Position numbers and translations under genes: made by a program
Origin: Demequina phytophila
Lineage (GTDB): Bacteria > Actinomycetota > Actinomycetes > Actinomycetales > Demequinaceae
DNA length: 64,000 bases
Direction: 5' to 3'
Assembly (NCBI RefSeq): GCF_000971135.1
Contig: NZ_BBLW01000008.1
Coordinates: forward strand, 1-64,000
Notes under the pieces: generated by a model
What the model saw: the letters and a program-made list of their open reading frames with translations, nothing else
Told to the model about the DNA's origin: nothing
Database searches by the model: none
Shown here: in pieces, positions 1-64,000 of the stretch
How positions within the stretch are numbered: the stretch's first letter is position 1
Layout: every line of letters starts with the position of its first letter

Positions 1-20
1 GGGATGCGCGGGCAGGCTCC

Positions 21-51
21 GCGTGTCGCGCGCCAGACCGTGCTCAGCGAA
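21..51 (+). repeat. GCGTGTCGC element, copy A
   Basis: This stretch starts GCGTGTCGC and ends GACCGTGCTCAGCGAA. Closely related copies occur at 8921-8951 (same strand) and 8857-8887 (inverted). It lies just beyond the stop of the minus-strand response regulator, so it would be in that gene's 3' region. The role is unknown; an interspersed repeat or half of a terminator are both possible. Confidence 0.5.
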
Positions 52-63
52 GTGACGGCGGGG

Positions 64-708
64 TCAGGGCGCGGTGTCGCCCGGGGACACGAAGCCGCTC
101 TCGTACGCCACGATCACAGCCTGCGTGCGGTCGCGCACCCCGAGCTTCATGAGGATCGAGGCGACGTGCGACTTCACGGTCTCCACCGCCACGAACAGCT
201 CCGACGCGATCTCACCGTTCGAGCGGCCCCGCGCGAGCGCGCGGAGCACGTCCTGCTCCCGTTCGGTGAGGTCGGGAAGGCTCTGCGTGCCCGCCGTCGC
301 GAACCGCTCGATGACGGCGCGCGTCGATGCGGGGAACAGCAGTGACTGCCCGGACGCGACCACGCGGATGGACTCGATGAGCTCCGCGGGCGGCACCCGC
401 TTGAGCACGAACCCCGAGGCGCCCGAGCGCATCGCGTCGAACACGTACTCGTCGACCTCGAACGTGGTGAGCACCAGCACGCGCGTGGGCACCCCCGCCG
501 CCACGATCTCGCGGGTCGCTGTCAGCCCGTCGACGCCCGGCATGCGGATGTCCATGAGCACGACGTCGGGCTTCTCACGCGTGGCCAGCGTGACCGCCTC
601 GGCGCCGTCGCCCGCCTCGCCGATGACCTCCCAGCCCGGTTCCGAGCCGACGATCGCGCGCAGGCCCATCCGGACCAGCGGATCGTCGTCGACGATCGCC
701 ACCCTCAC
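64..708 (-). CDS. LuxR/NarL-family response regulator
   Basis: A 214-residue cytoplasmic DNA-binding response regulator. Residues 1-118 form the receiver domain, with acidic pocket D7-D9, phospho-acceptor D53 in LMDIRMPG, T81 and K103. Residues 147-207 are a LuxR-type helix-turn-helix (LTEREQDVLRALARG, then SNGEIASELFVAVETVKSHV). The GTG start overlaps the stop of the upstream sensor kinase by 4 bp (GTGA), so the pair is translationally coupled. The kinase is the obvious phosphodonor. The target is not visible in the sequence; the divergent MMPL exporter gene is a plausible one by position. The family call is certain, the signal unknown. Confidence 0.95.
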   Translation of the reverse strand: MRVAIVDDDPLVRMGLRAIVGSEPGWEVIGEAGDGAEAVTLATREKPDVVLMDIRMPGVDGLTATREIVAAGVPTRVLVLTTFEVDEYVFDAMRSGASGFVLKRVPPAELIESIRVVASGQSLLFPASTRAVIERFATAGTQSLPDLTEREQDVLRALARGRSNGEIASELFVAVETVKSHVASILMKLGVRDRTQAVIVAYESGFVSPGDTAP

Positions 709-2054
709 GCGTCCACCTCCACGCGCAGATCGTCCCACGGGGACCCCACGGGTGCCGTGCGGAGCGCCGCCTCGAGCGGCAGCAGCGCCATCACCCGGTA
801 GCCGCCGTCCGCCGTGGGACCGATCGCGGTGCGCCCGCCCAGCAGCGTGACGCGGTCGCGCATCCCCGAGACGCCGTGCCGGCGGCCGGTGCCGCCGCCC
901 ACCCGCTCCCCGACCGGGGCGCCGTTGACCACCTCGATGCCCAGGGCATCGTCCTCCCGCGCGACCCTCACCCGGACGGTCGCGCCGGGCGCGTGGCGCG
1001 CCGCGTTGGTGAGCGACTCCCGCACGATCCCGAAGGCCGCGCGCCCGAGCGCGGGAGGCACCGCCACCACGTCGACCTCCGCGTCGACCGTCATGCCGGC
1101 CTCGCGGGCGGCGTCGATGAAGCGGGGGATGTCGGCGAGCGTGGGCAGCGGCGCGCGCTCCGCCTGCTCGCCGCGGATGGTCGCGATGATGCGGTCGAGC
1201 TCGCCCATGGCGGCGCGGCCGCGCTCCTCGATGTTCCTCAGCGCCTGGCGGGCGAACTCCGGGTCGGTGTCGAACACGTGGGCGCCCGCGCCCGCCTGGA
1301 CGATGTTCATGGTGATCATGTGGCCGATGCTGTCGTGCAGCTCCTGGTCGATCCGCACCTGCTCCTCGGCGAGCTCGGCGCGCGCGGTCGCGGCCTTCGC
1401 GATGTCGGTGTCGCACAGCCCGAGCGAGCCGCGCGCGGCCACCACATGCACGCCGGCCATCCCGCGCACCGCCCACGCGGGCAGGTGCGCGACCACCAGC
1501 ACCACGGGGCTGCCGACCGCGACCCAGAAGGTGACGGTGTCGACCACCGCGCGCGCCTCGGCGTCCACGGTGCCCCACCCCAGCGCGTCGAGCAGCCCGG
1601 TCTGGTACGCCAGCGCGATCACCACGGCGGCGATCAGCGACACCGGCACCACGAGCGCCACCACCGCCACCGCGAACCCCAGCGGCGCGAGCACGATGCG
1701 CCCCGCGATCCACCCGAGCGCGCGCCACGAGGGCACGTCGTGGAACGGCGCGAGCGCGCGCTTGACCCGCCCGCCCTGCGGCACGCGCATGGGCGCCGGG
1801 GGCAGCACGCACGCGTCGATGAGGGCGTTGGCGAGGCCGCGCTCGAAGCTCTGGATGGGCCGCAGCGAGGCCTGCACCGCGAGCAGGATCAGCAGCCCGA
1901 CCCACAGCACCGCGAGGCCCACGCCGAGCGCGTACATGGTGACCGCGTAGACGAACAGCACGATCGCGATCGGCAGCGAGATGAGCAGGTAGCCGATCGC
2001 GGTCCAGGTGCGCGCCTCCCATGAGGCGGCGAAGTAGGTGCGGACCAGATCCAT
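705..2054 (-). CDS. Two-component sensor histidine kinase (HisKA_3, NarL/DesK class)
   Basis: A 449-residue membrane sensor kinase. There are hydrophobic segments around residues 20-60 and 118-150 and another around 175-195. The dimerisation/phosphoacceptor helix has H240 in ELHDSIGHMITM, followed by a HATPase domain with N-box ESLTNAARHA and a glycine-rich box GGGTGRRHGVSGMRDR. There is no large extracytoplasmic loop, so the signal is probably sensed in or near the membrane. The chosen ATG (MDLVRTYF) begins just before the first membrane segment. The gene precedes and overlaps its response regulator by 4 bp. It is divergent from the MMPL gene across a 237-bp spacer. Confidence 0.93.
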   Translation of the reverse strand: MDLVRTYFAASWEARTWTAIGYLLISLPIAIVLFVYAVTMYALGVGLAVLWVGLLILLAVQASLRPIQSFERGLANALIDACVLPPAPMRVPQGGRVKRALAPFHDVPSWRALGWIAGRIVLAPLGFAVAVVALVVPVSLIAAVVIALAYQTGLLDALGWGTVDAEARAVVDTVTFWVAVGSPVVLVVAHLPAWAVRGMAGVHVVAARGSLGLCDTDIAKAATARAELAEEQVRIDQELHDSIGHMITMNIVQAGAGAHVFDTDPEFARQALRNIEERGRAAMGELDRIIATIRGEQAERAPLPTLADIPRFIDAAREAGMTVDAEVDVVAVPPALGRAAFGIVRESLTNAARHAPGATVRVRVAREDDALGIEVVNGAPVGERVGGGTGRRHGVSGMRDRVTLLGGRTAIGPTADGGYRVMALLPLEAALRTAPVGSPWDDLRVEVDA

Positions 2055-2291
2055 ACGGACATGGTGCCGGGCGAGGGCACCCGGCGTCCTCATTCCCACG
2101 GATGGGACCCTTCCCCCGGACGGGGGAGGCGCACGCACGAATCCCCCATGAGGGTCACACGGCTCTTCACCCGCGCGAGGCCCACGATTCATCCGGAAGC
2201 GGGCCGCGCCACGCCGCGGTCGCTGCCTACGTTCGAGAGAGCCGCACCCGGGCCACCCGGCCCCACCGCGGCACCCACAGGGGGAGGACCC

Positions 2292-4460
2292 ATGAACATC
2301 GGACTGACCGGGCGGATCGCCCGAGGCGCGGCCGCCCGGCCGTGGCTGACCATCGCGGCCTGGCTGGTGGCGATCGCCGCCGCCGTGCTCGCCGCCGGGG
2401 GGCTGGGCGACAGCCTCACGCAGGACGACCGCGTGCTGGTCGCCACCGACTCGCAGGAGGCCGACGACCGCAACCAGGAGCTGCGCGGCAGCGCCTCCGC
2501 CACCGAGAGCGAGACCGTGGTGGTCCGCGCGGACAGCGCGACCTTCGGCGACCCGGCCTTCGACAAGGTGATCGCCGGCGTGGTCGCGGGCCTCGACGCC
2601 ATCCCCGGTGTGGTCGAGGTGACCGCACTGACCACCGACCAGCCGTTCCCCGTCTCCGAGGACGGCACCGCGGCGCTCGTCACCGCAGAGGTGATGCCGG
2701 ACGACGAGGACGCCGTCGCGCTCGAGATCCAGCGTGCGACCGCGGCCGCCGACGTCGAGGGCTTCACCCTGCTCAACCTGGGCGAGGTCACCGCGCAGCA
2801 GGCGTTCGACGCGATCGCGGAGGACTCGCTCGCGCGGGGCGAGATGATCGGCATCTCGGTGGCGCTGGTGATCCTCGTGGTGGTGTTCGGCGCGCTGGTC
2901 GCCGCCGGCCTGCCGCTCATGGTCGCCGCCGTGTCGATCGTGACGGCGCTCGGCGCGACCGCGATCGTCGGTCAGGTGTTCGAGCTGTCGTTCTTCATCG
3001 TCAACATGATCACGATGATGGGGCTCGCGCTCGGCATCGACTACAGCCTGGTCGCGGTGCAGCGCTTCCGCGAGGAGCTTGCGCACGGCCGCACGGTCAA
3101 GGACGCCGTCGCGGTCACCGGTTCGACCGCCAACCGCGCCGTCATGTTCTCGGGCATCACCGTGGTGATCTCCCTGATCGGTCTGCTGCTGGTGCCGTCG
3201 ACCATCATGCGCTCGCTCGGCGCCGGCGCGATCCTGGTGGCGATCATGTCCGTGATCGCGGCGCTCACGCTGCTGCCCGCGGTGCTGCGCCTCCTGGGTC
3301 ACCGCGTCAACCGCGGGCGCGTCCCTACCGCCCACCCGGGTCGCGAGCCCAAGGCGTGGACCGCGATCGCGCGCACCGTCATCGCGCGCCCCGCGATCTC
3401 AGCCGGGTTGGGGCTCGCGGTGCTCGTCGCGCTCGCGCTGCCGTTCCTCTCCATGCGCCTCACCTTCGCGGGCGTCGAGTCGCTGCCCGCGGACAACGAG
3501 ATGCGGCAGGCCTCCGAGGTGCTGGTCGACCAGTTCGGCCAGGGCCAGAGCGGCACGGTGGTCGCGATCGACGACGCCGGGTCCGCGACCGTCCAGGTGG
3601 AGCGGCTCGCGCGCACCATCGAGGACGACCCGGCCTTCGCCGAGACCGCCGTCGACTGGCACGGCGACGCGGCGTTCATCGACACCCGCGACGTCAACGA
3701 CGCCTCCTCCGTCGAGGCCGAGCAGGCGATCGAGCGTCTCCGGACCGTCATGGTCCCGGCCGCGCTCGACGGGACGGACGCGGTCGCCTACGTGGGCGGC
3801 GACCAGGCGGAGTCCGACGACTTCACCGCGACCATCCTCGACTACGCCCCGTGGGTGGTGCTCACGGTGCTCGGCGCGACGTTCGTGCTGCTGCTGGTCG
3901 CATTCCGCACGCTCGCCATCCCGCTCACCGCGATCGTGCTCAACGTGCTCTCCGCGGGCGCGGCGCTCGGCCTCCTCACCGCGGTGTCGCAGTGGGGCTG
4001 GGGCGCGGAGCTGTTCGGCTTCGCGCAGGTCGACGGCATCGCGCCATGGCTGCCCCTGTTCCTGTTCGCGGTGCTGTTCGGGCTGTCGATGGACTATCAC
4101 GTGTTCCTCATCAGCCGCATCAAGGAGCACTACGACCGCACCGGCGACACCCGCGAATCCGTGGTGTTCGGCCTGTCCCGCACGGGTTCGCTCATCACTG
4201 GCGCGGCGCTCATCATGGTCGCGGTGTTCCTGGGCTTCGCGCTCGGCGACCTCGCGGAGTTCCAGCAGATGGGCTTCGGGCTCGCCGCCGCGGTCATCAT
4301 CGACGCGACCGTGGTCCGCACGGTCCTGGTGCCGTCCATCATGACGCTGCTGGGCCGCCACAACTGGACCCTGCCGCGCTGGCTCGGCTGGATCCCGCAG
4401 GTCCGGATCGAGGGCGCGGCTCCCGAGCCGCCGCGCGAGAAGGAGCTCGTGGGGGTCTGA
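2292..4460 (+). CDS. MMPL-family (RND superfamily) membrane transporter
   Basis: A 722-residue inner-membrane protein with the duplicated MMPL layout. There is an N-terminal membrane helix, an extracytoplasmic domain, a bundle of about five helices ending near residue 340, then the same arrangement again to the C-terminus. The signature GLALGIDYSLVAVQRFREE is in the first half and its counterpart GLSMDYHVFLISRIKEHY in the second. The family exports lipids, siderophores or drugs; the substrate here is not known. The start is supported by the GGGGAGG ribosome site just upstream. The promoter must lie in the spacer shared with the divergent two-component operon, which suggests regulation by it. 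A long hairpin follows the stop. Confidence 0.9.
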   Translation: MNIGLTGRIARGAAARPWLTIAAWLVAIAAAVLAAGGLGDSLTQDDRVLVATDSQEADDRNQELRGSASATESETVVVRADSATFGDPAFDKVIAGVVAGLDAIPGVVEVTALTTDQPFPVSEDGTAALVTAEVMPDDEDAVALEIQRATAAADVEGFTLLNLGEVTAQQAFDAIAEDSLARGEMIGISVALVILVVVFGALVAAGLPLMVAAVSIVTALGATAIVGQVFELSFFIVNMITMMGLALGIDYSLVAVQRFREELAHGRTVKDAVAVTGSTANRAVMFSGITVVISLIGLLLVPSTIMRSLGAGAILVAIMSVIAALTLLPAVLRLLGHRVNRGRVPTAHPGREPKAWTAIARTVIARPAISAGLGLAVLVALALPFLSMRLTFAGVESLPADNEMRQASEVLVDQFGQGQSGTVVAIDDAGSATVQVERLARTIEDDPAFAETAVDWHGDAAFIDTRDVNDASSVEAEQAIERLRTVMVPAALDGTDAVAYVGGDQAESDDFTATILDYAPWVVLTVLGATFVLLLVAFRTLAIPLTAIVLNVLSAGAALGLLTAVSQWGWGAELFGFAQVDGIAPWLPLFLFAVLFGLSMDYHVFLISRIKEHYDRTGDTRESVVFGLSRTGSLITGAALIMVAVFLGFALGDLAEFQQMGFGLAAAVIIDATVVRTVLVPSIMTLLGRHNWTLPRWLGWIPQVRIEGAAPEPPREKELVGV

Positions 4461-4472
4461 CGCCTACAACGG

Positions 4473-4509
4473 ACGATGCGCCGGGAGCCTCGGGCTCCCG
4501 GCGCATCGT
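4473..4509. terminator. Bidirectional hairpin between MMPL gene and ldh
   Basis: A perfect 17-bp stem (4473-4489 with 4493-4509) around a 3-nt TCG loop, lying between two convergent genes. The outer part of each arm is the dispersed ACGATGCG motif in inverted orientation. No U-tract follows, so it may act as a U-less terminator or mRNA 3'-end stabiliser. Confidence 0.75.
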
Positions 4510-4528
4510 GCCGTGTGGCGCGGTGGGG

Positions 4529-5482
4529 TCAGCCGACCCCGAAGCGCTGAGCGGTCTCCTTGATGGAGCGGGCGGACGCCTCGAGCAGCGCCCTCTCCGA
4601 GTCGTCCATCGGGGTGGTGGCCTGGTGCTCGATGCCGTTGCGGCCGATCACGGCGGGCAGCGACATGCAGACCTCGCCGACGCCCGGGTAGTCGATGAGG
4701 GTCGAGACCGGCATGATGCGCCGCTGGTCGCCCAGCACCGCCTCGACGATGCGCGCGCCCGCGGCGCCGACGGCGTAGTTGGTCGCGCCCTTGCCCTCGA
4801 TGATCGTGTACGCGGAGCGCATCACGTCGTGGTGGATCTGCTCGCGCACCTCGGGCGTCATCACGATCTCGCCGTCGCGGCCGCGCCACTCCATGAGCGG
4901 CTGGCCGCCGATGGTCGCCGAGGACCAGAGCGCCACCTCGGAGTCGCCGTGCTCGCCCGCGATGTATGCGTGCACGTTGCCCACCGCGATGTCGCAGTAC
5001 TTCGCGACCTGGTGGCGCAGGCGCGACGTGTCGAGCGCGGTGCCGGAGCCGAACATGCGGCTCGGGTCCATGCCGGACTTCTTGATCGCGGCGTACGTCA
5101 CCACGTCGACGGGGTTGGTCACCAGGATGTAGATGGCGTCGGGCGCGACCTCGAGCAGGGGCGGCAGCACCTTGTCCATGAGGGAGATGGTCGCGCCGGC
5201 GAGGTCCATGCGGGTCTGGCCGGGCTGCTGCTTCGCGCCGGCGGTGATGACCACCACGTCGGAGTCCTCGACCACGCCGATGTCCGAGGAGCCGAGCACC
5301 GTCGCCTCGGGCATGAACTGGATGCCCTGCGCCAGGTCGAGGGCCTCCGCCTCGACCTTCGCGGTGTTGATGTCGTACAGCGCGACGGTTCGCGCGAATC
5401 CGCGCATCAGGCCTGCGTAGGCGAGGGTCGAGCCCACGGCGCCCGCGCCGACGATCGACACCTTCGAGGTCTTGTCCGACAT
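4529..5482 (-). CDS. ldh: L-lactate dehydrogenase
   Basis: NAD-dependent L-lactate dehydrogenase, 317 residues, reducing pyruvate to L-lactate in the cytoplasm. A Rossmann motif GAGAVGS lies at residues 12-18. D151 and H178 (in AGEHGDSE) form the proton relay, and R154 lies in LDTSRLR. The specificity loop TAGAKQQPGQTR carries Gln rather than the Arg typical of malate dehydrogenase, so lactate/pyruvate is the expected pair. An AGGAGG ribosome site precedes the ATG. It is transcribed alone, ending at the bidirectional hairpin. With pta, ackA and the phosphoketolase about 15-20 kb away it points to fermentative capacity. Confidence 0.96.
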   Translation of the reverse strand: MSDKTSKVSIVGAGAVGSTLAYAGLMRGFARTVALYDINTAKVEAEALDLAQGIQFMPEATVLGSSDIGVVEDSDVVVITAGAKQQPGQTRMDLAGATISLMDKVLPPLLEVAPDAIYILVTNPVDVVTYAAIKKSGMDPSRMFGSGTALDTSRLRHQVAKYCDIAVGNVHAYIAGEHGDSEVALWSSATIGGQPLMEWRGRDGEIVMTPEVREQIHHDVMRSAYTIIEGKGATNYAVGAAGARIVEAVLGDQRRIMPVSTLIDYPGVGEVCMSLPAVIGRNGIEHQATTPMDDSERALLEASARSIKETAQRFGVG

Positions 5483-5564
5483 GCCATCCTCCTGGGGTAA
5501 CGGTCCACGACGAGCCTAGCGGCGGGCGGCGGACCGCGTCGCGCGCGAGGGACGATGCGGCGGT

Positions 5565-6182
5565 TCAGCCCGCGTCGGACAGGCAGAAGGTCTCGGCTCC
5601 CGGCAGGCCGACGCCGGACGCGTGACCGCCCTCGCCGAGAGTCCAGTTGATGTCCGCCCACGCGATGACGTCGATGCAGCCGTCGCGGCCGATCCCCCAC
5701 CACGGGTAGATCTCCTGATGCATCTCCATGCCCTCGGCGGGGTCGAGGTTGCCCACGTCGAGGCGGATCGAGGAGTTGTCACATCCGAACGTGGTCTCGC
5801 CGAGCGTGTCGCCCATCGACGGCGGCCCGAAGTCCCACTGGCCGCAGGTCGCGTCGCCCACCACGATCCCCGCGTCCAGCGCCGAGAGCTCGCCGGTGCC
5901 CTCGCATCCGGTCCCGGCGTGCACGCTCGCGACCGTGTCGCCCACGAGCGACGTGTCCGTCCACACGCGCCAGGGCAGCGCCGCGATCACCGGGCGCCGC
6001 TCCGTTCCCTCGAGGGTGGTCGAGAAGCCGACGTCGACGCAATGGCCGGACTCCTCGTCCGTGAGCGTCCACTCGCGCTCGACGGGCACCGTGGTGGCGG
6101 AAGCCGCCGGCACCCACGGCACCGCCAGCGCCGCCACGACCGCCGCCACGGCGACCGCTCCCGCCCATGCCCACCCGCGCAT
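5565..6182 (-). CDS. Secreted protein of unknown function
   Basis: A 205-residue protein with an N-terminal signal: MRGWAWAGAV followed by an alanine/valine-rich core and an ASA-type cleavage site near residue 29. The mature part contains about six cysteines that could form disulfides, and many aromatic and acidic residues (YPWWGIGRDGC, WADINWTLGEGG). I recognise no family. It stands alone between ldh and the helicase gene. The ATG codon and second codon are embedded in a copy of the GGACGATGCG repeat (6178-6187 on this strand), and another copy lies just past the stop at 5551. No clear Shine-Dalgarno site is visible. Confidence 0.7.
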   Translation of the reverse strand: MRGWAWAGAVAVAAVVAALAVPWVPAASATTVPVEREWTLTDEESGHCVDVGFSTTLEGTERRPVIAALPWRVWTDTSLVGDTVASVHAGTGCEGTGELSALDAGIVVGDATCGQWDFGPPSMGDTLGETTFGCDNSSIRLDVGNLDPAEGMEMHQEIYPWWGIGRDGCIDVIAWADINWTLGEGGHASGVGLPGAETFCLSDAG

Positions 6183-6241
6183 CGTCCCCCCCCTCGAGGC
6201 TCGGCATCGACGCCTACCTGGGGGAACGCTAGCGCCGGGTG

Positions 6242-8809
6242 CTACAGCTTGTCGAGGGAGTTGAAGCGCAGGACCAGCCGCTTGACCTCGCCGCCGAAGT
6301 CGACCTTCACCACGGCGTTGCGACCCACGCCCTCGGTGCCGACCACCTTGCCCATGCCGTGCTTGTCATGGAGGACGCGCTCGCCCACCTCGAAACCGAT
6401 GTCGCCCGAGCCGACGCCCGGCGGGCTGGGAGGCACGCGGCGGCTCCTGACGGCGCCGGCGCGCGCGTACGTGTTGCCGTCCTCGCGATCCTGGTTGCCG
6501 CCGTGACCGCCCGAGCCGTAGCCCATGCCCGACCACGCGCCGCCACGCGACGTGCCGCGGTCGGACTGCGCGCGCAGCGAGGACATGGTCACCGCGGCAC
6601 GGGTCCACTCCATGAGCTCCGCGGGGATCTCCTCGACGAACCGGCTCGCGGTGAAGTACTGCGGGGCGCCCCAGCTCGAGCGGGCCTCGGCGCGCGTGAG
6701 GTAGAGGCGTTCGCGGGCGCGGGTGAGGCCCACGTAGGCGAGGCGACGCTCCTCCTCCATGTCCTTGGTGTCGCCCGACTCGATCGACCGCATGTGGGGG
6801 AACGTGCCGTCCTCCATGCCGGTGAGGAACACCACGGGGAACTCGAGGCCCTTGGCGGTGTGGAGCGTCATCATGGTGACCACGCCGCCGGTGCCGTCGG
6901 TGTCGGGGACCTGGTCCGCGTCCGCGACCAGCGCGACCTTCTCGAGGAAGTCCGCGAGCGTGCCCTCGGGGTTCTCCTCGGAGAACTCGCGGCCCACGGC
7001 CACGAGCTCCATGATGTTCTCGATCCGGCTCGCGTCCTGGGGGTCCTCGCTCGACCGCAGGGCGGCCAGCAGGCCGGTGCGGTCCGCGATGGCGTCGAGC
7101 ACACCCGCCGGGCCGTTGTCCGCCGCGAGCGCGCGCAGGTCGTCCATCAGCCGCACGAAGTCCGCGATGGCACGCTGCGAGCGGGCCTGGATCGGCGCAT
7201 CGTCCAGGCGGCGCAGCGCGGTGCCGAAGCTGGCCGCCTCGCCCGCGGCCACCAGGCCGCGCCGCACGCCCTCGACCGCCTCGACCGCGGTGTCACCGAT
7301 CCCGCGCTTGGGCTCGTTGATGATGCGGCGGGTCGCGACGTCGTCGTCCTCGTTCACCACGGCGGCGAGGTACGCGAGCATGTCCTTGATCTCCTTGCGC
7401 TCGTAGAAGCGCGTGCCGCCGACCACCTTGTAGGGGATCTCGGCGCGGATGAAGCGCTCCTCGACGGCGCGGGACTGCGCGTTGGCGCGATACATGATGG
7501 CGATGTCGGTGGGCGCGACGCCGTCCTCGTCCATGAGTCGCTTGATCTCGGTCGCGATGTACTGCGCCTCGCCCTGCTCGGTGTCCGCGGCGTAGCCCTT
7601 GATCTTCTCCCCCGCGCCCGAGTCGGTCCACAGGTTCTTGGGGCGGCGGTCCGCGTTGTTCTGGATGACCGTGTTGGCGGCGGTGAGGATGTTCTGCGTG
7701 GAGCGGTAGTTCTGCTCGAGGCGCACCAGGTGCGCGTTCGGGTAGTCCTTCTCGAACTCCATGATGTTGCGGATGGTGGCGCCGCGGAACGCGTAGATCG
7801 ACTGGTCCGCGTCACCCACGACGGTGAGCTCGCCGGCCGGCAGGCTCGCGTCGTCCGACGGGCCCACGAGCTCGCGCACCAGGACGTACTGGGCGTGGTT
7901 CGTGTCCTGGTACTCGTCGACCAGGATGTGGCGGAAGCGCTCGCGGTAGGCGCGCGCCACCTGGGGGTGGTGCTGCAGCAGCGCGACCGTCTTCACGATG
8001 ATGTCGTCGAAGTCCACCGCGTTCGCCGCCTCGAGGCGCCGCTGGTACAGCGGATAGGCGGTCGCGGCGGCGTGCTCGATGGAGAACTTGGACGCCATCG
8101 AGGCGCCCGCGAGCGCGACCTCGGGTTCGATCAACTCGTCCTTGAACTTGCCGATCCGCCCCAGGATCGCCTTGGGCGTGAACTTCTTGGGGTCGAGGTT
8201 CAGCTCCTTCATGACGAGCTTCATGAGGTTGACCTGGTCGGACGTGTCGTAGATCGAGAAGGTGCTGCTCAGGCCGGCGAGCTTGTGGTCCGCGCGCAGG
8301 ATCCGCACGCAGGCGCTGTGAAACGTCGCGACCCACATGCCGCGCGCCCCGGGGCCCACGAGCGCCTCGACGCGCTCGCGCATCTCCGCCGCGGCCTTGT
8401 TGGTGAAGGTGATCGCGAGGATCTGATGCGGGCGCGCGCGGTGGGTCTCGAGCAGGTGCGCGATGCGGTGCGTGAGCACGCGGGTCTTGCCCGACCCGGC
8501 GCCAGCCATGATGAGGAGCGCCTCGCCCTCGTGGGTCACGGCCTCCGCCTGCGGCGGGTTGAGCCCCGCCACCAGGGACGATGCGTCGCGCACCGGCCGG
8601 TTCGCGGCCGCGGCAGGCCGGTGGTGGCCCGAGAGGATGGGGGCCGGCGGGATCCACGCGTCCTCCGGCTCGGGCTCGTAGGCCTCGTCGGGCGCGGGCT
8701 CGAACCACTCCTCCGGCTCGGGCCCGACGGGCTCGGGAGCGGAGTTCGCGGGCGTGGCGGGCTGGGGCTCCGAGGGATCGGTGCCGTCGAGTTCGAAGAG
8801 CGCATCCAT
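6242..8809 (-). CDS. pcrA: ATP-dependent DNA helicase UvrD/PcrA
   Basis: SF1A 3'-5' DNA helicase, 855 residues, for nucleotide excision repair and replication-fork maintenance. Residues 1-78 are an acidic, Pro-rich linker extension not needed for the core. The helicase core follows: Q motif NPPQAEAV, Walker A at 102-109 (GAGSGKT), TFTNKAAAEMRERV, Walker B DEYQDTN, then GDADQSIYAFRGA and QNYRS. C-terminal motifs include TAKGLEFPVVFL and YVGLTRARE. The C-terminus has the PcrA Tudor-like region (VGERVLHDKHGMGKVV). A TAGACT box lies 9 nt before the ATG, implying a very short leader. The dispersed repeat occurs twice in the gene, once in the N-terminal linker (DASS) and once in a loop (LDDAP). Confidence 0.97.
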   Translation of the reverse strand: MDALFELDGTDPSEPQPATPANSAPEPVGPEPEEWFEPAPDEAYEPEPEDAWIPPAPILSGHHRPAAAANRPVRDASSLVAGLNPPQAEAVTHEGEALLIMAGAGSGKTRVLTHRIAHLLETHRARPHQILAITFTNKAAAEMRERVEALVGPGARGMWVATFHSACVRILRADHKLAGLSSTFSIYDTSDQVNLMKLVMKELNLDPKKFTPKAILGRIGKFKDELIEPEVALAGASMASKFSIEHAAATAYPLYQRRLEAANAVDFDDIIVKTVALLQHHPQVARAYRERFRHILVDEYQDTNHAQYVLVRELVGPSDDASLPAGELTVVGDADQSIYAFRGATIRNIMEFEKDYPNAHLVRLEQNYRSTQNILTAANTVIQNNADRRPKNLWTDSGAGEKIKGYAADTEQGEAQYIATEIKRLMDEDGVAPTDIAIMYRANAQSRAVEERFIRAEIPYKVVGGTRFYERKEIKDMLAYLAAVVNEDDDVATRRIINEPKRGIGDTAVEAVEGVRRGLVAAGEAASFGTALRRLDDAPIQARSQRAIADFVRLMDDLRALAADNGPAGVLDAIADRTGLLAALRSSEDPQDASRIENIMELVAVGREFSEENPEGTLADFLEKVALVADADQVPDTDGTGGVVTMMTLHTAKGLEFPVVFLTGMEDGTFPHMRSIESGDTKDMEEERRLAYVGLTRARERLYLTRAEARSSWGAPQYFTASRFVEEIPAELMEWTRAAVTMSSLRAQSDRGTSRGGAWSGMGYGSGGHGGNQDREDGNTYARAGAVRSRRVPPSPPGVGSGDIGFEVGERVLHDKHGMGKVVGTEGVGRNAVVKVDFGGEVKRLVLRFNSLDKL

Positions 8810-8856
8810 GACCCGGAAAGTCTAGGCGCTGCCTCCGACCCCCGCCCCCGCCCGAG

Positions 8857-8951
8857 TTCGCTGAGCACGGTCTGACGAGCGACACGCCGCCAGGTCTCGC
8901 CTGTGAACGTGTCCAGGCCCGCGTGTCGCGGCCCGGACCGTGCTGCGCGAA
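8857..8951. repeat. Inverted pair of GCGTGTCGC elements
   Basis: Copy C (8857-8887) is the reverse complement of a GCGTGTCGC...CAGACCGTGCTCAGCGAA element, and copy B (8921-8951) is the same element in direct orientation. Together they can fold into an imperfect hairpin of about 31-nt arms with a 33-nt loop. The pair fills the gap between the stop of the upstream minus-strand gene and the promoter of pcrA, so it may end the upstream transcript. A third copy is at 21-51. Confidence 0.55.
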
Positions 8952-8958
8952 GGTGGGC

Positions 8959-9774
8959 TCAGGCCTTCGGGGACGTGCCGAACGCCTCGAGCGCCTCGAG
9001 CGCCTCGTCCGCCGCGCGGCGCACGTCCGGGTCCGGATCGTCGTCGCACAGCCGGATCAGGTCACGCCACACGTTGCGGTCGCTCACGGAGCGGTGCATC
9101 TTCGCGAGCAGCTCGTGGCAGCGGGCGAACGTGACGCGCCCCTCGGGCACCTCGTCCGCCGCGAGGCAGCTGAGATGCGGCGCGAGCGCGACGAGCATCT
9201 CCAGGGCCTCGTCGACGCTGTCGGCCTCGCTCGAGGCCGCAGGCGCGACGACACCCGCGACCACCGCATCGGCGACGGGATCGCCCGACGGGACCGGCGC
9301 ATCGTCCCCCGACGCGCTCTCGGGCTCGAACACGAGGTCGGGCACCACCGCGAGCGGGAAGGCCATGGTCGGCAGGGACGGATCCGGGCTCGCGACGGGC
9401 GACGCGGCACGATCCGCGACCACCGGCACCTCGCCGGACTGGCGGGGCAGCTGGATCACCTCGTCGGGCTCGACACGCGGCGGCGCGGCGGGCGAGGCGG
9501 CCGCGAGGCGCATGGGCAGGCCCGCCGAGGTCTGCTCGAACGGGCCCACATGCTGAGGCACCGCGGCGAGCGGCGGCGGAGCGGGCGGCGAGGGATTCGC
9601 CTCCCGATCCTGCTGGCGCACGGACCACGGCCGCGCGTTCCAGTACTCATGCGCACGCGTGCGGCGCGCGCGCCGTCCCACGAACCCGTCGTCACCGGGC
9701 GCGACCGCGCCCGCTGGCGGCGCGGCGGTCCGCATCAGCCCCTCAGCCTCGTTGCCCCCCATGGGACCGACCAT
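8959..9774 (-). CDS. Unknown protein with low-complexity N-terminus and HEAT-like C-terminus
   Basis: About 271 residues and not assigned to a family. The first two thirds are rich in Pro and Ala with no predicted fold. The last 85 residues look helical and contain VWRDLIRLCDDDPDPDVRRAADEALEAL, which resembles a HEAT-repeat unit. No signal peptide or membrane segment is seen. The start is uncertain: ATG at 9774 (MVGPMGG) and 9762 (MGGNEAE) and TTG at 9798 are all possible. The dispersed repeat lies in the disordered part (GDDAPVP, 9298). It sits between the two helicase genes but shares no overlap with either. Confidence 0.6.
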   Translation of the reverse strand: MVGPMGGNEAEGLMRTAAPPAGAVAPGDDGFVGRRARRTRAHEYWNARPWSVRQQDREANPSPPAPPPLAAVPQHVGPFEQTSAGLPMRLAAASPAAPPRVEPDEVIQLPRQSGEVPVVADRAASPVASPDPSLPTMAFPLAVVPDLVFEPESASGDDAPVPSGDPVADAVVAGVVAPAASSEADSVDEALEMLVALAPHLSCLAADEVPEGRVTFARCHELLAKMHRSVSDRNVWRDLIRLCDDDPDPDVRRAADEALEALEAFGTSPKA

Positions 9775-9831
9775 AGGACGGACCGCCTCAGGGCACAACC
9801 CCTGCGACGCTACCTAGCAGGGATATCACCG

Positions 9832-11343
9832 TTATCGTGCGCGGCGGCGGCGCGACACGCCGGAACCTCCGCGCGAGGAGAACGCCGCGGCGCCTCCGGT
9901 GCTCCCGGCTGACGCGGCATGACCGGTCGAGCCGCCGCGCGTGGCGGGGCGCTGGGCACGCTGCTGCGAGCCGCCCGTCGAGGCGCCGGCCCCGGACGAG
10001 GCACCCGCACCACCGCGGCCACGACCACGACGACGACCGCCGCCGCGTGCCTGGTCGCCCGAGCCCGAGCCCGCACCCGAGCCCGCACCGGTACGCGAAC
10101 CCGCGCCGTTCCGCGGCGCCTTGGAGCGCTGCGCGGGCTGCGGCACCGGGCCCGCGGCGGTCGGCGCGACGAACGCGGCGACCTCGCCCACCAGGCGCGT
10201 CACCTGCGACGACGTCGCGCTGACCTCCTGCGGCTTGACGGTGATGTTGGCCTTGCGCAGCAGCTGCTGGGTCTCGCGGCGCTGCTCGGGCATCACGACG
10301 GTCACCACGTCGCCCGCGGAGCCCGCGCGCGCGGTGCGGCCGGACCGGTGGAGGTACGCCTTGTGCTCGGCCGGCGGGTCCACGTGGACCACCAGCTCGA
10401 CGCCGTCGACGTGGACGCCGCGCGCCGCGACGTCGGTGGCGACCAGCACGCGGACGGTGTCGCCCGCGAAGGCCGCGAGGTTGCGGTCGCGCGCGTTCTG
10501 CGACAGGTTGCCGTGCAGGTCGACCGCGGGGATCCCGGCGGCGGTGAGCTGCTTCGCGAGCTTCTTCGCCTGGTGCTTGGTGCGCGTGAACAGGATGCGG
10601 CGGGACGTGCCCGACGCGAGCGTGTGGATGAGGTCGCGCTTGGCGTCCGCGCCCGCGACGTGGAACACGTGGTGGGTCATAGCCTCGACGGGGCTGTCCG
10701 CGGAGTCGACCGCGTGCGTGACGGGGTCGGACAGGAACCGCTTGACCAGCTTGTCCACGCCGTTGTCCAGCGTCGCGGAGAACAGCAGGCGCTGGCCACG
10801 CTGCGGTGTCTTGGACATGATCCGGGTGACGCCGGGCAGGAAGCCCAGGTCTGCCATGTGGTCGGCCTCGTCGAGCACGGTGACCTCGACGGCGTCGAGC
10901 GACACGTGGCCCTGGCCCATGAGGTCCTCGAGGCGGCCGGGGCAGGCGACCACGATCTCGACGCCGGCGCGCAGGGCGCGCTCCTGACGCTGCTGGCTCA
11001 CGCCGCCGAAGATGGTGGTGGTGCGCATGCCGAACGCCTCCGCAAGCGGGGCGATGACGGCGTCGATCTGGGTGGCGAGCTCGCGGGTGGGCGCCAGGAT
11101 GAGGGCGCGGGGGCGGCCCGGCTTGGCGCGGCCGCCGCGGGCGCCGAGGCGCGCGGCGGTGGGCAGCGAGAACGCGAGGGTCTTGCCGGAGCCGGTGCGG
11201 CCGCGGCCCAGCACGTCGCGTCCGGCGAGCGTGTCGGGGAGCGTGCCCACCTGGATGGGGAACGCGTGGGTCTTGCCCTCGCGCTCGAGGACGTCCGTCA
11301 GCTGGACGGGCACGCCGAGCTCGGCGAAGGTGGTGGAGGACAT
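9832..11343 (-). CDS. DEAD-box ATP-dependent RNA helicase
   Basis: A 503-residue SF2 RNA helicase. Q motif FAELGVPVQLTDVLEREGKTHAFPIQ, Walker A GRTGSGKT at 48-55, PTRELATQ, the DEAD box in VLDEADHMADLG, SAT in LFSATLD, and the C-terminal motifs FTRTKHQAKKLAKQL, ATDVAARGVHVDGVE and HRSGRTARAG are all present. After about residue 385 comes a long Gly/Arg/Ser-rich tail (RGGGRRRGRGRGG and GAGSGAGSGSG), typical of RNA-binding tails in RhlE/DeaD-type enzymes. Expected roles are ribosome assembly or mRNA turnover at low temperature. The leader of about 200 nt upstream of the ATG includes one copy of the dispersed repeat at 11365. Confidence 0.94.
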   Translation of the reverse strand: MSSTTFAELGVPVQLTDVLEREGKTHAFPIQVGTLPDTLAGRDVLGRGRTGSGKTLAFSLPTAARLGARGGRAKPGRPRALILAPTRELATQIDAVIAPLAEAFGMRTTTIFGGVSQQRQERALRAGVEIVVACPGRLEDLMGQGHVSLDAVEVTVLDEADHMADLGFLPGVTRIMSKTPQRGQRLLFSATLDNGVDKLVKRFLSDPVTHAVDSADSPVEAMTHHVFHVAGADAKRDLIHTLASGTSRRILFTRTKHQAKKLAKQLTAAGIPAVDLHGNLSQNARDRNLAAFAGDTVRVLVATDVAARGVHVDGVELVVHVDPPAEHKAYLHRSGRTARAGSAGDVVTVVMPEQRRETQQLLRKANITVKPQEVSATSSQVTRLVGEVAAFVAPTAAGPVPQPAQRSKAPRNGAGSRTGAGSGAGSGSGDQARGGGRRRGRGRGGAGASSGAGASTGGSQQRAQRPATRGGSTGHAASAGSTGGAAAFSSRGGSGVSRRRRAR

Positions 11344-11575
11344 TCAGGTGCCTTTCGGGCAGGGGACGATGCGCACGTCGCCCGGGCGGGCGAGCGCACC
11401 TTCTTTGGTGGCGAAGGCGGAGGTGTCCGCTCTCGTTCGCCGAAGAGAATTTCTACGAGCCGCGCAGCCGGGATCCCCGGGCGCTGGCGAGAAGTGGAAG
11501 CAATCCGCGACGCAGGAGGGCCGTCATCGACCCTGCAAGTACCCCCAAGGGTAGCAGGCGCGGCAGAATCGCCTC

Positions 11576-12271
11576 ATGACGGCGATCCCTGAGGGCGCCC
11601 GCGGCGAGCACCGCTGGCCGGCGGTCGCCGCGCTGCTGGTCGCCTTGGCCCTCTACCTGGCGCTGCCGTCGACGTTCCTGCCGACGCTGCGCTACGCGGT
11701 CGTGGGGATCGGGCTGCTGCTCCTCGTCCCCCTCCTGGTGGTCAACCCGGTGCGCATGCATCGGCAGACCGCGTGGACGCGCGGGATCTCCGTCGCCCAG
11801 GCGCTGCTGCTCGCCGCCGCGAACCAGGTGATGCTGGTCGAGCTGATCCTGTCCCTGGTCGAGCCCACCACCGGGTCGGGCACCCGTCTGCTCCTGTCCG
11901 CCGCGCAGGTGTGGCTCACCAACGTCATCGCGTTCGCCCTGGTGCTGTGGGAGCTCGATCGCGGCGGGCCGGTCGTGCGCCGCGCGCTCGACCGCGCCGA
12001 CCTGCCGCCCGCGGACATCCGCTTCGCGCAGGACGAGGACCACGACGCGATCGAGGAGGTCGCGGCCGCCTCCTCGCGCCTCGCCGGCTGGCGGCCCAGG
12101 TTCGGCGACTACCTCTACTCGTCGCTGTCGAACTCGATGGCGTTCTCCGCCTCCGACTCGATCCCGCTGTCGGTGCGCGCCAAGGCGCTGATGGGGCTGC
12201 AGGCGTTCTCGGGGTTCGTGCTGCTGGCGCTCGTGATCGCGCGCGCGGTGTCGCTCTTCAACCAGGGATGA
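11576..12271 (+). CDS. Four-helix integral membrane protein, unknown function
   Basis: A 231-residue membrane protein with hydrophobic segments at about residues 15-58, 72-95, 103-125 and 208-226. After the third segment is a cytoplasmic loop rich in acidic residues, followed by FGDYLYSSLSNSMAFSASD before the last helix. The layout and the YSSLSNSMAFSASD stretch resemble DUF1345-type membrane proteins, but I treat the function as unknown. A CAGAAT hexamer lies 6 nt before the ATG and there is no Shine-Dalgarno site, so it may be leaderless. It converges on the following response regulator gene with only 7 bp between stops. Confidence 0.8.
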   Translation: MTAIPEGARGEHRWPAVAALLVALALYLALPSTFLPTLRYAVVGIGLLLLVPLLVVNPVRMHRQTAWTRGISVAQALLLAAANQVMLVELILSLVEPTTGSGTRLLLSAAQVWLTNVIAFALVLWELDRGGPVVRRALDRADLPPADIRFAQDEDHDAIEEVAAASSRLAGWRPRFGDYLYSSLSNSMAFSASDSIPLSVRAKALMGLQAFSGFVLLALVIARAVSLFNQG

Positions 12272-12278
12272 GCGCCGG

Positions 12279-12929
12279 TCAGACGATTCGGCGCTGCGCC
12301 GCCCAATGCGCGAGCTCGTGCCGGTTGGACAGCTGCAGCTTGTGCAGCACCTTGCCCACGTGCGTCTCCACAGTCTTGATGGAGATGAAAAGCTTCTCCC
12401 CCACCTCGCGGTACGTGTAGCCGCGCGCGATGAGCCGCATCACCTCCTGCTCGCGCTCGGTGAGCTTGTCGAGGTCCTCATCCGCCGCGGCCACCTCGCC
12501 GCCCGCCGCGCCGAACGCGTCGAGCACGAACCCGGCCAGCCTCGGCGAGAACACCGCGTCCCCGGTGGCGACGCGGCGCACCGCATCCGACAGGTCTGGC
12601 CCGGAGATCGACTTGGTGACGTAGCCGCGCGCGCCGGCCCGGACCGTCGCGACCACGTCCTCGGCGGAGTCGGATACGGACAGCGCGAGCACCTTGGGCG
12701 CGCCGGGATGGTGCAGCACCTCCGCGAGCACGTCGAGCGCACCTCCTCCGGTGCCGCCGGGAAGGTGCACGTCGAGGATCACCACCTGGGGCGCCTTGGC
12801 ACGGATCTCCGCGACGGCGGACTCGACGTCGCGCGCCTCCCCGATCACGGAGATGTCGGGCTCCAGGCTCTCGCGAACCCCCACTCGGATGACGTCGTGG
12901 TCGTCCACGATCACCACGGACACGGTCAT
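12279..12929 (-). CDS. LuxR/NarL-family response regulator
   Basis: A 216-residue response regulator. The receiver domain has acidic residues D9-D10, phospho-acceptor D53 in VILDVHLPGG, and a switch Ser in LALSVSDSAEDV. The C-terminal LuxR helix-turn-helix reads LTEREQEVMRLIARGYTYREVGEKLFISIKTVETHVGKVL. Its ATG overlaps the kinase stop by 4 bp (ATGA). The kinase partner and the divergently encoded PspC-domain protein suggest control of an envelope-stress response; that is inference from gene order. It is similar in layout to the pair at 64-2054 but clearly a different paralogue. Confidence 0.95.
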   Translation of the reverse strand: MTVSVVIVDDHDVIRVGVRESLEPDISVIGEARDVESAVAEIRAKAPQVVILDVHLPGGTGGGALDVLAEVLHHPGAPKVLALSVSDSAEDVVATVRAGARGYVTKSISGPDLSDAVRRVATGDAVFSPRLAGFVLDAFGAAGGEVAAADEDLDKLTEREQEVMRLIARGYTYREVGEKLFISIKTVETHVGKVLHKLQLSNRHELAHWAAQRRIV

Positions 12930-13945
12930 GGCTGCTCCTCCCGGGGCATGGTGATGGCGACCTCGGTGCGGCCGCCGGGCGCGGAGGCGACCTCGGCGGT
13001 GCCGCCGTGACGGGCCACGCGCCCGATGATCGAATCGCGGATCCCCAGGCGGCCCGCGGGCACCGCCGCGAGGTCGAAGCCGGGCCCGCCGTCGCGGATG
13101 AAGACCTCGAGGCCCGCGGCGGTCACCTCGGCGTAGACCGAGTACGGTCCGCGAGCGTGGCGCGCCGCGTTGAGGACGGCCTCGCGCACCGCGCGCACGG
13201 CGGCGGCCAGGCCGGGCGTGGTGGGCGCGTCGCCCACGGTCACCACCTCGACCTCGACGGCGTGAGCATCCTCGACCTCGGCCACCACGGTCGCGAGCGC
13301 CGTGGCCACCGACTCGTCGGTGGTGCGCCGGTCCTGGTAGAGGTAGGCGCGCAGGTCGCGCTCCTGGGCCCGCGCGAGGCGCGACACCGCGGCCGGGTCG
13401 TCCGCCTTCGCGCGGATGAGCGTGAGGGTCTGCAGCACGGAGTCGTGCAGGTGCGCGGCGATCTCCGCGCGCTCGAACTCCCGCACGCGGCGCTCGCGCT
13501 CCACGCCCACCTGGCGCAGCAGCCTCAGCCACCACGGAGCGAGCACCAGTGCGAGCGCGGTGATCACCACGATCGGCACCACCACGGCACGCACCACCGG
13601 GTTCCATCCGCCGGTCCCCATCGCGAACCAGCCGAGCGCGCCCAGCGCGAGCGCCACACCCGCCACCGCCCGCAGCCACGCGTCGCGCGAGAACAGCCCG
13701 CCCACGTCAGGCCGCCGCGCGTCGAGCTGCACCGCGTTCTCGAGCGGGCTCCACACCAGCACCACGGCGACCACGAACAGCAGCAGCGGCATCAGCCACC
13801 AGGCCAGATGCGCCCACTCGTACTTCTTCACCAGCAGCGCCGCCGCGATGCCCAGCAGCACCAGGCCCACCGTGGCGCGCCACCACTGCACGGCCGGGGA
13901 GCGACGCTCCAGCGGCCGCGCCAGGCGGGTCGCGGGGGCGGTCAT
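12926..13945 (-). CDS. Sensor histidine kinase paired with PspC locus
   Basis: A 339-residue kinase. Four hydrophobic helices lie at about residues 25-40, 48-68, 92-110 and 118-140. The HisKA_3-like helix has H167 in AEIAAHLHDSVLQTLTLI, and the ATPase domain has REAVLNAARHA and DGGPGFDLAAVPAGRLGIRDSI. In many actinobacteria the kinase of this type carries a PspC domain at its N-terminus. Here that domain is absent and is encoded instead by the divergent gene at 14100. The start chosen gives the first helix a short basic leader. It is translationally coupled to its response regulator. Confidence 0.93.
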   Translation of the reverse strand: MTAPATRLARPLERRSPAVQWWRATVGLVLLGIAAALLVKKYEWAHLAWWLMPLLLFVVAVVLVWSPLENAVQLDARRPDVGGLFSRDAWLRAVAGVALALGALGWFAMGTGGWNPVVRAVVVPIVVITALALVLAPWWLRLLRQVGVERERRVREFERAEIAAHLHDSVLQTLTLIRAKADDPAAVSRLARAQERDLRAYLYQDRRTTDESVATALATVVAEVEDAHAVEVEVVTVGDAPTTPGLAAAVRAVREAVLNAARHARGPYSVYAEVTAAGLEVFIRDGGPGFDLAAVPAGRLGIRDSIIGRVARHGGTAEVASAPGGRTEVAITMPREEQP

Positions 13946-14099
13946 GGCACCACCTTCGCACAGCGGCCGGCCCTCGCTCGTCGGCCACCGGGACGATGCG
14001 CGGCGCACCCCAGGATCAGGGTGCGAATCAGGGTGCTCCCTCATAGCGGGCCCGCGCACCGCGGCGCGAGACTCGAGGAAGATCCACAAGGAGAGACCC

Positions 14100-15710
14100 A
14101 TGACTCAACCGCAGACCCCTCCCGCCGAGGCAGGGTTCTTCGCCACCATCCGCGGATGGGGCATCACCCGCAGCGATGCCCGCGTGTTCAGCGGCGTCGC
14201 CGGCGGCATCGCCGAGCGCCTGAACTGGTCGCGTGCCTGGACCCGTGTGGGCCTCGTGGTGCTCGCAGTTTTCCTCAACGGGGTGGTGCTGCTCGCGTAT
14301 GCCGCCGCGTGGGCGCTGCTGCCCGACCGCCAGGGCAGGATCGTCGTCCAGGACTTCGGGCGCGGGGTGCCCAACGTGGGCGCGCTCGTGGGCATCGGCA
14401 TCATCGCGATCCTCGGGCTGATCGGCCTGGGGGACACCGGCGGCCCGTTCCGGTTCGACACCGCCAACTGGCCGTGGAACGCGGTGGACAGCGGTCCCGC
14501 GCACGGGCTCCTCACCGCGTTCGCCGTGATGCTCGCGGTCGTGGTCCCCCTCGCCGTGATCGGCGGCGTCATCTTCTTCATCGTCATGATGGCGCGCCGC
14601 AACCGCGAGCGCGGCGAGCAGCCCCCGGGCACGCCGCCCGTGTACGCGGTGCCGCCGGCGTGGGCCGCCGACCGCCGTGCCCAGCGCGACGCCTACCGCG
14701 CCGCCCGCCACGAGCAGCGTGCGCAGGAGCGCGCGAGCGCCGCCGCCTACGCCGCGACCGCGGTCGACGAGGCCGTCACGGCCGCCAACGCCGCCGCGGA
14801 GCAGGCGGCCGCCACGGCTTCCACCGCGTACGCGGCGTCCAGCTACGGCACCCCTCCCCCCGCATACGCGCCGGCCGCCGCCCAGCCCGCCCCGGCATCG
14901 TCCCCCGCCCATCACGGCACCCCGTACGCCGCCCGCCCGCCGCGCGCGCCGCGGGTGCCGGGCCCCGGCGCACCCTTCTACCTGCTCACGCTCGCGTGGC
15001 TGGTGATCTCCGGCGCCGGGATCGTGTGGGCGGACTGGCAGGAGCTCCTCGCCGTGCACCCCGTGATCGCGTGGGGCCCGCTGTTCCTCACCGGCCTGGG
15101 CGTCATCCTCGTGCTGGTCGCGGCGACGGGCCGCCGCATGGGCTTCCTCGCGTTCCTGTCCGCGGTGGGACTCATCCCCGCGGCGATCCTCATCGCGAAC
15201 GCGGACGACTTCCGCGACGGCTGGGCCGACCAGTACCTGCCCGAGATCCAGGTCGACGGCTTCGGCAGCGGCCCGCAGGAGGCGACCGGCGACGCGGTCA
15301 CCGAGGTCGAGCCCGACCCGATCGACACGTTCGACGCGCTGTCCGCGTTCGACGGCGACTACGCGACCATCTCGCTGCCGTCGGGCTGCTACGCCACCGA
15401 GGACGTCCCGTCCTCAGCCGGCGAGTCCCGCGGCCTGGTGAGCATCGACCCGAAGGACCCGGGCGCGGAGACGCTCACGGCGGCGTTCACGACCGTCCGC
15501 ATGGCCGCGGACACGTCCTTCACGCTCACCACGAAGGGCGGCGCCTCGGCGACCGTCTACTGGCCCGACCGGGAGGTCGCGTGCGACCTGTGGGACGGCA
15601 CCGGCGTCTCGCTGTCGAACCCGGGCGCGACCGACGCCGCACTGACCGCCGATCCGTTCGACGGCTACGCGACCATCATCATCGAGGAGTCCGAGGAGGT
15701 GGCGCGATGA
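14100..15710 (+). CDS. PspC-domain membrane protein
   Basis: A 536-residue protein. Residues about 15-75 form a PspC domain (RSDARVFSGVAGGIAERLNWSRAWTRVGLVVLAVFLNGVVLLAYAAAWALLPD), the envelope-stress module of the phage-shock family. More membrane helices follow at about 95-115 and 140-165. A long Ala/Tyr/Arg-rich cytoplasmic linker with coiled-coil character spans about 185-290. Three further helices then lead to an extracytoplasmic C-terminal domain of about 150 residues. That last domain is largely beta-like and contains a possible disulfide pair. An AAGGAGA ribosome site precedes the ATG. The gene is divergent from a two-component system and overlaps the next gene by 4 bp. Confidence 0.88.
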   Translation: MTQPQTPPAEAGFFATIRGWGITRSDARVFSGVAGGIAERLNWSRAWTRVGLVVLAVFLNGVVLLAYAAAWALLPDRQGRIVVQDFGRGVPNVGALVGIGIIAILGLIGLGDTGGPFRFDTANWPWNAVDSGPAHGLLTAFAVMLAVVVPLAVIGGVIFFIVMMARRNRERGEQPPGTPPVYAVPPAWAADRRAQRDAYRAARHEQRAQERASAAAYAATAVDEAVTAANAAAEQAAATASTAYAASSYGTPPPAYAPAAAQPAPASSPAHHGTPYAARPPRAPRVPGPGAPFYLLTLAWLVISGAGIVWADWQELLAVHPVIAWGPLFLTGLGVILVLVAATGRRMGFLAFLSAVGLIPAAILIANADDFRDGWADQYLPEIQVDGFGSGPQEATGDAVTEVEPDPIDTFDALSAFDGDYATISLPSGCYATEDVPSSAGESRGLVSIDPKDPGAETLTAAFTTVRMAADTSFTLTTKGGASATVYWPDREVACDLWDGTGVSLSNPGATDAALTADPFDGYATIIIEESEEVAR

Positions 15711-16219
15711 GCGCCGAGATCCGTCCCCGCCGTGGCGCCGCCGAGCGCGTCACCGGCGTCATCTGGGGGGCCATCGTGGCCGCGGCCGGCGCGTTCACCA
15801 TCGCCGCGCTGTCCGGCTACGACGTGGACCTCGAGGTCCTCGCGATCGTCGCGCTGGTGGTGCTGGGCGGCTGGCTGCTCGCCTCCGCGCTCGCCGCCGC
15901 GTCCCGGCAGTCGCGCCAGGAGCGGGCCGCCGTCGCGAGCACCTCCCGCACCGCGGGGGACGATGCGCGGGTCGCCGCGGTCGACGAGGTCGGGGCCCCC
16001 GAGGGCTCCGCCCCGTCGGGTGGTTCCGCCGCCCCGCTCGCCCCCACCGCCGAGATGCCCGCTCCCCGCTCGCAGACGGACGGTCACACGTGGGCCGAGC
16101 CCGCGCAGCGGTGGGACGAGACCGCGGACACCGAGGTCATCGAGGCGGAGGCCACCGCACCGGTGTCCGACACCCCCGATCCCGAACCCGCCGACGGCGA
16201 GCGCAGGACGGATCAGTAG
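15707..16219 (+). CDS. Two-helix membrane protein, unknown function
   Basis: A 170-residue protein coupled to the PspC gene by an ATGA overlap. Two membrane helices lie at about residues 17-35 and 43-62. A long acidic, Pro-rich and probably disordered cytoplasmic tail follows. The tail contains one copy of the dispersed repeat, read as GDDARVAA (15959). I know no function. Position and topology suggest an accessory subunit of the PspC envelope-stress system. The stop is followed by the GCATGC palindrome cluster. Confidence 0.8.
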   Translation: MSAEIRPRRGAAERVTGVIWGAIVAAAGAFTIAALSGYDVDLEVLAIVALVVLGGWLLASALAAASRQSRQERAAVASTSRTAGDDARVAAVDEVGAPEGSAPSGGSAAPLAPTAEMPAPRSQTDGHTWAEPAQRWDETADTEVIEAEATAPVSDTPDPEPADGERRTDQ

Positions 16220-16223
16220 CGCG

Positions 16224-16290
16224 TCCTGCATGCAGGAGACATCTCTCCTGCATGCAGGACCGCATGCGGATCGGTCCTGCATGCAGGACC
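16224..16290. repeat. Cluster of three TCCTGCATGCAGGA palindromes
   Basis: Perfect 14-bp palindromes centred on GCATGC occur at 16224-16237, 16246-16259 and 16275-16288. The last extends to an 18-bp palindrome at 16273-16290. A shorter CGCATGCG lies at 16261-16268. Spacing is irregular, so this is not a CRISPR. The cluster lies between convergent genes, beside the guaA terminator. A related cluster is at 40275-40366. Confidence 0.85.
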
Positions 16291-16320
16291 CGCACCAGCC
16301 GGCCCGGCACCCCCGAGCAA

Positions 16321-16358
16321 CGGACGAGGCCCCGAGCATCAGCTCGGGGCCTCGTCCG
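16321..16358. terminator. Terminator hairpin for guaA
   Basis: A perfect 16-bp GC-rich stem (16321-16336 with 16343-16358) with a 6-nt loop, immediately beyond the guaA stop and between convergent transcription units. On the guaA strand it is followed by only a short TTG, so it is a strong hairpin without a real U-tract. Confidence 0.8.
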
Positions 16359-16362
16359 TTCA

Positions 16363-17932
<1,570 letters not shown>

Positions 17933-17936
<4 letters not shown>

Positions 17937-18280
17937 TTGGCCTCCTCCAGTTGGGCCGAGACCTCCGCGTGCACGCGGCGCTCGGCGAAGAACGACAGCA
18001 GGGGGACCACGCCGCCGGCGGCCATGTAGACCAGGCGCCCGAGGTCCCACTTCATGAGCATCCACAGCTGGGTGACCGTGGCGAGGTAGACGATGAACAC
18101 CCACCCGTGCAGGATCGCGATGGGCCCGAGGATCGGGTCGAGCGTCTCCTTGAGATCCTCGAGGCCCGGGATGTACCTGATCAGGCCCACGAACACGATC
18201 ATCAGCAGCGTTCCGGTGACGAACGCCATGACGCGGTATCGCTGCAGCGCGCCGGGGATCTTGCTGGAAGCGTCGCTCAC
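17933..18280 (-). CDS. DUF3817 membrane protein
   Basis: A 115-residue protein with three membrane helices at about residues 18-36, 50-72 and 82-100. It shows the DUF3817 pattern [26 protein letters not shown] and [21 protein letters not shown]. The family is common in actinobacteria, often beside guaA; its function is unknown. The GTG start overlaps the SURF1 stop by 4 bp, and its own stop overlaps the guaA start by 4 bp, so expression is tightly coupled to both. Confidence 0.88.
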
Positions 18281-19038
18281 GCGCCGTCCTCTCGGGTTGG
18301 GGGAACGCGTCCATTGTCCCGTATCCAGCGCACGGTGATGAACAGCGCGAACGCCCCGAACAGCCACCACTCGAGCGCGTACGCGGCGGACCGGAAGTTG
18401 AGCTCCGTGGTCGGCGGCAGCGGCTCGAGCGCGGTCCACGTCTCGGTGCCGTCGTAGGACACCAGCAGCGCGCTGTAGAGCGGCGCGGGCCAGGTCTGCG
18501 CGAGCTCCGAGGTGGCCATCGCGGAGGACCAGAAGGTGCCCTCGGCCGGGTCGGTCGTCGGGGTGGACGATGCGGCGGACGCCTCGGGCGCCCGGAGATA
18601 GCCCTCGATGGTCGCCTGGGTTCCCGGGGCATCGTCGACCCCCGCGACGTCGCCCTCGGGGCGCCAGCCGACGACGACGGCGAGGGTCGCGTCCTCGCCG
18701 GTGCCGGTCTGATCCGCGGGGACGGTGAGCGGGCGCACCAGCATCTCCGCGGCCGCGCCATCGACCTCGCGGCCGGTGACCACGGCGGCGTCCTCGTCCG
18801 CCCAGGTGCCCGTCACGGTGACCTGGCGGCCGTACGCGAGGCCTGCCGACTCCGCGGGCAGCAGCACCTCGGCGAGCGGGACCGCGGGTTCCGGCTGGAC
18901 GGTGCGACCGGTGGTGGACGCGCGGGTCCACTGCCACCAGCCGAGCGCGCCGCAGACGCCCACCGCGAGCAGCGCGATGAGCACGGCGGAGATCACGCGG
19001 CCCCAGAGGATGGCGCCGCGGTCGGTGGCCGCCGTCAC
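18277..19038 (-). CDS. SURF1-family membrane protein
   Basis: A 253-residue protein with one membrane helix near the N-terminus (about 12-37, ending [11 protein letters not shown]) and one near the C-terminus (about 222-240, [22 protein letters not shown]). The periplasmic domain between them has the SURF1 motifs [19 protein letters not shown] and the C-terminal [16 protein letters not shown]1 proteins assist cytochrome c oxidase assembly, but no oxidase genes are nearby. A loop in the middle contains the dispersed repeat, read as AASSTPTT (18566). GTGA overlaps couple it to both neighbours. Confidence 0.9.
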
Positions 19039-20207
19039 CGGCCGCGCACCACGGGGGTCGGCGCGGTGGGTGCGTCGTCGTAGGGGCGCGCGCACACGCG
19101 GTCGCGGCCCGCGAGCTTGGCGTCGTAGAGCGCGTCGTCGGCGCGCTTGACCACGCGGCGGCTGGCGCCGTCCGCGACGCCCGAGGACACGCCGATGGAC
19201 AGGGTGACGCGATGGGAGTGGTCGCCGCACGCGACCGGGGTGTCCCGGACGATCCTTCTCATGCGCTCCATCATGACGGCTGCGTCGGCCAGCTCGGTAT
19301 CCGCGAGCACCACGATGAACTCCTCGCCGCCCCAGCGGCCCAGCTCGTCGGCGGCCCGCACCTCGCCGCGCAAACGATCGCCGAGCGCCGCGAGGACCCG
19401 GTCGCCGCACGCGTGGCCGTGCTCGTCGTTGAGCTCCTTGAAACGGTCGAGGTCCGCGATCGCGACGCAGTATGTGCCGACCGCCGCGCTGCCGAGCTGC
19501 TCGAGCCGCGCGATGACGGGGCGACGGTTCGCGAGCCCGGTGAGGGGATCCGTGTTGGCGAGGTAGGCCGCTCGCTCGGCGTACCGCGCGACCTCCGCCC
19601 GCGCCGCGCCGGCGCGGTAGTGCGCGACCACGGACAGGACGAACATCAGCGTCGCGGTACCGATCGCGTTGACCGCGAACACCGCGCTCAGCTCGCTCGC
19701 GACCGCGTACGGCCCGATGCCGGGCGCCGCGAGCTGGGCGACCAGGAACGCCGTCGCGGAGATCACCACGAACAGCCAGCGCCAGCCCCGCTGACGGTCG
19801 GTGAACATGAGGAACACCAGCTGCGCGGACGTGATCATGTAGAGGTGGTGGCCCGAACCCCAGCCCAGCACGAACGCCATGTCGATCATGCCGATCGTGG
19901 CGGCGGTCAGGTACAGGGCCGCGCCCGCGAGCTGCCGCCCCGCGCGCACCAGGAGCAGCACGCCGACGAACGCGAGGAGCGTACCCAGGCTGAACCAGGG
20001 CATCGGACCCGTCATGATGCCGGGGTACGTGAGGTAGCGCAGGGTGAAGCCGACGGTGGTGCCGATCGAGATGAGCGCGAACGTCCGCACCGTGCCCGCG
20101 GCGGCGCCCTCGGCGCCCGTCAGGCCGCCGGCGCTTCGGTCGAAGAAGCCGGAGAGCAGCGCGGAGACGCGGGCGTACCTGTCGACCTGGTCCTCGGTCG
20201 CCATCAT
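19035..20207 (-). CDS. GGDEF-domain protein (probable diguanylate cyclase)
   Basis: A 390-residue membrane-bound protein. Residues about 40-210 hold six or more hydrophobic helices resembling an integral-membrane sensor region. The GGDEF domain starts at NTDPLTGLANRRPV, with the active-site signature GRWGGEEF and the end motif KRADDALYDAKLAGRDRV. The intact GGEEF predicts synthesis of c-di-GMP from two GTP. I do not see the RxxD inhibitory site clearly. It is the first gene of the four-gene operon ending in guaA, which supplies GMP and hence GTP. A run of G before ATGATG can serve as ribosome site; ATG at 20204 is an alternative start. Confidence 0.92.
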   Translation of the reverse strand: MMATEDQVDRYARVSALLSGFFDRSAGGLTGAEGAAAGTVRTFALISIGTTVGFTLRYLTYPGIMTGPMPWFSLGTLLAFVGVLLLVRAGRQLAGAALYLTAATIGMIDMAFVLGWGSGHHLYMITSAQLVFLMFTDRQRGWRWLFVVISATAFLVAQLAAPGIGPYAVASELSAVFAVNAIGTATLMFVLSVVAHYRAGAARAEVARYAERAAYLANTDPLTGLANRRPVIARLEQLGSAAVGTYCVAIADLDRFKELNDEHGHACGDRVLAALGDRLRGEVRAADELGRWGGEEFIVVLADTELADAAVMMERMRRIVRDTPVACGDHSHRVTLSIGVSSGVADGASRRVVKRADDALYDAKLAGRDRVCARPYDDAPTAPTPVVRGR

Positions 20208-20397
20208 CCCCCCCCTCGCGTCGCACGGCCGCGTGCGCGAGGGAGCATCGGGCCTGACCCCTCAGCGCGGCCTCCGCTCAGAGTAGGCGGGCCGCGCCGA
20301 AAGCACGAGGGCAGGCGGGGTGCGGGGTCACCATCGCACGGCTCATGCGGGACCTTCGACCACGTGGGTCCCGGGAGTTCGTGGAACCATAGGGTCC

Positions 20398-22476
20398 GTG
20401 GCACGAAGCATCTACATCGCATCGGCCGAAGGCGACACCGGCAAATCGACCATCGCCCTCGGCATCACCAATCTCCTCGCCAAGCAGGTGGGACGCGTCG
20501 GGATCTTCCGGCCCGTGGCCCGCGTCGCCGACGGCTCCGACTACGTGCTCGAGCTGCTCCTCGGGCACGACAGCATCGACCTGTCCTACGAGGAGGCGAT
20601 CGGAGTCACCTACGAGGACGTCCACGCCGACCCCGAGAAGGCGCTGTCGACCATCGTGTCCCGCTTCCACGAGGTGGAGCGCCGCTGCGACGCCGTCGTG
20701 ATCGTCGGCACCGACTACACGGACGTGTCCGCCGCCGCCGAGCTGGAGTTCAACGGTCGCATCGCCGCGAACCTGGGCGCCCCCGTGGTGCTCGTGGTGC
20801 ACGGCAGCGAGCGCACCCCCGCCGAGGTCGCGCAGGTGATCGATCAGGCGCGGCTCGAGCTCGCCGGGTCCCACGCGACCGTCGCCGGGATCTTCGTCAA
20901 CCGTGCCGAGGCCGAGGACGTCGACGCGATCGCCGCGCTGCTGCCCGAGGACCTTCGCCTGGGCGTCCTGCCCGAGGACCCGCTGCTCATCGCACCGTCG
21001 ATGAACCAGCTCGTGGAGGCCGTCGAGGGCACGCTCGTCACGGGCGACCCGGCGCTGCTCTCGCGCGAGACCCGCGGCATCATCGTGGGCGCCATGACCA
21101 CGTCGAACCTCCTCGACCGCCTCGAGGACGGCTCCGTGGTGATCGTGCCCGGCGACCGCTCGGACACCGTGCTCGCCCTGCTGGCCGCGCACGGCGCGGA
21201 GGGCTTCCCGTCGCTGTCGGGCGTGATCCTCACCGGCGGCCTCGAGCCCCGCTCCGCGGTCCGCCGGCTGGTCGAGGGCCTCGGCTCGCCGCTGCCCGTG
21301 GTCCGCACCGCGCTCGACACGTTCGAGACCGCGCGACGCTGCTCCACCACCCGCGGCCGCCTGTCGCGCGAGAGCCAGCTCAAGGTGGACACCGCGCTCG
21401 CGATGTTCGATCAGCGCGTCGACACCGAGCGCCTCACGGCGGCGCTCGATCTCGCCCGGACGGACGTCATCACGCCGCTCATGTTCGAGTACGGCCTGCT
21501 GGACCGCGCCCGCTCGCGCAAGCAGCGCATCGTCCTCCCGGAGGGCGGCGACGACCGCATCCTCCGCGCCGCCTCGTCCCTCCTCACCCGCGACGTGGTG
21601 GAGCTCATCATCCTCGGGAACGAGACCTCGATCCGTGCCCGCGCCGCGGAGCTGGGCCTCGACATCGAGGACGCGACCATCATCGACCCCACGGACCCCG
21701 AGTACGTCGAGCGCTTCGCGCACGACTACTACGAGATGCGCAAGCACAAGGGCGCGACGCTCGAGGCCGCGCGCGACCGCGTCCAGGACGTCAGCTACTT
21801 CGGCACCATGATGGTCGAGCTGGGCCTCGCGGACGGCATGGTGTCCGGCGCCGCCCACACCACCGCGCACACGATCCTGCCGTCGTTCCAGATCATCAAG
21901 ACCGTGCCCGGCGTCTCCGTGGTCTCGTCCGTTTTCCTCATGTGCCTCGCGGACCGCGTGCTGGTCTACGGCGACTGCGCCGTCAACCCGGACCCGACCG
22001 CCGAGCAGCTCGCGGACATCGCGATCTCCTCCGCGGACACCGCCGCGCAGTTCGGCGTCGAGCCGCGCATCGCGATGCTCTCCTACTCGACCGGCGAGTC
22101 CGGCACGGGCTCGGACGTCGACAAGGTGCGCGAGGCGACCCGCCTGGTGCAGGAGCGCCGCCCCGACCTGCTGGTCGACGGCCCGCTCCAGTACGACGCC
22201 GCCGTCGAGCCCTCGGTCGCGGCGTCGAAGGCGCCCGGCTCCCCCGTCGCGGGCCAGGCCACCGTCCTGGTGTTCCCCGACCTCAACACCGGCAACAACA
22301 CCTACAAGGCCGTGCAGCGCTCCGCGGGAGCGGTCGCCGTCGGCCCCGTCCTGCAGGGCCTGCGCAAGCCGGTCAACGACCTCTCCCGCGGTGCGCTCGT
22401 GCAGGACATCGTCAACACGGTCGCGATCACCGCGATCCAGGCCCAGAACCTCGACTCCCCGGAAGGCAACGCGTGA
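20398..22476 (+). CDS. pta: Phosphate acetyltransferase (long form)
   Basis: Interconverts acetyl-CoA and acetyl phosphate. At 692 residues it is the long form. The N-terminal part is a P-loop, dethiobiotin-synthetase-like domain (IYIASAEGDTGKSTIALGI). The middle is a DRTGG domain (TRGIIVGAMTTSNLLDRLEDGSVVIVPGDRSD). The catalytic PTA_PTB domain runs from KQRIVLPEGGDDRILRA to DLNTGNNTYKAVQRSAGA. The GTG start was chosen because it lies right before the conserved P-loop strand; no ribosome site is obvious. The stop overlaps the ackA start by 4 bp. A copy of the 10-mer at 21536 encodes the conserved RIVL and is probably coincidental. Confidence 0.96.
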   Translation: MARSIYIASAEGDTGKSTIALGITNLLAKQVGRVGIFRPVARVADGSDYVLELLLGHDSIDLSYEEAIGVTYEDVHADPEKALSTIVSRFHEVERRCDAVVIVGTDYTDVSAAAELEFNGRIAANLGAPVVLVVHGSERTPAEVAQVIDQARLELAGSHATVAGIFVNRAEAEDVDAIAALLPEDLRLGVLPEDPLLIAPSMNQLVEAVEGTLVTGDPALLSRETRGIIVGAMTTSNLLDRLEDGSVVIVPGDRSDTVLALLAAHGAEGFPSLSGVILTGGLEPRSAVRRLVEGLGSPLPVVRTALDTFETARRCSTTRGRLSRESQLKVDTALAMFDQRVDTERLTAALDLARTDVITPLMFEYGLLDRARSRKQRIVLPEGGDDRILRAASSLLTRDVVELIILGNETSIRARAAELGLDIEDATIIDPTDPEYVERFAHDYYEMRKHKGATLEAARDRVQDVSYFGTMMVELGLADGMVSGAAHTTAHTILPSFQIIKTVPGVSVVSSVFLMCLADRVLVYGDCAVNPDPTAEQLADIAISSADTAAQFGVEPRIAMLSYSTGESGTGSDVDKVREATRLVQERRPDLLVDGPLQYDAAVEPSVAASKAPGSPVAGQATVLVFPDLNTGNNTYKAVQRSAGAVAVGPVLQGLRKPVNDLSRGALVQDIVNTVAITAIQAQNLDSPEGNA

Positions 22477-23609
22477 GCGTCAACTACAACGGCATCGCCC
22501 TCGTGCTCAACTGCGGCTCCAGCTCGATCAAGTACCAGGTGGTGGACACCACCCTCGACGCGCCGCTCGCGTCGGGCCTGGTCGAGCGCGTGACGGACCA
22601 CAACGAGGGCGTGCGCTCCGTCATCGAGTCCCTGTCCCAGCCCGGCTCGGGCGTGGACCTCTCCCAGCTCACCGTGGTGGGCCACCGCGTGGTACAGGGC
22701 GGCTCGGAGTTCTCCGCGCCCACCATCATCGACGACGAGGTCCAGGACGCCATCGCGAAGCTGTCCGTGCTCGCGCCGCTGCACAACCCCGGCCACGTCG
22801 CCGGCATCGCCGCCGCGCGCGCCGCGTTCCCGGACATCCCGCACGTCGCCGTCTTCGACACCGCGTTCCACCAGACGCTGTCCGAGGCCGCGTACTCGTA
22901 CGCGATCGACCAGCGCCTCGCCCACGAGCACGGCATCCGTCGCTACGGCTTCCACGGCACCTCGCACGGATACGTGTCCCGCGAGTGCGCTCGTCTCATG
23001 GACCGCGACCCCAAGGAGCTGCGCATCATCACGCTGCACCTGGGCAACGGCGCGTCCGCGGACGCGGTCAAGGGCGGCGTCGCGGTCGACACCTCGATGG
23101 GCCTCACCCCGCTCGACGGCCTGGTGATGGGCTCGCGCACCGGCGCGATCGACCCCGCCGTGGTGTTCCACCTGCACCGCGCCGCCGGCATGGACATCGA
23201 CGAGATCGACGACCTCTTCAACAAGCGCTCCGGCATGCTCGGCCTCACGGGCTACTCCGACATGCGCGACGTCCACAAGGCGATCGAGGAGGGCAGCCAC
23301 GAGGCCAAGGTCGCGCTCGACATCTACACGCGCCGCATCAAGGGCTACGTGGGCCAGTACATGGCTCAGCTGGGCGGCCTCGACGCGATCGTGTTCACGG
23401 CGGGCGTCGGCGAGAACGACGACATCGTGCGCGCCGAGTCGCTCGCGGGCCTCGAGGAGCTGGGCGTCGAGCTCGACCTCGAGCTCAACGCGGGCCGCAA
23501 GAAGGAGGCGACGCTCGTCTCCACGGCGTCCTCGCGCGTCCAGGTATGGGTCATCCCGACCAACGAGGAGCGCGAGATCGCGCTCCAGTCGATCGCCTCG
23601 GTCTCCTAG
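22473..23609 (+). CDS. ackA: Acetate kinase
   Basis: Makes acetate and ATP from acetyl phosphate; 378 residues. ASKHA-fold motifs are clear: [12 protein letters not shown] near the N-terminus, [57 protein letters not shown], and TAGVGEND near the end. The GTG start lies in a GTGA overlap with pta, the standard pta-ackA operon. A terminator hairpin follows at 23629. The phosphoketolase gene downstream has its own promoter region but supplies the acetyl phosphate used here. Confidence 0.97.
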
Positions 23610-23628
23610 CCAGCCACCGCATCGTCCC

Positions 23629-23662
23629 GAGGGCCGGTCTCCCACAGGGGAGGCCGGCCCTC
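23629..23662 (+). terminator. Terminator hairpin after ackA
   Basis: The stem GAGGGCCGG (23629-23637) pairs with CCGGCCCTC (23654-23662), with further pairing CTCCC/GGGAG inside around a short ACAG-type loop. It lies 20 nt after the ackA stop. No U-tract follows. Confidence 0.7.
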
Positions 23663-23686
23663 GGCGCGTTCCGGCGGCTTGCGCCC

Positions 23687-23718
23687 ATCCACACGGATTC
23701 CGCACTGATCCACACCAG
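23687..23718 (+). repeat. ATCCACAC element, copy 1
   Basis: A 32-nt element that shares about 27 of 31 positions with the reverse complement of 30637-30668, including the identical block GCACTGATCCACAC. It contains an internal direct repeat of ATCCACAC. Both copies are intergenic and both lie near a CAGCGTTCAC sequence. Function unknown. Confidence 0.6.
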
Positions 23719-23875
23719 CGGCGTCTCACGCGCGAGAGATGCCTCGGATCCGCGCGGGGGGAGCGCCATTGTGTGGACAGACGCACGCACGGCGCGGAGG
23801 GACGATGCGCCGCCCCCCGGCCACGGCAGCGTTCACCGGGAATTCGCCTCCGAATCAGGACCTTCGCCGCGCCGT

Positions 23876-23887
23876 GTGAACGTTCAC
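23876..23887. promoter_or_regulatory. Palindromic operator candidate GTGAACGTTCAC
   Basis: A perfect 12-bp palindrome ending 38 nt before the phosphoketolase ATG, in the expected promoter area. A half-site GTTCAC lies about 45 nt upstream. This is the size and position of a repressor or activator site. The regulator cannot be named from sequence. Confidence 0.5.
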
Positions 23888-23925
23888 CATGCCATGCTGG
23901 CCAGGTACCCGAGATGGAGGAAAAC

Positions 23926-26382
23926 ATGGCACCGACGCCCTGGTCCAGCCGCACCGCGGATTCCGTCAGCGATGCCGAGGTCGAGGCGATCGACCTGTGG
24001 TGGCGGACAGCCAACTACATGTCCGTCGGGCAGATCTACCTGCTCGACAACCCGCTGCTGCGGGAGCCGCTGCACCGCGACCACGTGAAGAAGCGCCTGG
24101 TGGGCCACTGGGGCACCACGCCCGGCCTCAACTTCATCTACACGCACCTCAACCGCATGATCACCTCGCGCCAGCAGCCGACGATGTACATCATCGGCCC
24201 GGGCCACGGCGGGCCCGGCCTGGTCGCCGCGAGCTACCTCGAGGGCACGTACAACGAGACGTATCCGGAGATCTCCGAGGACGAGCGCGGCCTGCAGCGC
24301 CTGTTCAAGCAGTTCTCGTTCCCCGGCGGCATCCCGTCGCACGTGGCGCCCGAGACGCCCGGCTCCATCCACGAGGGCGGCGAGCTGGGCTACGCGCTCA
24401 GCCACGCGTACGGCGCGGCGTTCGACAACCCCGACCTGCTGGTCGCGGCCGTGGTGGGCGACGGCGAGGCCGAGACCGGCCCGCTCGCCACCAGCTGGCA
24501 CTCGAACAAGTTCATCAACCCCGCCACCGATGGCGTGGTCCTCCCGATCCTCCACCTCAACGGCTACAAGATCGCCAACCCGACCGTCCTCAGCCGCATC
24601 TCCGAGGACGAGCTCAAGGCGCTCATGGTCGGCTACGGCCACAAGCCCCACGTCTTCACCGCCGGCTTCGACGACGAGACCCCCGCCTCGTTCCACGCGC
24701 GCTTCGCCGCCGTGCTCGACGAGGTGATGGACGAGATCGCCGCGATCAAGGCCGAGGCCAAGGTCAACCCCGACATGGACCGCCCGATGTGGCCCATGAT
24801 CGTGCTGCGCACCCCCAAGGGCTGGACCTGCCCGCCGTCGATCGACGGCAAGCGCACCGAGGGGTCGTGGCGCGCGCACCAGGTGCCGCTGTCCAACGCC
24901 CGCGACACCGACGACCACCTCCACACCCTGGAGGCGTGGCTGCAGTCGTACGGCCCGGAGGACCTCTTCGACGAGGCCGGCGTGGTCAAGCCGGAGGTCC
25001 TCGCGACCGTCCCGAAGGGCGAGCTGCGCATGTCGGCCCGCCCGGAGGCCAACGGCGGCGTGCTCATGAAGGACCTGGTCATGCCCGACTACCGCGACTT
25101 CGCGGTGGACGTGCCCGCGCCCGGAGCCGAGATCGGCGAGGCCACCCGCACCCTCGGCGAGTTCCTGCGCGAGGTCATGCGCAACAACCCCGACAACTTC
25201 CGGATCTTCGCTCCCGACGAGCTCGCGTCGAACCGCATCCAGGCCGTGCTCGACGTCACCGACAAGGTGTGGAACGCGGAGATCGACCCCGACGACGGCA
25301 AGATGAGCCACGAGGGCCGCGTGGTGGAGATGCTCTCCGAGCACCAGTGCCAGGGCTGGCTCGAGGCGTACAACCTCACCGGCCGCCACGGGCTGTTCAC
25401 CAGCTACGAGGCCTTCATCCACATCGTCGACTCGATGTTCAACCAGCACGCCAAGTGGCTCAAGGTCGCGCACGAGCTCCCGTGGCGCCGCCCCATCCCG
25501 TCGCTCAACTACCTGCTGTCGAGCCACGTGTGGCGTCAGGACCACAACGGCTTCTCGCACCAGGACCCGGGCTTCATCGACCACGTGGTGAACAAGAAGG
25601 CAGAGGTGGTCCGCGTGTACCTCCCCGCCGACGCCAACACCCTGCTCGCGACCTACGACCACTGCCTGCGCAGCCGCGACCGCGTCAACGTGGTGGTCGC
25701 CGGCAAGCAGCCGCAGGCGCAGTGGCTCACCATCGAGGAGGCGGAGAACCACTTCGCGCGCGGCGCCGGCATCTGGGACTTCGCGTCCAACGTGCCGCTG
25801 GGCGAGGAGCCCGACGTGGTCATGTGCGGCATCGGCGACGTGCCCACCATGGAGATCCTCGCGGCGATCGACATCATCCGCGAGGAGCTGCCCGACCTCA
25901 AGGTCCGCATGGTCAACGTGGTCGACCTCATGCGCCTGCAGCCGCCCAAGGAGCACCCGCACGGCATGACGGACCGGGAGTTCGACCAGCTGTTCACCTC
26001 GGACAAGCCGATCATCATGAACTACCACGGCTACCCGTGGCTCATCCACCGCCTGACCTACCGCCGCAACGGACACGCGAACCTGCACGTGCGCGGCTTC
26101 AAGGAGGAGGGCACCACCACGTCGCCCTTCGACATGGCGATGGTCAACGACATCGACCGCTACCACCTGGTGATGGACGTCATCGACCGCGTGCCGGGTC
26201 TGGGCACGCGCGCCGCGTCGCTGCGCCAGAAGCTGCAGGACAAGCGGTTCGAGGCCCAGCGCTACGCGTACGAGACCGGCGCCGACCTCCCCGAGGTCGC
26301 CGAGTGGGTCTGGTCCGGCGCCGGCACCGAGGTGCAGGCCAAGCTCTCGGGCGCGCTCGCGACCGACGGCGACAACGAGTAG
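23926..26382 (+). CDS. xfp: Xylulose-5-phosphate/fructose-6-phosphate phosphoketolase
   Basis: Thiamine-diphosphate enzyme, 818 residues (typical about 800), that splits xylulose-5-P or fructose-6-P with phosphate to acetyl phosphate plus glyceraldehyde-3-P or erythrose-4-P. Family signatures include [30 protein letters not shown], the first phosphoketolase signature [15 protein letters not shown], the diphosphate-binding GDGEAETGP, and [21 protein letters not shown] site lies 5 nt before the ATG. The product acetyl phosphate feeds AckA (ATP) or Pta (acetyl-CoA) encoded just upstream, a bifid-shunt-like arrangement. The palindrome at 23876 may control it. A 16-bp hairpin built from the dispersed repeat follows the stop. 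Confidence 0.97.
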
Positions 26383-26405
26383 GGACTCCTCTCCCTCTCC
26401 TCCCA

Positions 26406-26444
26406 GGGGGACGATGCGCGGGCCGCCACCGCGCATCGTCCCCC
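26406..26444 (+). terminator. Terminator hairpin after xfp, built from an inverted repeat-motif pair
   Basis: A perfect 16-bp stem, arms 26406-26421 and 26429-26444 with a 7-nt loop, followed by TTT. Both arms are GGGGGACGATGCGCGG and its complement, so the whole terminator is made of two inverted copies of the dispersed motif. This is the best example in the window of the motif serving as a terminator. Confidence 0.8.
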
Positions 26445-26608
26445 TTTCGCGTGCCCGCCAGATTTCCTAGCACAGCAGGCGGTATGCCCCCCTTTGCCCG
26501 GTCCGACCGGGCGGCGCGGGTGACTCTGGCCACAGGCAGGTTGAGCGTGGCACCCAGGCGCGATACCGTCGCGCGAACACTGTCACGAGACTTGGGGGGA
26601 ACCAACCC

Positions 26609-28423
26609 GTGAGATCACGATTCGGCGCACGCGCGCTGGCCATCACCACCGCATCCGCGCTCGCGTTCGGGGGCTTGGCCACCGCGGCCTCGGCCGCGGA
26701 CGCCGCGACCCTGACAGTCGGCGAGGCCGGGGTCCTGACGCTCCCCGCCGGCGACGGCGTGCGCGACGAGACCGAGGTGACGGTCACCTCCGACGTCGCC
26801 ACGACGCTCACCGTCTACGTCAACGAGACCGGCGCCGGCCCGCGAATCGTCACCTACGAGCCGATCGAGATCGTCGACCCGGCCGTGCCGGCGACCATCC
26901 CGGTCTCGGTGGACGATTTCGCTCCGGGCCACTACGAGATCTACGTCGTGCCGGCGGCAGGCGACTCCGCGCTCGCGCTCCTCACCGTGGGCTCGGGCGA
27001 GCCGCTGGACGTCAGCCTCACCCTGTCCAACTCCACGATCTTCACCTGGTCCGGCGCGTCGCCGCGCACCACGGTCGCGACCGTCAGCGCCACCGACGAG
27101 ACCGGGCTCACCGTGCCGTTCACCGGCACGCTCACGTCGACCGTGGGCGGCAAGACCACCGCGCCGTCCATCGCGTCGACGACCGGCGACGCCGTGACCA
27201 AGAAGATCTACGCCACGAACCTCGGGGCGGGCACGGGCACCGTGACGGCCACGGTCAGCGGCCCGGCGGCGATCGAGTACTCGGACAGCGCCTCGCTGAC
27301 AGTCGGATCGACCGCGGTCACGGGCCTCGCGTTGTCGCGGAGCCTCGGCACCGTCTACCCGCTCAAGGACAGCTACCGCGACACGGTGGCGTTCACGGTC
27401 ACGCCCTCGACCACCAGGGATTCGGCGTTCGACGCCACGGGCACGGTCAAGGTCGTCAAGGACGGCAAGACGGTGAAGTCGTGGGCCCTCACGACGTCGA
27501 AGAAGCGCACCCTCACCTGGGACGGCCGAGTCGGCGGGAAGGTCGTCGCCGGCTCCTACACGGTCACCGCCGCGCTCCGGGGTCCGGAGGGCGCCAGGCG
27601 CACCGCGTCGACCACGGTCCGAGTCTCGGCCACGGCGATCACGAGCGTCGGCCTGAAGAAGAGCGTCGGCACCGTGTACCCGGCGAAGGACTCGTACCGC
27701 GACTCCGTCGCGTTCACCATCATCCCGCGCACCACGACGGGGACCGTGCTGCCCGCGCGGGGCACCGTCAAGGTCGTGAGGGACGGCAAGACCGTGAAGT
27801 CGTGGAGCCTCACCACGTCGAAGAAGCGCACGCTCACGTGGGATGGCCGCATCGGAGGCGCAATCGTGCCCGGCACCTACAGCGTCGCGGTATCGGTCAA
27901 GGGCCCCGAGGGCAGCACCAAGAAGGCGACGACCGTCGTCAACGTCAGCGCCAGGACCCTGGTCACCAAGACGCTCATCAAGACCTACCCGGCCAGCGCT
28001 GTCATGACGAGCTATCAGCCGTTCGACTACTCGGAGGACGGCTACTGCGTGGCGAATCACTACGGGTGGGGAGACGTGTTCTGCCAGGGCTACGACGCGT
28101 TCGATTTCGAATCGCTGTCGCTCGCCGCCTACGGGAAGATCAACGTGCCATCCGAGGTCGTCGGCTCAGAGAGGTTCGGCGGCACGAGCGTGCGGGTCTA
28201 CGCGACCTGGGCCGACGTCTCCGGCATCGCCGTGTGGAGCTACGACCGGACCTCGACAGGGTCCACGAAGGTCGGCGAGGCGCGTGAGGGCTCTCAGGCC
28301 CTGGGCGCGCTCAAGCTCCCCGAGACGTCGAAGAAGATCCACATCGGCATCGGGCTCGGCGAGAACTCGTGGGCCGACGTCACCTCGTTCAGGACCGTCT
28401 ATACCTACAAGACGCTGCAGTAG
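26609..28423 (+). CDS. Secreted protein with two tandem Ig-like repeats
   Basis: 604 residues. A signal peptide spans residues 1 to about 30 (hydrophobic core ITTASALAFGGLATAASA). After a Thr/Val-rich beta-type region come two near-identical repeats of about 100 residues at roughly 235-340 and 345-450. Each reads SxGTVYPxKDSYRD, then GTVKVVxDGKTVKSW and TSKKRTLTWDGR. This resembles FlgD/CHU-type Ig domains. A C-terminal domain of about 150 residues has two cysteines (YCVANHYGWGDVFC) and no sorting motif. It is probably secreted or wall-associated, function unknown. A GGGGGGA site precedes the GTG start. The Lys-rich, conserved repeat block contrasts with the neighbouring proteins. Confidence 0.78.
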   Translation: MRSRFGARALAITTASALAFGGLATAASAADAATLTVGEAGVLTLPAGDGVRDETEVTVTSDVATTLTVYVNETGAGPRIVTYEPIEIVDPAVPATIPVSVDDFAPGHYEIYVVPAAGDSALALLTVGSGEPLDVSLTLSNSTIFTWSGASPRTTVATVSATDETGLTVPFTGTLTSTVGGKTTAPSIASTTGDAVTKKIYATNLGAGTGTVTATVSGPAAIEYSDSASLTVGSTAVTGLALSRSLGTVYPLKDSYRDTVAFTVTPSTTRDSAFDATGTVKVVKDGKTVKSWALTTSKKRTLTWDGRVGGKVVAGSYTVTAALRGPEGARRTASTTVRVSATAITSVGLKKSVGTVYPAKDSYRDSVAFTIIPRTTTGTVLPARGTVKVVRDGKTVKSWSLTTSKKRTLTWDGRIGGAIVPGTYSVAVSVKGPEGSTKKATTVVNVSARTLVTKTLIKTYPASAVMTSYQPFDYSEDGYCVANHYGWGDVFCQGYDAFDFESLSLAAYGKINVPSEVVGSERFGGTSVRVYATWADVSGIAVWSYDRTSTGSTKVGEAREGSQALGALKLPETSKKIHIGIGLGENSWADVTSFRTVYTYKTLQ

Positions 28424-28447
28424 CGAGCGCGCAGCCTCGTCCCAGGG

Positions 28448-28496
28448 GGACGATGCGCGGGTGACCTCGGTCCCACCGCCCGCCCGCGCATCGTCC
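28448..28496 (+). terminator. Long-loop hairpin from inverted repeat-motif pair
   Basis: 14-bp arms 28448-28461 and 28483-28496 (GGACGATGCGCGGG and complement) with a 21-nt loop, 25 nt after the stop of the Ig-repeat gene. The downstream arm directly abuts the TAGGGT box of the next gene, so terminator and promoter are fused into about 55 bp. Confidence 0.65.
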
Positions 28497-28502
28497 TAGG
28501 GT
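28497..28502 (+). promoter_or_regulatory. -10 box of a leaderless promoter (TAGGGT)
   Basis: TAGGGT ends 7 nt before the ATG at 28510 and there is no ribosome site between them, which places the transcription start at or next to the ATG. This decides the start against the upstream GTG at 28501, which would lie inside the promoter. Confidence 0.6.
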
Positions 28503-28509
28503 GAGAGCC

Positions 28510-29469
28510 ATGCTCGCCGCCTACGCCGCCCGGTTCAGCCCCGACGATCCCCCGAGCGCGCTCGACGTGGGCGAGCGACCCGAGCCTGAGGACCACGAGC
28601 ACTGGTCGACGGTCGACGTGCGTGCCACCTCGATCAACCACCACGACGTGTGGAGCCTCAAGGGCGTGGGCCTGGCCGAGCACCAGCTGCCGATGATCCT
28701 CGGCTGCGACGCGGCCGGCGTCGCCCCCGACGGGACCGAGGTGGTGGTGCACGGCGTGATCGGCGCGGACGGCCACGGCGTGGGCCCGCGCGAGCCGCGC
28801 AGCATCCTGTCGGAGCGCTATCAGGGCACCTTCGCGGAGCGGGTGTCCGTCCCCACCGCGAACCTCATCGCCAAACCCAGGGAGATCTCCTTCGAGGAGG
28901 CGGCCTGCCTCCCGACGGCCTGGCTCACGGCGTACCGGATGCTGTTCCACGGCGCCGGTCTGACTCCCGGGCAGTCCGTGCTGGTACAGGGAGTGGGCGG
29001 CGGGGTCGCGAGCGCGGCGATCGCTCTCGGCGCCGCGGCGGGTCTCGAGGTGATCGCGACCTCCCGCTCGGAGGCCAAGCGCGAGGCCGCGCTGCGGATG
29101 GGCGCGGCCGCAGCCGTCGAGCCGGGCGCACGGCTGCCCCACCGGGTCGACGCCGTCGTGGAGACGGTCGGCAATGCGACGTGGAAGCACTCGATCGCCT
29201 CGGTCAGGAACGGTGGCACCATCACCATCGCCGGCCACACCACGGGCGACCCGGACCCCGCGCTGCTGACCCGGGTGTTCTTCCACGAGCTCCGCATCCA
29301 GGGCGTCACGATGGGAACCCGCGAGGACCTCGCGGCGCTGCTCGCGTTTCTGGCCCGCACCGGCCTGCGGCCGACGATCGACTCCACCTACCCGCTCGCG
29401 CGCGCCCGCGACGCGATCGCCCGCGTGGCGGGCGGCGAGCACCTCGGCAAGGTCGTGCTGACGGTCTGA
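28510..29469 (+). CDS. Zinc-independent quinone-oxidoreductase-like dehydrogenase (MDR family)
   Basis: A 319-residue medium-chain dehydrogenase/reductase. The N-terminal GroES-like domain has SINHHDVWSLKG and ILGCDAAGV. The nucleotide-binding domain carries GQSVLVQGVGGGVASAAIALGAAAGLEVIATSRSEAKREAALRMGA, suited to NADPH. The zinc-ligand Cys cluster of alcohol dehydrogenases is absent, so it belongs with the zinc-independent quinone reductases. Substrate unknown. It is monocistronic; the next gene converges with a 2-bp gap. Confidence 0.88.
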   Translation: MLAAYAARFSPDDPPSALDVGERPEPEDHEHWSTVDVRATSINHHDVWSLKGVGLAEHQLPMILGCDAAGVAPDGTEVVVHGVIGADGHGVGPREPRSILSERYQGTFAERVSVPTANLIAKPREISFEEAACLPTAWLTAYRMLFHGAGLTPGQSVLVQGVGGGVASAAIALGAAAGLEVIATSRSEAKREAALRMGAAAAVEPGARLPHRVDAVVETVGNATWKHSIASVRNGGTITIAGHTTGDPDPALLTRVFFHELRIQGVTMGTREDLAALLAFLARTGLRPTIDSTYPLARARDAIARVAGGEHLGKVVLTV

Positions 29470-29471
29470 GC

Positions 29472-29858
29472 TCAGCCCTTGAGGCCCCGGCGGCTCGCGA
29501 TCGCCCCGGAGAGCACCCGCCAGCCGATGAGGAACGCCGCGAGCACCGTCCCCGCGACGATCACGAACGACACCTGCACCCCCTGGCCGTAGATGGCACG
29601 TAGGACCATGCCGCCCACCAGCGTGGATGCCCACACGATCACGCCGGTCCGCCTCCAGTCGCAGGGACGCCGCCACGCGCGCGCGATCAGCCACCCGAAC
29701 GCGGCGCCGGTCGCGAACGGCGACACCGTCTCGAGCAGCCCCCAGCCGTTCTCGCCGAGGATGCCCTCCTCGTGGCTCGCGCGGCCGATCGCGGAGAACA
29801 CCACGATCGCGCCCAGGTCCAGCGCCGCGGCGCCGAGCGCCGCCTGCCGCAGATTCAT
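29472..29858 (-). CDS. DUF3054 membrane protein
   Basis: A 128-residue protein with four membrane helices (about residues 8-26, 45-60, 70-88 and 95-113). It has the family pattern ALDLGAIVVFSAIGRASHEEG and FATGAAFGWLIAR. DUF3054 proteins are small actinobacterial membrane proteins of unknown function. The ATG overlaps the stop of the upstream amidotransferase-like gene by 4 bp, so the two are co-expressed. Confidence 0.85.
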   Translation of the reverse strand: MNLRQAALGAAALDLGAIVVFSAIGRASHEEGILGENGWGLLETVSPFATGAAFGWLIARAWRRPCDWRRTGVIVWASTLVGGMVLRAIYGQGVQVSFVIVAGTVLAAFLIGWRVLSGAIASRRGLKG

Positions 29859-30547
29859 GACCGGCTCCCCTCCAGGCCGCGCAGATGCTCCCTGATCATC
29901 AGGATGCCCGCGACCGCCGCATCGTCCCCCACTTCGCGCGACCGCGCGCGCAGCTCGCCCGGTGCGACGCCCAGCCCGCGCAGCTCCCCCGTGTGGCCCA
30001 TCAGCCAGCGCTCGATGCGCTCGGCGTCGACCTCGGGGTGGAACTGGACCGCGAGCGCACTGCCGTACGCGAACGCCTGGCATGGCGTGGCAGGCGTCGA
30101 GGCGAGGACGGTCGCGCCCGGCGGCGGCACGATCCGGTCGCCGTGCCAGTGGAGCACGGGCGCGCCGTCGAGGTGACGCAGCGGGGTGGACGATGCGGCG
30201 GGCGCCAGATCCACGGTCCCCCACCCGACCTCGGGCTGGCCGGGCTCGACCCGGCCTCCGAGCGCGTGCGCGAGCAGCTGCGCCCCCAGGCAGACGGCCA
30301 GCGTCGGCATCGCGGACGCGACGCGGGAGGCCAGCAGGGCCGCCTCCTCGGCGAGCACGGGGTAGTCATCGACGTCCCCGACACCGACCGGCCCGCCGAG
30401 CACCACGCCGAGCTCCGCCGAGGCGAACGGCGCGAGGTCGTCGACCCCGGCGTCCAGGTAGATCACCTCGTAGCCGTGGGCGGCGATCTCCGCCTCCCAT
30501 ATCGCGAGGTCCTCGAAGGCGACGTGGCGGATCGCGACGCATCTCAT
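29855..30547 (-). CDS. Class I glutamine amidotransferase-like protein
   Basis: A 230-residue protein with a single GATase1 domain. Nucleophile Cys lies in LAVCLGAQLLAHALGG, and the His/Glu pair in QFHPEVDAERIERW. GGPVGVGDVDDYPVL matches the region before the nucleophile. Stand-alone members hydrolyse gamma-glutamyl or related amides, or are GuaA-like paralogues; the substrate here is not known. It carries the dispersed repeat twice, in a loop (AASSTPLR) and near the C-terminus (GDDAAVAG). It is coupled to the DUF3054 gene by an ATGA overlap. Confidence 0.88.
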   Translation of the reverse strand: MRCVAIRHVAFEDLAIWEAEIAAHGYEVIYLDAGVDDLAPFASAELGVVLGGPVGVGDVDDYPVLAEEAALLASRVASAMPTLAVCLGAQLLAHALGGRVEPGQPEVGWGTVDLAPAASSTPLRHLDGAPVLHWHGDRIVPPPGATVLASTPATPCQAFAYGSALAVQFHPEVDAERIERWLMGHTGELRGLGVAPGELRARSREVGDDAAVAGILMIREHLRGLEGSRS

Positions 30548-30636
30548 GGCTGGGAGCCTAGGCCCGCGGGCGCTCCTCCACACACACGCGCCTCGGACCG
30601 GCCCGGTCTGGTCATGTCCAGCGTTCACATGGGGCC

Positions 30637-30668
30637 TCTGTGTGGATCAGTGCTGAAGCCTGGTGGAT
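30637..30668 (-). repeat. ATCCACAC element, copy 2 (inverted)
   Basis: The reverse complement of this stretch matches 23687-23718 at about 27 of 31 positions, including the identical block GCACTGATCCACAC. It lies directly upstream of the ABC-F promoter. A CAGCGTTCAC sequence lies beside it, as near copy 1. Confidence 0.6.
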
Positions 30669-30689
30669 GAGCGCACGGCGCGTCGCGAC

Positions 30690-30695
30690 TAAAAT
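30690..30695 (+). promoter_or_regulatory. -10 box of a leaderless promoter (TAAAAT)
   Basis: TAAAAT ends 6 nt before the GTG start of the ABC-F gene in a region with no ribosome site. The A/T-rich hexamer stands out in very GC-rich sequence. Leaderless initiation at the GTG is expected. Confidence 0.65.
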
Positions 30696-30701
30696 CGCCG
30701 G

Positions 30702-32522
<1,821 letters not shown>

Positions 32523-32612
32523 ACGTTGCCCGACGGGCAGGCTCGCGACATCGGTCCCGGGCGGGGTGACGGAAGGGTCGCTTAGCCTGGGTCCGTTCGA
32601 AGGAGCGTCCCC

Positions 32613-33947
32613 ATGGCCGAACGCACCATCCCCATCGCCGGGATGACGTGCGCCGCGTGCGAGGGCACCGTGGCGACCGCCGCGCTGTCGCTGCCCGGCG
32701 TCGAGTCCGCCGTCGCGGACCGCCGCGGCGGCCGTCTCACGCTCACGGGATCACGCCTGCCCTCGGACGGCGACCTCGACCGCGCCCTCGCGGACGGCCC
32801 GTACAGCGTCGGCACCCGACCGTGGCTCAGCCGCGAGCATCGCGTGTGGCGGGACCTCGCGCTGTCGGTCGCGGGCGTGGGCGCGATCGCGATCCTCGCG
32901 TGGGCGCTCGGGCTGGACCAGCGGGTGCAGGAGCTCACCGCGGGCGCGTCGGCGGGATCGCTGGTGGTGGTCCTCGGGCTGGGCGTCGCGGCGAGCGTGT
33001 CGACATGCATGGCGCTGGTGGGCGGGCTCGTGGTGTCGCTCGCCGCGTCGGTGCCGTCGAACGCCACCGGCCTCGCGAGGATGCGTCCCCACCTCGCCTT
33101 CAACGCGGGACGCGTCGTGGGCTTCGCCGTGCTCGGCGCCCTGGTGGGCGCCGTGGGGCGGACCGTCGCACCCTCGGGGCTGCTGCTCGGGCTGCTGGTG
33201 CTCGCGGCCGCGGCGGTGATGGCCGTGGTGGGCGTGCGCCTCACGGGTGCGTCGCCGCGCCTCGCCGCGTGGCAGGTGTCGTTGCCGGGGCGGTGGGGTG
33301 GTTGGGCTCGCGCGGACGTCGGAGGCGCGGGCGTGCTGCGCGCGATGGCGGTGGGCGCCGCCACGTTCTTCCTGCCCTGCGGGTTCACGCAGGCGGTCCA
33401 GCTGTACGCGCTGTCGACGGGCAGCCCGGTGGCGGGTGCGACCGTGATGGCCGTCTTCGCCGTCGGCACCACCCCGGGGCTGCTCGCCGCCGGCGCGGCG
33501 GCCTCGACCGCGCAGCACGGATCGGGACGCGCGCTGCGCGTCGTCGGCGTCGTGGTGCTGGCCTTCGCCCTGGTGACCGGCACCGGCGCGCTCACCCAGA
33601 TCGCCCCGGGACTGCGGGTCGGCACCGTCACCGCGACCGAGCGGACATCCAACGTCGTCGACGTGGACGGCGTCCAGGAGGTGAGCACCGCGGTGGTCGC
33701 GGACGGCTACTCTCCCGACGTCACCGTCGTGTACGCGGACGAGCCCGTGCGCTGGACCCTGTCACCGGAGTTCTACGGATGCGCCAACGTGGTCGACGCC
33801 CGCTCGCTCGGGTTCGACAGCATCGACGTGCTGCGCGGCGCCGCGACCGTCGAGTTCACCCCCACCGAGACGGGCACCTACCCGTACGCCTGCACGATGG
33901 GCATGTTCACCGGCGCGATCGTGGTGATCGACCGGCCCGCGGCGTGA
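32613..33947 (+). CDS. HMA / TauE-SafE-type membrane / cupredoxin fusion protein (copper-related)
   Basis: A 444-residue three-domain protein. Residues 1-65 are a heavy-metal-associated domain with the copper site GMTCAACE. Residues about 85-330 are six or more membrane helices of the SafE/DsbD-like type, with PCGFTQAVQLYALS as the most conserved stretch. Residues about 345-440 are a cupredoxin-like domain with likely ligands Cys in YGCANVVD and CTMGM near the end. The parts suggest copper handover from cytoplasm to the outer face, or copper export or oxidase maturation. It stands alone, so the exact role is inference. The start is supported by AAGGAG. Confidence 0.85.
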   Translation: MAERTIPIAGMTCAACEGTVATAALSLPGVESAVADRRGGRLTLTGSRLPSDGDLDRALADGPYSVGTRPWLSREHRVWRDLALSVAGVGAIAILAWALGLDQRVQELTAGASAGSLVVVLGLGVAASVSTCMALVGGLVVSLAASVPSNATGLARMRPHLAFNAGRVVGFAVLGALVGAVGRTVAPSGLLLGLLVLAAAAVMAVVGVRLTGASPRLAAWQVSLPGRWGGWARADVGGAGVLRAMAVGAATFFLPCGFTQAVQLYALSTGSPVAGATVMAVFAVGTTPGLLAAGAAASTAQHGSGRALRVVGVVVLAFALVTGTGALTQIAPGLRVGTVTATERTSNVVDVDGVQEVSTAVVADGYSPDVTVVYADEPVRWTLSPEFYGCANVVDARSLGFDSIDVLRGAATVEFTPTETGTYPYACTMGMFTGAIVVIDRPAA

Positions 33948-33979
33948 CCCCCGGCCACGCGCCCGAAACATCCGCCCCG

Positions 33980-33985
33980 TAGGGT
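33980..33985 (+). promoter_or_regulatory. -10 box of a leaderless promoter (TAGGGT)
   Basis: TAGGGT ends 7 nt before the ATG of the malate/lactate dehydrogenase-like gene. There is no ribosome site, so transcription should begin at the start codon. Confidence 0.6.
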
Positions 33986-33992
33986 CGAGCGC

Positions 33993-35063
33993 ATGGATGT
34001 CGCGATCGTCGGAGCCACCGGGGACGTGGGCCGCGCGGTGTGCGGCGCGCTGATCGAGCGCGGCGACCTGGGCCCCACGTCGCGGCTGCAGCTGGTCGGC
34101 CGCCCGGGCGGCGCGTCCGGCCAGGCCGTGCACGGTCTGCGCGTCGACCTCATCGACGCGCACGACGAGCACGCGCCTCACATCGACGTCGCGTCGCGGC
34201 CCGAGGACGTGGTCGCGGACGTGGTGGTGATGACCGCCGGTCGCACCTTGCCCACCGGCACCGGCCAGCCGATCGACCGCGACCGCCTCGCCCACGACAA
34301 CCGGCGCGTGTTCGAGGAGTATGCGGACGCGCTCGCCGCGCACGGCAGCGGCCACGAGGTCGTGATCGTGGTCTCCAACCCGGTCGAGCTCGCCGTCGAG
34401 GTGTTCGCCCGCCGGCTTGGCCGCCACCGCGTGATCGGCATGGGCGCATGGCTCGACACGCTGCGGTTCCGACGCGAGATCGCCGCGACCCTGGGCATCC
34501 GACGCCACCGCGTGAGCGGGTTCGTGGCGGGTCAGCACGGCGACCGCATGGTCCCTCTGTGGTCGTCCGTGCGTCTCCGCGGGCTCGACCCGGATGAGCG
34601 CACCGAGATCGTCGACCGTGTGCGCGGCGACCGCACCCTGGCCTCGTTCCGCTCCGAGGTGGCCGCCGCGAAGCAGCGCATCTCGGATGCTCCGGACATC
34701 GCCACAGCGTTCGCGGCGGTGGACGCCTATCCGCCGGACGTGCAGGCGGTGATCCGCCCCTACCTCACGCATCAAAGCGGCGCGAAGACCGCGCACGGCA
34801 CCGCCAACGCGACGGCGGACCTGGTGCGGACGGTGCTCGATGGACGCGACATCGTGGTGGCGGGACAGGTGCTGCTGGACGGTGAGATCGACCTGGGAGG
34901 GTCGCCGTGGCACGGCGTGCTGGGCGTGCCGGTCGCCGTGGGACCGGACGGTTGGTCCCGCGTGATGCTCGACACCCTCGCCGCCGACGAGAGCCGCGTC
35001 CTGTGGGAGGTCGCGCAGTCCATCAACGAGTCCGTGGTCGCGTGGGGCGGGGGCGCACCATGA
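33993..35063 (+). CDS. Atypical malate/lactate dehydrogenase-family protein
   Basis: A 356-residue NAD-binding 2-hydroxyacid dehydrogenase of the LDH/MDH family, longer than usual. The N-terminus VAIVGATGDVGRAV is the Rossmann motif; VVSNPVEL, the Asp/Arg of GAWLDTLRFRREIA and the catalytic His of AGQHGDRMVPLWSS are intact. The substrate-specificity loop is unusual: TAGRTLPTGTGQPIDRDRL has neither the Gln of lactate nor the Arg of malate dehydrogenases and is longer. The substrate is therefore unknown. It overlaps the downstream ACT-domain gene by 4 bp. The true ldh of the window is at 4529. Confidence 0.85.
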   Translation: MDVAIVGATGDVGRAVCGALIERGDLGPTSRLQLVGRPGGASGQAVHGLRVDLIDAHDEHAPHIDVASRPEDVVADVVVMTAGRTLPTGTGQPIDRDRLAHDNRRVFEEYADALAAHGSGHEVVIVVSNPVELAVEVFARRLGRHRVIGMGAWLDTLRFRREIAATLGIRRHRVSGFVAGQHGDRMVPLWSSVRLRGLDPDERTEIVDRVRGDRTLASFRSEVAAAKQRISDAPDIATAFAAVDAYPPDVQAVIRPYLTHQSGAKTAHGTANATADLVRTVLDGRDIVVAGQVLLDGEIDLGGSPWHGVLGVPVAVGPDGWSRVMLDTLAADESRVLWEVAQSINESVVAWGGGAP

Positions 35064-35509
35064 GCACCCTCACGCGGCGCTGGTTCGCCTTCATCCGGGT
35101 CGAGGACCGCAGCGGCGCCTCCGCCGCCCTCACCGGGGTCTTCTCGGAGCGCGGCGTGAGCTTCGGGTCGCTATCGACGCTCGACGTCCACGCGGGGGTG
35201 GGCACGCTGTGCGTCGAGTTCGCCGCGTCGGAGCGGCTGGCACAGGTGCTGGTGCGCACGCTCGCCCGGCTCGCGGTGGTACGCGACGTGGACCTGGTGC
35301 GCGCGGACGATGCACGGGTCAGGGCCGTCGCCATCCTTCCGGGCGGCGTCGCGCCCGGTGACCCGGGCGAGGGCGTCGACGCCTGGGCGGATCCCGCGGG
35401 CGATCTCACCGTGCTGTCCGGCACGGTGGCCGCCGTCGAGTCGGCGGTCGCGCGGCTGCGCGCCGGGGGGCGGCCCCCGGTGGCCGTGTCGGTGCTCCCA
35501 CCCCGCTGA
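35060..35509 (+). CDS. Small ACT-domain protein
   Basis: A 149-residue soluble protein. Residues about 8-75 match an ACT domain (RRWFAFIRVEDRSGASAALTGVFSERGVSFGSLSTLDVHAG), most like the regulatory subunit of acetolactate synthase but without the rest of that subunit. A second, weaker ACT-like beta-alpha-beta unit may form the C-terminal half. ACT domains bind amino acids, so a regulatory role for the preceding dehydrogenase, to which it is coupled by an ATGA overlap, is plausible but inferred. It contains a near match to the dispersed repeat (ADDARV, 35306). Confidence 0.75.
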   Translation: MSTLTRRWFAFIRVEDRSGASAALTGVFSERGVSFGSLSTLDVHAGVGTLCVEFAASERLAQVLVRTLARLAVVRDVDLVRADDARVRAVAILPGGVAPGDPGEGVDAWADPAGDLTVLSGTVAAVESAVARLRAGGRPPVAVSVLPPR

Positions 35510-35522
35510 CGCGCAGCCCCCC

Positions 35523-36629
35523 TCAGCCCGCGACGGGGACCGCCTCCGCGTCCGCCGCGACCGCCGCATCGTCCACCGTCACGGTGCCGTGCGGCACGAT
35601 GACCGCCCGCCCGAGCATCGTCCCCGTCTCGAGCCGCGCGTACGCGTCGAGCGCGTCCTCGAGCGCGAAGGGGGTGATGTCGACCTCGAGCCGGCCGGCG
35701 CGGTAGAGCGCGGCGAGCTCGTGGAGCTCCTCGAGGGTGCCCATGTACGTGCCGGTGAGCTCGGCCTCGAAGGGCGTGGTGTAGAAGCCCCAGTCGGTGC
35801 GGCCGCCGGCCAGCCCGACCACGGTGATGCGGCCGCGGACCGCGACCACGGACTGGGCGAGCCGGATGGTGTCCTCGGTGCCCACCAGGTCGAAGACCGC
35901 GTCGACGCCGCGGCCCCCGGTGAGCTCGCGGATCCGCGCCGCCTGGTCCTCGCCGCCCTCGACCACGGTCGCACCGCGCTCGGCGGCCAGGTCGCAGGCC
36001 TCGGCCTTGATGTCGGTCGCCAGGACCGTCGCCGCGGTCATCTCGCCGAGGATCTGCACCGCGAACTGGCCCACGCCGCCCAGCCCGATCACCAGGGCGG
36101 TACGCCCGCCGGACGTCAGCCGCGGGAGCGCCAGCTTGACCGCGTGATAGGCGGTGAGGCCGGCGTCCACCAAGGGGGCGGCCTTGATCGGGTCGGCGCC
36201 CTCCAGCGGCACGAGGTTGCGGACCGGCACGGTCATGTACTCGGCCATGCCGCCGTCGAGCCCGAGCCCGCTGCCCAGCGACGTCATCGAGGCGACGTTG
36301 TCGCACAGGGTGTCCTCGCCGCGTGCGCAGGACGCGCAGTGGCCGCAGCCGCGCGCCGCGTAGACCATGTGCGCCGTGCCCGGCTCGATCCCCACCACAC
36401 CCGGACCCGTCTCCTCGACCCAGCCGGTGACCTCGTGCCCGAGGATGTAGGAGGGCCGCAGCTGCGGCATCGCGATGTCCTGGTCGAAGATCGCGTAGAG
36501 CGCGACATCCGAGTGGCACGCGCCCGAGCCCGCGACCTTGAGCAGCACCTCGCCGGGGCCGGGGACGGGACGATCGACGTCGACCAGGGCGGGACGCGTC
36601 TTCCACGCATCGAAGCGGACGGCCTTCAT
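35523..36629 (-). CDS. Zinc-dependent alcohol dehydrogenase (NAD, MDR family)
   Basis: A 368-residue zinc alcohol dehydrogenase. Catalytic zinc ligands lie in GACHSD and GHEVTG, and structural zinc ligands in CGHCASCARGEDTLC. The Rossmann motif GLGGVGQFAVQ and Asp in LATDIKAEA indicate NAD preference. The sequence resembles broad alcohol/aldehyde dehydrogenases of the AdhP type. The AGGAG site precedes the ATG. The last 20 residues form a variable tail with one dispersed-repeat copy (VDDAAVAAD). An inverted repeat at 36726 in the upstream region could be its operator. Confidence 0.92.
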   Translation of the reverse strand: MKAVRFDAWKTRPALVDVDRPVPGPGEVLLKVAGSGACHSDVALYAIFDQDIAMPQLRPSYILGHEVTGWVEETGPGVVGIEPGTAHMVYAARGCGHCASCARGEDTLCDNVASMTSLGSGLGLDGGMAEYMTVPVRNLVPLEGADPIKAAPLVDAGLTAYHAVKLALPRLTSGGRTALVIGLGGVGQFAVQILGEMTAATVLATDIKAEACDLAAERGATVVEGGEDQAARIRELTGGRGVDAVFDLVGTEDTIRLAQSVVAVRGRITVVGLAGGRTDWGFYTTPFEAELTGTYMGTLEELHELAALYRAGRLEVDITPFALEDALDAYARLETGTMLGRAVIVPHGTVTVDDAAVAADAEAVPVAG

Positions 36630-36725
36630 GGGGACTCCTGACCGGCACCCGCTCCTGGGGTCACGCGGGTCGGGCGCCGTTGCTCGCCGCGTGCACTCCG
36701 AGCATGGCACAGACTCGCCTCCCAT

Positions 36726-36741
36726 GTGAAGCGCGATTCAC
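36726..36741. promoter_or_regulatory. Inverted repeat GTGAA-N6-TTCAC, operator candidate
   Basis: 5-bp arms with a GCGCGA spacer, located 97-112 nt upstream of the alcohol dehydrogenase ATG. The arms match those of the palindrome before xfp (GTGAACGTTCAC) but with different spacing. It could control the alcohol dehydrogenase. The evidence is short and weak. Confidence 0.35.
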
Positions 36742-36801
36742 TTACGTGTTCCGCGGATGGATCTCACGGGTGAACCGCGCTCCACTTCGTGCCGACGCGC
36801 G

Positions 36802-36835
36802 CGGACGCCCGGGCGATCGCTCGCCCGGGCGTCCG
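36802..36835 (-). terminator. Terminator hairpin of guaB3
   Basis: A perfect 15-bp stem (36802-36816 with 36821-36835) and a 4-nt TCGC loop, 18 nt past the guaB3 stop on the minus strand. The arm sequence is unrelated to the dispersed repeat. No U-tract. Confidence 0.8.
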
Positions 36836-36852
36836 GAGAAGGGGTGGTGCGG

Positions 36853-37977
36853 CTAGCCCGCCTGGTACGGGCTCACCACGATGTCGACGCGCTGGAACTC
36901 CTTGAGGTCCGAGTAGCCGGTGGTCGCCATCGAGCGGCGCAGCGCCCCCATGAGGTTCGAGGTGCCGTCGGCGTGCGTGCCGGGACCGAAGAGGATCTCA
37001 TCGAGGGTCCCGGTGGTGCCCACCGGTACGCGCTCGCCGCGCGGCAGCTCGGGGTGGTGGGCCTCGGGGCCCCAGTGGTAGCCGGCGCCCGGCGCCTCCT
37101 CCGCGCGCGCGAGCGCGGCGCCGAGCATGATGGCGTCCGCGCCGCACGCGATCGCCTTGACGATGTCGCCCGAGCGCCCGAGGCCGCCGTCCGCGATGAC
37201 GTGCACGTAGCGGCCGCCGGACTCGTCGAGGTAGTCGCGGCGCGCGGCCGCGACGTCGGACACCGCGGTGGCCATGGGCGCGTGGATGCCCAGCGTGGTC
37301 CGGGTGGTCTGCGCAGCGCCGCCGCCGAAGCCCACCAGCACGCCCGCGGCGCCGGTGCGCATGAGGTGCAGCGCCGCCTGATAGGTCGATGCGCCGCCGA
37401 CGATGACGGGCACGTCGAGGTCGTAGATGAACTTCTTGAGGTTGAGCGGCTCCGCGCCGTCGGAGACGTGCTCGGCGGACACCGTGGTGCCGCGGATGAC
37501 GAACAGGTCCACGCCCGCCTTGAGCACCGTCGCGTAGTGCTCCTGCGTGCGCTGCGGGCTCAGCGCGCCCGCGACCACCACGCCGGCCGCGCGGATCTCC
37601 TGCAGGCGTGCCGTGATGAGCGCGTCCTTGATGGGCTCGCGGTACAGCTCCTGCATGCGCGACGTCGCCTGCTCGGGCGCGAGCGCCGCGATCTCCGCCA
37701 GCACCGCGGTCGGGTCCTCGTAGCGCGTCCACAGACCCTCGAGGTCCAGCACACCCAGGCCGCCCGCGTTGCCGAGCGCGATCGCGGTCGCGGGGCTCAT
37801 CACCGAGTCCATGGGCGCGCCGATGACGGGGATGTCGAAGTGGAACGCGTCGATCTGCCAGCCGAGGTTCACGACCTTCGGGTCGCGCGTGCGCCGCGAG
37901 GGCACCACCGCGATGTCGTCGAAGGAGTAGGCCCGGCGGCCGCGCTTGCCGCGGCCGATCTCGATCTCGTTGCTCAC
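36853..37977 (-). CDS. guaB3: GuaB3-family IMP dehydrogenase-related protein
   Basis: A 374-residue TIM-barrel protein of the GuaB3 subfamily (EIEIGRGKRGRRAYSFDDIAVVPSRRTRDP), lacking the CBS pair of classical IMP dehydrogenase. It has [51 protein letters not shown] and PVGTTGTLDEILFGPG. The catalytic Cys loop of true IMPDH (GSICTTR) is not present, replaced by a stretch around FIYDLDVPVIVGGAST. GuaB3 proteins are linked to purine salvage as GMP reductase-like enzymes in some work; I keep the function open. The GTG start lies 7 nt after TAGGGT, so it is leaderless. The true guaB lies 3 kb away. Confidence 0.9.
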   Translation of the reverse strand: MSNEIEIGRGKRGRRAYSFDDIAVVPSRRTRDPKVVNLGWQIDAFHFDIPVIGAPMDSVMSPATAIALGNAGGLGVLDLEGLWTRYEDPTAVLAEIAALAPEQATSRMQELYREPIKDALITARLQEIRAAGVVVAGALSPQRTQEHYATVLKAGVDLFVIRGTTVSAEHVSDGAEPLNLKKFIYDLDVPVIVGGASTYQAALHLMRTGAAGVLVGFGGGAAQTTRTTLGIHAPMATAVSDVAAARRDYLDESGGRYVHVIADGGLGRSGDIVKAIACGADAIMLGAALARAEEAPGAGYHWGPEAHHPELPRGERVPVGTTGTLDEILFGPGTHADGTSNLMGALRRSMATTGYSDLKEFQRVDIVVSPYQAG

Positions 37978-37984
37978 GGGCTCC

Positions 37985-37990
37985 ACCCTA
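37985..37990 (-). promoter_or_regulatory. -10 box of a leaderless promoter (TAGGGT) for guaB3
   Basis: On the minus strand TAGGGT ends 7 nt before the GTG start codon, with no ribosome site. It is the same box and spacing as at 28497 and 33980. Confidence 0.6.
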
Positions 37991-38084
37991 TCGTCCGGGC
38001 AGGACACGGCGGCGGGACGATGCGCGGGCCCGGCCTGTGGACAACCGTGCCGGCGCTGTCGGCGGTCCGTGCCAGGCTAGGAGC

Positions 38085-38849
38085 ATGAACTGGCTCGACG
38101 AGACCATGGTGGGCTTCGACACCGAGACCACGGGCGTGTCCACGGAGCGGGACCGCATCGTCACGGCGGCGGTGATCACGCGACGTGCCGGCGAGGTGTC
38201 GACGCGCACCTGGCTGATCGACCCCGGGATCCCCATCCCCGCGGCCGCGAGCGCCGTCCACGGCATCTCGACCGAACGGGCGCGCGCCGAGGGCGTCCAG
38301 CCCCCCGCGGCGCTCGAGGAGATCGCCACCGCGCTGGCGGAGGCGCTCGACGCGGGCGTCCCCGTCGTGGCCTTCAACGCGCAGTTCGACCTCACGCTGC
38401 TGGAGAACGAGCTCGCTCGCCACGGCCTGCCGTCGCTCGCCTCGCGGCTGTCGCGCGGCGAGGTCCGCCCGGTGGTCGACCCCCTGGTGCTCGACCGCAA
38501 GCTCGACCAGTACCGCAAGGGCAAGCGCAAGCTCATCGACCTGTGCACGCTGTACTCCGTCAGCGTGGTCGCGGACGAGCTCCACGCGGCGGACGCCGAC
38601 GTGCTCGCGACGCTCGAGCTGGTGCATGCGCTCGCCGCGGCGTACCCCACCATGCGGGACACACCTCTCGACTCGCTGCACGACCTCCAGGCGGACGCGC
38701 ACCGCGTGTGGGCGGTCCGCTTCGCCGCGTGGCTCAAGTCCAAGGGCACCACCGACGATCTTCCGGACCCCACCTGGCCCGTCGCCCCGGGGGCCTCCGC
38801 CCCCGCCCCGACGGGCACCGCGGGGGGCGAGACGGGCGCGCTCTTCTAG
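38085..38849 (+). CDS. DEDDh 3'-5' exonuclease (DnaQ-like)
   Basis: A 254-residue exonuclease of the DNA polymerase III epsilon type. ExoI GFDTETTGVS, ExoII VVAFNAQFDLTLLE, and ExoIII HAADADVLATLEL with the His/Asp pair are all present. Stand-alone actinobacterial members remove 3'-terminal nucleotides during repair or RNA/DNA turnover. Residues after about 225 form a low-complexity tail. The ATG start was chosen over an upstream in-frame ATG at 38037 because the conserved strand begins a few residues later. It is monocistronic. Confidence 0.9.
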   Translation: MNWLDETMVGFDTETTGVSTERDRIVTAAVITRRAGEVSTRTWLIDPGIPIPAAASAVHGISTERARAEGVQPPAALEEIATALAEALDAGVPVVAFNAQFDLTLLENELARHGLPSLASRLSRGEVRPVVDPLVLDRKLDQYRKGKRKLIDLCTLYSVSVVADELHAADADVLATLELVHALAAAYPTMRDTPLDSLHDLQADAHRVWAVRFAAWLKSKGTTDDLPDPTWPVAPGASAPAPTGTAGGETGALF

Positions 38850-38973
38850 CGGCGGCATCGCCCCTCCGCACTGGACGCGCGGGACAAAGGTGCCCCGCGC
38901 ATTGGCCACGGCGGCCACCGGAGGGTGCTCGGCGCGGCGTTAGTGTCGAGGGACCGACAACTCGGAGGTCACA

Positions 38974-40251
38974 ATGACGTGGTCCACCACCACGACGGCC
39001 GCCCCCTCAGGGGCCGGCCCTCTCGCGGACGCGCACTCGCAACTCGATGCCGCGCTCGCCCACCTCGGCTACAACGGCGGGACCCGCCAGATGCTGGCCA
39101 CCCCGCGACGCGAGCTCATGGTGAGCGTCCCGCTGCGCCGCGACGACGGCTCCATCGCGGTGTACTCGGGCTACCGCGTGCAGCACAACTTCTCGCGCGG
39201 CCCCGCCAAGGGCGGCCTGCGCTTCGCCCCCAACGTCGACCTCGACGAGGTGCGGGCGCTCGCGATGTGGATGACCTGGAAGTGCGCTCTGGTCGACGTC
39301 CCGTACGGCGGGGCCAAGGGCGGCATCGCGATCGACCCGCGCGAGCACTCGGTCGCGGAGCTCGAGCGCGTCACCCGGCGGTACACGTCGGAGATCCTGC
39401 CGATCATCGGTCCCACCAAGGACATCCCGGCGCCCGACATCGGCACGGACGAGCGCACCATGGCGTGGATCATGGACACCTACTCGGCGTCCGTGGGTCA
39501 CACGGTGCCGGGCGTGGTGACGGGCAAGCCGGTGAGCCTGGGCGGATCGCTCGGTCGCGCATCGGCCACCTCGCGCGGCGTCGCGCACATCGCGCTCATG
39601 GCGATGGCCTCACACGGGCTCGACCCCGAACGCACCACGGCGTCCGTGCAGGGCTTCGGCAAGGTGGGCCGCGACGCGGCACGCTTCCTGTCCGCCGCGG
39701 GCGTGCGCGTGCTCGCCGTGTCCGACATCGACGGCGCGATCTACGACCACCGCGGCCTCGACATCGGGCGCCTGGCGGAGCACGTCGACCGCACCGGCTC
39801 CGTGGTGGACTTCCCGGGGACGGAGTCGATCGACCCTGCCTCCGTGCTGCTGCTCGACGTCGACGTCGCCGTGCCCGCCGCAGTCGAGGGCGTCCTCACC
39901 GGAGCGAACGCGGACCGGGTGCAGGCGCGCATCGTGGTCGAGGGCGCGAACGGTCCCACCACCAAGGACGCGGACGCGATCCTCGCGGACAAGGGCGTGC
40001 TGGTGGTGCCCGACATCCTCGCCAACGCGGGCGGCGTGGTCGTGTCCTACTTCGAGTGGGTGCAGGCCAACCAGGCCTACCAGTGGTCGGAGCGGGACGT
40101 GAACGACCGCCTCGAGGAGAAGATGACCACGGCGTGGCACGCGGTGGTCGACTACTCGACCGCGCACGGCCTGTCCTATCGCGAGGCCGCCACCGCGCTC
40201 GCGGTCCAACGCGTCACCGAGGCCCACCGGCTCAGGGGCCTCTACCCCTGA
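38974..40251 (+). CDS. Glutamate dehydrogenase (Glu/Leu/Phe/Val dehydrogenase family)
   Basis: A 425-residue enzyme converting glutamate and 2-oxoglutarate with NAD(P). The substrate pocket is KGGLRFAPNVDLDEV, the catalytic Lys lies in PYGGAKGGIAIDP, and the Asp in APDIGTDERTMAWIMD. The C-terminal Rossmann domain has ASVQGFGKVGRDAARFL, and the end motif PDILANAGGVVVSYFEWVQ is typical of the GdhA class. A GGAGG site lies just before the ATG. The hairpin and GCATGC cluster follow the stop. Cofactor preference cannot be fixed from the sequence alone. Confidence 0.95.
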   Translation: MTWSTTTTAAPSGAGPLADAHSQLDAALAHLGYNGGTRQMLATPRRELMVSVPLRRDDGSIAVYSGYRVQHNFSRGPAKGGLRFAPNVDLDEVRALAMWMTWKCALVDVPYGGAKGGIAIDPREHSVAELERVTRRYTSEILPIIGPTKDIPAPDIGTDERTMAWIMDTYSASVGHTVPGVVTGKPVSLGGSLGRASATSRGVAHIALMAMASHGLDPERTTASVQGFGKVGRDAARFLSAAGVRVLAVSDIDGAIYDHRGLDIGRLAEHVDRTGSVVDFPGTESIDPASVLLLDVDVAVPAAVEGVLTGANADRVQARIVVEGANGPTTKDADAILADKGVLVVPDILANAGGVVVSYFEWVQANQAYQWSERDVNDRLEEKMTTAWHAVVDYSTAHGLSYREAATALAVQRVTEAHRLRGLYP

Positions 40252-40274
40252 GCCGCGGTGCCGGTGCCGCTCGG

Positions 40275-40366
40275 CCCGCATGCAGGACCACCTACCGGCC
40301 GGTCCTGCATGCGGGTCGAGAGCGGCCTGCATGCAGGATCACACCCCGATCTCGCACGCATGCAGG
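40275..40366. repeat. Cluster of GCATGC palindromes, second locus
   Basis: Two arms, CCCGCATGCAGGACC (40275-40289) and GGTCCTGCATGCGGG (40301-40315), form a perfect 15-bp inverted repeat with an 11-nt loop. CCTGCATGCAGG follows at 40326-40337 and another GCATGCAGG copy at 40358-40366. The core matches the cluster at 16224-16290. Again it lies between convergent genes. Confidence 0.8.
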
Positions 40367-40375
40367 TCGGGCGAT

Positions 40376-40409
40376 GCTGGTGCGCTACCCGACCAGGTAG
40401 CGCACCAGC
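40376..40409. terminator. Hairpin at the end of the TSUP transporter gene
   Basis: A perfect 14-bp stem (40376-40389 with 40396-40409) with a 6-nt loop. It overlaps the stop codon and last codons of the minus-strand transporter gene and could serve both convergent genes as a terminator. Confidence 0.65.
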
Positions 40410-41134
40410 ATGCCCACGCTCATCACCACGATGAGCACGCGCAGCACCACCGGGGACACGCGGAAGAGCACGTGCGACGCGACGTACGCTCCCACCACCT
40501 GGCCGGCGATCATGGCGCCGCCCACCACCCAGGCGATCTGCCCGACACAGGCGAAGACCAGGAGCGATGCGACGTTGGTGGCGAAGTTGAGGGTCTTGGC
40601 GACGGCGGTGGAGCGCACCAGGCCGTACGCGCGCAGCGTCACGCCCGACAGCGCGAACAGCGACCCGGTGCCGGGGCCGAACGCGCCGTCATAGGCGCCG
40701 ATCGCGGGCACGACGGTGGCCTCGTAGCGCGCGGCGGACATCGGTGCGCGGGCGGGCGGCTCGTGCGCCTTGGGCACGAACGCGAAGTAGGCCGCGATCA
40801 GCGCCAGCACCACCGGGATGAGCACCCGCAACGCGTCGACGTCCGCGAACTGGATCGCTACCGATCCGGCCACGGAGCCCAGGAAGGCCCCCAGCATGGG
40901 CCAGCGCGCATCGGACCATCGGACCCGGCGACGGCGGATCACCTGCCACGTGGCCATGCCCGTGCCGAACGAACCCTGCAGCTTGTTGGTGCCGAGCGCC
41001 TGCAGCGGCGGCACGCCGACAAGGAGAAGGGCGGGCAGCGTGAGCAGCCCGCCCCCTCCCGCAAGCGTGTCGAGGAAGCCCGCGATCAGCGCGACGACCG
41101 CGAGGATCGCGAGCGTCTGCCAGGCGAGATCCAC
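40385..41134 (-). CDS. TSUP (TauE/SafE) family sulfite exporter-like transporter
   Basis: A 249-residue protein with about seven or eight membrane helices and the TSUP duplicated motifs: AGFLDTLAGGGGLLTLPALLLVGVPPLQALGTNKL and GAYDGAFGPGTGSLFALSGV. This is the YfcA/DUF81-like branch. The substrate is probably a small sulfur- or carbon-containing anion, but not established. It follows guaB on the same strand with a 22-bp gap, so it may be read from the same transcript, and it ends in the hairpin at 40376. Confidence 0.88.
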   Translation of the reverse strand: MDLAWQTLAILAVVALIAGFLDTLAGGGGLLTLPALLLVGVPPLQALGTNKLQGSFGTGMATWQVIRRRRVRWSDARWPMLGAFLGSVAGSVAIQFADVDALRVLIPVVLALIAAYFAFVPKAHEPPARAPMSAARYEATVVPAIGAYDGAFGPGTGSLFALSGVTLRAYGLVRSTAVAKTLNFATNVASLLVFACVGQIAWVVGGAMIAGQVVGAYVASHVLFRVSPVVLRVLIVVMSVGMLVRYLVG

Positions 41135-41156
41135 GCGGCGCTACGGGCCGTCCGGC

Positions 41157-42680
<1,524 letters not shown>

Positions 42681-42879
42681 GGCCGTCGCAAGGATGTCAG
42701 AAACCAGGCAAATCGGGCCTTCCCATCGCCCGCGGACGGTGTTAAGAATGGCAATGAGGGATTGCGCGATCGGGGGCCACAAGCCCGCCGGGAGCACATT
42801 GACCAGGACCAATAGGCGGTTCGGATGGCAACGGCGCCATCTGGGGGCGAGCCGGCGACGAACCCATAGAGGGGGCGTG

Positions 42880-43170
42880 ATGGAGGCCGTGGCGAAACTG
42901 CCCGCACCGACTCAGGATCAGTGGGAGTGGCAATACGAAGGCGCGTGCCGCGCCGCCGATCCGAATCTGTTCTTCCACCCCGAGGGTGAGCGCGGCGCGG
43001 CGCGACGTCGGCGGGCGGAGGCGGCCAAGGAGTTCTGCGCCAACTGCCCCGTGCTCGACACGTGCCGCGAGCGCTCGCTCCAGGCGCGCGAGCCGTTCGG
43101 GGTGTGGGGCGGGCTGAGCGAGGACGAGCGTCACGCCATCCTCGCCGGCCGCCTCAAGAAGGCGAGCTAG
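42880..43170 (+). CDS. WhiB-family iron-sulfur transcription factor
   Basis: A 96-residue WhiB protein. The four cluster-binding cysteines lie in GACRAADPNLFF, CANCPVLDTC (two in CxxC, one at the end); the G-rich turn is GVWGGLSEDERHA, and a basic C-terminus (GRLKKAS) follows for DNA binding. The locus, between guaB and groES, matches the position of whiB3 in mycobacteria, but I do not assign a subclass from sequence. Start ATG preceded by a GGGGGCG run; a GTG one codon earlier is possible. A repeat-motif hairpin follows. Confidence 0.94.
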   Translation: MEAVAKLPAPTQDQWEWQYEGACRAADPNLFFHPEGERGAARRRRAEAAKEFCANCPVLDTCRERSLQAREPFGVWGGLSEDERHAILAGRLKKAS

Positions 43171-43178
43171 ACGCCGGG

Positions 43179-43220
43179 GAGGCGCCGCATCGTCCAGGCG
43201 GACGATGCGGCGGGCGCCTC
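43179..43220 (+). terminator. Hairpin after whiB made of an inverted repeat-motif pair
   Basis: The stem GAGGCGCC plus GCATCGTCC pairs with GGACGATGC and GGCGCCTC, with a small bulge, around a 4-nt loop. Both arms contain the dispersed motif (43186 and 43201). It starts 8 nt after the whiB stop. Confidence 0.75.
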
Positions 43221-43249
43221 CCGTACCCGGCCGCACGCGGAGACGCGAA

Positions 43250-43279
43250 CGGGCCCCGGGGCTGACGCCCCGGGGCCCG
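43250..43279. terminator. Terminator hairpin of groES
   Basis: A perfect 13-bp stem (43250-43262 with 43267-43279) and TGAC loop between whiB and groES, 16 nt beyond the groES stop on the minus strand. It ends the groES transcript, and no groEL follows. Confidence 0.8.
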
Positions 43280-43295
43280 TCGCTGCGTGGGCTGC

Positions 43296-43589
43296 CTAGC
43301 CGACGATGGCGAGCAGGTCGCGCGCGGAGAGGATGAGGTACTCCTCGCCCGCGTACTTCACCTCGGTGCCGCCGTACTTGCTGTAGATCACCTTGTCGCC
43401 GACGTTGACGTCGATCGGGACGCGGTTGCCGTTGTCGTCGATGCGACCCGGGCCCACCGCCACGACCTCGCCCTCCTGGGGCTTCTCCTTGGCCGTGTCG
43501 GGGATCACGAGTCCGGACGCGGTGGTCGTCTCGGCGGCTGCCGCCTTGACAACGACCTTGTCCTCCAGGGGCTTGATGGAGACCGACAT
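43296..43589 (-). CDS. groS: Co-chaperonin GroES
   Basis: A 97-residue GroES, normal length. It has the family start [14 protein letters not shown], the mobile loop [23 protein letters not shown], and [24 protein letters not shown]. It caps GroEL during protein folding. A CIRCE element about 100 nt upstream predicts HrcA repression and heat induction. The gene is transcribed alone; groEL is not in the window. A GGTGAGG region lies before the ATG. Confidence 0.97.
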
Positions 43590-43691
43590 GCGGACCTCAC
43601 CTTCCGTTCTCGAAGTTCGGGGTGCGGACCTGCGGGAACGCCGTCGCGGGGGTCGTTCCCAAGGTGCCGCGCTCAGAAGAGCACCCTCAAT

Positions 43692-43718
43692 CTAGCACTC
43701 GCCCTAGGCGAGTGCTAA
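43692..43718. promoter_or_regulatory. CIRCE element (HrcA operator)
   Basis: On the minus strand TTAGCACTC-N9-GAGTGCTAG, one base off the consensus inverted repeat TTAGCACTC-N9-GAGTGCTAA. It lies 103 nt before the groES ATG. This is the established binding site of the heat-shock repressor HrcA. Confidence 0.93.
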
Positions 43719-43758
43719 TGGACGGTCCGGTGTTCGCGACCCGTGAAATGATCCGGGC

Positions 43759-44934
43759 ATGGACCCCGTCGCCGCGCGCCTCACCGTCAGCGACGCGTGC
43801 CTCGAGCTCGCGGGCTCGCTGGGCGACTTCTCCCCCAAGGACGCCCTCGCGGTGTCGGGGCGGCTGCGCCGCGAGGGGCATGCGCCCGAGCTGGTCGCCG
43901 CCGCGATGTCGCTCGCGGAGCTGCGACGCGAGGCCCGGCCGCGGCTGGGCGACGCCGTCGACACCATGGTGTTCCATCGGGCGGGCCTGGAGCAGGCGTC
44001 GCGAGCCGTGGTGTCCACGCTGCACGCCGAACGCTTCGCGGATGCCGGGTGCACCGCGGTCGCGGACCTCACCGCCGGGCTCGGGGCGGACGCACGGGCG
44101 GTGGCGGCGCGCGGGCTCGGGGTCGTCGCCTTCGAGGCCGACGAGGCGACGGCGATCCTCGCGGCCCACAACCTCGCGCCGTGGCCCGCGGCGCGGGTGG
44201 TTCACGGCGACTCGCTCGTGCTCCTCGCGGACGCCGACGTGGACGGCGTGTTCGCGGATCCCGCCCGGCGCAACGCTCGCGGGCGCCGTCACGACCCCTC
44301 CGACTACTCGCCCCCGCTCGACGCGGTGCTCGACCTGGCCTCCCGCTACCGGGCGCTCGGGGTGAAGGCCGGCCCGAGCCTGCCCCACGAGGCCGTGCCG
44401 GCGGGCTTCGAGGCCGAGTGGGTGAGCGTCGACGGCGACGTGGTCGAGGTGGGCCTGTGGGCCGGCGCGGCCGCGCGGCGCGAGGGCCACGCCGCCCTGG
44501 TGGTCCGCGGCGGCGTGCGCCACGAGATCGCGGGCCCCACGGACCGGGCCCCCGCCGGGGCGTTGGGCGAGCACCTCCTGGAGCCCGACGGCGCCGTGAT
44601 CCGTGCCGGGCTGGTGGGCGTGCTCGCGGAGAGTCTGGGCGCCCGCCTGGTCGACCCGTCGATCGCCTACCTCACCGCGGACGCACCCGTCGTGACGCCG
44701 TTCGCCCGTGCGTACCGGGTGCTCGAACGGCTCCCGCTCGACGTCAAGGTCCTCGCGAAGGAGCTGCGCGCCCGCGACATCGGGACGGTCGACATCAAGA
44801 AGCGGGGCGTGGACCTCACGCCCGAGCAGCTGCGACCGCGGCTCAAGCTGCGCGGGACCGGTCGCGCGACCCTCGTGCTCACCCGCCTCGAGGGGCGCCA
44901 CGCTGCGCTGCTGGTGGAGCCGGTCCCGGGCTAG
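43759..44934 (+). CDS. Class I SAM methyltransferase-like protein with THUMP-like C-terminus
   Basis: A 391-residue protein. Residues about 90-190 are a SAM-dependent methyltransferase fold: ADLTAGLGADARAVAARGLGVVAFEADEATAILAAHNL is the SAM-binding strand-loop-helix and VDGVFADPARRNARGRR the catalytic loop with a DPAR motif. The last 75 residues (DVKVLAKELRARDIGTVDIKKRGVDLTPEQLRPRLKL) match the THUMP-like domain seen in this family. The probable substrate is RNA, but no member has a settled function to my knowledge. The stop overlaps the convergent HTH gene by 4 bp. Confidence 0.82.
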   Translation: MDPVAARLTVSDACLELAGSLGDFSPKDALAVSGRLRREGHAPELVAAAMSLAELRREARPRLGDAVDTMVFHRAGLEQASRAVVSTLHAERFADAGCTAVADLTAGLGADARAVAARGLGVVAFEADEATAILAAHNLAPWPAARVVHGDSLVLLADADVDGVFADPARRNARGRRHDPSDYSPPLDAVLDLASRYRALGVKAGPSLPHEAVPAGFEAEWVSVDGDVVEVGLWAGAAARREGHAALVVRGGVRHEIAGPTDRAPAGALGEHLLEPDGAVIRAGLVGVLAESLGARLVDPSIAYLTADAPVVTPFARAYRVLERLPLDVKVLAKELRARDIGTVDIKKRGVDLTPEQLRPRLKLRGTGRATLVLTRLEGRHAALLVEPVPG

Positions 44935-45215
44935 CCGCCCGCTTTCAACGCCTTCGACACCATCTGCTGGCTGGTGCCCACCTCGCGCGCGATGGCGGTC
45001 TGCGACATGCCGGAGGCGGCGAGCGCCGCGATGCGGGCGAGCTGATCCGGGTTGAGGGTGCCGGCACGCCTCGAGGGCCCGCCCCTGCGCCCGCTCATGA
45101 TCGAGTCGACGCTCGCCTTCGAGATCCCGACAGCCTCCGCGACGGCCATGCGGGCCTCGCCCGCCTCGACGCGGCGCCTGACCTCCGCAACCTGCGCCTC
45201 CGTGATCCGTGCCAT
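44931..45215 (-). CDS. Small double helix-turn-helix protein
   Basis: A 94-residue protein with two helix-turn-helix units of the resolvase/Hin C-terminal type. The first is ITEAQVAEVRRRVEAGEARMAVAEAVGISKASVDSIMSGRRG, and the second LNPDQLARIAALAASGMSQTAIAREVGTSQQMVSKAL. No catalytic domain is attached. The two halves look like an internal duplication. It could be a small transcription regulator or a remnant of a recombinase; no recombinase is nearby. Its 3' end overlaps the convergent methyltransferase gene by 4 bp. Confidence 0.75.
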   Translation of the reverse strand: MARITEAQVAEVRRRVEAGEARMAVAEAVGISKASVDSIMSGRRGGPSRRAGTLNPDQLARIAALAASGMSQTAIAREVGTSQQMVSKALKAGG

Positions 45216-45241
45216 GCCGCCAGCCTAGGGGCCCGCGACGT

Positions 45242-45898
45242 CTACTCACCCAGCGCGAGCGACACGGCGAGGGCCGCCATCACCACGGCGATCGCCCCGT
45301 CGAGCACCCGCCACGCGCCCGGCCGCGCCAGCACTCCGGACAGCAGGCGGGCCCCGTAGCCGAGCGCCGTGAACCACACGACGCTGCCCGTGATCGCGCC
45401 CGCCGCGAACAGCCATCGCGCGTCGTGCGTGGTCGCGACGGTGCCCAGCAGGACCACCGTGTCGAGGTAGACGTGCGGGTTGAGCCACGTGAGGGCGAGG
45501 CACGTGAGCGCGACCGTCCGGAGGGACGATGCGCGGGTCGCCGTCGCGACCCGGCCCGCCGCCCCGGGGGCCGGGGCGGCGGGGTCGACCGCGACATCGT
45601 CCGCCTCGAGGCGCTCGCCCTCGGGCCGGAGCGCGCGCCGGGCGGCGAGCGCCGCATAGCCCAGCAGGAACGCCGCGCCCGCCCAGCGCGCGGCGGTCAC
45701 CAGCCACGGCACCGCCTCGATCGCGGCGCCGACGCCGGCGACACCCGCGGCGATGAGCACGGCGTCCGAGACCGCGCAGATGAGCACCACGAGACCGACG
45801 TGCTCGCGCCGCAGGCCCTGGCGCAGCACGAACACGTTCTGCGCGCCGATCGCGACGATGAGCGACAGGCCGAGCCCGAGTCCGGCGAGGTAGGTCAT
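45242..45898 (-). CDS. lysE: LysE/ArgO-family amino-acid exporter
   Basis: A 218-residue membrane protein with six helices. Family motifs [19 protein letters not shown] near the N-terminus and [19 protein letters not shown] are both present. It exports lysine and/or arginine (L-form) by proton motive force. The central loop between helices three and four is long and low-complexity and encodes a dispersed-repeat copy (RASSLRTV, 45525). The ATG lies 6 nt after a TACCGT box on its strand, so it appears leaderless. It is divergent from its LysR regulator gene, the classic lysG-lysE arrangement. Confidence 0.93.
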
Positions 45899-45904
45899 GA
45901 CGAC

Positions 45905-45961
45905 ACGGTAGGCGCCAGTTCTCCACAGCACTACTCACAATTGTGGATGGTCTATTAGGTT
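45905..45961. promoter_or_regulatory. Shared lysE/lysG promoter-operator region
   Basis: TACCGT (45905-45910, minus strand) is the -10 of lysE and TAGGTT (45956-45961) the -10 of the regulator gene; both end 6-7 nt before their start codons. The 10-bp palindrome CACAATTGTG (45936-45945) lies between them and is the likely LysG binding site. The region is far more A/T-rich than its surroundings. Confidence 0.65.
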
Positions 45962-45968
45962 TGCTTAT

Positions 45969-46844
45969 ATGAAGATCCCCGCCGACCTCGCGCAGACGCT
46001 CGCTGCCGTCGTCGACGAGGGATCGCTCGATGCGGCTGCGCGCGCGCTCCACGTCACCCAGTCGGCGGTGAGCCAGCGCCTCGCGACCCTCGAACGCCTC
46101 ACCGGACAGGTGCTGCTCGTACGGTCCCGGCCGGTGCGCCCGACGCCGGCCGGCGAGGCGGTGGTCCGCTTCGGGCGTCAGGTGGCTCTGCTCGAGGCCG
46201 ACGCCGCGAGCGCGCTCGGGATCCCCGCCGACCGACCCGCACCGCTGCGGATCGCGGTCAACGCGGACTCGCTCGCGACGTGGCTGCTCCGGCCCCTTGC
46301 GGACGTGGTCCCCGGCCTCGGCGCGACGGTGCACCTGCGCCGCGAGGACGAGTCCTACACGGCGGAGCTGCTCGCGCGTGGCGAGGTGGTCGCCGCGGTC
46401 ACCACGCGCGCCGCGGCGGTGCCGGGTTGCGCGGTGTCGCCGCTGGGGCGCATGCGCTACCGCGCGGTGGCGGCGCCGGCGTTCGTGACGCGCTGGCTCC
46501 CCGACGGCGCCACGCCCGCCGCCCTCGCGGTCGCGCCGGTGGTCGACTTCGACGCGCGCGACGACCTCCAGGGCCGGTGGCTCTCGGCCGTGGGCGCCGA
46601 CCCCGCGGCGGCGCCGCGCCACCGCGTCCCCTCCTCGACCGAGTTCGCGGAGGCGATCGCGCTGGGGCTGGGCTGGGGCCTGCTGCCGGAGTCGCAGCGC
46701 GAGGGGCGTGAGCTTGTGGCGCTGGGCGGCCCCGAGCTCGACGTCGCGCTGCACTGGCAGCAGTGGCGCGTGCAGTCCGCGAGCCTCACAGCGATCGCGG
46801 ACGCCGTACGCGCGGCGGCGGCGGTGTCGTTCAGCTCCCCCTAG
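45969..46844 (+). CDS. lysG: LysR-family regulator, LysG/ArgP type
   Basis: A 291-residue LysR regulator. Residues 1-60 hold the winged helix-turn-helix (LAQTLAAVVDEGSLDAAARALHVTQSAVSQRLATLERLTGQVLL). The rest is the effector-binding fold, with VNADSLATWLLRPL characteristic of ArgP/LysG. In corynebacteria LysG activates lysE in response to lysine, arginine or histidine; the divergent exporter here fits that. A TAGGTT box 7 nt before the ATG suggests a leaderless transcript. Confidence 0.92.
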   Translation: MKIPADLAQTLAAVVDEGSLDAAARALHVTQSAVSQRLATLERLTGQVLLVRSRPVRPTPAGEAVVRFGRQVALLEADAASALGIPADRPAPLRIAVNADSLATWLLRPLADVVPGLGATVHLRREDESYTAELLARGEVVAAVTTRAAAVPGCAVSPLGRMRYRAVAAPAFVTRWLPDGATPAALAVAPVVDFDARDDLQGRWLSAVGADPAAAPRHRVPSSTEFAEAIALGLGWGLLPESQREGRELVALGGPELDVALHWQQWRVQSASLTAIADAVRAAAAVSFSSP

Positions 46845-46910
46845 CGATCGGCGATCGCCCGGAACCGTCGCTGGTTTCCCCATGGCGCGACGGGGCGGGG
46901 AATCGACGCG

Positions 46911-48530
46911 TCAGGACGCGGCGCACGCGGGAGGAGCGCCCCGCAGCTCGACGGGCCAGTCGCCGCCCGGATCCTTGTCGCCCACCAGGACGTCCGCGAG
47001 CCCTCCGATGGCCGCCGTCGAGTCGCCGTACACGGCGACATGCGCGTCCGCGCGCGAGTCGAACAGCCCCCACGGATCACCGAGGGACACCACCACGTCC
47101 GCATCCGCCCGGAACTGACCCGAGGACAGCAGAGCGATGGCCGTGCCGCCGTCCCCGACCGTCACCCCCCGACGGCGGAGCGCGCCCTCGAGCGCTGCCA
47201 CCGCATCGTCCGGCCCCGCGACCACGATGGCCCGTCGCCCGACGAGCGGCGTGGAGCAGTCGTCGGTCGCGACGGTCGCGCCCGCGGCCGCGAGCGCGCG
47301 CGGATAGGCCGCGGTGGCCGGCTCGCCGCCCAGACCGTCCGACCAGCGCATCAGCAGGATGGACCGCGCGGCGGCCTCGTCGAGGCGGTCGCGCGAGAGG
47401 CGACCCTCCCGGACCGCGGCGACCACCGCGTCGACGGCCTCGCCGGCGTCCCCGGGCATGAGCAGCACGTCGGCGCCCGCGCGGAGCGCCTGGACCGCCG
47501 CCTGCCCCGGGGTCCGACCCTCGGCGACGGCGGCCATGTTGAGCGCGTCGGTCACCGCCACGCCCTCGAAACCGAGCTCGTCGCGCAGGTAGCGGTACGC
47601 CGACCGCTCGAGCGTCGCGGGCCCCTCACCCCACTCGGGTACGGCGATGTGCCCCATCATCACCGCGGGCGCACCCGCCTCGATCGCCTCCGCGAACGGC
47701 ACCAGGTCGGTCCGCGCGAGCCGTCGCAGCGGGCTCGACTGCACGGGAAGCCCCCGATGCGAGTCGACCGTCACGGAGCCGTGGCCGGGGAAGTGCTTGA
47801 TCACCGGCACCACGCCGCCGTCGACGAACCCGGCGACCGCTGCGACCACGGTCTCGCCCACGTTCGCGGGGTCCGAGCCCGCGCTGCGCGTGCGGATGAT
47901 CGGGTCCGCCGGACCGATCGTGACGTCGGCGACCGGCGCGTAGTCGACCGTGACGCCGAGCACCCGCATGTCCGCCGCGGACGACCGGTACGCGTCGGCG
48001 ACCGCGGCCTTGTCCGTCGCGGCGCCCGCGGCCATGAAGGCCGGCAGGCTCGGCACCGCGGCGGACAGGCGCGACACCCATCCGCCCTCCTCGTCGGCTG
48101 AGATCCACACCGGCCAGTCACGGTCGTCCGCGTGCTGGACGCGATCCGCCAGCGCCGCGACCGCGTCCGCGGACGGCGCCGCGCCACCCATGAGGATCAC
48201 TCCGCCGAGGTGGTGGTCGCGCACCAGCGCGGCGGCCGCCTGCGGGTCCGGCGAGTACACATCGGCCACCACCACCTGCCCGGCCACCCGCCGCAGCGGC
48301 AGGTCGCGCGCGGTCGCCAGCGCATCGTCCCACTGCTCGACCGTGGGACCCCACGCGAGGCTCTCGACCGCCGGCGTCGCGACCGCCGCGGGGCTCGCGG
48401 CGGGCGCCGGGACGGACGATGTGCCGGTCGCCGGCGTGGCCGAAGGGGAGGGCGTCGCCGTGTGGGGCGTGCAGGCGGCGAGCAGCGAGACCGCGAGCGC
48501 GGCCGCCGCGGCTCGGGCCGCGTGACGCAT
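46911..48530 (-). CDS. GH3 beta-N-acetylhexosaminidase-like lipoprotein
   Basis: A 539-residue lipoprotein. The signal peptide ends in lipobox LLAAC with Cys 20. The GH3 N-terminal domain has WISADEEGGWVSRL, the NagZ signature VIKHFPGHGSVTVDSHRGLP with the His-Asp dyad loop, and the nucleophile Asp in VAVTDALNMAAV. A GH3 C-terminal domain follows. NagZ-type enzymes remove GlcNAc from muropeptides or other glycans; the exported location here suggests work on the outer wall. The dispersed repeat appears twice in the coding sequence (GPDDAVAAL, WDDALATA). The ATG overlaps the tsaD stop by 1 nt. Confidence 0.92.
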   Translation of the reverse strand: MRHAARAAAAALAVSLLAACTPHTATPSPSATPATGTSSVPAPAASPAAVATPAVESLAWGPTVEQWDDALATARDLPLRRVAGQVVVADVYSPDPQAAAALVRDHHLGGVILMGGAAPSADAVAALADRVQHADDRDWPVWISADEEGGWVSRLSAAVPSLPAFMAAGAATDKAAVADAYRSSAADMRVLGVTVDYAPVADVTIGPADPIIRTRSAGSDPANVGETVVAAVAGFVDGGVVPVIKHFPGHGSVTVDSHRGLPVQSSPLRRLARTDLVPFAEAIEAGAPAVMMGHIAVPEWGEGPATLERSAYRYLRDELGFEGVAVTDALNMAAVAEGRTPGQAAVQALRAGADVLLMPGDAGEAVDAVVAAVREGRLSRDRLDEAAARSILLMRWSDGLGGEPATAAYPRALAAAGATVATDDCSTPLVGRRAIVVAGPDDAVAALEGALRRRGVTVGDGGTAIALLSSGQFRADADVVVSLGDPWGLFDSRADAHVAVYGDSTAAIGGLADVLVGDKDPGGDWPVELRGAPPACAAS

Positions 48531-49567
48531 CAGACGGTGATGGTCGACAGCGGCATCGAGGAGTCGACGCCGATGCCGAGGCCGCTCGGGCGCACGCCCG
48601 CCTCGACGACCGCGTGGCCGAGCGCGGCGATCATCGCGCCGTTGTCGGTGCAGTAGCGCAGCGGCGGGATGCGGACGTCGATGCCGGCCGCCTCGCCGCG
48701 CGCCTGGGCGAGCTCGCGGAGCTGGCTGTTGGCGGAGAAGCCGCCGCCGATCACGAGGGTCTCGACGTCGTGCTCGCGGCAGGCGTTCAGGGTCTTGGTG
48801 ACCAGGACGTCCGCCACGGCGGCGGCGAAGCTCGCGCACACGTCCTCGATCGGGACCTCCTGACCGGACGCGCGGCGCGCCTCGACCCACCGGGCGACGG
48901 CGGTCTTGAGGCCGGAGAAGCTGAAGTCGTAGGCGTGCTTGGCCATGTCCTTGGGCTTGGACAGTCCACGCGGGAAGGGGATCGCCTCGGGGTCGCCCTC
49001 GCGCGCGAGGCGGTCCACATGCGGACCGCCGGGGTACGGCAGCCCCAGGAGGCGTCCCACCTTGTCGAACGCCTCGCCCGCGGCATCGTCCAGCGTGTGG
49101 CCGAGCTCGCGGACGTCGGTCGCGATGTCGTCGACCATGAGCAGCGAGGTGTGACCGCCCGAGACGACCAGCGCCATGGTGCGGTCGGGGAAGGCGCCGT
49201 GGACCAGCTGGTCGACGGCGGCGTGGCCGATGACGTGGTTGACGCCGTAGAGCGGCTTGCCGAGGCCCAGGGCCAGGGCCTTCGCCGCGGAGTTGCCCAC
49301 GGTGAGCGAGCCGACCAGCCCGGGGCCGGCGGCGACGGCGACCGCGTCCACCTGGGACAGGCTGCGGCCGGCGCGGCTCAGCGCCTCGTCGAGCGTGGGC
49401 AGGACGGCCTCGAGGTGCGCGCGGGAGGCCACCTCGGGGACGATGCCGCCGAACCGGGCGTGCTCGTCCATGGAGGAGGCGACGACGTCGGCGAGCAGCT
49501 CGCCGTCCTCGACGAGCGCGACGCCCGTCTCATCGCAGGTGCTCTCAAGTCCCAGTACCAAAGCCAC
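48530..49567 (-). CDS. tsaD: tRNA N6-threonylcarbamoyladenosine synthase subunit TsaD
   Basis: Transfers threonylcarbamoyl onto A37 of tRNAs read by ANN codons; 345 residues. ASKHA fold with [14 protein letters not shown], the metal-binding [10 protein letters not shown] and [48 protein letters not shown], and SFSGLKTAV. The GTG start lies 6 nt after a TACAGT box. It is normally contiguous with rimI-tsaB-tsaE; here the toxin-antitoxin module and a nitroreductase gene intervene. Confidence 0.97.
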
Positions 49568-49573
49568 GGGTCA

Positions 49574-49579
49574 ACTGTA
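49574..49579 (-). promoter_or_regulatory. -10 box of a leaderless promoter (TACAGT) for tsaD
   Basis: On the minus strand TACAGT ends 6 nt before the GTG start codon of tsaD, with no ribosome site. It gives tsaD its own promoter, separate from the rimI-tsaB group. Confidence 0.6.
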
Positions 49580-49601
49580 GTCGGGGGCGCGGCCGGCGCG
49601 G

Positions 49602-49961
49602 TCAGAGGGCGAGGAACGCGCGAAGACCCCGGTCGACCTCGTCCATGAGGTGCCGGGGAACGTGCCCCGCGATCGCCTCGAGCGCCCCGCGGTCGACGGT
49701 CGCGACGGCCGTGATGTTGACGCACGAGTCCTTCGCCAGGCCCGTCACGTCCGCGGGCAGGAAGACGTTGCCGGGGAGCGCGGCGAGCGCGGTGTTGCTG
49801 GTGATCGCGAGCACCGTCACCGTGCCCAGCCGGGACCGGTTGTACGCGTCGGACTGGACCACGAGCACGGGTCGCCGATGCGCCGGTGCGCTTCCTGCCG
49901 CCGGGCCCAGGTCCACCCACCGGATCGACCCGCGCTCCGCCGGCGTCCGAGGCGTCACCAC
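49602..49961 (-). CDS. MazF/PemK-family endoribonuclease toxin
   Basis: A 119-residue toxin of the MazF/PemK fold. Conserved RGSIRWVDLGPAAGSAPAHRRPVLVVQSDAYNRS, then TVTVLAITSNT, and the C-terminal DSCVNITAVATVDRGAL. These enzymes cut RNA at short motifs and are held in check by the partner antitoxin. Its start overlaps the antitoxin stop by 7 bp, so the two are translationally coupled. Confidence 0.92.
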   Translation of the reverse strand: MVTPRTPAERGSIRWVDLGPAAGSAPAHRRPVLVVQSDAYNRSRLGTVTVLAITSNTALAALPGNVFLPADVTGLAKDSCVNITAVATVDRGALEAIAGHVPRHLMDEVDRGLRAFLAL

Positions 49962-50200
49962 TCCTCGCGCTCCAGCAGGCCACGACCCGTCTCGAGCACG
50001 AAGCGGGCCGACTCGTCCTCGGCCACCGCGACGCGCTCGAGGACGCTGTCGATGCGCCCGGTGAGGCCGTGGTCGTCCAGCTCGCGGAGGTAACGCTGCG
50101 CCGCGCGCGCGAGAAACTCCGAACGGCTCACGCCGAGCAGCTTGGCGCGCGCCGTGACCGCCTCGAACACCGGATCGGGAAGGGAGATCGCCGTCTTCAT
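49955..50200 (-). CDS. MazE-like ribbon-helix-helix antitoxin
   Basis: An 81-residue antitoxin. Residues about 1-40 are a ribbon-helix-helix DNA-binding domain (KTAISLPDPVFEAVTARAKLLGVSRSEFLARAAQRYL). The rest (DDHGLTGRIDSVLERVAVAEDESARFVLETGRGLLEREEW) is the toxin-binding tail. As in other modules it should repress its own operon through direct repeats upstream. The ATG directly follows AAGG and a GATACT box lies 6 nt before it. Confidence 0.9.
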   Translation of the reverse strand: MKTAISLPDPVFEAVTARAKLLGVSRSEFLARAAQRYLRELDDHGLTGRIDSVLERVAVAEDESARFVLETGRGLLEREEW

Positions 50201-50207
50201 CCTTCGA

Positions 50208-50224
50208 GTATCACCCGGTATCAC
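50208..50224 (-). promoter_or_regulatory. Antitoxin operator: two direct GTATCAC repeats overlapping the -10
   Basis: Read on the plus strand, GTATCAC occurs at 50208-50214 and 50218-50224, a 10-bp period (one helical turn). On the minus strand the proximal repeat contains GATACT, which is the -10 box 6 nt before the antitoxin ATG. This is the standard design for autoregulation by a ribbon-helix-helix antitoxin. Confidence 0.6.
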
Positions 50225-50313
50225 CGCGGGGTCCAGCGCGCCGCCTCCGCCTGTGGAGGCCCGGGACCTCCGGCCGTCGCGAGCACGCCGCTTGCAGGCG
50301 CACAATTGTTGAT

Positions 50314-50940
50314 ATGACAACCGCGAACCTCCCCCAGCCGACCGTCGCCTTCTCCCTCGACCAGGAGGCTCGCGAAGCGTTGTTCACCGAGGCGCGCTCG
50401 GCGATCGCGTTCGACGGGCGCGAGGTGGATGCGGACCTCGTGACCCGCGCGTGGGACCTCGCGAAGTTCGGGCCCACGAGCAACAACACGCAACCGCTCC
50501 GCGTCGTGGTCGCGCGGTCCGAGGCCGCCCGCTCGGCCGTGATCGAGGCCGCGGCGCCGTTCAACCGCCCCAAGCTCGAGGAGGCGCCCCTGCTGCTGGT
50601 CGCCGCCCACGACGACCGCTTCCACGACCTGCACGAGACCTGGGCCCCGGGCATGCCGCAGCTGGCCGAGCGTTTCGAGGCGAACCCGGAGATGCGCGCC
50701 TCGCTCGCGCACTCGGGCGCGATGCTGCAGCTGGGCTACCTGATCATCGCGCTGCGCGCCGAGGGCCTCGCGCTGCGCCCCTACGGCGGCTTCGACAAGG
50801 CCGCGCTGGACGCCTCGCTCATGCCCGCGGGTTGGCGCTCCGAGGTCATCCTGGGCGTGGGTCACCCCGTCGAGGGCGACGACCGGTCCGGCGACCGCCG
50901 CGGCCGCATCACCGCCGAGACCGGGGTCCGCGAGCTCTGA
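50314..50940 (+). CDS. Nitroreductase-family protein (RutE/malonic semialdehyde reductase-like)
   Basis: A 208-residue flavin nitroreductase. The FMN-binding motif is DLAKFGPTSNNTQPLRVVVAR; MLQLGYLIIALRAEGLALRPYGGFD is typical of the RutE/HadB branch. Members reduce malonic semialdehyde or nitro compounds with NAD(P)H. It lies between the toxin-antitoxin pair and rimI and reads in the opposite direction to both, so it is its own transcript. No Shine-Dalgarno site is obvious. Confidence 0.88.
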   Translation: MTTANLPQPTVAFSLDQEAREALFTEARSAIAFDGREVDADLVTRAWDLAKFGPTSNNTQPLRVVVARSEAARSAVIEAAAPFNRPKLEEAPLLLVAAHDDRFHDLHETWAPGMPQLAERFEANPEMRASLAHSGAMLQLGYLIIALRAEGLALRPYGGFDKAALDASLMPAGWRSEVILGVGHPVEGDDRSGDRRGRITAETGVREL

Positions 50941-50991
50941 CCGTCCCGAGTCCGAGGCGGATCGCGATTCCTGAGGACTGAGCGTCCCGAC

Positions 50992-51453
50992 CTAGGCCTC
51001 CGGCTGATACGCGGCCAGCTCCACCCTCATGACCAACGCGTCCACACCCTCGGGCTGGTAGTACTTGCGGCGGATCCGCACGTCCTCGAAGCCGTACGCC
51101 CGGTAGAGCCCCAGCGCGGCCACGTTGTCGACGGCGACCTCGAGCCACGCATCCGCCGCGCCCTCGCGACGCGCCTCCGCGAGGAAGTCGTCCATGAGGA
51201 CGCGCGACAGCCCGCGCCCCCGCACCGCGGTCACCAGGGCGAGGTTCATGAGATGGAACGCGTCGCCGTCATAGCCGTAGACCGCGTAGCCCACCAGCTC
51301 GCCGTCGAGCACCAGGCCCCGGTAGCGGGTCAGCCCGTACAGGTAGTCATGCTCGATCAGATCGCGCGACCACGCGGACGCGCCGAACAGCTCCCGCTCG
51401 ACCTCCGCCATCCACGGAAGGTCGTCCTCCGTGAGATCGCGCAGCTCGATCAC
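50992..51453 (-). CDS. rimI: Ribosomal-protein-alanine N-acetyltransferase
   Basis: A 153-residue GNAT acetyltransferase of the RimI class, modifying ribosomal protein S18 or other N-termini. Motifs: IELRDLTEDDLPWMAEVERELFG, then VRGRGLSRVLMDDFL (acetyl-CoA pyrophosphate loop) and LEVAVDNVAALGLYRAYGFEDVRIRRKYY. The GTG start overlaps the tsaB stop by 4 bp. It forms the usual rimI-tsaB-tsaE group. Confidence 0.95.
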   Translation of the reverse strand: MIELRDLTEDDLPWMAEVERELFGASAWSRDLIEHDYLYGLTRYRGLVLDGELVGYAVYGYDGDAFHLMNLALVTAVRGRGLSRVLMDDFLAEARREGAADAWLEVAVDNVAALGLYRAYGFEDVRIRRKYYQPEGVDALVMRVELAAYQPEA

Positions 51454-52058
51454 GCGCCCGGGACCCCGTGCACGTCGGGACGGCGCAGGTACAGCGGCTC
51501 GGTGGACGGCTCGGCCCCCTCGGCCCGCAGCCGCGCGGCCACGCTCACCAGCAGCGCCGGGTCCGGGTCACCCTCGTGCGCCCCCGGGAAGGCGTCCGGG
51601 TAGAGCAGCGCGCCGCGGCCCACCACCGCACCCACGACCGGCACGTCGCCCGGCGCGCTCACCTCGGGGCCCGCGATCCGCACGCCGTCGCGGTAGGCGG
51701 CCCAGTAGACCTCCTTGCGCCGCGCATCGGCCACCGCGGTGACCTCGCCCGCCGCGGACGCGCCCAGCGCGTCGAGCGAGCACACGCCGTCGACCGGCAC
51801 GCCCCACACGTGGCCCAGGGTCCGCGCGGTCATGAGGCCCACGCGCAGCCCCGTGAAGGGCGCGGGGCCGGTGCCGACCACGATCCGCTCGACGTCGCGG
51901 CCCGACGCGCCGGCCTCGTCCAGCGCCGCCTGGATGAGGCCGGACAGCAGCTCGGAGTGGCCGCGCGGGTTGAACTCGGAGCGGCGCGCGAGCACCTCGC
52001 CGGTCTCGGAGACGAGCGCGACGGCGATGGCGGAGGACGTGTCGAGGGCGAGGATCAC
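51450..52058 (-). CDS. tsaB: t6A synthesis protein TsaB
   Basis: A 202-residue non-catalytic partner of TsaD. Motifs: ILALDTSSAIAVALV, NPRGHSELLSGLIQAALDEAG, VGTGPAPFTGLRVGLMTARTLGH and DARRKEVYWAAYRDG. It lacks the zinc site of TsaD, as expected. The GTG start lies 4 nt after the tsaE stop, and its stop overlaps the rimI start. Confidence 0.95.
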   Translation of the reverse strand: MILALDTSSAIAVALVSETGEVLARRSEFNPRGHSELLSGLIQAALDEAGASGRDVERIVVGTGPAPFTGLRVGLMTARTLGHVWGVPVDGVCSLDALGASAAGEVTAVADARRKEVYWAAYRDGVRIAGPEVSAPGDVPVVGAVVGRGALLYPDAFPGAHEGDPDPALLVSVAARLRAEGAEPSTEPLYLRRPDVHGVPGA

Positions 52059-52062
52059 GGGT

Positions 52063-52572
52063 CTAGCCTACGAGCGCGACGCCGGCCCAGCGGTCGCCGT
52101 GGGTGGTGAACGTCACGGTGCGGATGCCCTCGTCGGGGCGCTCCATGTCGACCTCGCCGCCCACCTCGCGCGCGATCACCACGTGCACGCGGTCCTGCGA
52201 CAGCTGCTCCGCCTTGTCCTCGCCCCACTCGATCACGGTGACCGAGGACTCGACCGTGGTGTCGAGGTCGAGGTCGTCGAGCTCGGCGAGCGAGTTGAGG
52301 CGGTACGCGTCCACGTGGATGAGCGCCGGCCCGCCCACCTCGGACGGGTGGGTGCGCGCGATGATGAAGGTCGGGCTCGCGACGGGACCGCGCACGCCGA
52401 GCGCCGCGCCCAGCCCCTGGGTGAAGGTCGTCTTGCCGGCACCCAGGTCGCCGCTGAGGATCACCACGTCGCCCGCGCGCAGCCGCGGGGCGAGCACGTC
52501 GCGCGCGAGGGCGCGCATGGCGTCGCCGTCGGCGACGGTGAAGGTGGACGATGCGGCGGTCGGCTCGGTCAT
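52063..52572 (-). CDS. tsaE: t6A synthesis ATPase TsaE
   Basis: A 169-residue ATPase that drives the TsaBDE cycle. Walker A GDLGAGKTTFTQGLG, switch VRGPVASPTFIIARTH, and IHVDAYRLNSLAELDDLDLD, IEWGEDK complete the family pattern. The first residues MTEPTAASSTFTVADG form a variable extension encoded partly by the dispersed repeat (52547). Its ATG overlaps the alr stop by 4 bp. Confidence 0.95.
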   Translation of the reverse strand: MTEPTAASSTFTVADGDAMRALARDVLAPRLRAGDVVILSGDLGAGKTTFTQGLGAALGVRGPVASPTFIIARTHPSEVGGPALIHVDAYRLNSLAELDDLDLDTTVESSVTVIEWGEDKAEQLSQDRVHVVIAREVGGEVDMERPDEGIRTVTFTTHGDRWAGVALVG

Positions 52573-53675
52573 GCGGGGTGCTTCTCCTTCAGGCCGCCGA
52601 AGCGGCAGACGATCTCGTAGTCGATGGTGCCCGCCGCCTCGGCCCACTCGCGAGCGGAGGGGCCGTCGGCGCCGATGAGCACCACCTCGTCGCCCGCGTG
52701 CTCGGGCGCGTCGGGGCCCAGGTCGAGCACCACCTGGTCCATGCACACCCGCCCTGCGATCACGTGGCGGCGGCCGCCGATCGCGACGGGGCCGCGACCG
52801 CTGCCGGCGGCCCGGAAGATCCCGTCCGAGTAGCCCGCGGTGACGAGCCCCAGCCGTGTGGCGCGCGGAGTCGTGTACTCGTGGCCGTAGCTGACGCCCT
52901 CCCCTGCCGGGACGTCCTTGACGAGCGCGAGCGAGGCGGTCACCCGCATCGCGGGCTCGAGCCCCCAGTCGCCGCCGTCCGCGTCGGGCACCGGAGGGAG
53001 CCCGTACACGGCGATGCCGGGCCTCACCAGGTCGAAGTGGAGGTCGGGTCGGGTGAGGGTGGCGGCGGAGTTGGCGAGGTGGCGCACCTCGAGCGCGATC
53101 CCGCGCGCCTCGATCGCGGCGACGCCGTCGCGGAACACCCCCGCCTGGCGGTCGATGGTGGGGTGGCCCGGCTGGTCCGCCCAGGCCAGGTGCGACCACG
53201 CGCCCACGATCACCACCGCATCGTCCGCCGCGAGCGCGGCGTCGAGCAGCGCGGGAAGGCCCTCGGGGCGCACGCCCTCGCGGGACAGCCCGGTGTCGAG
53301 GCACACGTGGACGCGGGCGACCTCGCCGGCCATGCGGGCGGCCGCGACGATCATGTCGAGGACCTCGAGCGAGGAGGCGCTGAGGTCGACGCCGCGGCGG
53401 ATGAGCAGCCGGAACGGCGCCTCGGGCCCGTAGAGCCAGCACAGCACGCGGCCGTCGTCGCCGGCCTCGCGCAGCGCGATGGCCTCGTCGGGCTGCGCGA
53501 CGCCGAGCCAGGTCGCGCCGCCGGCACGCGCGGCCGCGGCGGCGCCCACCAGCCCGTGGCCATAGGCGTCCGCCTTCACCACCGCCATCACCTGTGCGGT
53601 CCCCGCGTGCGCGGCGAGGCGCTCGATGTTGCGCGTGATCGCGCCGTGGTCGATCGTGATCCGCAGGCGCGACAT
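52569..53675 (-). CDS. alr: Alanine racemase
   Basis: PLP-dependent racemase for D-Ala in peptidoglycan; 368 residues. PLP lysine in VVKADAYGHG, followed by the TIM barrel LANSAATLTRPDLHFDLVRPGIAVYG and the C-terminal SYGHEYTTPRATRLGLVTAGYSDG with the catalytic Tyr. RHVIAGRVCMDQVVLDL is also standard. A dispersed-repeat copy encodes AADDAVVI (53217). The ATG overlaps the acpS stop by 1 nt (TGATG). Confidence 0.96.
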   Translation of the reverse strand: MSRLRITIDHGAITRNIERLAAHAGTAQVMAVVKADAYGHGLVGAAAAARAGGATWLGVAQPDEAIALREAGDDGRVLCWLYGPEAPFRLLIRRGVDLSASSLEVLDMIVAAARMAGEVARVHVCLDTGLSREGVRPEGLPALLDAALAADDAVVIVGAWSHLAWADQPGHPTIDRQAGVFRDGVAAIEARGIALEVRHLANSAATLTRPDLHFDLVRPGIAVYGLPPVPDADGGDWGLEPAMRVTASLALVKDVPAGEGVSYGHEYTTPRATRLGLVTAGYSDGIFRAAGSGRGPVAIGGRRHVIAGRVCMDQVVLDLGPDAPEHAGDEVVLIGADGPSAREWAEAAGTIDYEIVCRFGGLKEKHPA

Positions 53676-54034
53676 CAGCCCTCCCCGATGACCACGGCGG
53701 AGGCGATCCCCGCGTCGTGGGACAGCGACACGTGCAGCTGCGTCATGCCCAGCGCGGCGACGCGCGCCGCGACCGTGCCGGTCACCGCCAGGCGGGGCTG
53801 GCCTCCGTCCTCGCGCAGCACCTCGCAGTCGTGCCAGCTGAGGCCCGCGGGGGCGCCCAGCGCCTTCGCGAGCGCCTCCTTCGCGGCCCAGTTGGCGGCG
53901 AGGCTCGCGTGGCCCAGGTGCCGCTCGGCCGGCGTGAAGACACGGTCGAGGAAGCCCGGCGAGCGCTCGAGCGCGTCCTCGAAGCGGGCGATCTCGACCA
54001 CGTCGATGCCGAGCCCCAAGATCGCCACGCTCAC
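53675..54034 (-). CDS. acpS: Holo-[acyl-carrier-protein] synthase
   Basis: Attaches phosphopantetheine to acyl carrier protein; 119 residues. GLGIDVVEIARFEDAL at the N-terminus, FTPAERHLG, the magnesium-binding Glu in AANWAAKEALAKALG, and the C-terminal VSLSHDAGIASAVV. The GTG start overlaps the glmS stop by 4 bp. It links glmS to alr in one operon. Confidence 0.96.
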   Translation of the reverse strand: MSVAILGLGIDVVEIARFEDALERSPGFLDRVFTPAERHLGHASLAANWAAKEALAKALGAPAGLSWHDCEVLREDGGQPRLAVTGTVAARVAALGMTQLHVSLSHDAGIASAVVIGEG

Positions 54035-55896
54035 TCCACCGTGACGGACTTGGCGAGGTTGCGGGGCTGGTCGACGTCGTAGCCCTTGGCGGCCGCGAGC
54101 TCGAGGGCGAAGATCTGCAGCGGCACCACCGACAGCAGCGGCGTCATGAGCACCGGCGCCGAGGGCACGTAGAACACCTGCTCGGCGTGGTTGGCGGCCT
54201 CGGTGTCGCCCTCCTCGGCGATGACGAACGTGCGGGCGCCGCGCGCGCGGACCTCCTGGACGTTGGAGATCACCTTGGAGTGCAGCGACTCGCGGCCACG
54301 GGGGCTGGGCAGCACGATGAACACCGGCTGGCCCTCCTCGACCAGCGCGATGGGCCCGTGCTTGAGCTCGCCCGCCGCGAAGCCCTCCGCGTGGATGTAT
54401 GCGAGCTCCTTGAGCTTGAGCGCGCCCTCGAGCGCGACCGGGAAGCCGACATGACGGCCCAGGAACAGGACGGTGCGCTCATCCGCCATGGAGCGGGCGA
54501 GCTCCCGGATGGGCTCCGAGGTGTCGAGCACCCGCTGGATCTTCGCGGGCATCGAGTCGAGCTGCTCGAGAAGCGCGAGGATCTCGTCGGGGAACTTGTT
54601 GCCGCGCAGCTCGGCGAGGTAGATGCCCAGCAGGTAGCCCGCCGTGATCTGCGCGAGGAACGCCTTGGTCGACGCGACCGCGATCTCCGGTCCGGCGCGC
54701 GTGTAGAGCACCGCGTCCGCCTCGCGCGCGATGGTGGAGCCCTGCGCGTTGACGATGCCGATCACGGTCGCGCCCTGCTGCTGCGCGTGGCGGACCGCCA
54801 TGATCGTGTCCATCGTCTCGCCCGACTGGCTGATGGCGACCACGAGCGTCTTGATCGACACGATCGGGTCGCGGTAGCGGAACTCGTGCGCGAGCTCCAC
54901 CTCGACGGGGATCCGCGTCCAGTGCTCGATCGCATACCGCGCGGTCAGGCCCGCGTAGGACGCGGTACCGCACGCGATGACGATGATCTTGTCGATGGAC
55001 TTGAGGACGTACTCGTCGATCATGCCGCCGTCGAGCTGGAGGCGGCCGTGCTCGTCGATGCGCCCGCGCAACGTGTCCGCGACCGCCGTGGGCTGGTCGT
55101 GGATCTCCTTCTCCATGAAGGTGGCGAAGCCGCCCTTCTGCGCCGCCGAGGCGTCCCAGTCCACGTGGTACGGCTCCCGCTCGACCACCAGCCCGCGCGC
55201 GTCCGTGATGGTGACGCGGTCCGGGGTGATCTCGACCACCTCGTCCTGGTGGAGCTCGAGCGCCGTGCGCGTGTGCTCGATGAACGCGACCACGTCCGAG
55301 CCGAGGAAGTTCTCGCCCTCGCCCAGGCCGATCACCAGCGGGCTGTTGCGCCGCGCGCCCACCACGGTGCGGGGCTCGCTCGCGTCCACCGCGAGCAGCG
55401 TGAAGGCGCCGTCGAGGCGGCGCGTGATGGCGCGCATCGCGTCGGCGAGCGACTTGCCCGAGTCCACCTCACGCGCGAGCAGGTGCCCCGCGACCTCGGT
55501 GTCGGTCTCAGAGAGGAACTCGACGCCCTCGTCGAGGAGCTCCGCGCGCAGCGCCCCGAAGTTCTCGATGATGCCGTTGTGGATGATCGCGAGGCGACCC
55601 CCCGCCGCGAGGTGGGGGTGCGCGTTCGCGTCCGTCGGCGCACCGTGCGTGGCCCAGCGCGTGTGGCCGATCGCGGCGGTCGCCGCATCGAGCGGGCGTT
55701 CCGCGAGCTGCTTCTCCAGATTGACCAGCTTGCCGGCCTTCTTGCGCATGCCCACGCGGGACGGGTCCTCGGTCACGACGGCGATGCCGGCGGAGTCGTA
55801 TCCGCGGTACTCCAACCGCGCCAGACCCGACATCACCACGCCCTGCGGGCGGCCGCCGGGCGCGCCCGACCCCACATATCCGACGATTCCGCACAT
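54031..55896 (-). CDS. glmS: Glucosamine-6-phosphate synthase
   Basis: Makes glucosamine-6-P from fructose-6-P and glutamine for the cell wall; 621 residues. The nucleophile Cys 2 follows the initiator Met (MCGIVGYVGS), then HTRWATHGAPTDANAHPH and NGIIENF in the amidotransferase domain. Two SIS domains follow, with IACGTASYAGLTARYAIEHW, VVAISQSGETMDT, TKAFLAQI and the C-terminal DQPRNLAKSVTVE. The ATG lies 7 nt after a TAGACT box. The gene heads the operon glmS-acpS-alr-tsaE-tsaB-rimI. Confidence 0.97.
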   Translation of the reverse strand: MCGIVGYVGSGAPGGRPQGVVMSGLARLEYRGYDSAGIAVVTEDPSRVGMRKKAGKLVNLEKQLAERPLDAATAAIGHTRWATHGAPTDANAHPHLAAGGRLAIIHNGIIENFGALRAELLDEGVEFLSETDTEVAGHLLAREVDSGKSLADAMRAITRRLDGAFTLLAVDASEPRTVVGARRNSPLVIGLGEGENFLGSDVVAFIEHTRTALELHQDEVVEITPDRVTITDARGLVVEREPYHVDWDASAAQKGGFATFMEKEIHDQPTAVADTLRGRIDEHGRLQLDGGMIDEYVLKSIDKIIVIACGTASYAGLTARYAIEHWTRIPVEVELAHEFRYRDPIVSIKTLVVAISQSGETMDTIMAVRHAQQQGATVIGIVNAQGSTIAREADAVLYTRAGPEIAVASTKAFLAQITAGYLLGIYLAELRGNKFPDEILALLEQLDSMPAKIQRVLDTSEPIRELARSMADERTVLFLGRHVGFPVALEGALKLKELAYIHAEGFAAGELKHGPIALVEEGQPVFIVLPSPRGRESLHSKVISNVQEVRARGARTFVIAEEGDTEAANHAEQVFYVPSAPVLMTPLLSVVPLQIFALELAAAKGYDVDQPRNLAKSVTVE

Positions 55897-55903
55897 GCGC
55901 GCC

Positions 55904-55909
55904 AGTCTA
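55904..55909 (-). promoter_or_regulatory. -10 box of a leaderless promoter (TAGACT) for glmS
   Basis: On the minus strand TAGACT ends 7 nt before the glmS ATG and there is no ribosome site. The same hexamer is found near pcrA. Confidence 0.65.
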
Positions 55910-55945
55910 GATGCCACCCCCGGACCTGCCGCGCAGGCCCGACCC

Positions 55946-55986
55946 GCGCATCGTCCCCCTGCGCTCGGCCCCGCGGGACGATGCGC
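55946..55986. repeat. Inverted repeat-motif pair between glmS and coaA
   Basis: 12-bp arms GCGCATCGTCCC (55946-55957) and GGGACGATGCGC (55975-55986) with a 17-nt loop. This is between divergent genes, so it cannot be an ordinary terminator; the downstream arm overlaps an in-frame ATG of coaA. Confidence 0.8.
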
Positions 55987-55998
55987 AACAATGGGCGG

Positions 55999-56955
55999 GT
56001 GAACGAGGCACGACGGTCCGACGCCGGGACCCCCTACGTCACCCTGACGCGCGACGAGTGGGCCGCCCTCGCGGACGCGACGCCGCTGCCGCTCACGGCG
56101 GAGGACGTCGCGCGGGTGCGCGGGTTGGGCGACCCGATCGACATCGCGGAGGTGGACCGCATCTACCGGCCGCTGTCGCGGCTGCTGGATCTCTACTCGG
56201 GCGCGACCGGCCTGCTCCACAGCGCGACCAGCCAGTTCCTGGGCGAGCGCGCGTCGCGCACCCCGTTCGTGATCGGGGTCGCCGGGTCCGTCGCCGTGGG
56301 CAAGTCCACCACCGCGCGCCTGCTGCGCGAGCTGATGGCCCGCTGGCCCAGCTCGCCGCACGTCGCGCTCGTCACCACGGACGGCTTCCTCTACCCGAAC
56401 GAGGTCCTCACCGAGCGCGGCATCATGGCGCGCAAGGGCTTCCCCGAGTCCTACGACCGTCGCGCGCTGCGCGACTTCATCCTCAAGGTGAAGTCGGGCG
56501 CCCCCGAGGTGCGGGCGCCCGTGTACTCGCACCAGGTGTACGACATCGTGACGGACCAGGAGGTGGTGGTCCGCCAGCCCGACGTCCTCATCGTGGAGGG
56601 GCTCAACGTGCTGCAGACCTCCGGCGCACGCGAGCCCGGCGCCTCGCAGCTCGCGGTGAGCGACTTCTTCGACGTGTCCATCTACGTCGACGCCCACCCG
56701 GACGACATCCGCCGCTGGTACATCGAGCGCTTCCTCGCGCTGCGCGAGTCCGCGTTCGCCAAGCCGGACTCGTACTTCCACTCCTACTCGACGCTCACCG
56801 ACGACCAGGCCGTGGCCGTCGCCGGTCAGGTGTGGGACACCGTCAACGCCCCGAACCTGGCCCGCAACATCGCGCCCACGCGGTCGCGCGCGACCATCAT
56901 CCTGGGCAAGGGGCCGGACCACCGCGTCGAGTCGGTCCGCATGCGCAAGCTCTGA
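55999..56955 (+). CDS. coaA: Pantothenate kinase, type I
   Basis: First step of CoA synthesis; 318 residues with the chosen start. GTPYVTLTRDEWAALADATPLPLTAEDVARVRGLGDPID aligns with the CoaA N-terminus, then VIGVAGSVAVGKSTTARLL (P-loop), TTDGFLYPN, KGFPESYDRRAL, SHQVYDIV and VEGLNVLQ. The GTG at 55999 gives a standard N-terminus and lies 6 nt after AACAAT; an ATG at 55981 lies inside the repeat motif and is the alternative. Confidence 0.95.
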   Translation: MNEARRSDAGTPYVTLTRDEWAALADATPLPLTAEDVARVRGLGDPIDIAEVDRIYRPLSRLLDLYSGATGLLHSATSQFLGERASRTPFVIGVAGSVAVGKSTTARLLRELMARWPSSPHVALVTTDGFLYPNEVLTERGIMARKGFPESYDRRALRDFILKVKSGAPEVRAPVYSHQVYDIVTDQEVVVRQPDVLIVEGLNVLQTSGAREPGASQLAVSDFFDVSIYVDAHPDDIRRWYIERFLALRESAFAKPDSYFHSYSTLTDDQAVAVAGQVWDTVNAPNLARNIAPTRSRATIILGKGPDHRVESVRMRKL

Positions 56956-57015
56956 CGCGTCGCGACGGACGATGCGCGGGTCGCGCCCGCGCGACGCGCC
57001 GGTCGGGCGAGGGGG

Positions 57016-57753
57016 TCAGGCGCCCTCGTCGTCCTTGCCCTGGCGCCGCTCGCGACGCGGCGGCCGCACCTGGAGCTCGCCGGTCATCATGCGCTCCTCG
57101 ATCTGCGCAGACAGGTCCGGCATCTCCGGCTCCGCGAAGCCCAGCCGCGCCAGGATCTTGTCGATGAGGATGCCGATCACGATGCCGCCGATGACGCCGA
57201 CCGTGATCGAGACCAGCAGGTTCTCGAAGATCGAGCCCGCCCAGATGCCGAGGGCGGTGCCGTACGTCGCCCAGATCGCCACGGCGACCGCGTCGACGAT
57301 CATGAACCACTGCCGGGGGTACCGCAGCGCGCCGGCGGTGAGGTTGACCGCGACGCGTCCCATCGGGATGAAGCGCGCGGCGATGATGAAGGTGGTGCCG
57401 CGGCGCTCGAGCGTCGACTCGGCCCAGTCGAGGGTCTTGCGCACCCCCGAACGGGCGAAGAACGGGTGCTTGCGCACGTCGAACCTGGAGCCGATGAGGT
57501 ACGCGAGCTGGTCTCCGCACCATGCACCCGCGGCCGCGAGGATCCAGATGAGCCACACCCACGGCGAGCCCGTCTGCTTCCATGCGGTCGCGGTGGCGAT
57601 CACCACCGACTCGCTGGGCAGCACGGGGAACACTCCGTCGAGCAGCGACAGGACGAAGACGCTCGGGTAGATCCACAGCGACTCCATGAGCGACTCGACC
57701 CAGACCTCGACCGCATCGATGCCGTCGACCAGGATGTGCCAGAGCTCGTTCAC
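57016..57753 (-). CDS. DedA-family membrane protein
   Basis: A 245-residue DedA/SNARE-associated protein with about five membrane helices. Motifs: VFPVLPSESVVIATATAW and the core GDQLAYLIGSRFD, GTTFIIAARFIPMGRVAVNLTAGALRYPRQWF. Members of the family flip lipid phosphates or are tied to membrane potential. The C-terminal 45 residues are charged and cytoplasmic. It is monocistronic, convergent with coaA. Confidence 0.92.
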   Translation of the reverse strand: MNELWHILVDGIDAVEVWVESLMESLWIYPSVFVLSLLDGVFPVLPSESVVIATATAWKQTGSPWVWLIWILAAAGAWCGDQLAYLIGSRFDVRKHPFFARSGVRKTLDWAESTLERRGTTFIIAARFIPMGRVAVNLTAGALRYPRQWFMIVDAVAVAIWATYGTALGIWAGSIFENLLVSITVGVIGGIVIGILIDKILARLGFAEPEMPDLSAQIEERMMTGELQVRPPRRERRQGKDDEGA

Positions 57754-57853
57754 GCGCTCAGTCTCCCAGGTGGGCGGGGGCGCCGCGATGGGGGGATCAC
57801 CTGATCGGTGCCGCCGTGGGGATGAGCGTCACGCCCGCTGCGGAGGCCGACTG

Positions 57854-59215
57854 CTACAGCGACAGGCGCTCGCGCACCACGGTGGCGAGGGCCTCGGCGT
57901 GACGCTGGGCGTCCTCCGGCGTGGATGCCTCGACCATGACGCGCACCAGCGGCTCGGTGCCCGACGGTCGCAGCAGCACGCGGCCGGAATCGCCCAGCTC
58001 GCGGCGCGCGGCACCGACCGCGACCTGCAGGTCGCGGTCCGTGTGCACCCGCGACCGGTCCGCGCCACGCACGTTGATGAGCACCTGCGGCAGGGTCTCG
58101 ATGCCGGCGCACTGCACGCGGAGAGCGCCCTTCGCGGCCACCCGCGCCGCGACCAGCAGCGCCGACAGCACACCGTCGCCCGTCGTCGCGTAGTCGGACA
58201 CGATGATGTGTCCCGACTGCTCCCCGCCGAGCGTGTAGCCCGCGTCGCGCATCGCCTCGAGCACGTAACGGTCACCCACGGCGGTCTCGACGATGTCGAT
58301 GCCCTCGCGCCGCATCGCCTGGTGCAGCCCGAGGTTGCTCATGACCGTCGCGACCAGCGTGGAGCGGTACAGCGTGCCGGCGTCGCGCATCGCGATCGCG
58401 AGCAGGCCCATGATCTGGTCGCCGTTCACCACGGCGCCCGTGTGGTCGACGGCGAGGCACCGGTCGGCGTCGCCGTCGAAGGCGACGCCCAGGTCCGCTC
58501 CGTGCTCGACCACGGCGGACTGCAGCGGCCCGAGGTGGGTCGAGCCGACGCCCTCGTTGATGTTGAGCCCGTCGGGCGACGCGTTGATGGTGGTGACGCG
58601 TGCGCCGGCGGCGGCGAGCGCGGCCGGTCCCACGGAGCTCGCGGCGCCGTGCGCCGCGTCCACGACCACGTGGACACCCTCGAGCGGCGCGTCCGAGCCC
58701 GCGAACGAGCGGACGGCCGACACCACGTGGTCCACGTACTCGCCGGCGAGCGGCGCGGACGGCACGATCCGCCCGACGGCCTTGCCGAGCGGCCGTTCCC
58801 AGGCCTCGCCCACGCGTGCCTCGATGGCCTCCTCGACCGAGTCGTCGAGCTTGTGGCCGCCGCGTGCGAAGAACTTGATGCCGTTGTCGGGCATGGGGTT
58901 GTGGGACGCGGAGATCACCACACCCAGGTCCGCCTCCGTGGAGGCGGTCAGGTACGCCACCGCGGGGGTGGGCACCACGCCCACGTCGAGCACGTCGACG
59001 CCGGCGGAAGCAAGACCGGCCGCGACAGCCGCGCTCAGGAACTCGCCTGAGACGCGGGTGTCGCGGCCGATGACGGCACGGGGACGGTGGCCGGAGAACT
59101 CGCCCCGCTCGCCCAGCACGTGAGCCGCCGCGACCGAGAGGTCGACGGCCAGCTCCGCGGTGAGGTCGCGGTTGGCAAGGCCCCGGACACCGTCCGTGCC
59201 GAAGAGTCGCGCCAT
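57854..59215 (-). CDS. glmM: Phosphoglucosamine mutase
   Basis: Converts glucosamine-6-P to glucosamine-1-P after GlmS; 453 residues. [13 protein letters not shown] at the N-terminus, phosphoserine loop [17 protein letters not shown], metal-binding loop [13 protein letters not shown], sugar-binding GGEQSGHII and phosphate loop [16 protein letters not shown]. The ATG lies 10 nt after the rpsI stop, so it is read with rplM-rpsI, the common actinobacterial order. Confidence 0.97.
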
Positions 59216-59225
59216 GCGCGAGAGG

Positions 59226-59705
59226 TTAACGCTTCGAGTACTGCGGCGCGCGGCGGGCCTTCTTGAGACCGGCCTTCTTGCGCTCCACGATGCGGGCATC
59301 GCGGGTCAGGAAGCCGGCCTTCTTCAGCGCCGGGCGGTTGTTGTCCTCGTCGATCTCGTTGAGCGCACGGGACACACCCAGACGGAGCGCGCCGGCCTGA
59401 CCGGACGGGCCGCCACCCTGGATGCGGGCGTGCACGTCGAACTTGCCCTCGATGTCGAGGAGCGCGAACGGCGAGTTCACCAGCTGCTGGTGCACCTTGT
59501 TCGGGAAGTAGTCCTCGAGGGTGCGGCCGTTGATGACCCAGTTGCCGGTGCCGGGCACCAGGCGCACGCGGGCCACCGCCTCCTTGCGGCGGCCGAGGCC
59601 GGCGCCGGGGGCGAGGTTGGTCACACCCTTGCCGCGCTCGACCGCGGTCTCGGAGGTGTACTCGGTCGGGGTCTCGTTGTCGACCTCGGTCGTCACATCT
59701 GCCAC
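59226..59705 (-). CDS. rpsI: 30S ribosomal protein S9
   Basis: A 159-residue S9 with an acidic actinobacterial N-terminal extension (about 30 residues). Core: [49 protein letters not shown] and the C-terminal end [17 protein letters not shown] that reaches the P-site tRNA. The GTG start at 59705 was chosen because it lies 9 nt after AAGGA; the ATG at 59711 leaves only 3 nt. It follows rplM in the operon. Confidence 0.95.
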
Positions 59706-59733
59706 TTTCATCAATCCTTAACTGCTGCGGCGC

Positions 59734-60177
59734 TTACTGCGCGACCTGGGAGATCTCGAAGGGCTGCGGCTGCTGCGCGGCGTGGGGGTGCTCCGCACCC
59801 GCGTACACCTTGAGGTGCTTCAGCTGAGCAGCGCCGAGCTTGGTCTTGGGAAGCATGCCCTTGACCGCGTTCTCGATGACGCGGCGGGGGTTCTTCTCGA
59901 GGAGCTCGCCGATCGGGACGGCGGAGAGGCCGCCCGGGAAGCCCGAGTGGCGGTACACCATCTTGTCGGTGAGCTTGTTGCCGGAGATCGCGATCTTCTC
60001 GGCGTTGATGACGATGACGAAGTCACCGCCGTCGACGTGGGGCGCGAAGGTCGCCTTGTGCTTGCCGCGGAGCAGCGAAGCGGCCTGGGAGGCCAGACGA
60101 CCGAGGACCACGTCAGTAGCGTCGATGACGTACCAGTTCTTGGTCACGTCACCCGGCTTGGGAGAAAACGTACGCAC
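59734..60177 (-). CDS. rplM: 50S ribosomal protein L13
   Basis: A 147-residue L13: [52 protein letters not shown] and GMLPKTKLG. The GTG start is preceded by AAGG. The operon head has a leader of up to 180 nt downstream of truA (60178-60357), with a GGCGCCGAGGCGCC hairpin, where autoregulation could act. rpsI and glmM follow. Confidence 0.97.
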
Positions 60178-60357
60178 TGTGAAGCCTTACTTCTACTCGA
60201 TTCGGTGGACGGCGCCGAGGCGCCGCGAAGCAATTCGGTCGGCGGGTCCTGCGGCGGCGAGTGGGAGGCACCGTCCACGAGGGAACGCACAACGACGCAC
60301 CATCATACGCGCGTCACGCGGGAATCTCAATCCGGGCGCGGGCGCGGCGCGCGTCGG

Positions 60358-61215
60358 TCACGGCAGGGTGCGCCGCCCTCGGGTAGCCTCGGCGCGCGCG
60401 GCGAGCAGCGCATCGTCCGGATACGCCACCTCCTCCAGCGTGAGGCCGTGCGCGGGCGCCACCGCGATCGCCTGCGAGCGGCCCTCGGTGGCCGCCACCA
60501 TGGCGAGCCAGTCGAGGTCGCGACGCCCCTGCCCCACGCTCAGCAGCGCGCCCACCAGGGAGCGCACCATCGAGTGGCAGAACGCGTCCGCCCGGACCGT
60601 CGCGACCACCAGGCCCGTGTCGGGGCCCTCCGTCTCGCGCCGCCAGGAGAGCTCGGTGAGGTCGCGGATGGTGGTCGCGCCCTCGCGACCTCGGCAGAAC
60701 GCCGCGAAGTCGCGCAGGCCCAGGAGGGTGGACGATGCGCGGTTGAGGGCGTCGACATCGACCGGGCGGTCGACGGCCAGGACGTGGCGGCGGGTCAGGA
60801 CGTCGGGCACCCGGTCGGTGACCCGGTAGGCGTAGCGCCGCTGCGTCGCCGAGAAACGGGCGTCGAAGCCCGCCGGTGCGATCGAGACCGACCGGACCAC
60901 CGCATCGTCCGGGAGCACGCCGTTGAGGCGGGACAGCAGGCCCTCGGCGGGAGTGCGCTGCGCGCGTCCCGGCATCCGCGCCCACGCGGCCGTCTCGATG
61001 TCGACGTGGGCGACCTGGCCGCGCGCGTGGACCCCGGCATCGGTCCGGCCGGCGACGGTGACGCGGGGATACGCCTCCTGGTGGACGATCCGCGCGAGGG
61101 CGTCCTCGAGGACGCCCTGGACGGTCCGCAATCCGGGCTGCGTCGCCCAGCCGGAGAAGTCGGTGCCGTCGTAGGAAAGGTCGAGGCGGGCCCGCACGAT
61201 CTCTGAAGTGATCAT
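60358..61215 (-). CDS. truA: tRNA pseudouridine synthase A
   Basis: Forms pseudouridine at tRNA positions 38-40; 285 residues. [30 protein letters not shown], the catalytic Asp in [18 protein letters not shown], and [20 protein letters not shown] are typical. Three dispersed-repeat copies lie in the gene (60409, 60731, 60901), encoding [14 protein letters not shown] and PDDAVV, all in loops or the tail. It sits between rplQ and rplM. Confidence 0.96.
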
Positions 61216-61253
61216 GCGGACCCGCCTCGGGATGCCTTCAAGGAAGGCGGAGA

Positions 61254-61784
61254 CTACTTGGTCTCGGCGGCGTCGTCGGTCGCCTCGGCCGCGGGGGCCT
61301 CGGTCTCCTCGACAACCTCGACGGTCTCGTCGGCGACGGGCGCCTCCTCGACCTTCTCGGCCTTCTTCGGCGCGGCCTTCTTGGCGGCCTTCTCGGCCTC
61401 CTTGGTCACGGCCTTCTTGGCGGGGGCGCCGAACTCGACGAGCTCGATGACGGCCATGGGGGCGTTGTCGCCCTTGCGGTTGCCGACCTTCGTGATGCGG
61501 GTGTAGCCGCCGTCACGCTCGGCGAAGCCGGGGCCGATCTCCGCGAAGAGCTTGTGGACGACGCCCTTGTCCGAGATGATCCCGAGCACCTTGCGGCGCG
61601 AGGCGAGGTCGCCGCGCTTGGCGAAGGTGACGAGGCGCTCGGCGTAGGGGCGCAGGCGCTTGGCCTTGGTCACGGTGGTGGTGATGCGGCCGTGCTCGAA
61701 CAGGCTCTGCGAGAGGTTCGCGAGCATGTGACGCTCGTGCGCGGGACCGCCGCCCAGGCGGGCGCCCTTGGTGGGGGTAGGCAT
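61254..61784 (-). CDS. rplQ: 50S ribosomal protein L17
   Basis: A 176-residue L17. The core (residues 1-120: [50 protein letters not shown]) is standard. A 55-residue Ala/Lys/Glu-rich C-terminal tail after GAPAKKAV is an actinobacterial extension. It follows rpoA by 18 bp and is read with it. Confidence 0.97.
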
Positions 61785-61802
61785 GATTGAGAATTCTCCT
61801 TG

Positions 61803-62810
61803 TTACTCGTCGCTGCCCGAGAAGTACACGGACGAGCTGCTGTCGTACTCGACGGCGCTGTCCTTGAGGGAGAAGCCCAGCTCGGCGAGCTTCTCCTTGA
61901 CCTCGGTGATCGACTTCTGGCCGAAGTTGCGGATATCCATGAGATCCGCCTCGGAACGTGCGGTGAGCTCGCCCACGGTGTGGATGCCCTCGCGCTTGAG
62001 GCAGTTGTAGGACCGCTGCGTGAGGTTGAGCTCCTCGATCGGCTGGTTGTAGTCCTCCTCGAGCGACTCGTCCGTGTCCGACGGGCCGATCTCGATGCCC
62101 TCGGCGGCCTCGTTGAGGCTGCGGGCGAGCGAGAAGAGCTCGACGAGCGTCGCTCCGGCGGACGCCACGGCGTCGCGGGGCGAGATCGAGGACTTGGTCT
62201 CGACGTCGATGACCAGCTCGTCGAAGTCCGTGCGCTGCGCGACACGGGTGGCCTCGACCTTGTAGGTCACCTTGAGGACGGGCGAGTAGATCGAGTCGAC
62301 GGGGATCTGGCCGATCTCCGCGTCGTAGCTCTTGTTCATCGCCGCGGGCACATAGCCGCGACCGCGCTCGACCGTGAGCTCGACCTCGAACTTCGCCTTC
62401 GCGTTGAGGGTCGCGATGTGGAGGTCCGGGTTGTGGATCTCGACGCCGGCCGGGGGCTGGATGTCAGCACCGGTGACGACGCCCGCGCCCGACTTGCGCA
62501 GGTACATCACGACGGGCTCGTCGTTCTCCGACGAGACCACGAGGTTCTTGAGGTTGAGCAGGATCTCGGTCACGTCCTCCTTCACCCCGTCGATGGTGGT
62601 GAACTCGTGGAGGACGCCCTCGAAGCGCACCGACGTCACGGCCGCGCCCGGGATGGACGACAGCAGCGTGCGGCGGAGCGAGTTGCCGAGCGTGTAGCCG
62701 AAGCCCGGCTCGAGCGGCTTGAGCGAGAACTGCGAGCGGTTCTCCGAGATGACCTTCTCGGTCAGCGTGGGACGCTGTGCGATCAGCACGGTTGTTTCCT
62801 TTCCGAGCAT
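61803..62810 (-). CDS. rpoA: DNA-directed RNA polymerase alpha subunit
   Basis: A 335-residue alpha subunit. The N-terminal domain has [24 protein letters not shown] and GRGYVPA; the C-terminal domain, after an acidic linker, has [42 protein letters not shown] for UP-element and activator contact. The gene follows rpsK directly; rpsD, which usually lies between, is not in the window. Confidence 0.98.
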
Positions 62811-62884
62811 CCGCTATCTGATGCTCGAGCGTTCCCCGCCGGGTTCGGTCCGGCGGGGGCCAGAAGCCTGGAATGGTGCGGTCA

Positions 62885-62909
62885 CGGGCCGATGCGCCGC
62901 ATCGGCCCG
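62885..62909. other. Hairpin between rpsK and rpoA
   Basis: A near-perfect palindrome CGGGCCGATGCG-C-CGCATCGGCCCG within the 133-bp gap. It resembles the dispersed motif only at GATGCG. It could attenuate or process the transcript at the place where rpsD would normally be. Sequence evidence only. Confidence 0.45.
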
Positions 62910-62943
62910 CGACCGGGAGCGCGTGTCACCACGCGCGGGCGTG

Positions 62944-63333
62944 CTAGTTGCGGCGGCGCTTCGGCGGACGGCAGCCGTTGTGCGCCTGCGGGGTGACGTC
63001 CTTGATGGAGGTCACCTCGAGGCCGGCGGCGGTCAGCGAACGGATCGCGGTGTCGCGGCCCGAACCGGGGCCCTTGACGAAGACGTCGACCTTGCTCATG
63101 CCGGCGTCCTGCGCACGGCGAGCGGCGGCCTCGGCGGCCATCTGCGCGGCGTACGGGGTGGACTTGCGGGAGCCCTTGAAGCCCACCTGGCCCGACGACG
63201 ACCACGACACGACGGCACCCGAGGGGTCCGTGATGGAGATGATCGTGTTGTTGAAGGTGGACTTGATGTGCGCCTGACCGTGCGCGACGGTCTTCTTGAT
63301 CTTCTTGCGCGGCTTGCGAGTAGGAGCGGCCAT
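62944..63333 (-). CDS. rpsK: 30S ribosomal protein S11
   Basis: A 129-residue S11: [50 protein letters not shown] and the C-terminal [18 protein letters not shown]. It lies 3 bp after rpsM and is read with it. Confidence 0.98.
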
Positions 63334-63336
63334 GTC

Positions 63337-63705
63337 TTACTTCTTCTTTCCGGCGACGGTCTTCTTGCGGCCCTTGCGGGTGCGGGCGTTGGTCTTGGTG
63401 CGCTGACCACGGACGGGCATGCCGCGGCGGTGGCGGAGACCCTGGTAGTTACCGATCTCGACCTTGCGGCGGATGTCGGCGGCCACCTCGCGGCGCAGGT
63501 CGCCCTCGACGGTGAAGTTGGCCTCGATGTAGTCACGGAGCGCGACGAGCTGGTCGTCGTCCGCGTCCTTGACGCGCAGGTCCGGGCTGATGCCGGTCGC
63601 TGCGAGGATCTGCTCGGCGCGGGTGCGGCCGATTCCATAGATGTAGGTAAGTGCGATCACCATGCGCTTGTCGCGCGGGATGTCGACACCGACGATGCGT
63701 GCCAT
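63337..63705 (-). CDS. rpsM: 30S ribosomal protein S13
   Basis: A 122-residue S13: [53 protein letters not shown] and the basic end [10 protein letters not shown] 9-mer match to the dispersed motif at 63691 encodes the conserved ARIVG and lacks the flanking G. Confidence 0.98.
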
Positions 63706-63771
63706 TGCTGGATCTACTCCATCAGTAGTCGGAGGTCTGACGCTCGACCGCCCCGCTCATCAGTCGCGGGC

Positions 63772-63791
63772 CCCGGCCTCCGAGCCGGGGG
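63772..63791. other. Hairpin between rpmJ and rpsM
   Basis: Stem CCCCGGC (63772-63778) with GCCGGGG (63785-63791) and a CTCCGA loop, within the 125-bp gap. It could modulate readthrough from rpmJ into rpsM. Confidence 0.45.
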
Positions 63792-63830
63792 TTTGATGCA
63801 TAGGGTCGAACGAGGATGTTCTGGGTGTGT

Positions 63831-63944
63831 CTAGCCCTGACGCTGCTTGTGGCGCAGGTTCTCGCAGATGACCATCACTCGGCCATTGCGTCGGATCACC
63901 TTGCACTTGTCGCAGATGGGCTTGACGCTGGGCTTAACCTTCAT
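63831..63944 (-). CDS. rpmJ: 50S ribosomal protein L36
   Basis: A 37-residue L36, [19 protein letters not shown] followed by [18 protein letters not shown]. It keeps the Cys-x2-Cys, Cys and His zinc ligands, so it is the zinc-binding type. It lies upstream of rpsM in the usual order infA-rpmJ-rpsM. Confidence 0.95.
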
Positions 63945-63992
63945 GGTTCTTTCCTGCGTCGTCGTCGCGCACGGGTGCGCTCGGACGGCGGC

Positions 63993-64000
63993 TCACTTGT
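63993..64000 (-). CDS. infA: Probable 3' end of infA (translation initiation factor IF-1)
   Basis: The minus strand reads (T)AC-AAG-TGA at the window edge, matching the usual Tyr-Lys-stop end of actinobacterial IF-1, and infA is the expected neighbour of rpmJ. Only eight bases are visible, so this is an inference from gene order. Confidence 0.35.

Follow-up and report, generated by a model that had tools for sequence, protein, structure and literature searches.

A candidate DNA uptake sequence with clade dialects in the actinobacterial genus Demequina

A short non-palindromic word, GGACGATGCG (reverse complement CGCATCGTCC), occurs 1101 times in the 2.98 Mb genome of Demequina phytophila, with 548 copies on the plus strand, 553 on the minus strand and one copy per 2.7 kb, whereas the reversed sequence, used as a control, occurs seven times. 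We regard the motif, on the basis of genomic patterns, as very probably a DNA uptake sequence of Demequina that evolved independently. A literature search found no description of it, in agreement with the preliminary description of this DNA, which knew of none and had proposed an uptake-type or other genome-wide recognition sequence. That proposal is supported, with neither a count near the Markov expectation nor an enrichment confined to the initial stretch being found; further support comes from dialects, site conservation with turnover, absence from 30 kb of island DNA and a type IV pilus/Com gene set. Another kind of genome-wide recognition sequence is possible.

The window, meaning the whole 64-kb stretch analyzed, contains 36 exact copies, 19 on the plus and 17 on the minus strand (Table 1), and the GGACGATGCG family is its top over-represented 9-mer and 10-mer family. 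Dinucleotide shuffles of the window yield a mean of 0.92 copies and a maximum of 4. The hand count of 36, its strand split and its span (the first copy starts at 4471 and the last ends at 60910) were all reproduced. The density of about one per 1.8 kb likewise holds, and the window is thus richer than the genome average. Scanning the window against Rfam at the gathering threshold, and for tRNAs, returned no match.

Table 1. Exact copies of the motif in the 64-kb window
Position	Strand	Placement	Reading or pairing
4471..4480	+	intergenic	
5550..5559	+	intergenic	
6178..6187	-	overlaps gene edge	
7196..7205	-	in gene	DDA
8576..8585	+	in gene	ASS
9298..9307	-	in gene	DDA
11364..11373	+	intergenic	
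13991..14000	+	intergenic	
15958..15967	+	in gene	DDA
18565..18574	+	in gene	ASS
21526..21535	-	in gene	another reading frame
23618..23627	-	intergenic	
23800..23809	+	intergenic	
26409..26418	+	just 3' of gene	left arm, inverted pair with 26432..26441; 17-bp hairpin stem
26432..26441	-		right arm, inverted pair with 26409..26418
28448..28457	+	just 3' of gene	left arm, inverted pair with 28487..28496; hairpin
28487..28496	-		right arm, inverted pair with 28448..28457
29918..29927	-	in gene	DDA
30188..30197	+	in gene	ASS
32246..32255	+	in gene	DDA; left arm, inverted pair with 32285..32294 (not folded)
32285..32294	-	in gene	ASS; right arm, inverted pair with 32246..32255
35565..35574	-	in gene, near C-terminus	DDA
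38015..38024	+	intergenic	
43186..43195	-	between convergent genes	left arm, inverted pair with 43200..43209; hairpin
43200..43209	+		right arm, inverted pair with 43186..43195
45524..45533	+	in gene	ASS
47202..47211	-	in gene	DDA
48321..48330	-	in gene	DDA
52546..52555	+	in gene, near N-terminus	ASS
53217..53226	-	in gene	DDA
55947..55956	-	between divergent genes	left arm, inverted pair with 55976..55985; hairpin
55976..55985	+	overlaps gene start	right arm, inverted pair with 55947..55956
56967..56976	+	intergenic	
60409..60418	-	in gene 60358-61215	DDA
60730..60739	+	in gene 60358-61215	ASS
60901..60910	-	in gene 60358-61215	DDA

Beyond the window, a sample of 854 of the 2985 kb, partly picked around com and pil genes, held 335 copies where Markov models of orders 0–4 expect 3.7–17 and order 5 expects 34. 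The excess over orders 0–4 is thus about 20- to 90-fold; orders 6–8 expect 111–322 because such orders count the motif itself. A copy number far above Markov expectation and equal frequency on both strands, seen in the genome and in all 19 sampled stretches (binomial p at least 0.29 in each), are characteristic of the DNA uptake sequence (DUS) of Neisseriaceae and the uptake signal sequence (USS) of Pasteurellaceae. Copies are spread throughout the sample (intervals averaging 2.4 kb, with a standard deviation of 2.4 kb), as would also be expected of an intracellular binding site that a nucleoid-organizing, replication or repair protein uses as an address. Such address sequences include KOPS, Chi and MatP/ParB-type sites, and the Demequina motif resembles KOPS, Chi and the HIP1 of cyanobacteria in being a short, highly iterated chromosomal word. 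KOPS and Chi, however, are strand-biased, and no strand bias was found here in the genome or in any of the 19 stretches; HIP1 is palindromic, unlike GGACGATGCG. An intracellular site would moreover need separate explanations for the island absence, the dialects and the inverted pairs, and we consider it improbable, even though the uptake machinery does not set motif-rich apart from motif-poor species (see below).

The extended consensus of the preliminary description proved correct. Among the 130 of the 335 copies that are not wholly genic, G precedes the motif at −1 in 85%, GG follows at +12/+13 (83% each), and positions +14 to +16 read T47 C62 G58. ACGATGC is the probable recognition core, and a second block, GGnCG, follows it at a distance of a few bases. 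Pasteurellaceae USS also have a second downstream block, composed of A/T tracts rather than GGnCG. One-letter variants of the motif are raised at its edges and not within CGATGC, contrary to what decay of a small mobile repeat (REP/MITE-like) would predict. High copy number and inverted pairs would suit remnants of such a repeat, but the common part amounts to 10 bases with weak flanks, and orthologous sites, which are kept in close relatives, align without gaps in 83 of 100 cells among A-dialect genomes (see below); we consider this origin very improbable. The core also contains GATGC, the site of SfaNI-type enzymes, as might befit a restriction-modification or defense mark protecting self DNA. 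GATGC alone nevertheless occurs at expectation (3197 versus 3043), with no under-representation, and no system of this type is known that would match a 10-mer with every position specified and a 20- to 90-fold enrichment. A restriction mark is accordingly very unlikely, notwithstanding an apparent type I restriction cluster, recognized by eye, in one genomic island.

The island DNA read was devoid of the motif: 30 kb in two islands, flanked by or adjacent to phage-type integrases, held no copies where 11 are expected at the genome rate. The islands are lower in G+C, and genes of comparable G+C carry 0.11 copies per kb, a rate that would predict about three copies, so composition may account for part of the depletion. 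These islands derive from five integrase matches, with the surroundings of the two strongest, presumably chromosomal XerC/XerD, left out.

Placement was evaluated with a purpose-made codon-score gene finder rather than a standard annotator. In the 854 kb sample, copies are 6.4-fold denser between genes (1.70/kb) than within them (0.26/kb), and density falls to near zero (0.022/kb) in the most codon-adapted genes. The clustering in gaps noted in the preliminary description stands, but the near-absence from conserved gene interiors is overstated: genes hold 19 of the 36 window copies and 205 of the 335 in the sample. Within-gene synonymous shuffling yields 22 genic copies, a ninefold excess for those observed; 165 of the 205 lie in two frames reading D-D-A or A-S-S, with 107 and 98 on the two gene strands. 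The presence of copies on both gene strands, and their higher density outside genes, led us to drop a peptide-level cause. Among five large motif-free gaps read by eye, three comprise operons of ribosomal-protein, carAB/pyr and mra/fts type, and two comprise other genes such as ABC transporters.

Frequent inverted pairing had also been claimed, and 21 of 24 close pairs in the own-genome sample are inverted. Four of the window's five inverted pairs were folded, and all four gave strong hairpins, several just 3' of genes, which would fit a transcription terminator or some other element acting in RNA. Genic copies on both gene strands in about equal numbers, and similar densities in tandem, divergent and convergent gaps (1.83, 1.56 and 2.08 per kb), make such an element highly doubtful as the main function. 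In Neisseria, a terminator role is reported as a secondary use of uptake sequences in the relevant part of PMC3630211, and by analogy it can be a secondary use here. Permissive positions and inverted pairs near gene ends, both typical of DUS/USS, are thus present in D. phytophila and weaker in its relatives, whose samples, mostly from the comEC region, display 1.6- to 2.4-fold intergenic enrichment (pooled; the gene finder failed on G005, a member of the CH pool) and 4 of 13 close pairs inverted, with 0 of 6 in A relatives. The single close pair in the comEC region of D. phytophila is also direct.

Conservation was assessed at orthologous sites in one 40 kb region, where each close relative could be aligned at 9 to 12 sites. 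Five close relatives retain the exact motif at 39 of 53 sites, compared with 500 of 2534 nearby 10-mers (20%). In four relatives at 81% identity, 9 of 31 sites are kept (203 of 1507 nearby 10-mers), and in four farther A-dialect species 1 of 16 (71 of 779). As the latter carry like copy numbers, the sites evidently turn over. Homogenization near copies, sought as third-codon identity to relatives, was not found: identity is 0.66–0.71 within 200 bp of copies and 0.77–0.81 beyond 2 kb.

Of 44 Demequina genomes, 33 carry one of three dialects in abundance, with labels set by cutoffs chosen after the counts. The A dialect (at least 700 GGACGATGCG) comprises 15 genomes with 711–1564 copies, while sampled genomes elsewhere in the order reach at most about 102. 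The CG dialect (at least 600 GGCCGATGCG, with fewer GGCCGATGCH) comprises six genomes and the CH dialect (at least 500 GGCCGATGCH) twelve; the three letters covered by H give the last word a higher background, 52–307 in non-CH genomes (344 in G013). CGATGC and a flanking GG.CG are common to the dialects, which on a species tree from a quick search with distant outgroups require 6 changes as compared to 22.7 when shuffled. Clade dialects around a common core are again a DUS/USS trait. Eleven genomes are motif-poor, with three of these (G012, G013, G022) being intermediate; the local top motif word of G022 is GGACGATGCC.

The type IV filament, ComEA, ComEC and DprA associated with DUS/USS are encoded; PilB, PilT, PilC, PilD, PilM, pilins and ComEA were identified by Pfam. 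ComEC is present in 43 of 44 Demequina genomes, DprA in 44 of 44 and ComEA in 42 of 42 examined, with PilB in all 47 genomes of the family. Comparison of the motif with com gene content, suggested in the preliminary description, does not separate motif-rich from motif-poor species. ComEC, PilB, DprA and ComEA were each rejected as the distinguishing gene, as nearly all motif-poor species keep them (DprA and PilB 11 of 11, ComEC 10 of 11, ComEA 10 of 10 examined); ComEC was not found in the incomplete motif-poor genome G036. Three motif-poor genomes that nest within the A clade (G004, G026 and G043) still encode ComEC, ComEA, DprA and an adjoining PilB-PilT pair. Split genes were seen for ComEC in G011, G022 and G037 and for PilB in G011 and G022, possibly through sequencing errors. 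D. phytophila encodes a PilB/PilT-type pilus cluster and three further T2SSE-family ATPases that we take to be putative Tad-like.

Minor pilins, which occur in two alternative modules, were considered as the receptor. By eye, module X (G004, G006, G014, G026, G028, G030, G031, G037) or Y (G000, G001, G002, G016, G018, G020, G034) was assigned in 15 of 21 genomes, the gene finder having called too little in the other six; each occurs in A- and C-dialect species, so neither module explains dialect. One minor pilin examined has no credible sequence relative in the PDB. Its model (pLDDT 81.5, six sequences) is pilin-like in its long N-terminal helix and its strands, and a fold search with it against the PDB gave nothing at E ≤ 0.001, with pseudopilin 2ret_C ranked 23rd (E 0.89).

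Like Neisseriaceae DUS, as portrayed in the relevant parts of PMC3630211 and PMC6370729, the motif is on the scale of a 10-mer, is present in very many copies, favors permissive positions, forms inverted pairs, has dialects following the tree around a short core, and goes with a type IV pilus competence machine. Those DUS have eight dialects on the family tree (PMC3630211, PMC6370729). In contrast to DUS, which the minor pilin ComP reads, the Demequina motif is a candidate uptake sequence that is unrelated in sequence and belongs to a 72% G+C actinobacterium with no recognizable ComP. Pasteurellaceae USS, a dispersed 9-mer in two versions by lineage according to the part of PMC3630211 concerned, is similar in being a dispersed word with lineage versions but is also unrelated in sequence; its receptor is described as only predicted in the passages used from PMC12616744. 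For Haemophilus influenzae, uptake has been mapped across the genome by sequencing the DNA recovered (PMC7811141). Like Demequina, Micrococcus luteus is an actinobacterium with ComEA/ComEC and a filament, but its natural transformation uses Flp/Tad pili rather than a PilB/PilT-type pilus, and the portion of PMC6370729 consulted mentions no uptake sequence.

Demequina belongs to an actinobacterial class without an outer membrane. We infer that these bacteria are competent and that a protein reads the tag during uptake. A tag on both strands would let the competence apparatus favor own-clade DNA: a surface-exposed part of the type IV pilus apparatus would bind tagged free DNA, the retraction ATPase PilT would pull it in, ComEA/ComEC would carry one strand across the membrane, and DprA (whose gene is present here) and RecA would recombine it. 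Preferential uptake of tagged fragments would spread and restore tags wherever protein or regulatory sequence tolerates them, and receptor drift would yield clade dialects. We judge it likely that these Gram-positive bacteria have, independently of Neisseriaceae and Pasteurellaceae, a code for the uptake of self DNA that exists in at least three clade dialects, is read by some part of a type IV pilus machine spanning a single membrane, and forms a sexual-isolation barrier between clades.

A passage of PMC3630211 calls uptake sequences unique to Neisseria and Pasteurellaceae, and it was therefore impossible to ask whether they are an oddity of particular lineages or something that biased transformation produces repeatedly. 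If correct, the Demequina motif would be a third, independent case, in Gram-positive bacteria with dialects and motif-poor relatives, in which receptor requirements, molecular drive versus selection in tag upkeep, and species isolation by dialects would become testable.

The preliminary description counted 36 exact copies of GGACGATGCG in the window of 64 kb, and this number, the 19/17 strand split and the extent were reproduced exactly. Shuffled windows contained a mean of 0.92 copies and a maximum of 4, and in k-mer counts of the window no family of 9- or 10-mers was more strongly over-represented than that of GGACGATGCG. Across the 2.985 Mb draft genome of Demequina phytophila, in which the window is the beginning of contig 5, the motif occurs 548 times on the forward strand and 553 times on the reverse strand, against 7 occurrences of a control, the same word read backwards. 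A separate palindrome of the window, CCTGCATGCAGG, displays 6 matches with at most one mismatch (0.14 expected), divided between two clusters. Each cluster has three copies, spaced 22/29 in one and in mirror order, 29/22, in the other; the two resemble paired operator arrays for a single regulator.

Placement was examined in an 854 kb sample of the genome, partly chosen around com/pil genes and annotated with our own codon-score gene calls. Of the 335 copies in this sample, 205 are genic, 125 are intergenic, and 5 cross gene edges, corresponding to densities of 0.263/kb in genes versus 1.696/kb between them. Genic copies are found in both orientations (107 sense, 98 antisense), encoding x-Asp-Asp-Ala in 98 of the 107 sense cases and x-Ala-Ser-Ser in 67 of the 98 antisense cases. 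Synonymous shuffling within genes left 22 of the 205 copies (maximum 28), so coding bias is not their cause. Motif density decreases with stronger codon adaptation and with lower G+C, and several of the largest motif-free stretches are conserved operons. Pairs less than 60 bases apart number 24 versus 7.7 expected, with 21 inverted; the window has five pairs, and all four inverted pairs that were folded gave hairpins (z-scores −4.4 to −7.2). Copies occupy divergent (1.56/kb), tandem (1.83/kb), and convergent (2.08/kb) gaps, so the motif is not a promoter and does not serve solely as a terminator.

Single-letter variants are more frequent than expected at the edges of the word (last G to C, 89 versus 7; first G to C, 38 versus 18) and at position 3, where A to C, which yields another dialect, was observed 28 times versus 13 expected. 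Variants inside CGATGC are near or under expectation (e.g., T to C, 23 versus 29). This sequence profile bears the mark of a recognizer rather than of decaying repeats. Among five relatives with 82–87% nucleotide identity, 39 of 53 aligned copies were retained exactly, compared with 500 of 2534 control 10-mers taken up to ~160 bases from them. Retention fell to 9/31 (control 203/1507) in four A-dialect relatives at ~81% and to 1/16 (control 71/779) in four farther ones; these counts are not independent, given that a few sites recur across relatives. Copy number is similar in all A-dialect relatives compared despite site loss: individual sites turn over and the tag persists. Copies are located in variable places, and divergence at third-codon positions around them is higher, not lower, than elsewhere. 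Third-codon identity to relatives displayed no local homogenization near the copies, a trace that strong conversion could have produced.

Within Demequina, GGACGATGCG (dialect A) reaches 711–1564 copies per genome in 15 of 44 genomes; among 396 genomes of the order from 109 genera, 34 of them Demequina, the highest count outside the genus was 102 by eye. GGMCGATGCG occurs 72, 50, and 10 times in the three genomes that represent the family's two remaining genera. When k-mers were counted in genome pieces of relatives with few copies, GGCCGATGCG and GGCCGATGC[C/T] ranked highest in many, and no word stood out clearly in some. Genome-wide, GGCCGATGCG (dialect CG) is present in 667–1203 copies in six genomes (G001, G002, G016, G027, G030, and G041), with a highest count seen outside Demequina of 152, in a 9.4 Mb genome, among 248 genomes of the order. 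GGCCGATGCH (dialect CH), counted in the genus only, is present in 510–1349 copies in twelve genomes; G011 and G031 also exceed 660 copies of GGCCGATGCG, but GGCCGATGCH is more numerous in both. G018 carries two dialects (A 927, CG 483). Eleven genomes, three of them intermediate, fall under the cut-offs, which were set after the counts were seen. Common to the dialects are CGATGC and a downstream GG.CG.

On a species tree built from six proteins, with 42 rows for Demequina and no data for G035 and G036, the four labels together require 6 changes versus 22.7 when shuffled. The CG group constitutes one side of a single branch, and the A and CH labels require three changes each. All A genomes belong to one clade, which also contains four low species (G004, G022, G026, and G043). 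G012, G013, G033, G034, G037, and G039 diverge close to the base. G040 (CH) also falls there, on a long branch that makes its placement unsure. Other words are enriched in motif-poor genomes. The palindrome ATCGCGAT, with every site scored on both strands, occurs 34 times versus 7.5 in G004 (loci L034–L036 and L157–L158), 18 versus 5 in G012 (L040–L042), and 22 versus 4.4 in the window. GCCGACGC occurs 88 times versus 32 in 100 kb of G034 (L043–L045 and L216–L217) and may represent another dialect that has diverged further, or a product of composition.

Foreign DNA was sampled by searching for integrases and reading two stretches, of 18 kb and 12 kb, that lie between or next to phage-type integrases. 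Their G+C is 65–66%, and by eye they include an apparent type I restriction cluster as well as apparent transposases of insertion sequences. These 30 kb contain 0 copies of GGACGATGCG versus 11 predicted by the genome rate, a depletion partly due to lower G+C, as the genic rate at that G+C predicts ~3. In the three 3.5 kb loci surrounding these integrases, the motif occurs once, close to the end of one locus.

Coordinates of additional features (G000, genome of the window; G023, another Demequina genome; C, contig)
Feature	Location	Observation
CCTGCATGCAGG cluster	window 16225-16287	three copies
CCTGCATGCAGG cluster	window 40275-40337	three copies
Minor-pilin module (L235)	G000 C6:80514-83910	one of two alternative modules
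PilB	G000 C6:86982-88640	99% identical to PilB of G023
PilB	G023 C14:164171-165832	99% identical to PilB of G000
Apparent type I restriction-modification cluster (L280)	G000 C11:478445-484307	by eye; low-G+C island, 0 motif copies

A type IV pilus cluster sits between aroE and aroC/aroK, and its gene order was read as pilB-pilT-pilC-pilin-minor pilins-large protein-pilD-pilM-pilN-pilO. Pfam supports PilB, PilT, PilC, the pilins, PilD, and PilM, with two minor pilins slightly under the cut-off; no Pfam family matched the 602-residue protein, and PilN and PilO are named from position alone. Comparison with loci L255–L274 identified two versions of the minor-pilin module at the same cluster position in different Demequina species, one of 150+201+602 aa and the other of ~600+215+500 aa. 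Aligned comEC regions of G000 and G023 share 87% DNA identity, and with their near-identical PilB a recent exchange of the pilus locus between these species is possible. ComEA (SLBB plus helix-hairpin-helix) adjoins ComEC, whose best relatives in named genomes are from D. gelatinilytica and D. sediminis (63% identity), and DprA is encoded on a separate contig.

PilB was found in 47/47 genomes of the family, ComEC in 43/44 and DprA in 44/44 of the genus, and ComEA in 42/42 examined. Such nearly universal equipment permits an uptake role without proving it and leaves the tag poverty of eleven species unexplained; we infer that these species lost the receptor or the tag preference. In a literature search excluding bioRxiv and most subscription papers, no description of uptake sequences in Actinobacteria or Demequina was recognized among the matches listed, and the first nine letters of GGACGATGCG, used as a query, gave unrelated titles among those listed. 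The preliminary proposal of an actinobacterial uptake sequence holds as the probable reading: the genomic hallmarks tested are present in the genome of D. phytophila, the foreign-DNA result points the same way, and each rival accounts for only part of the evidence.
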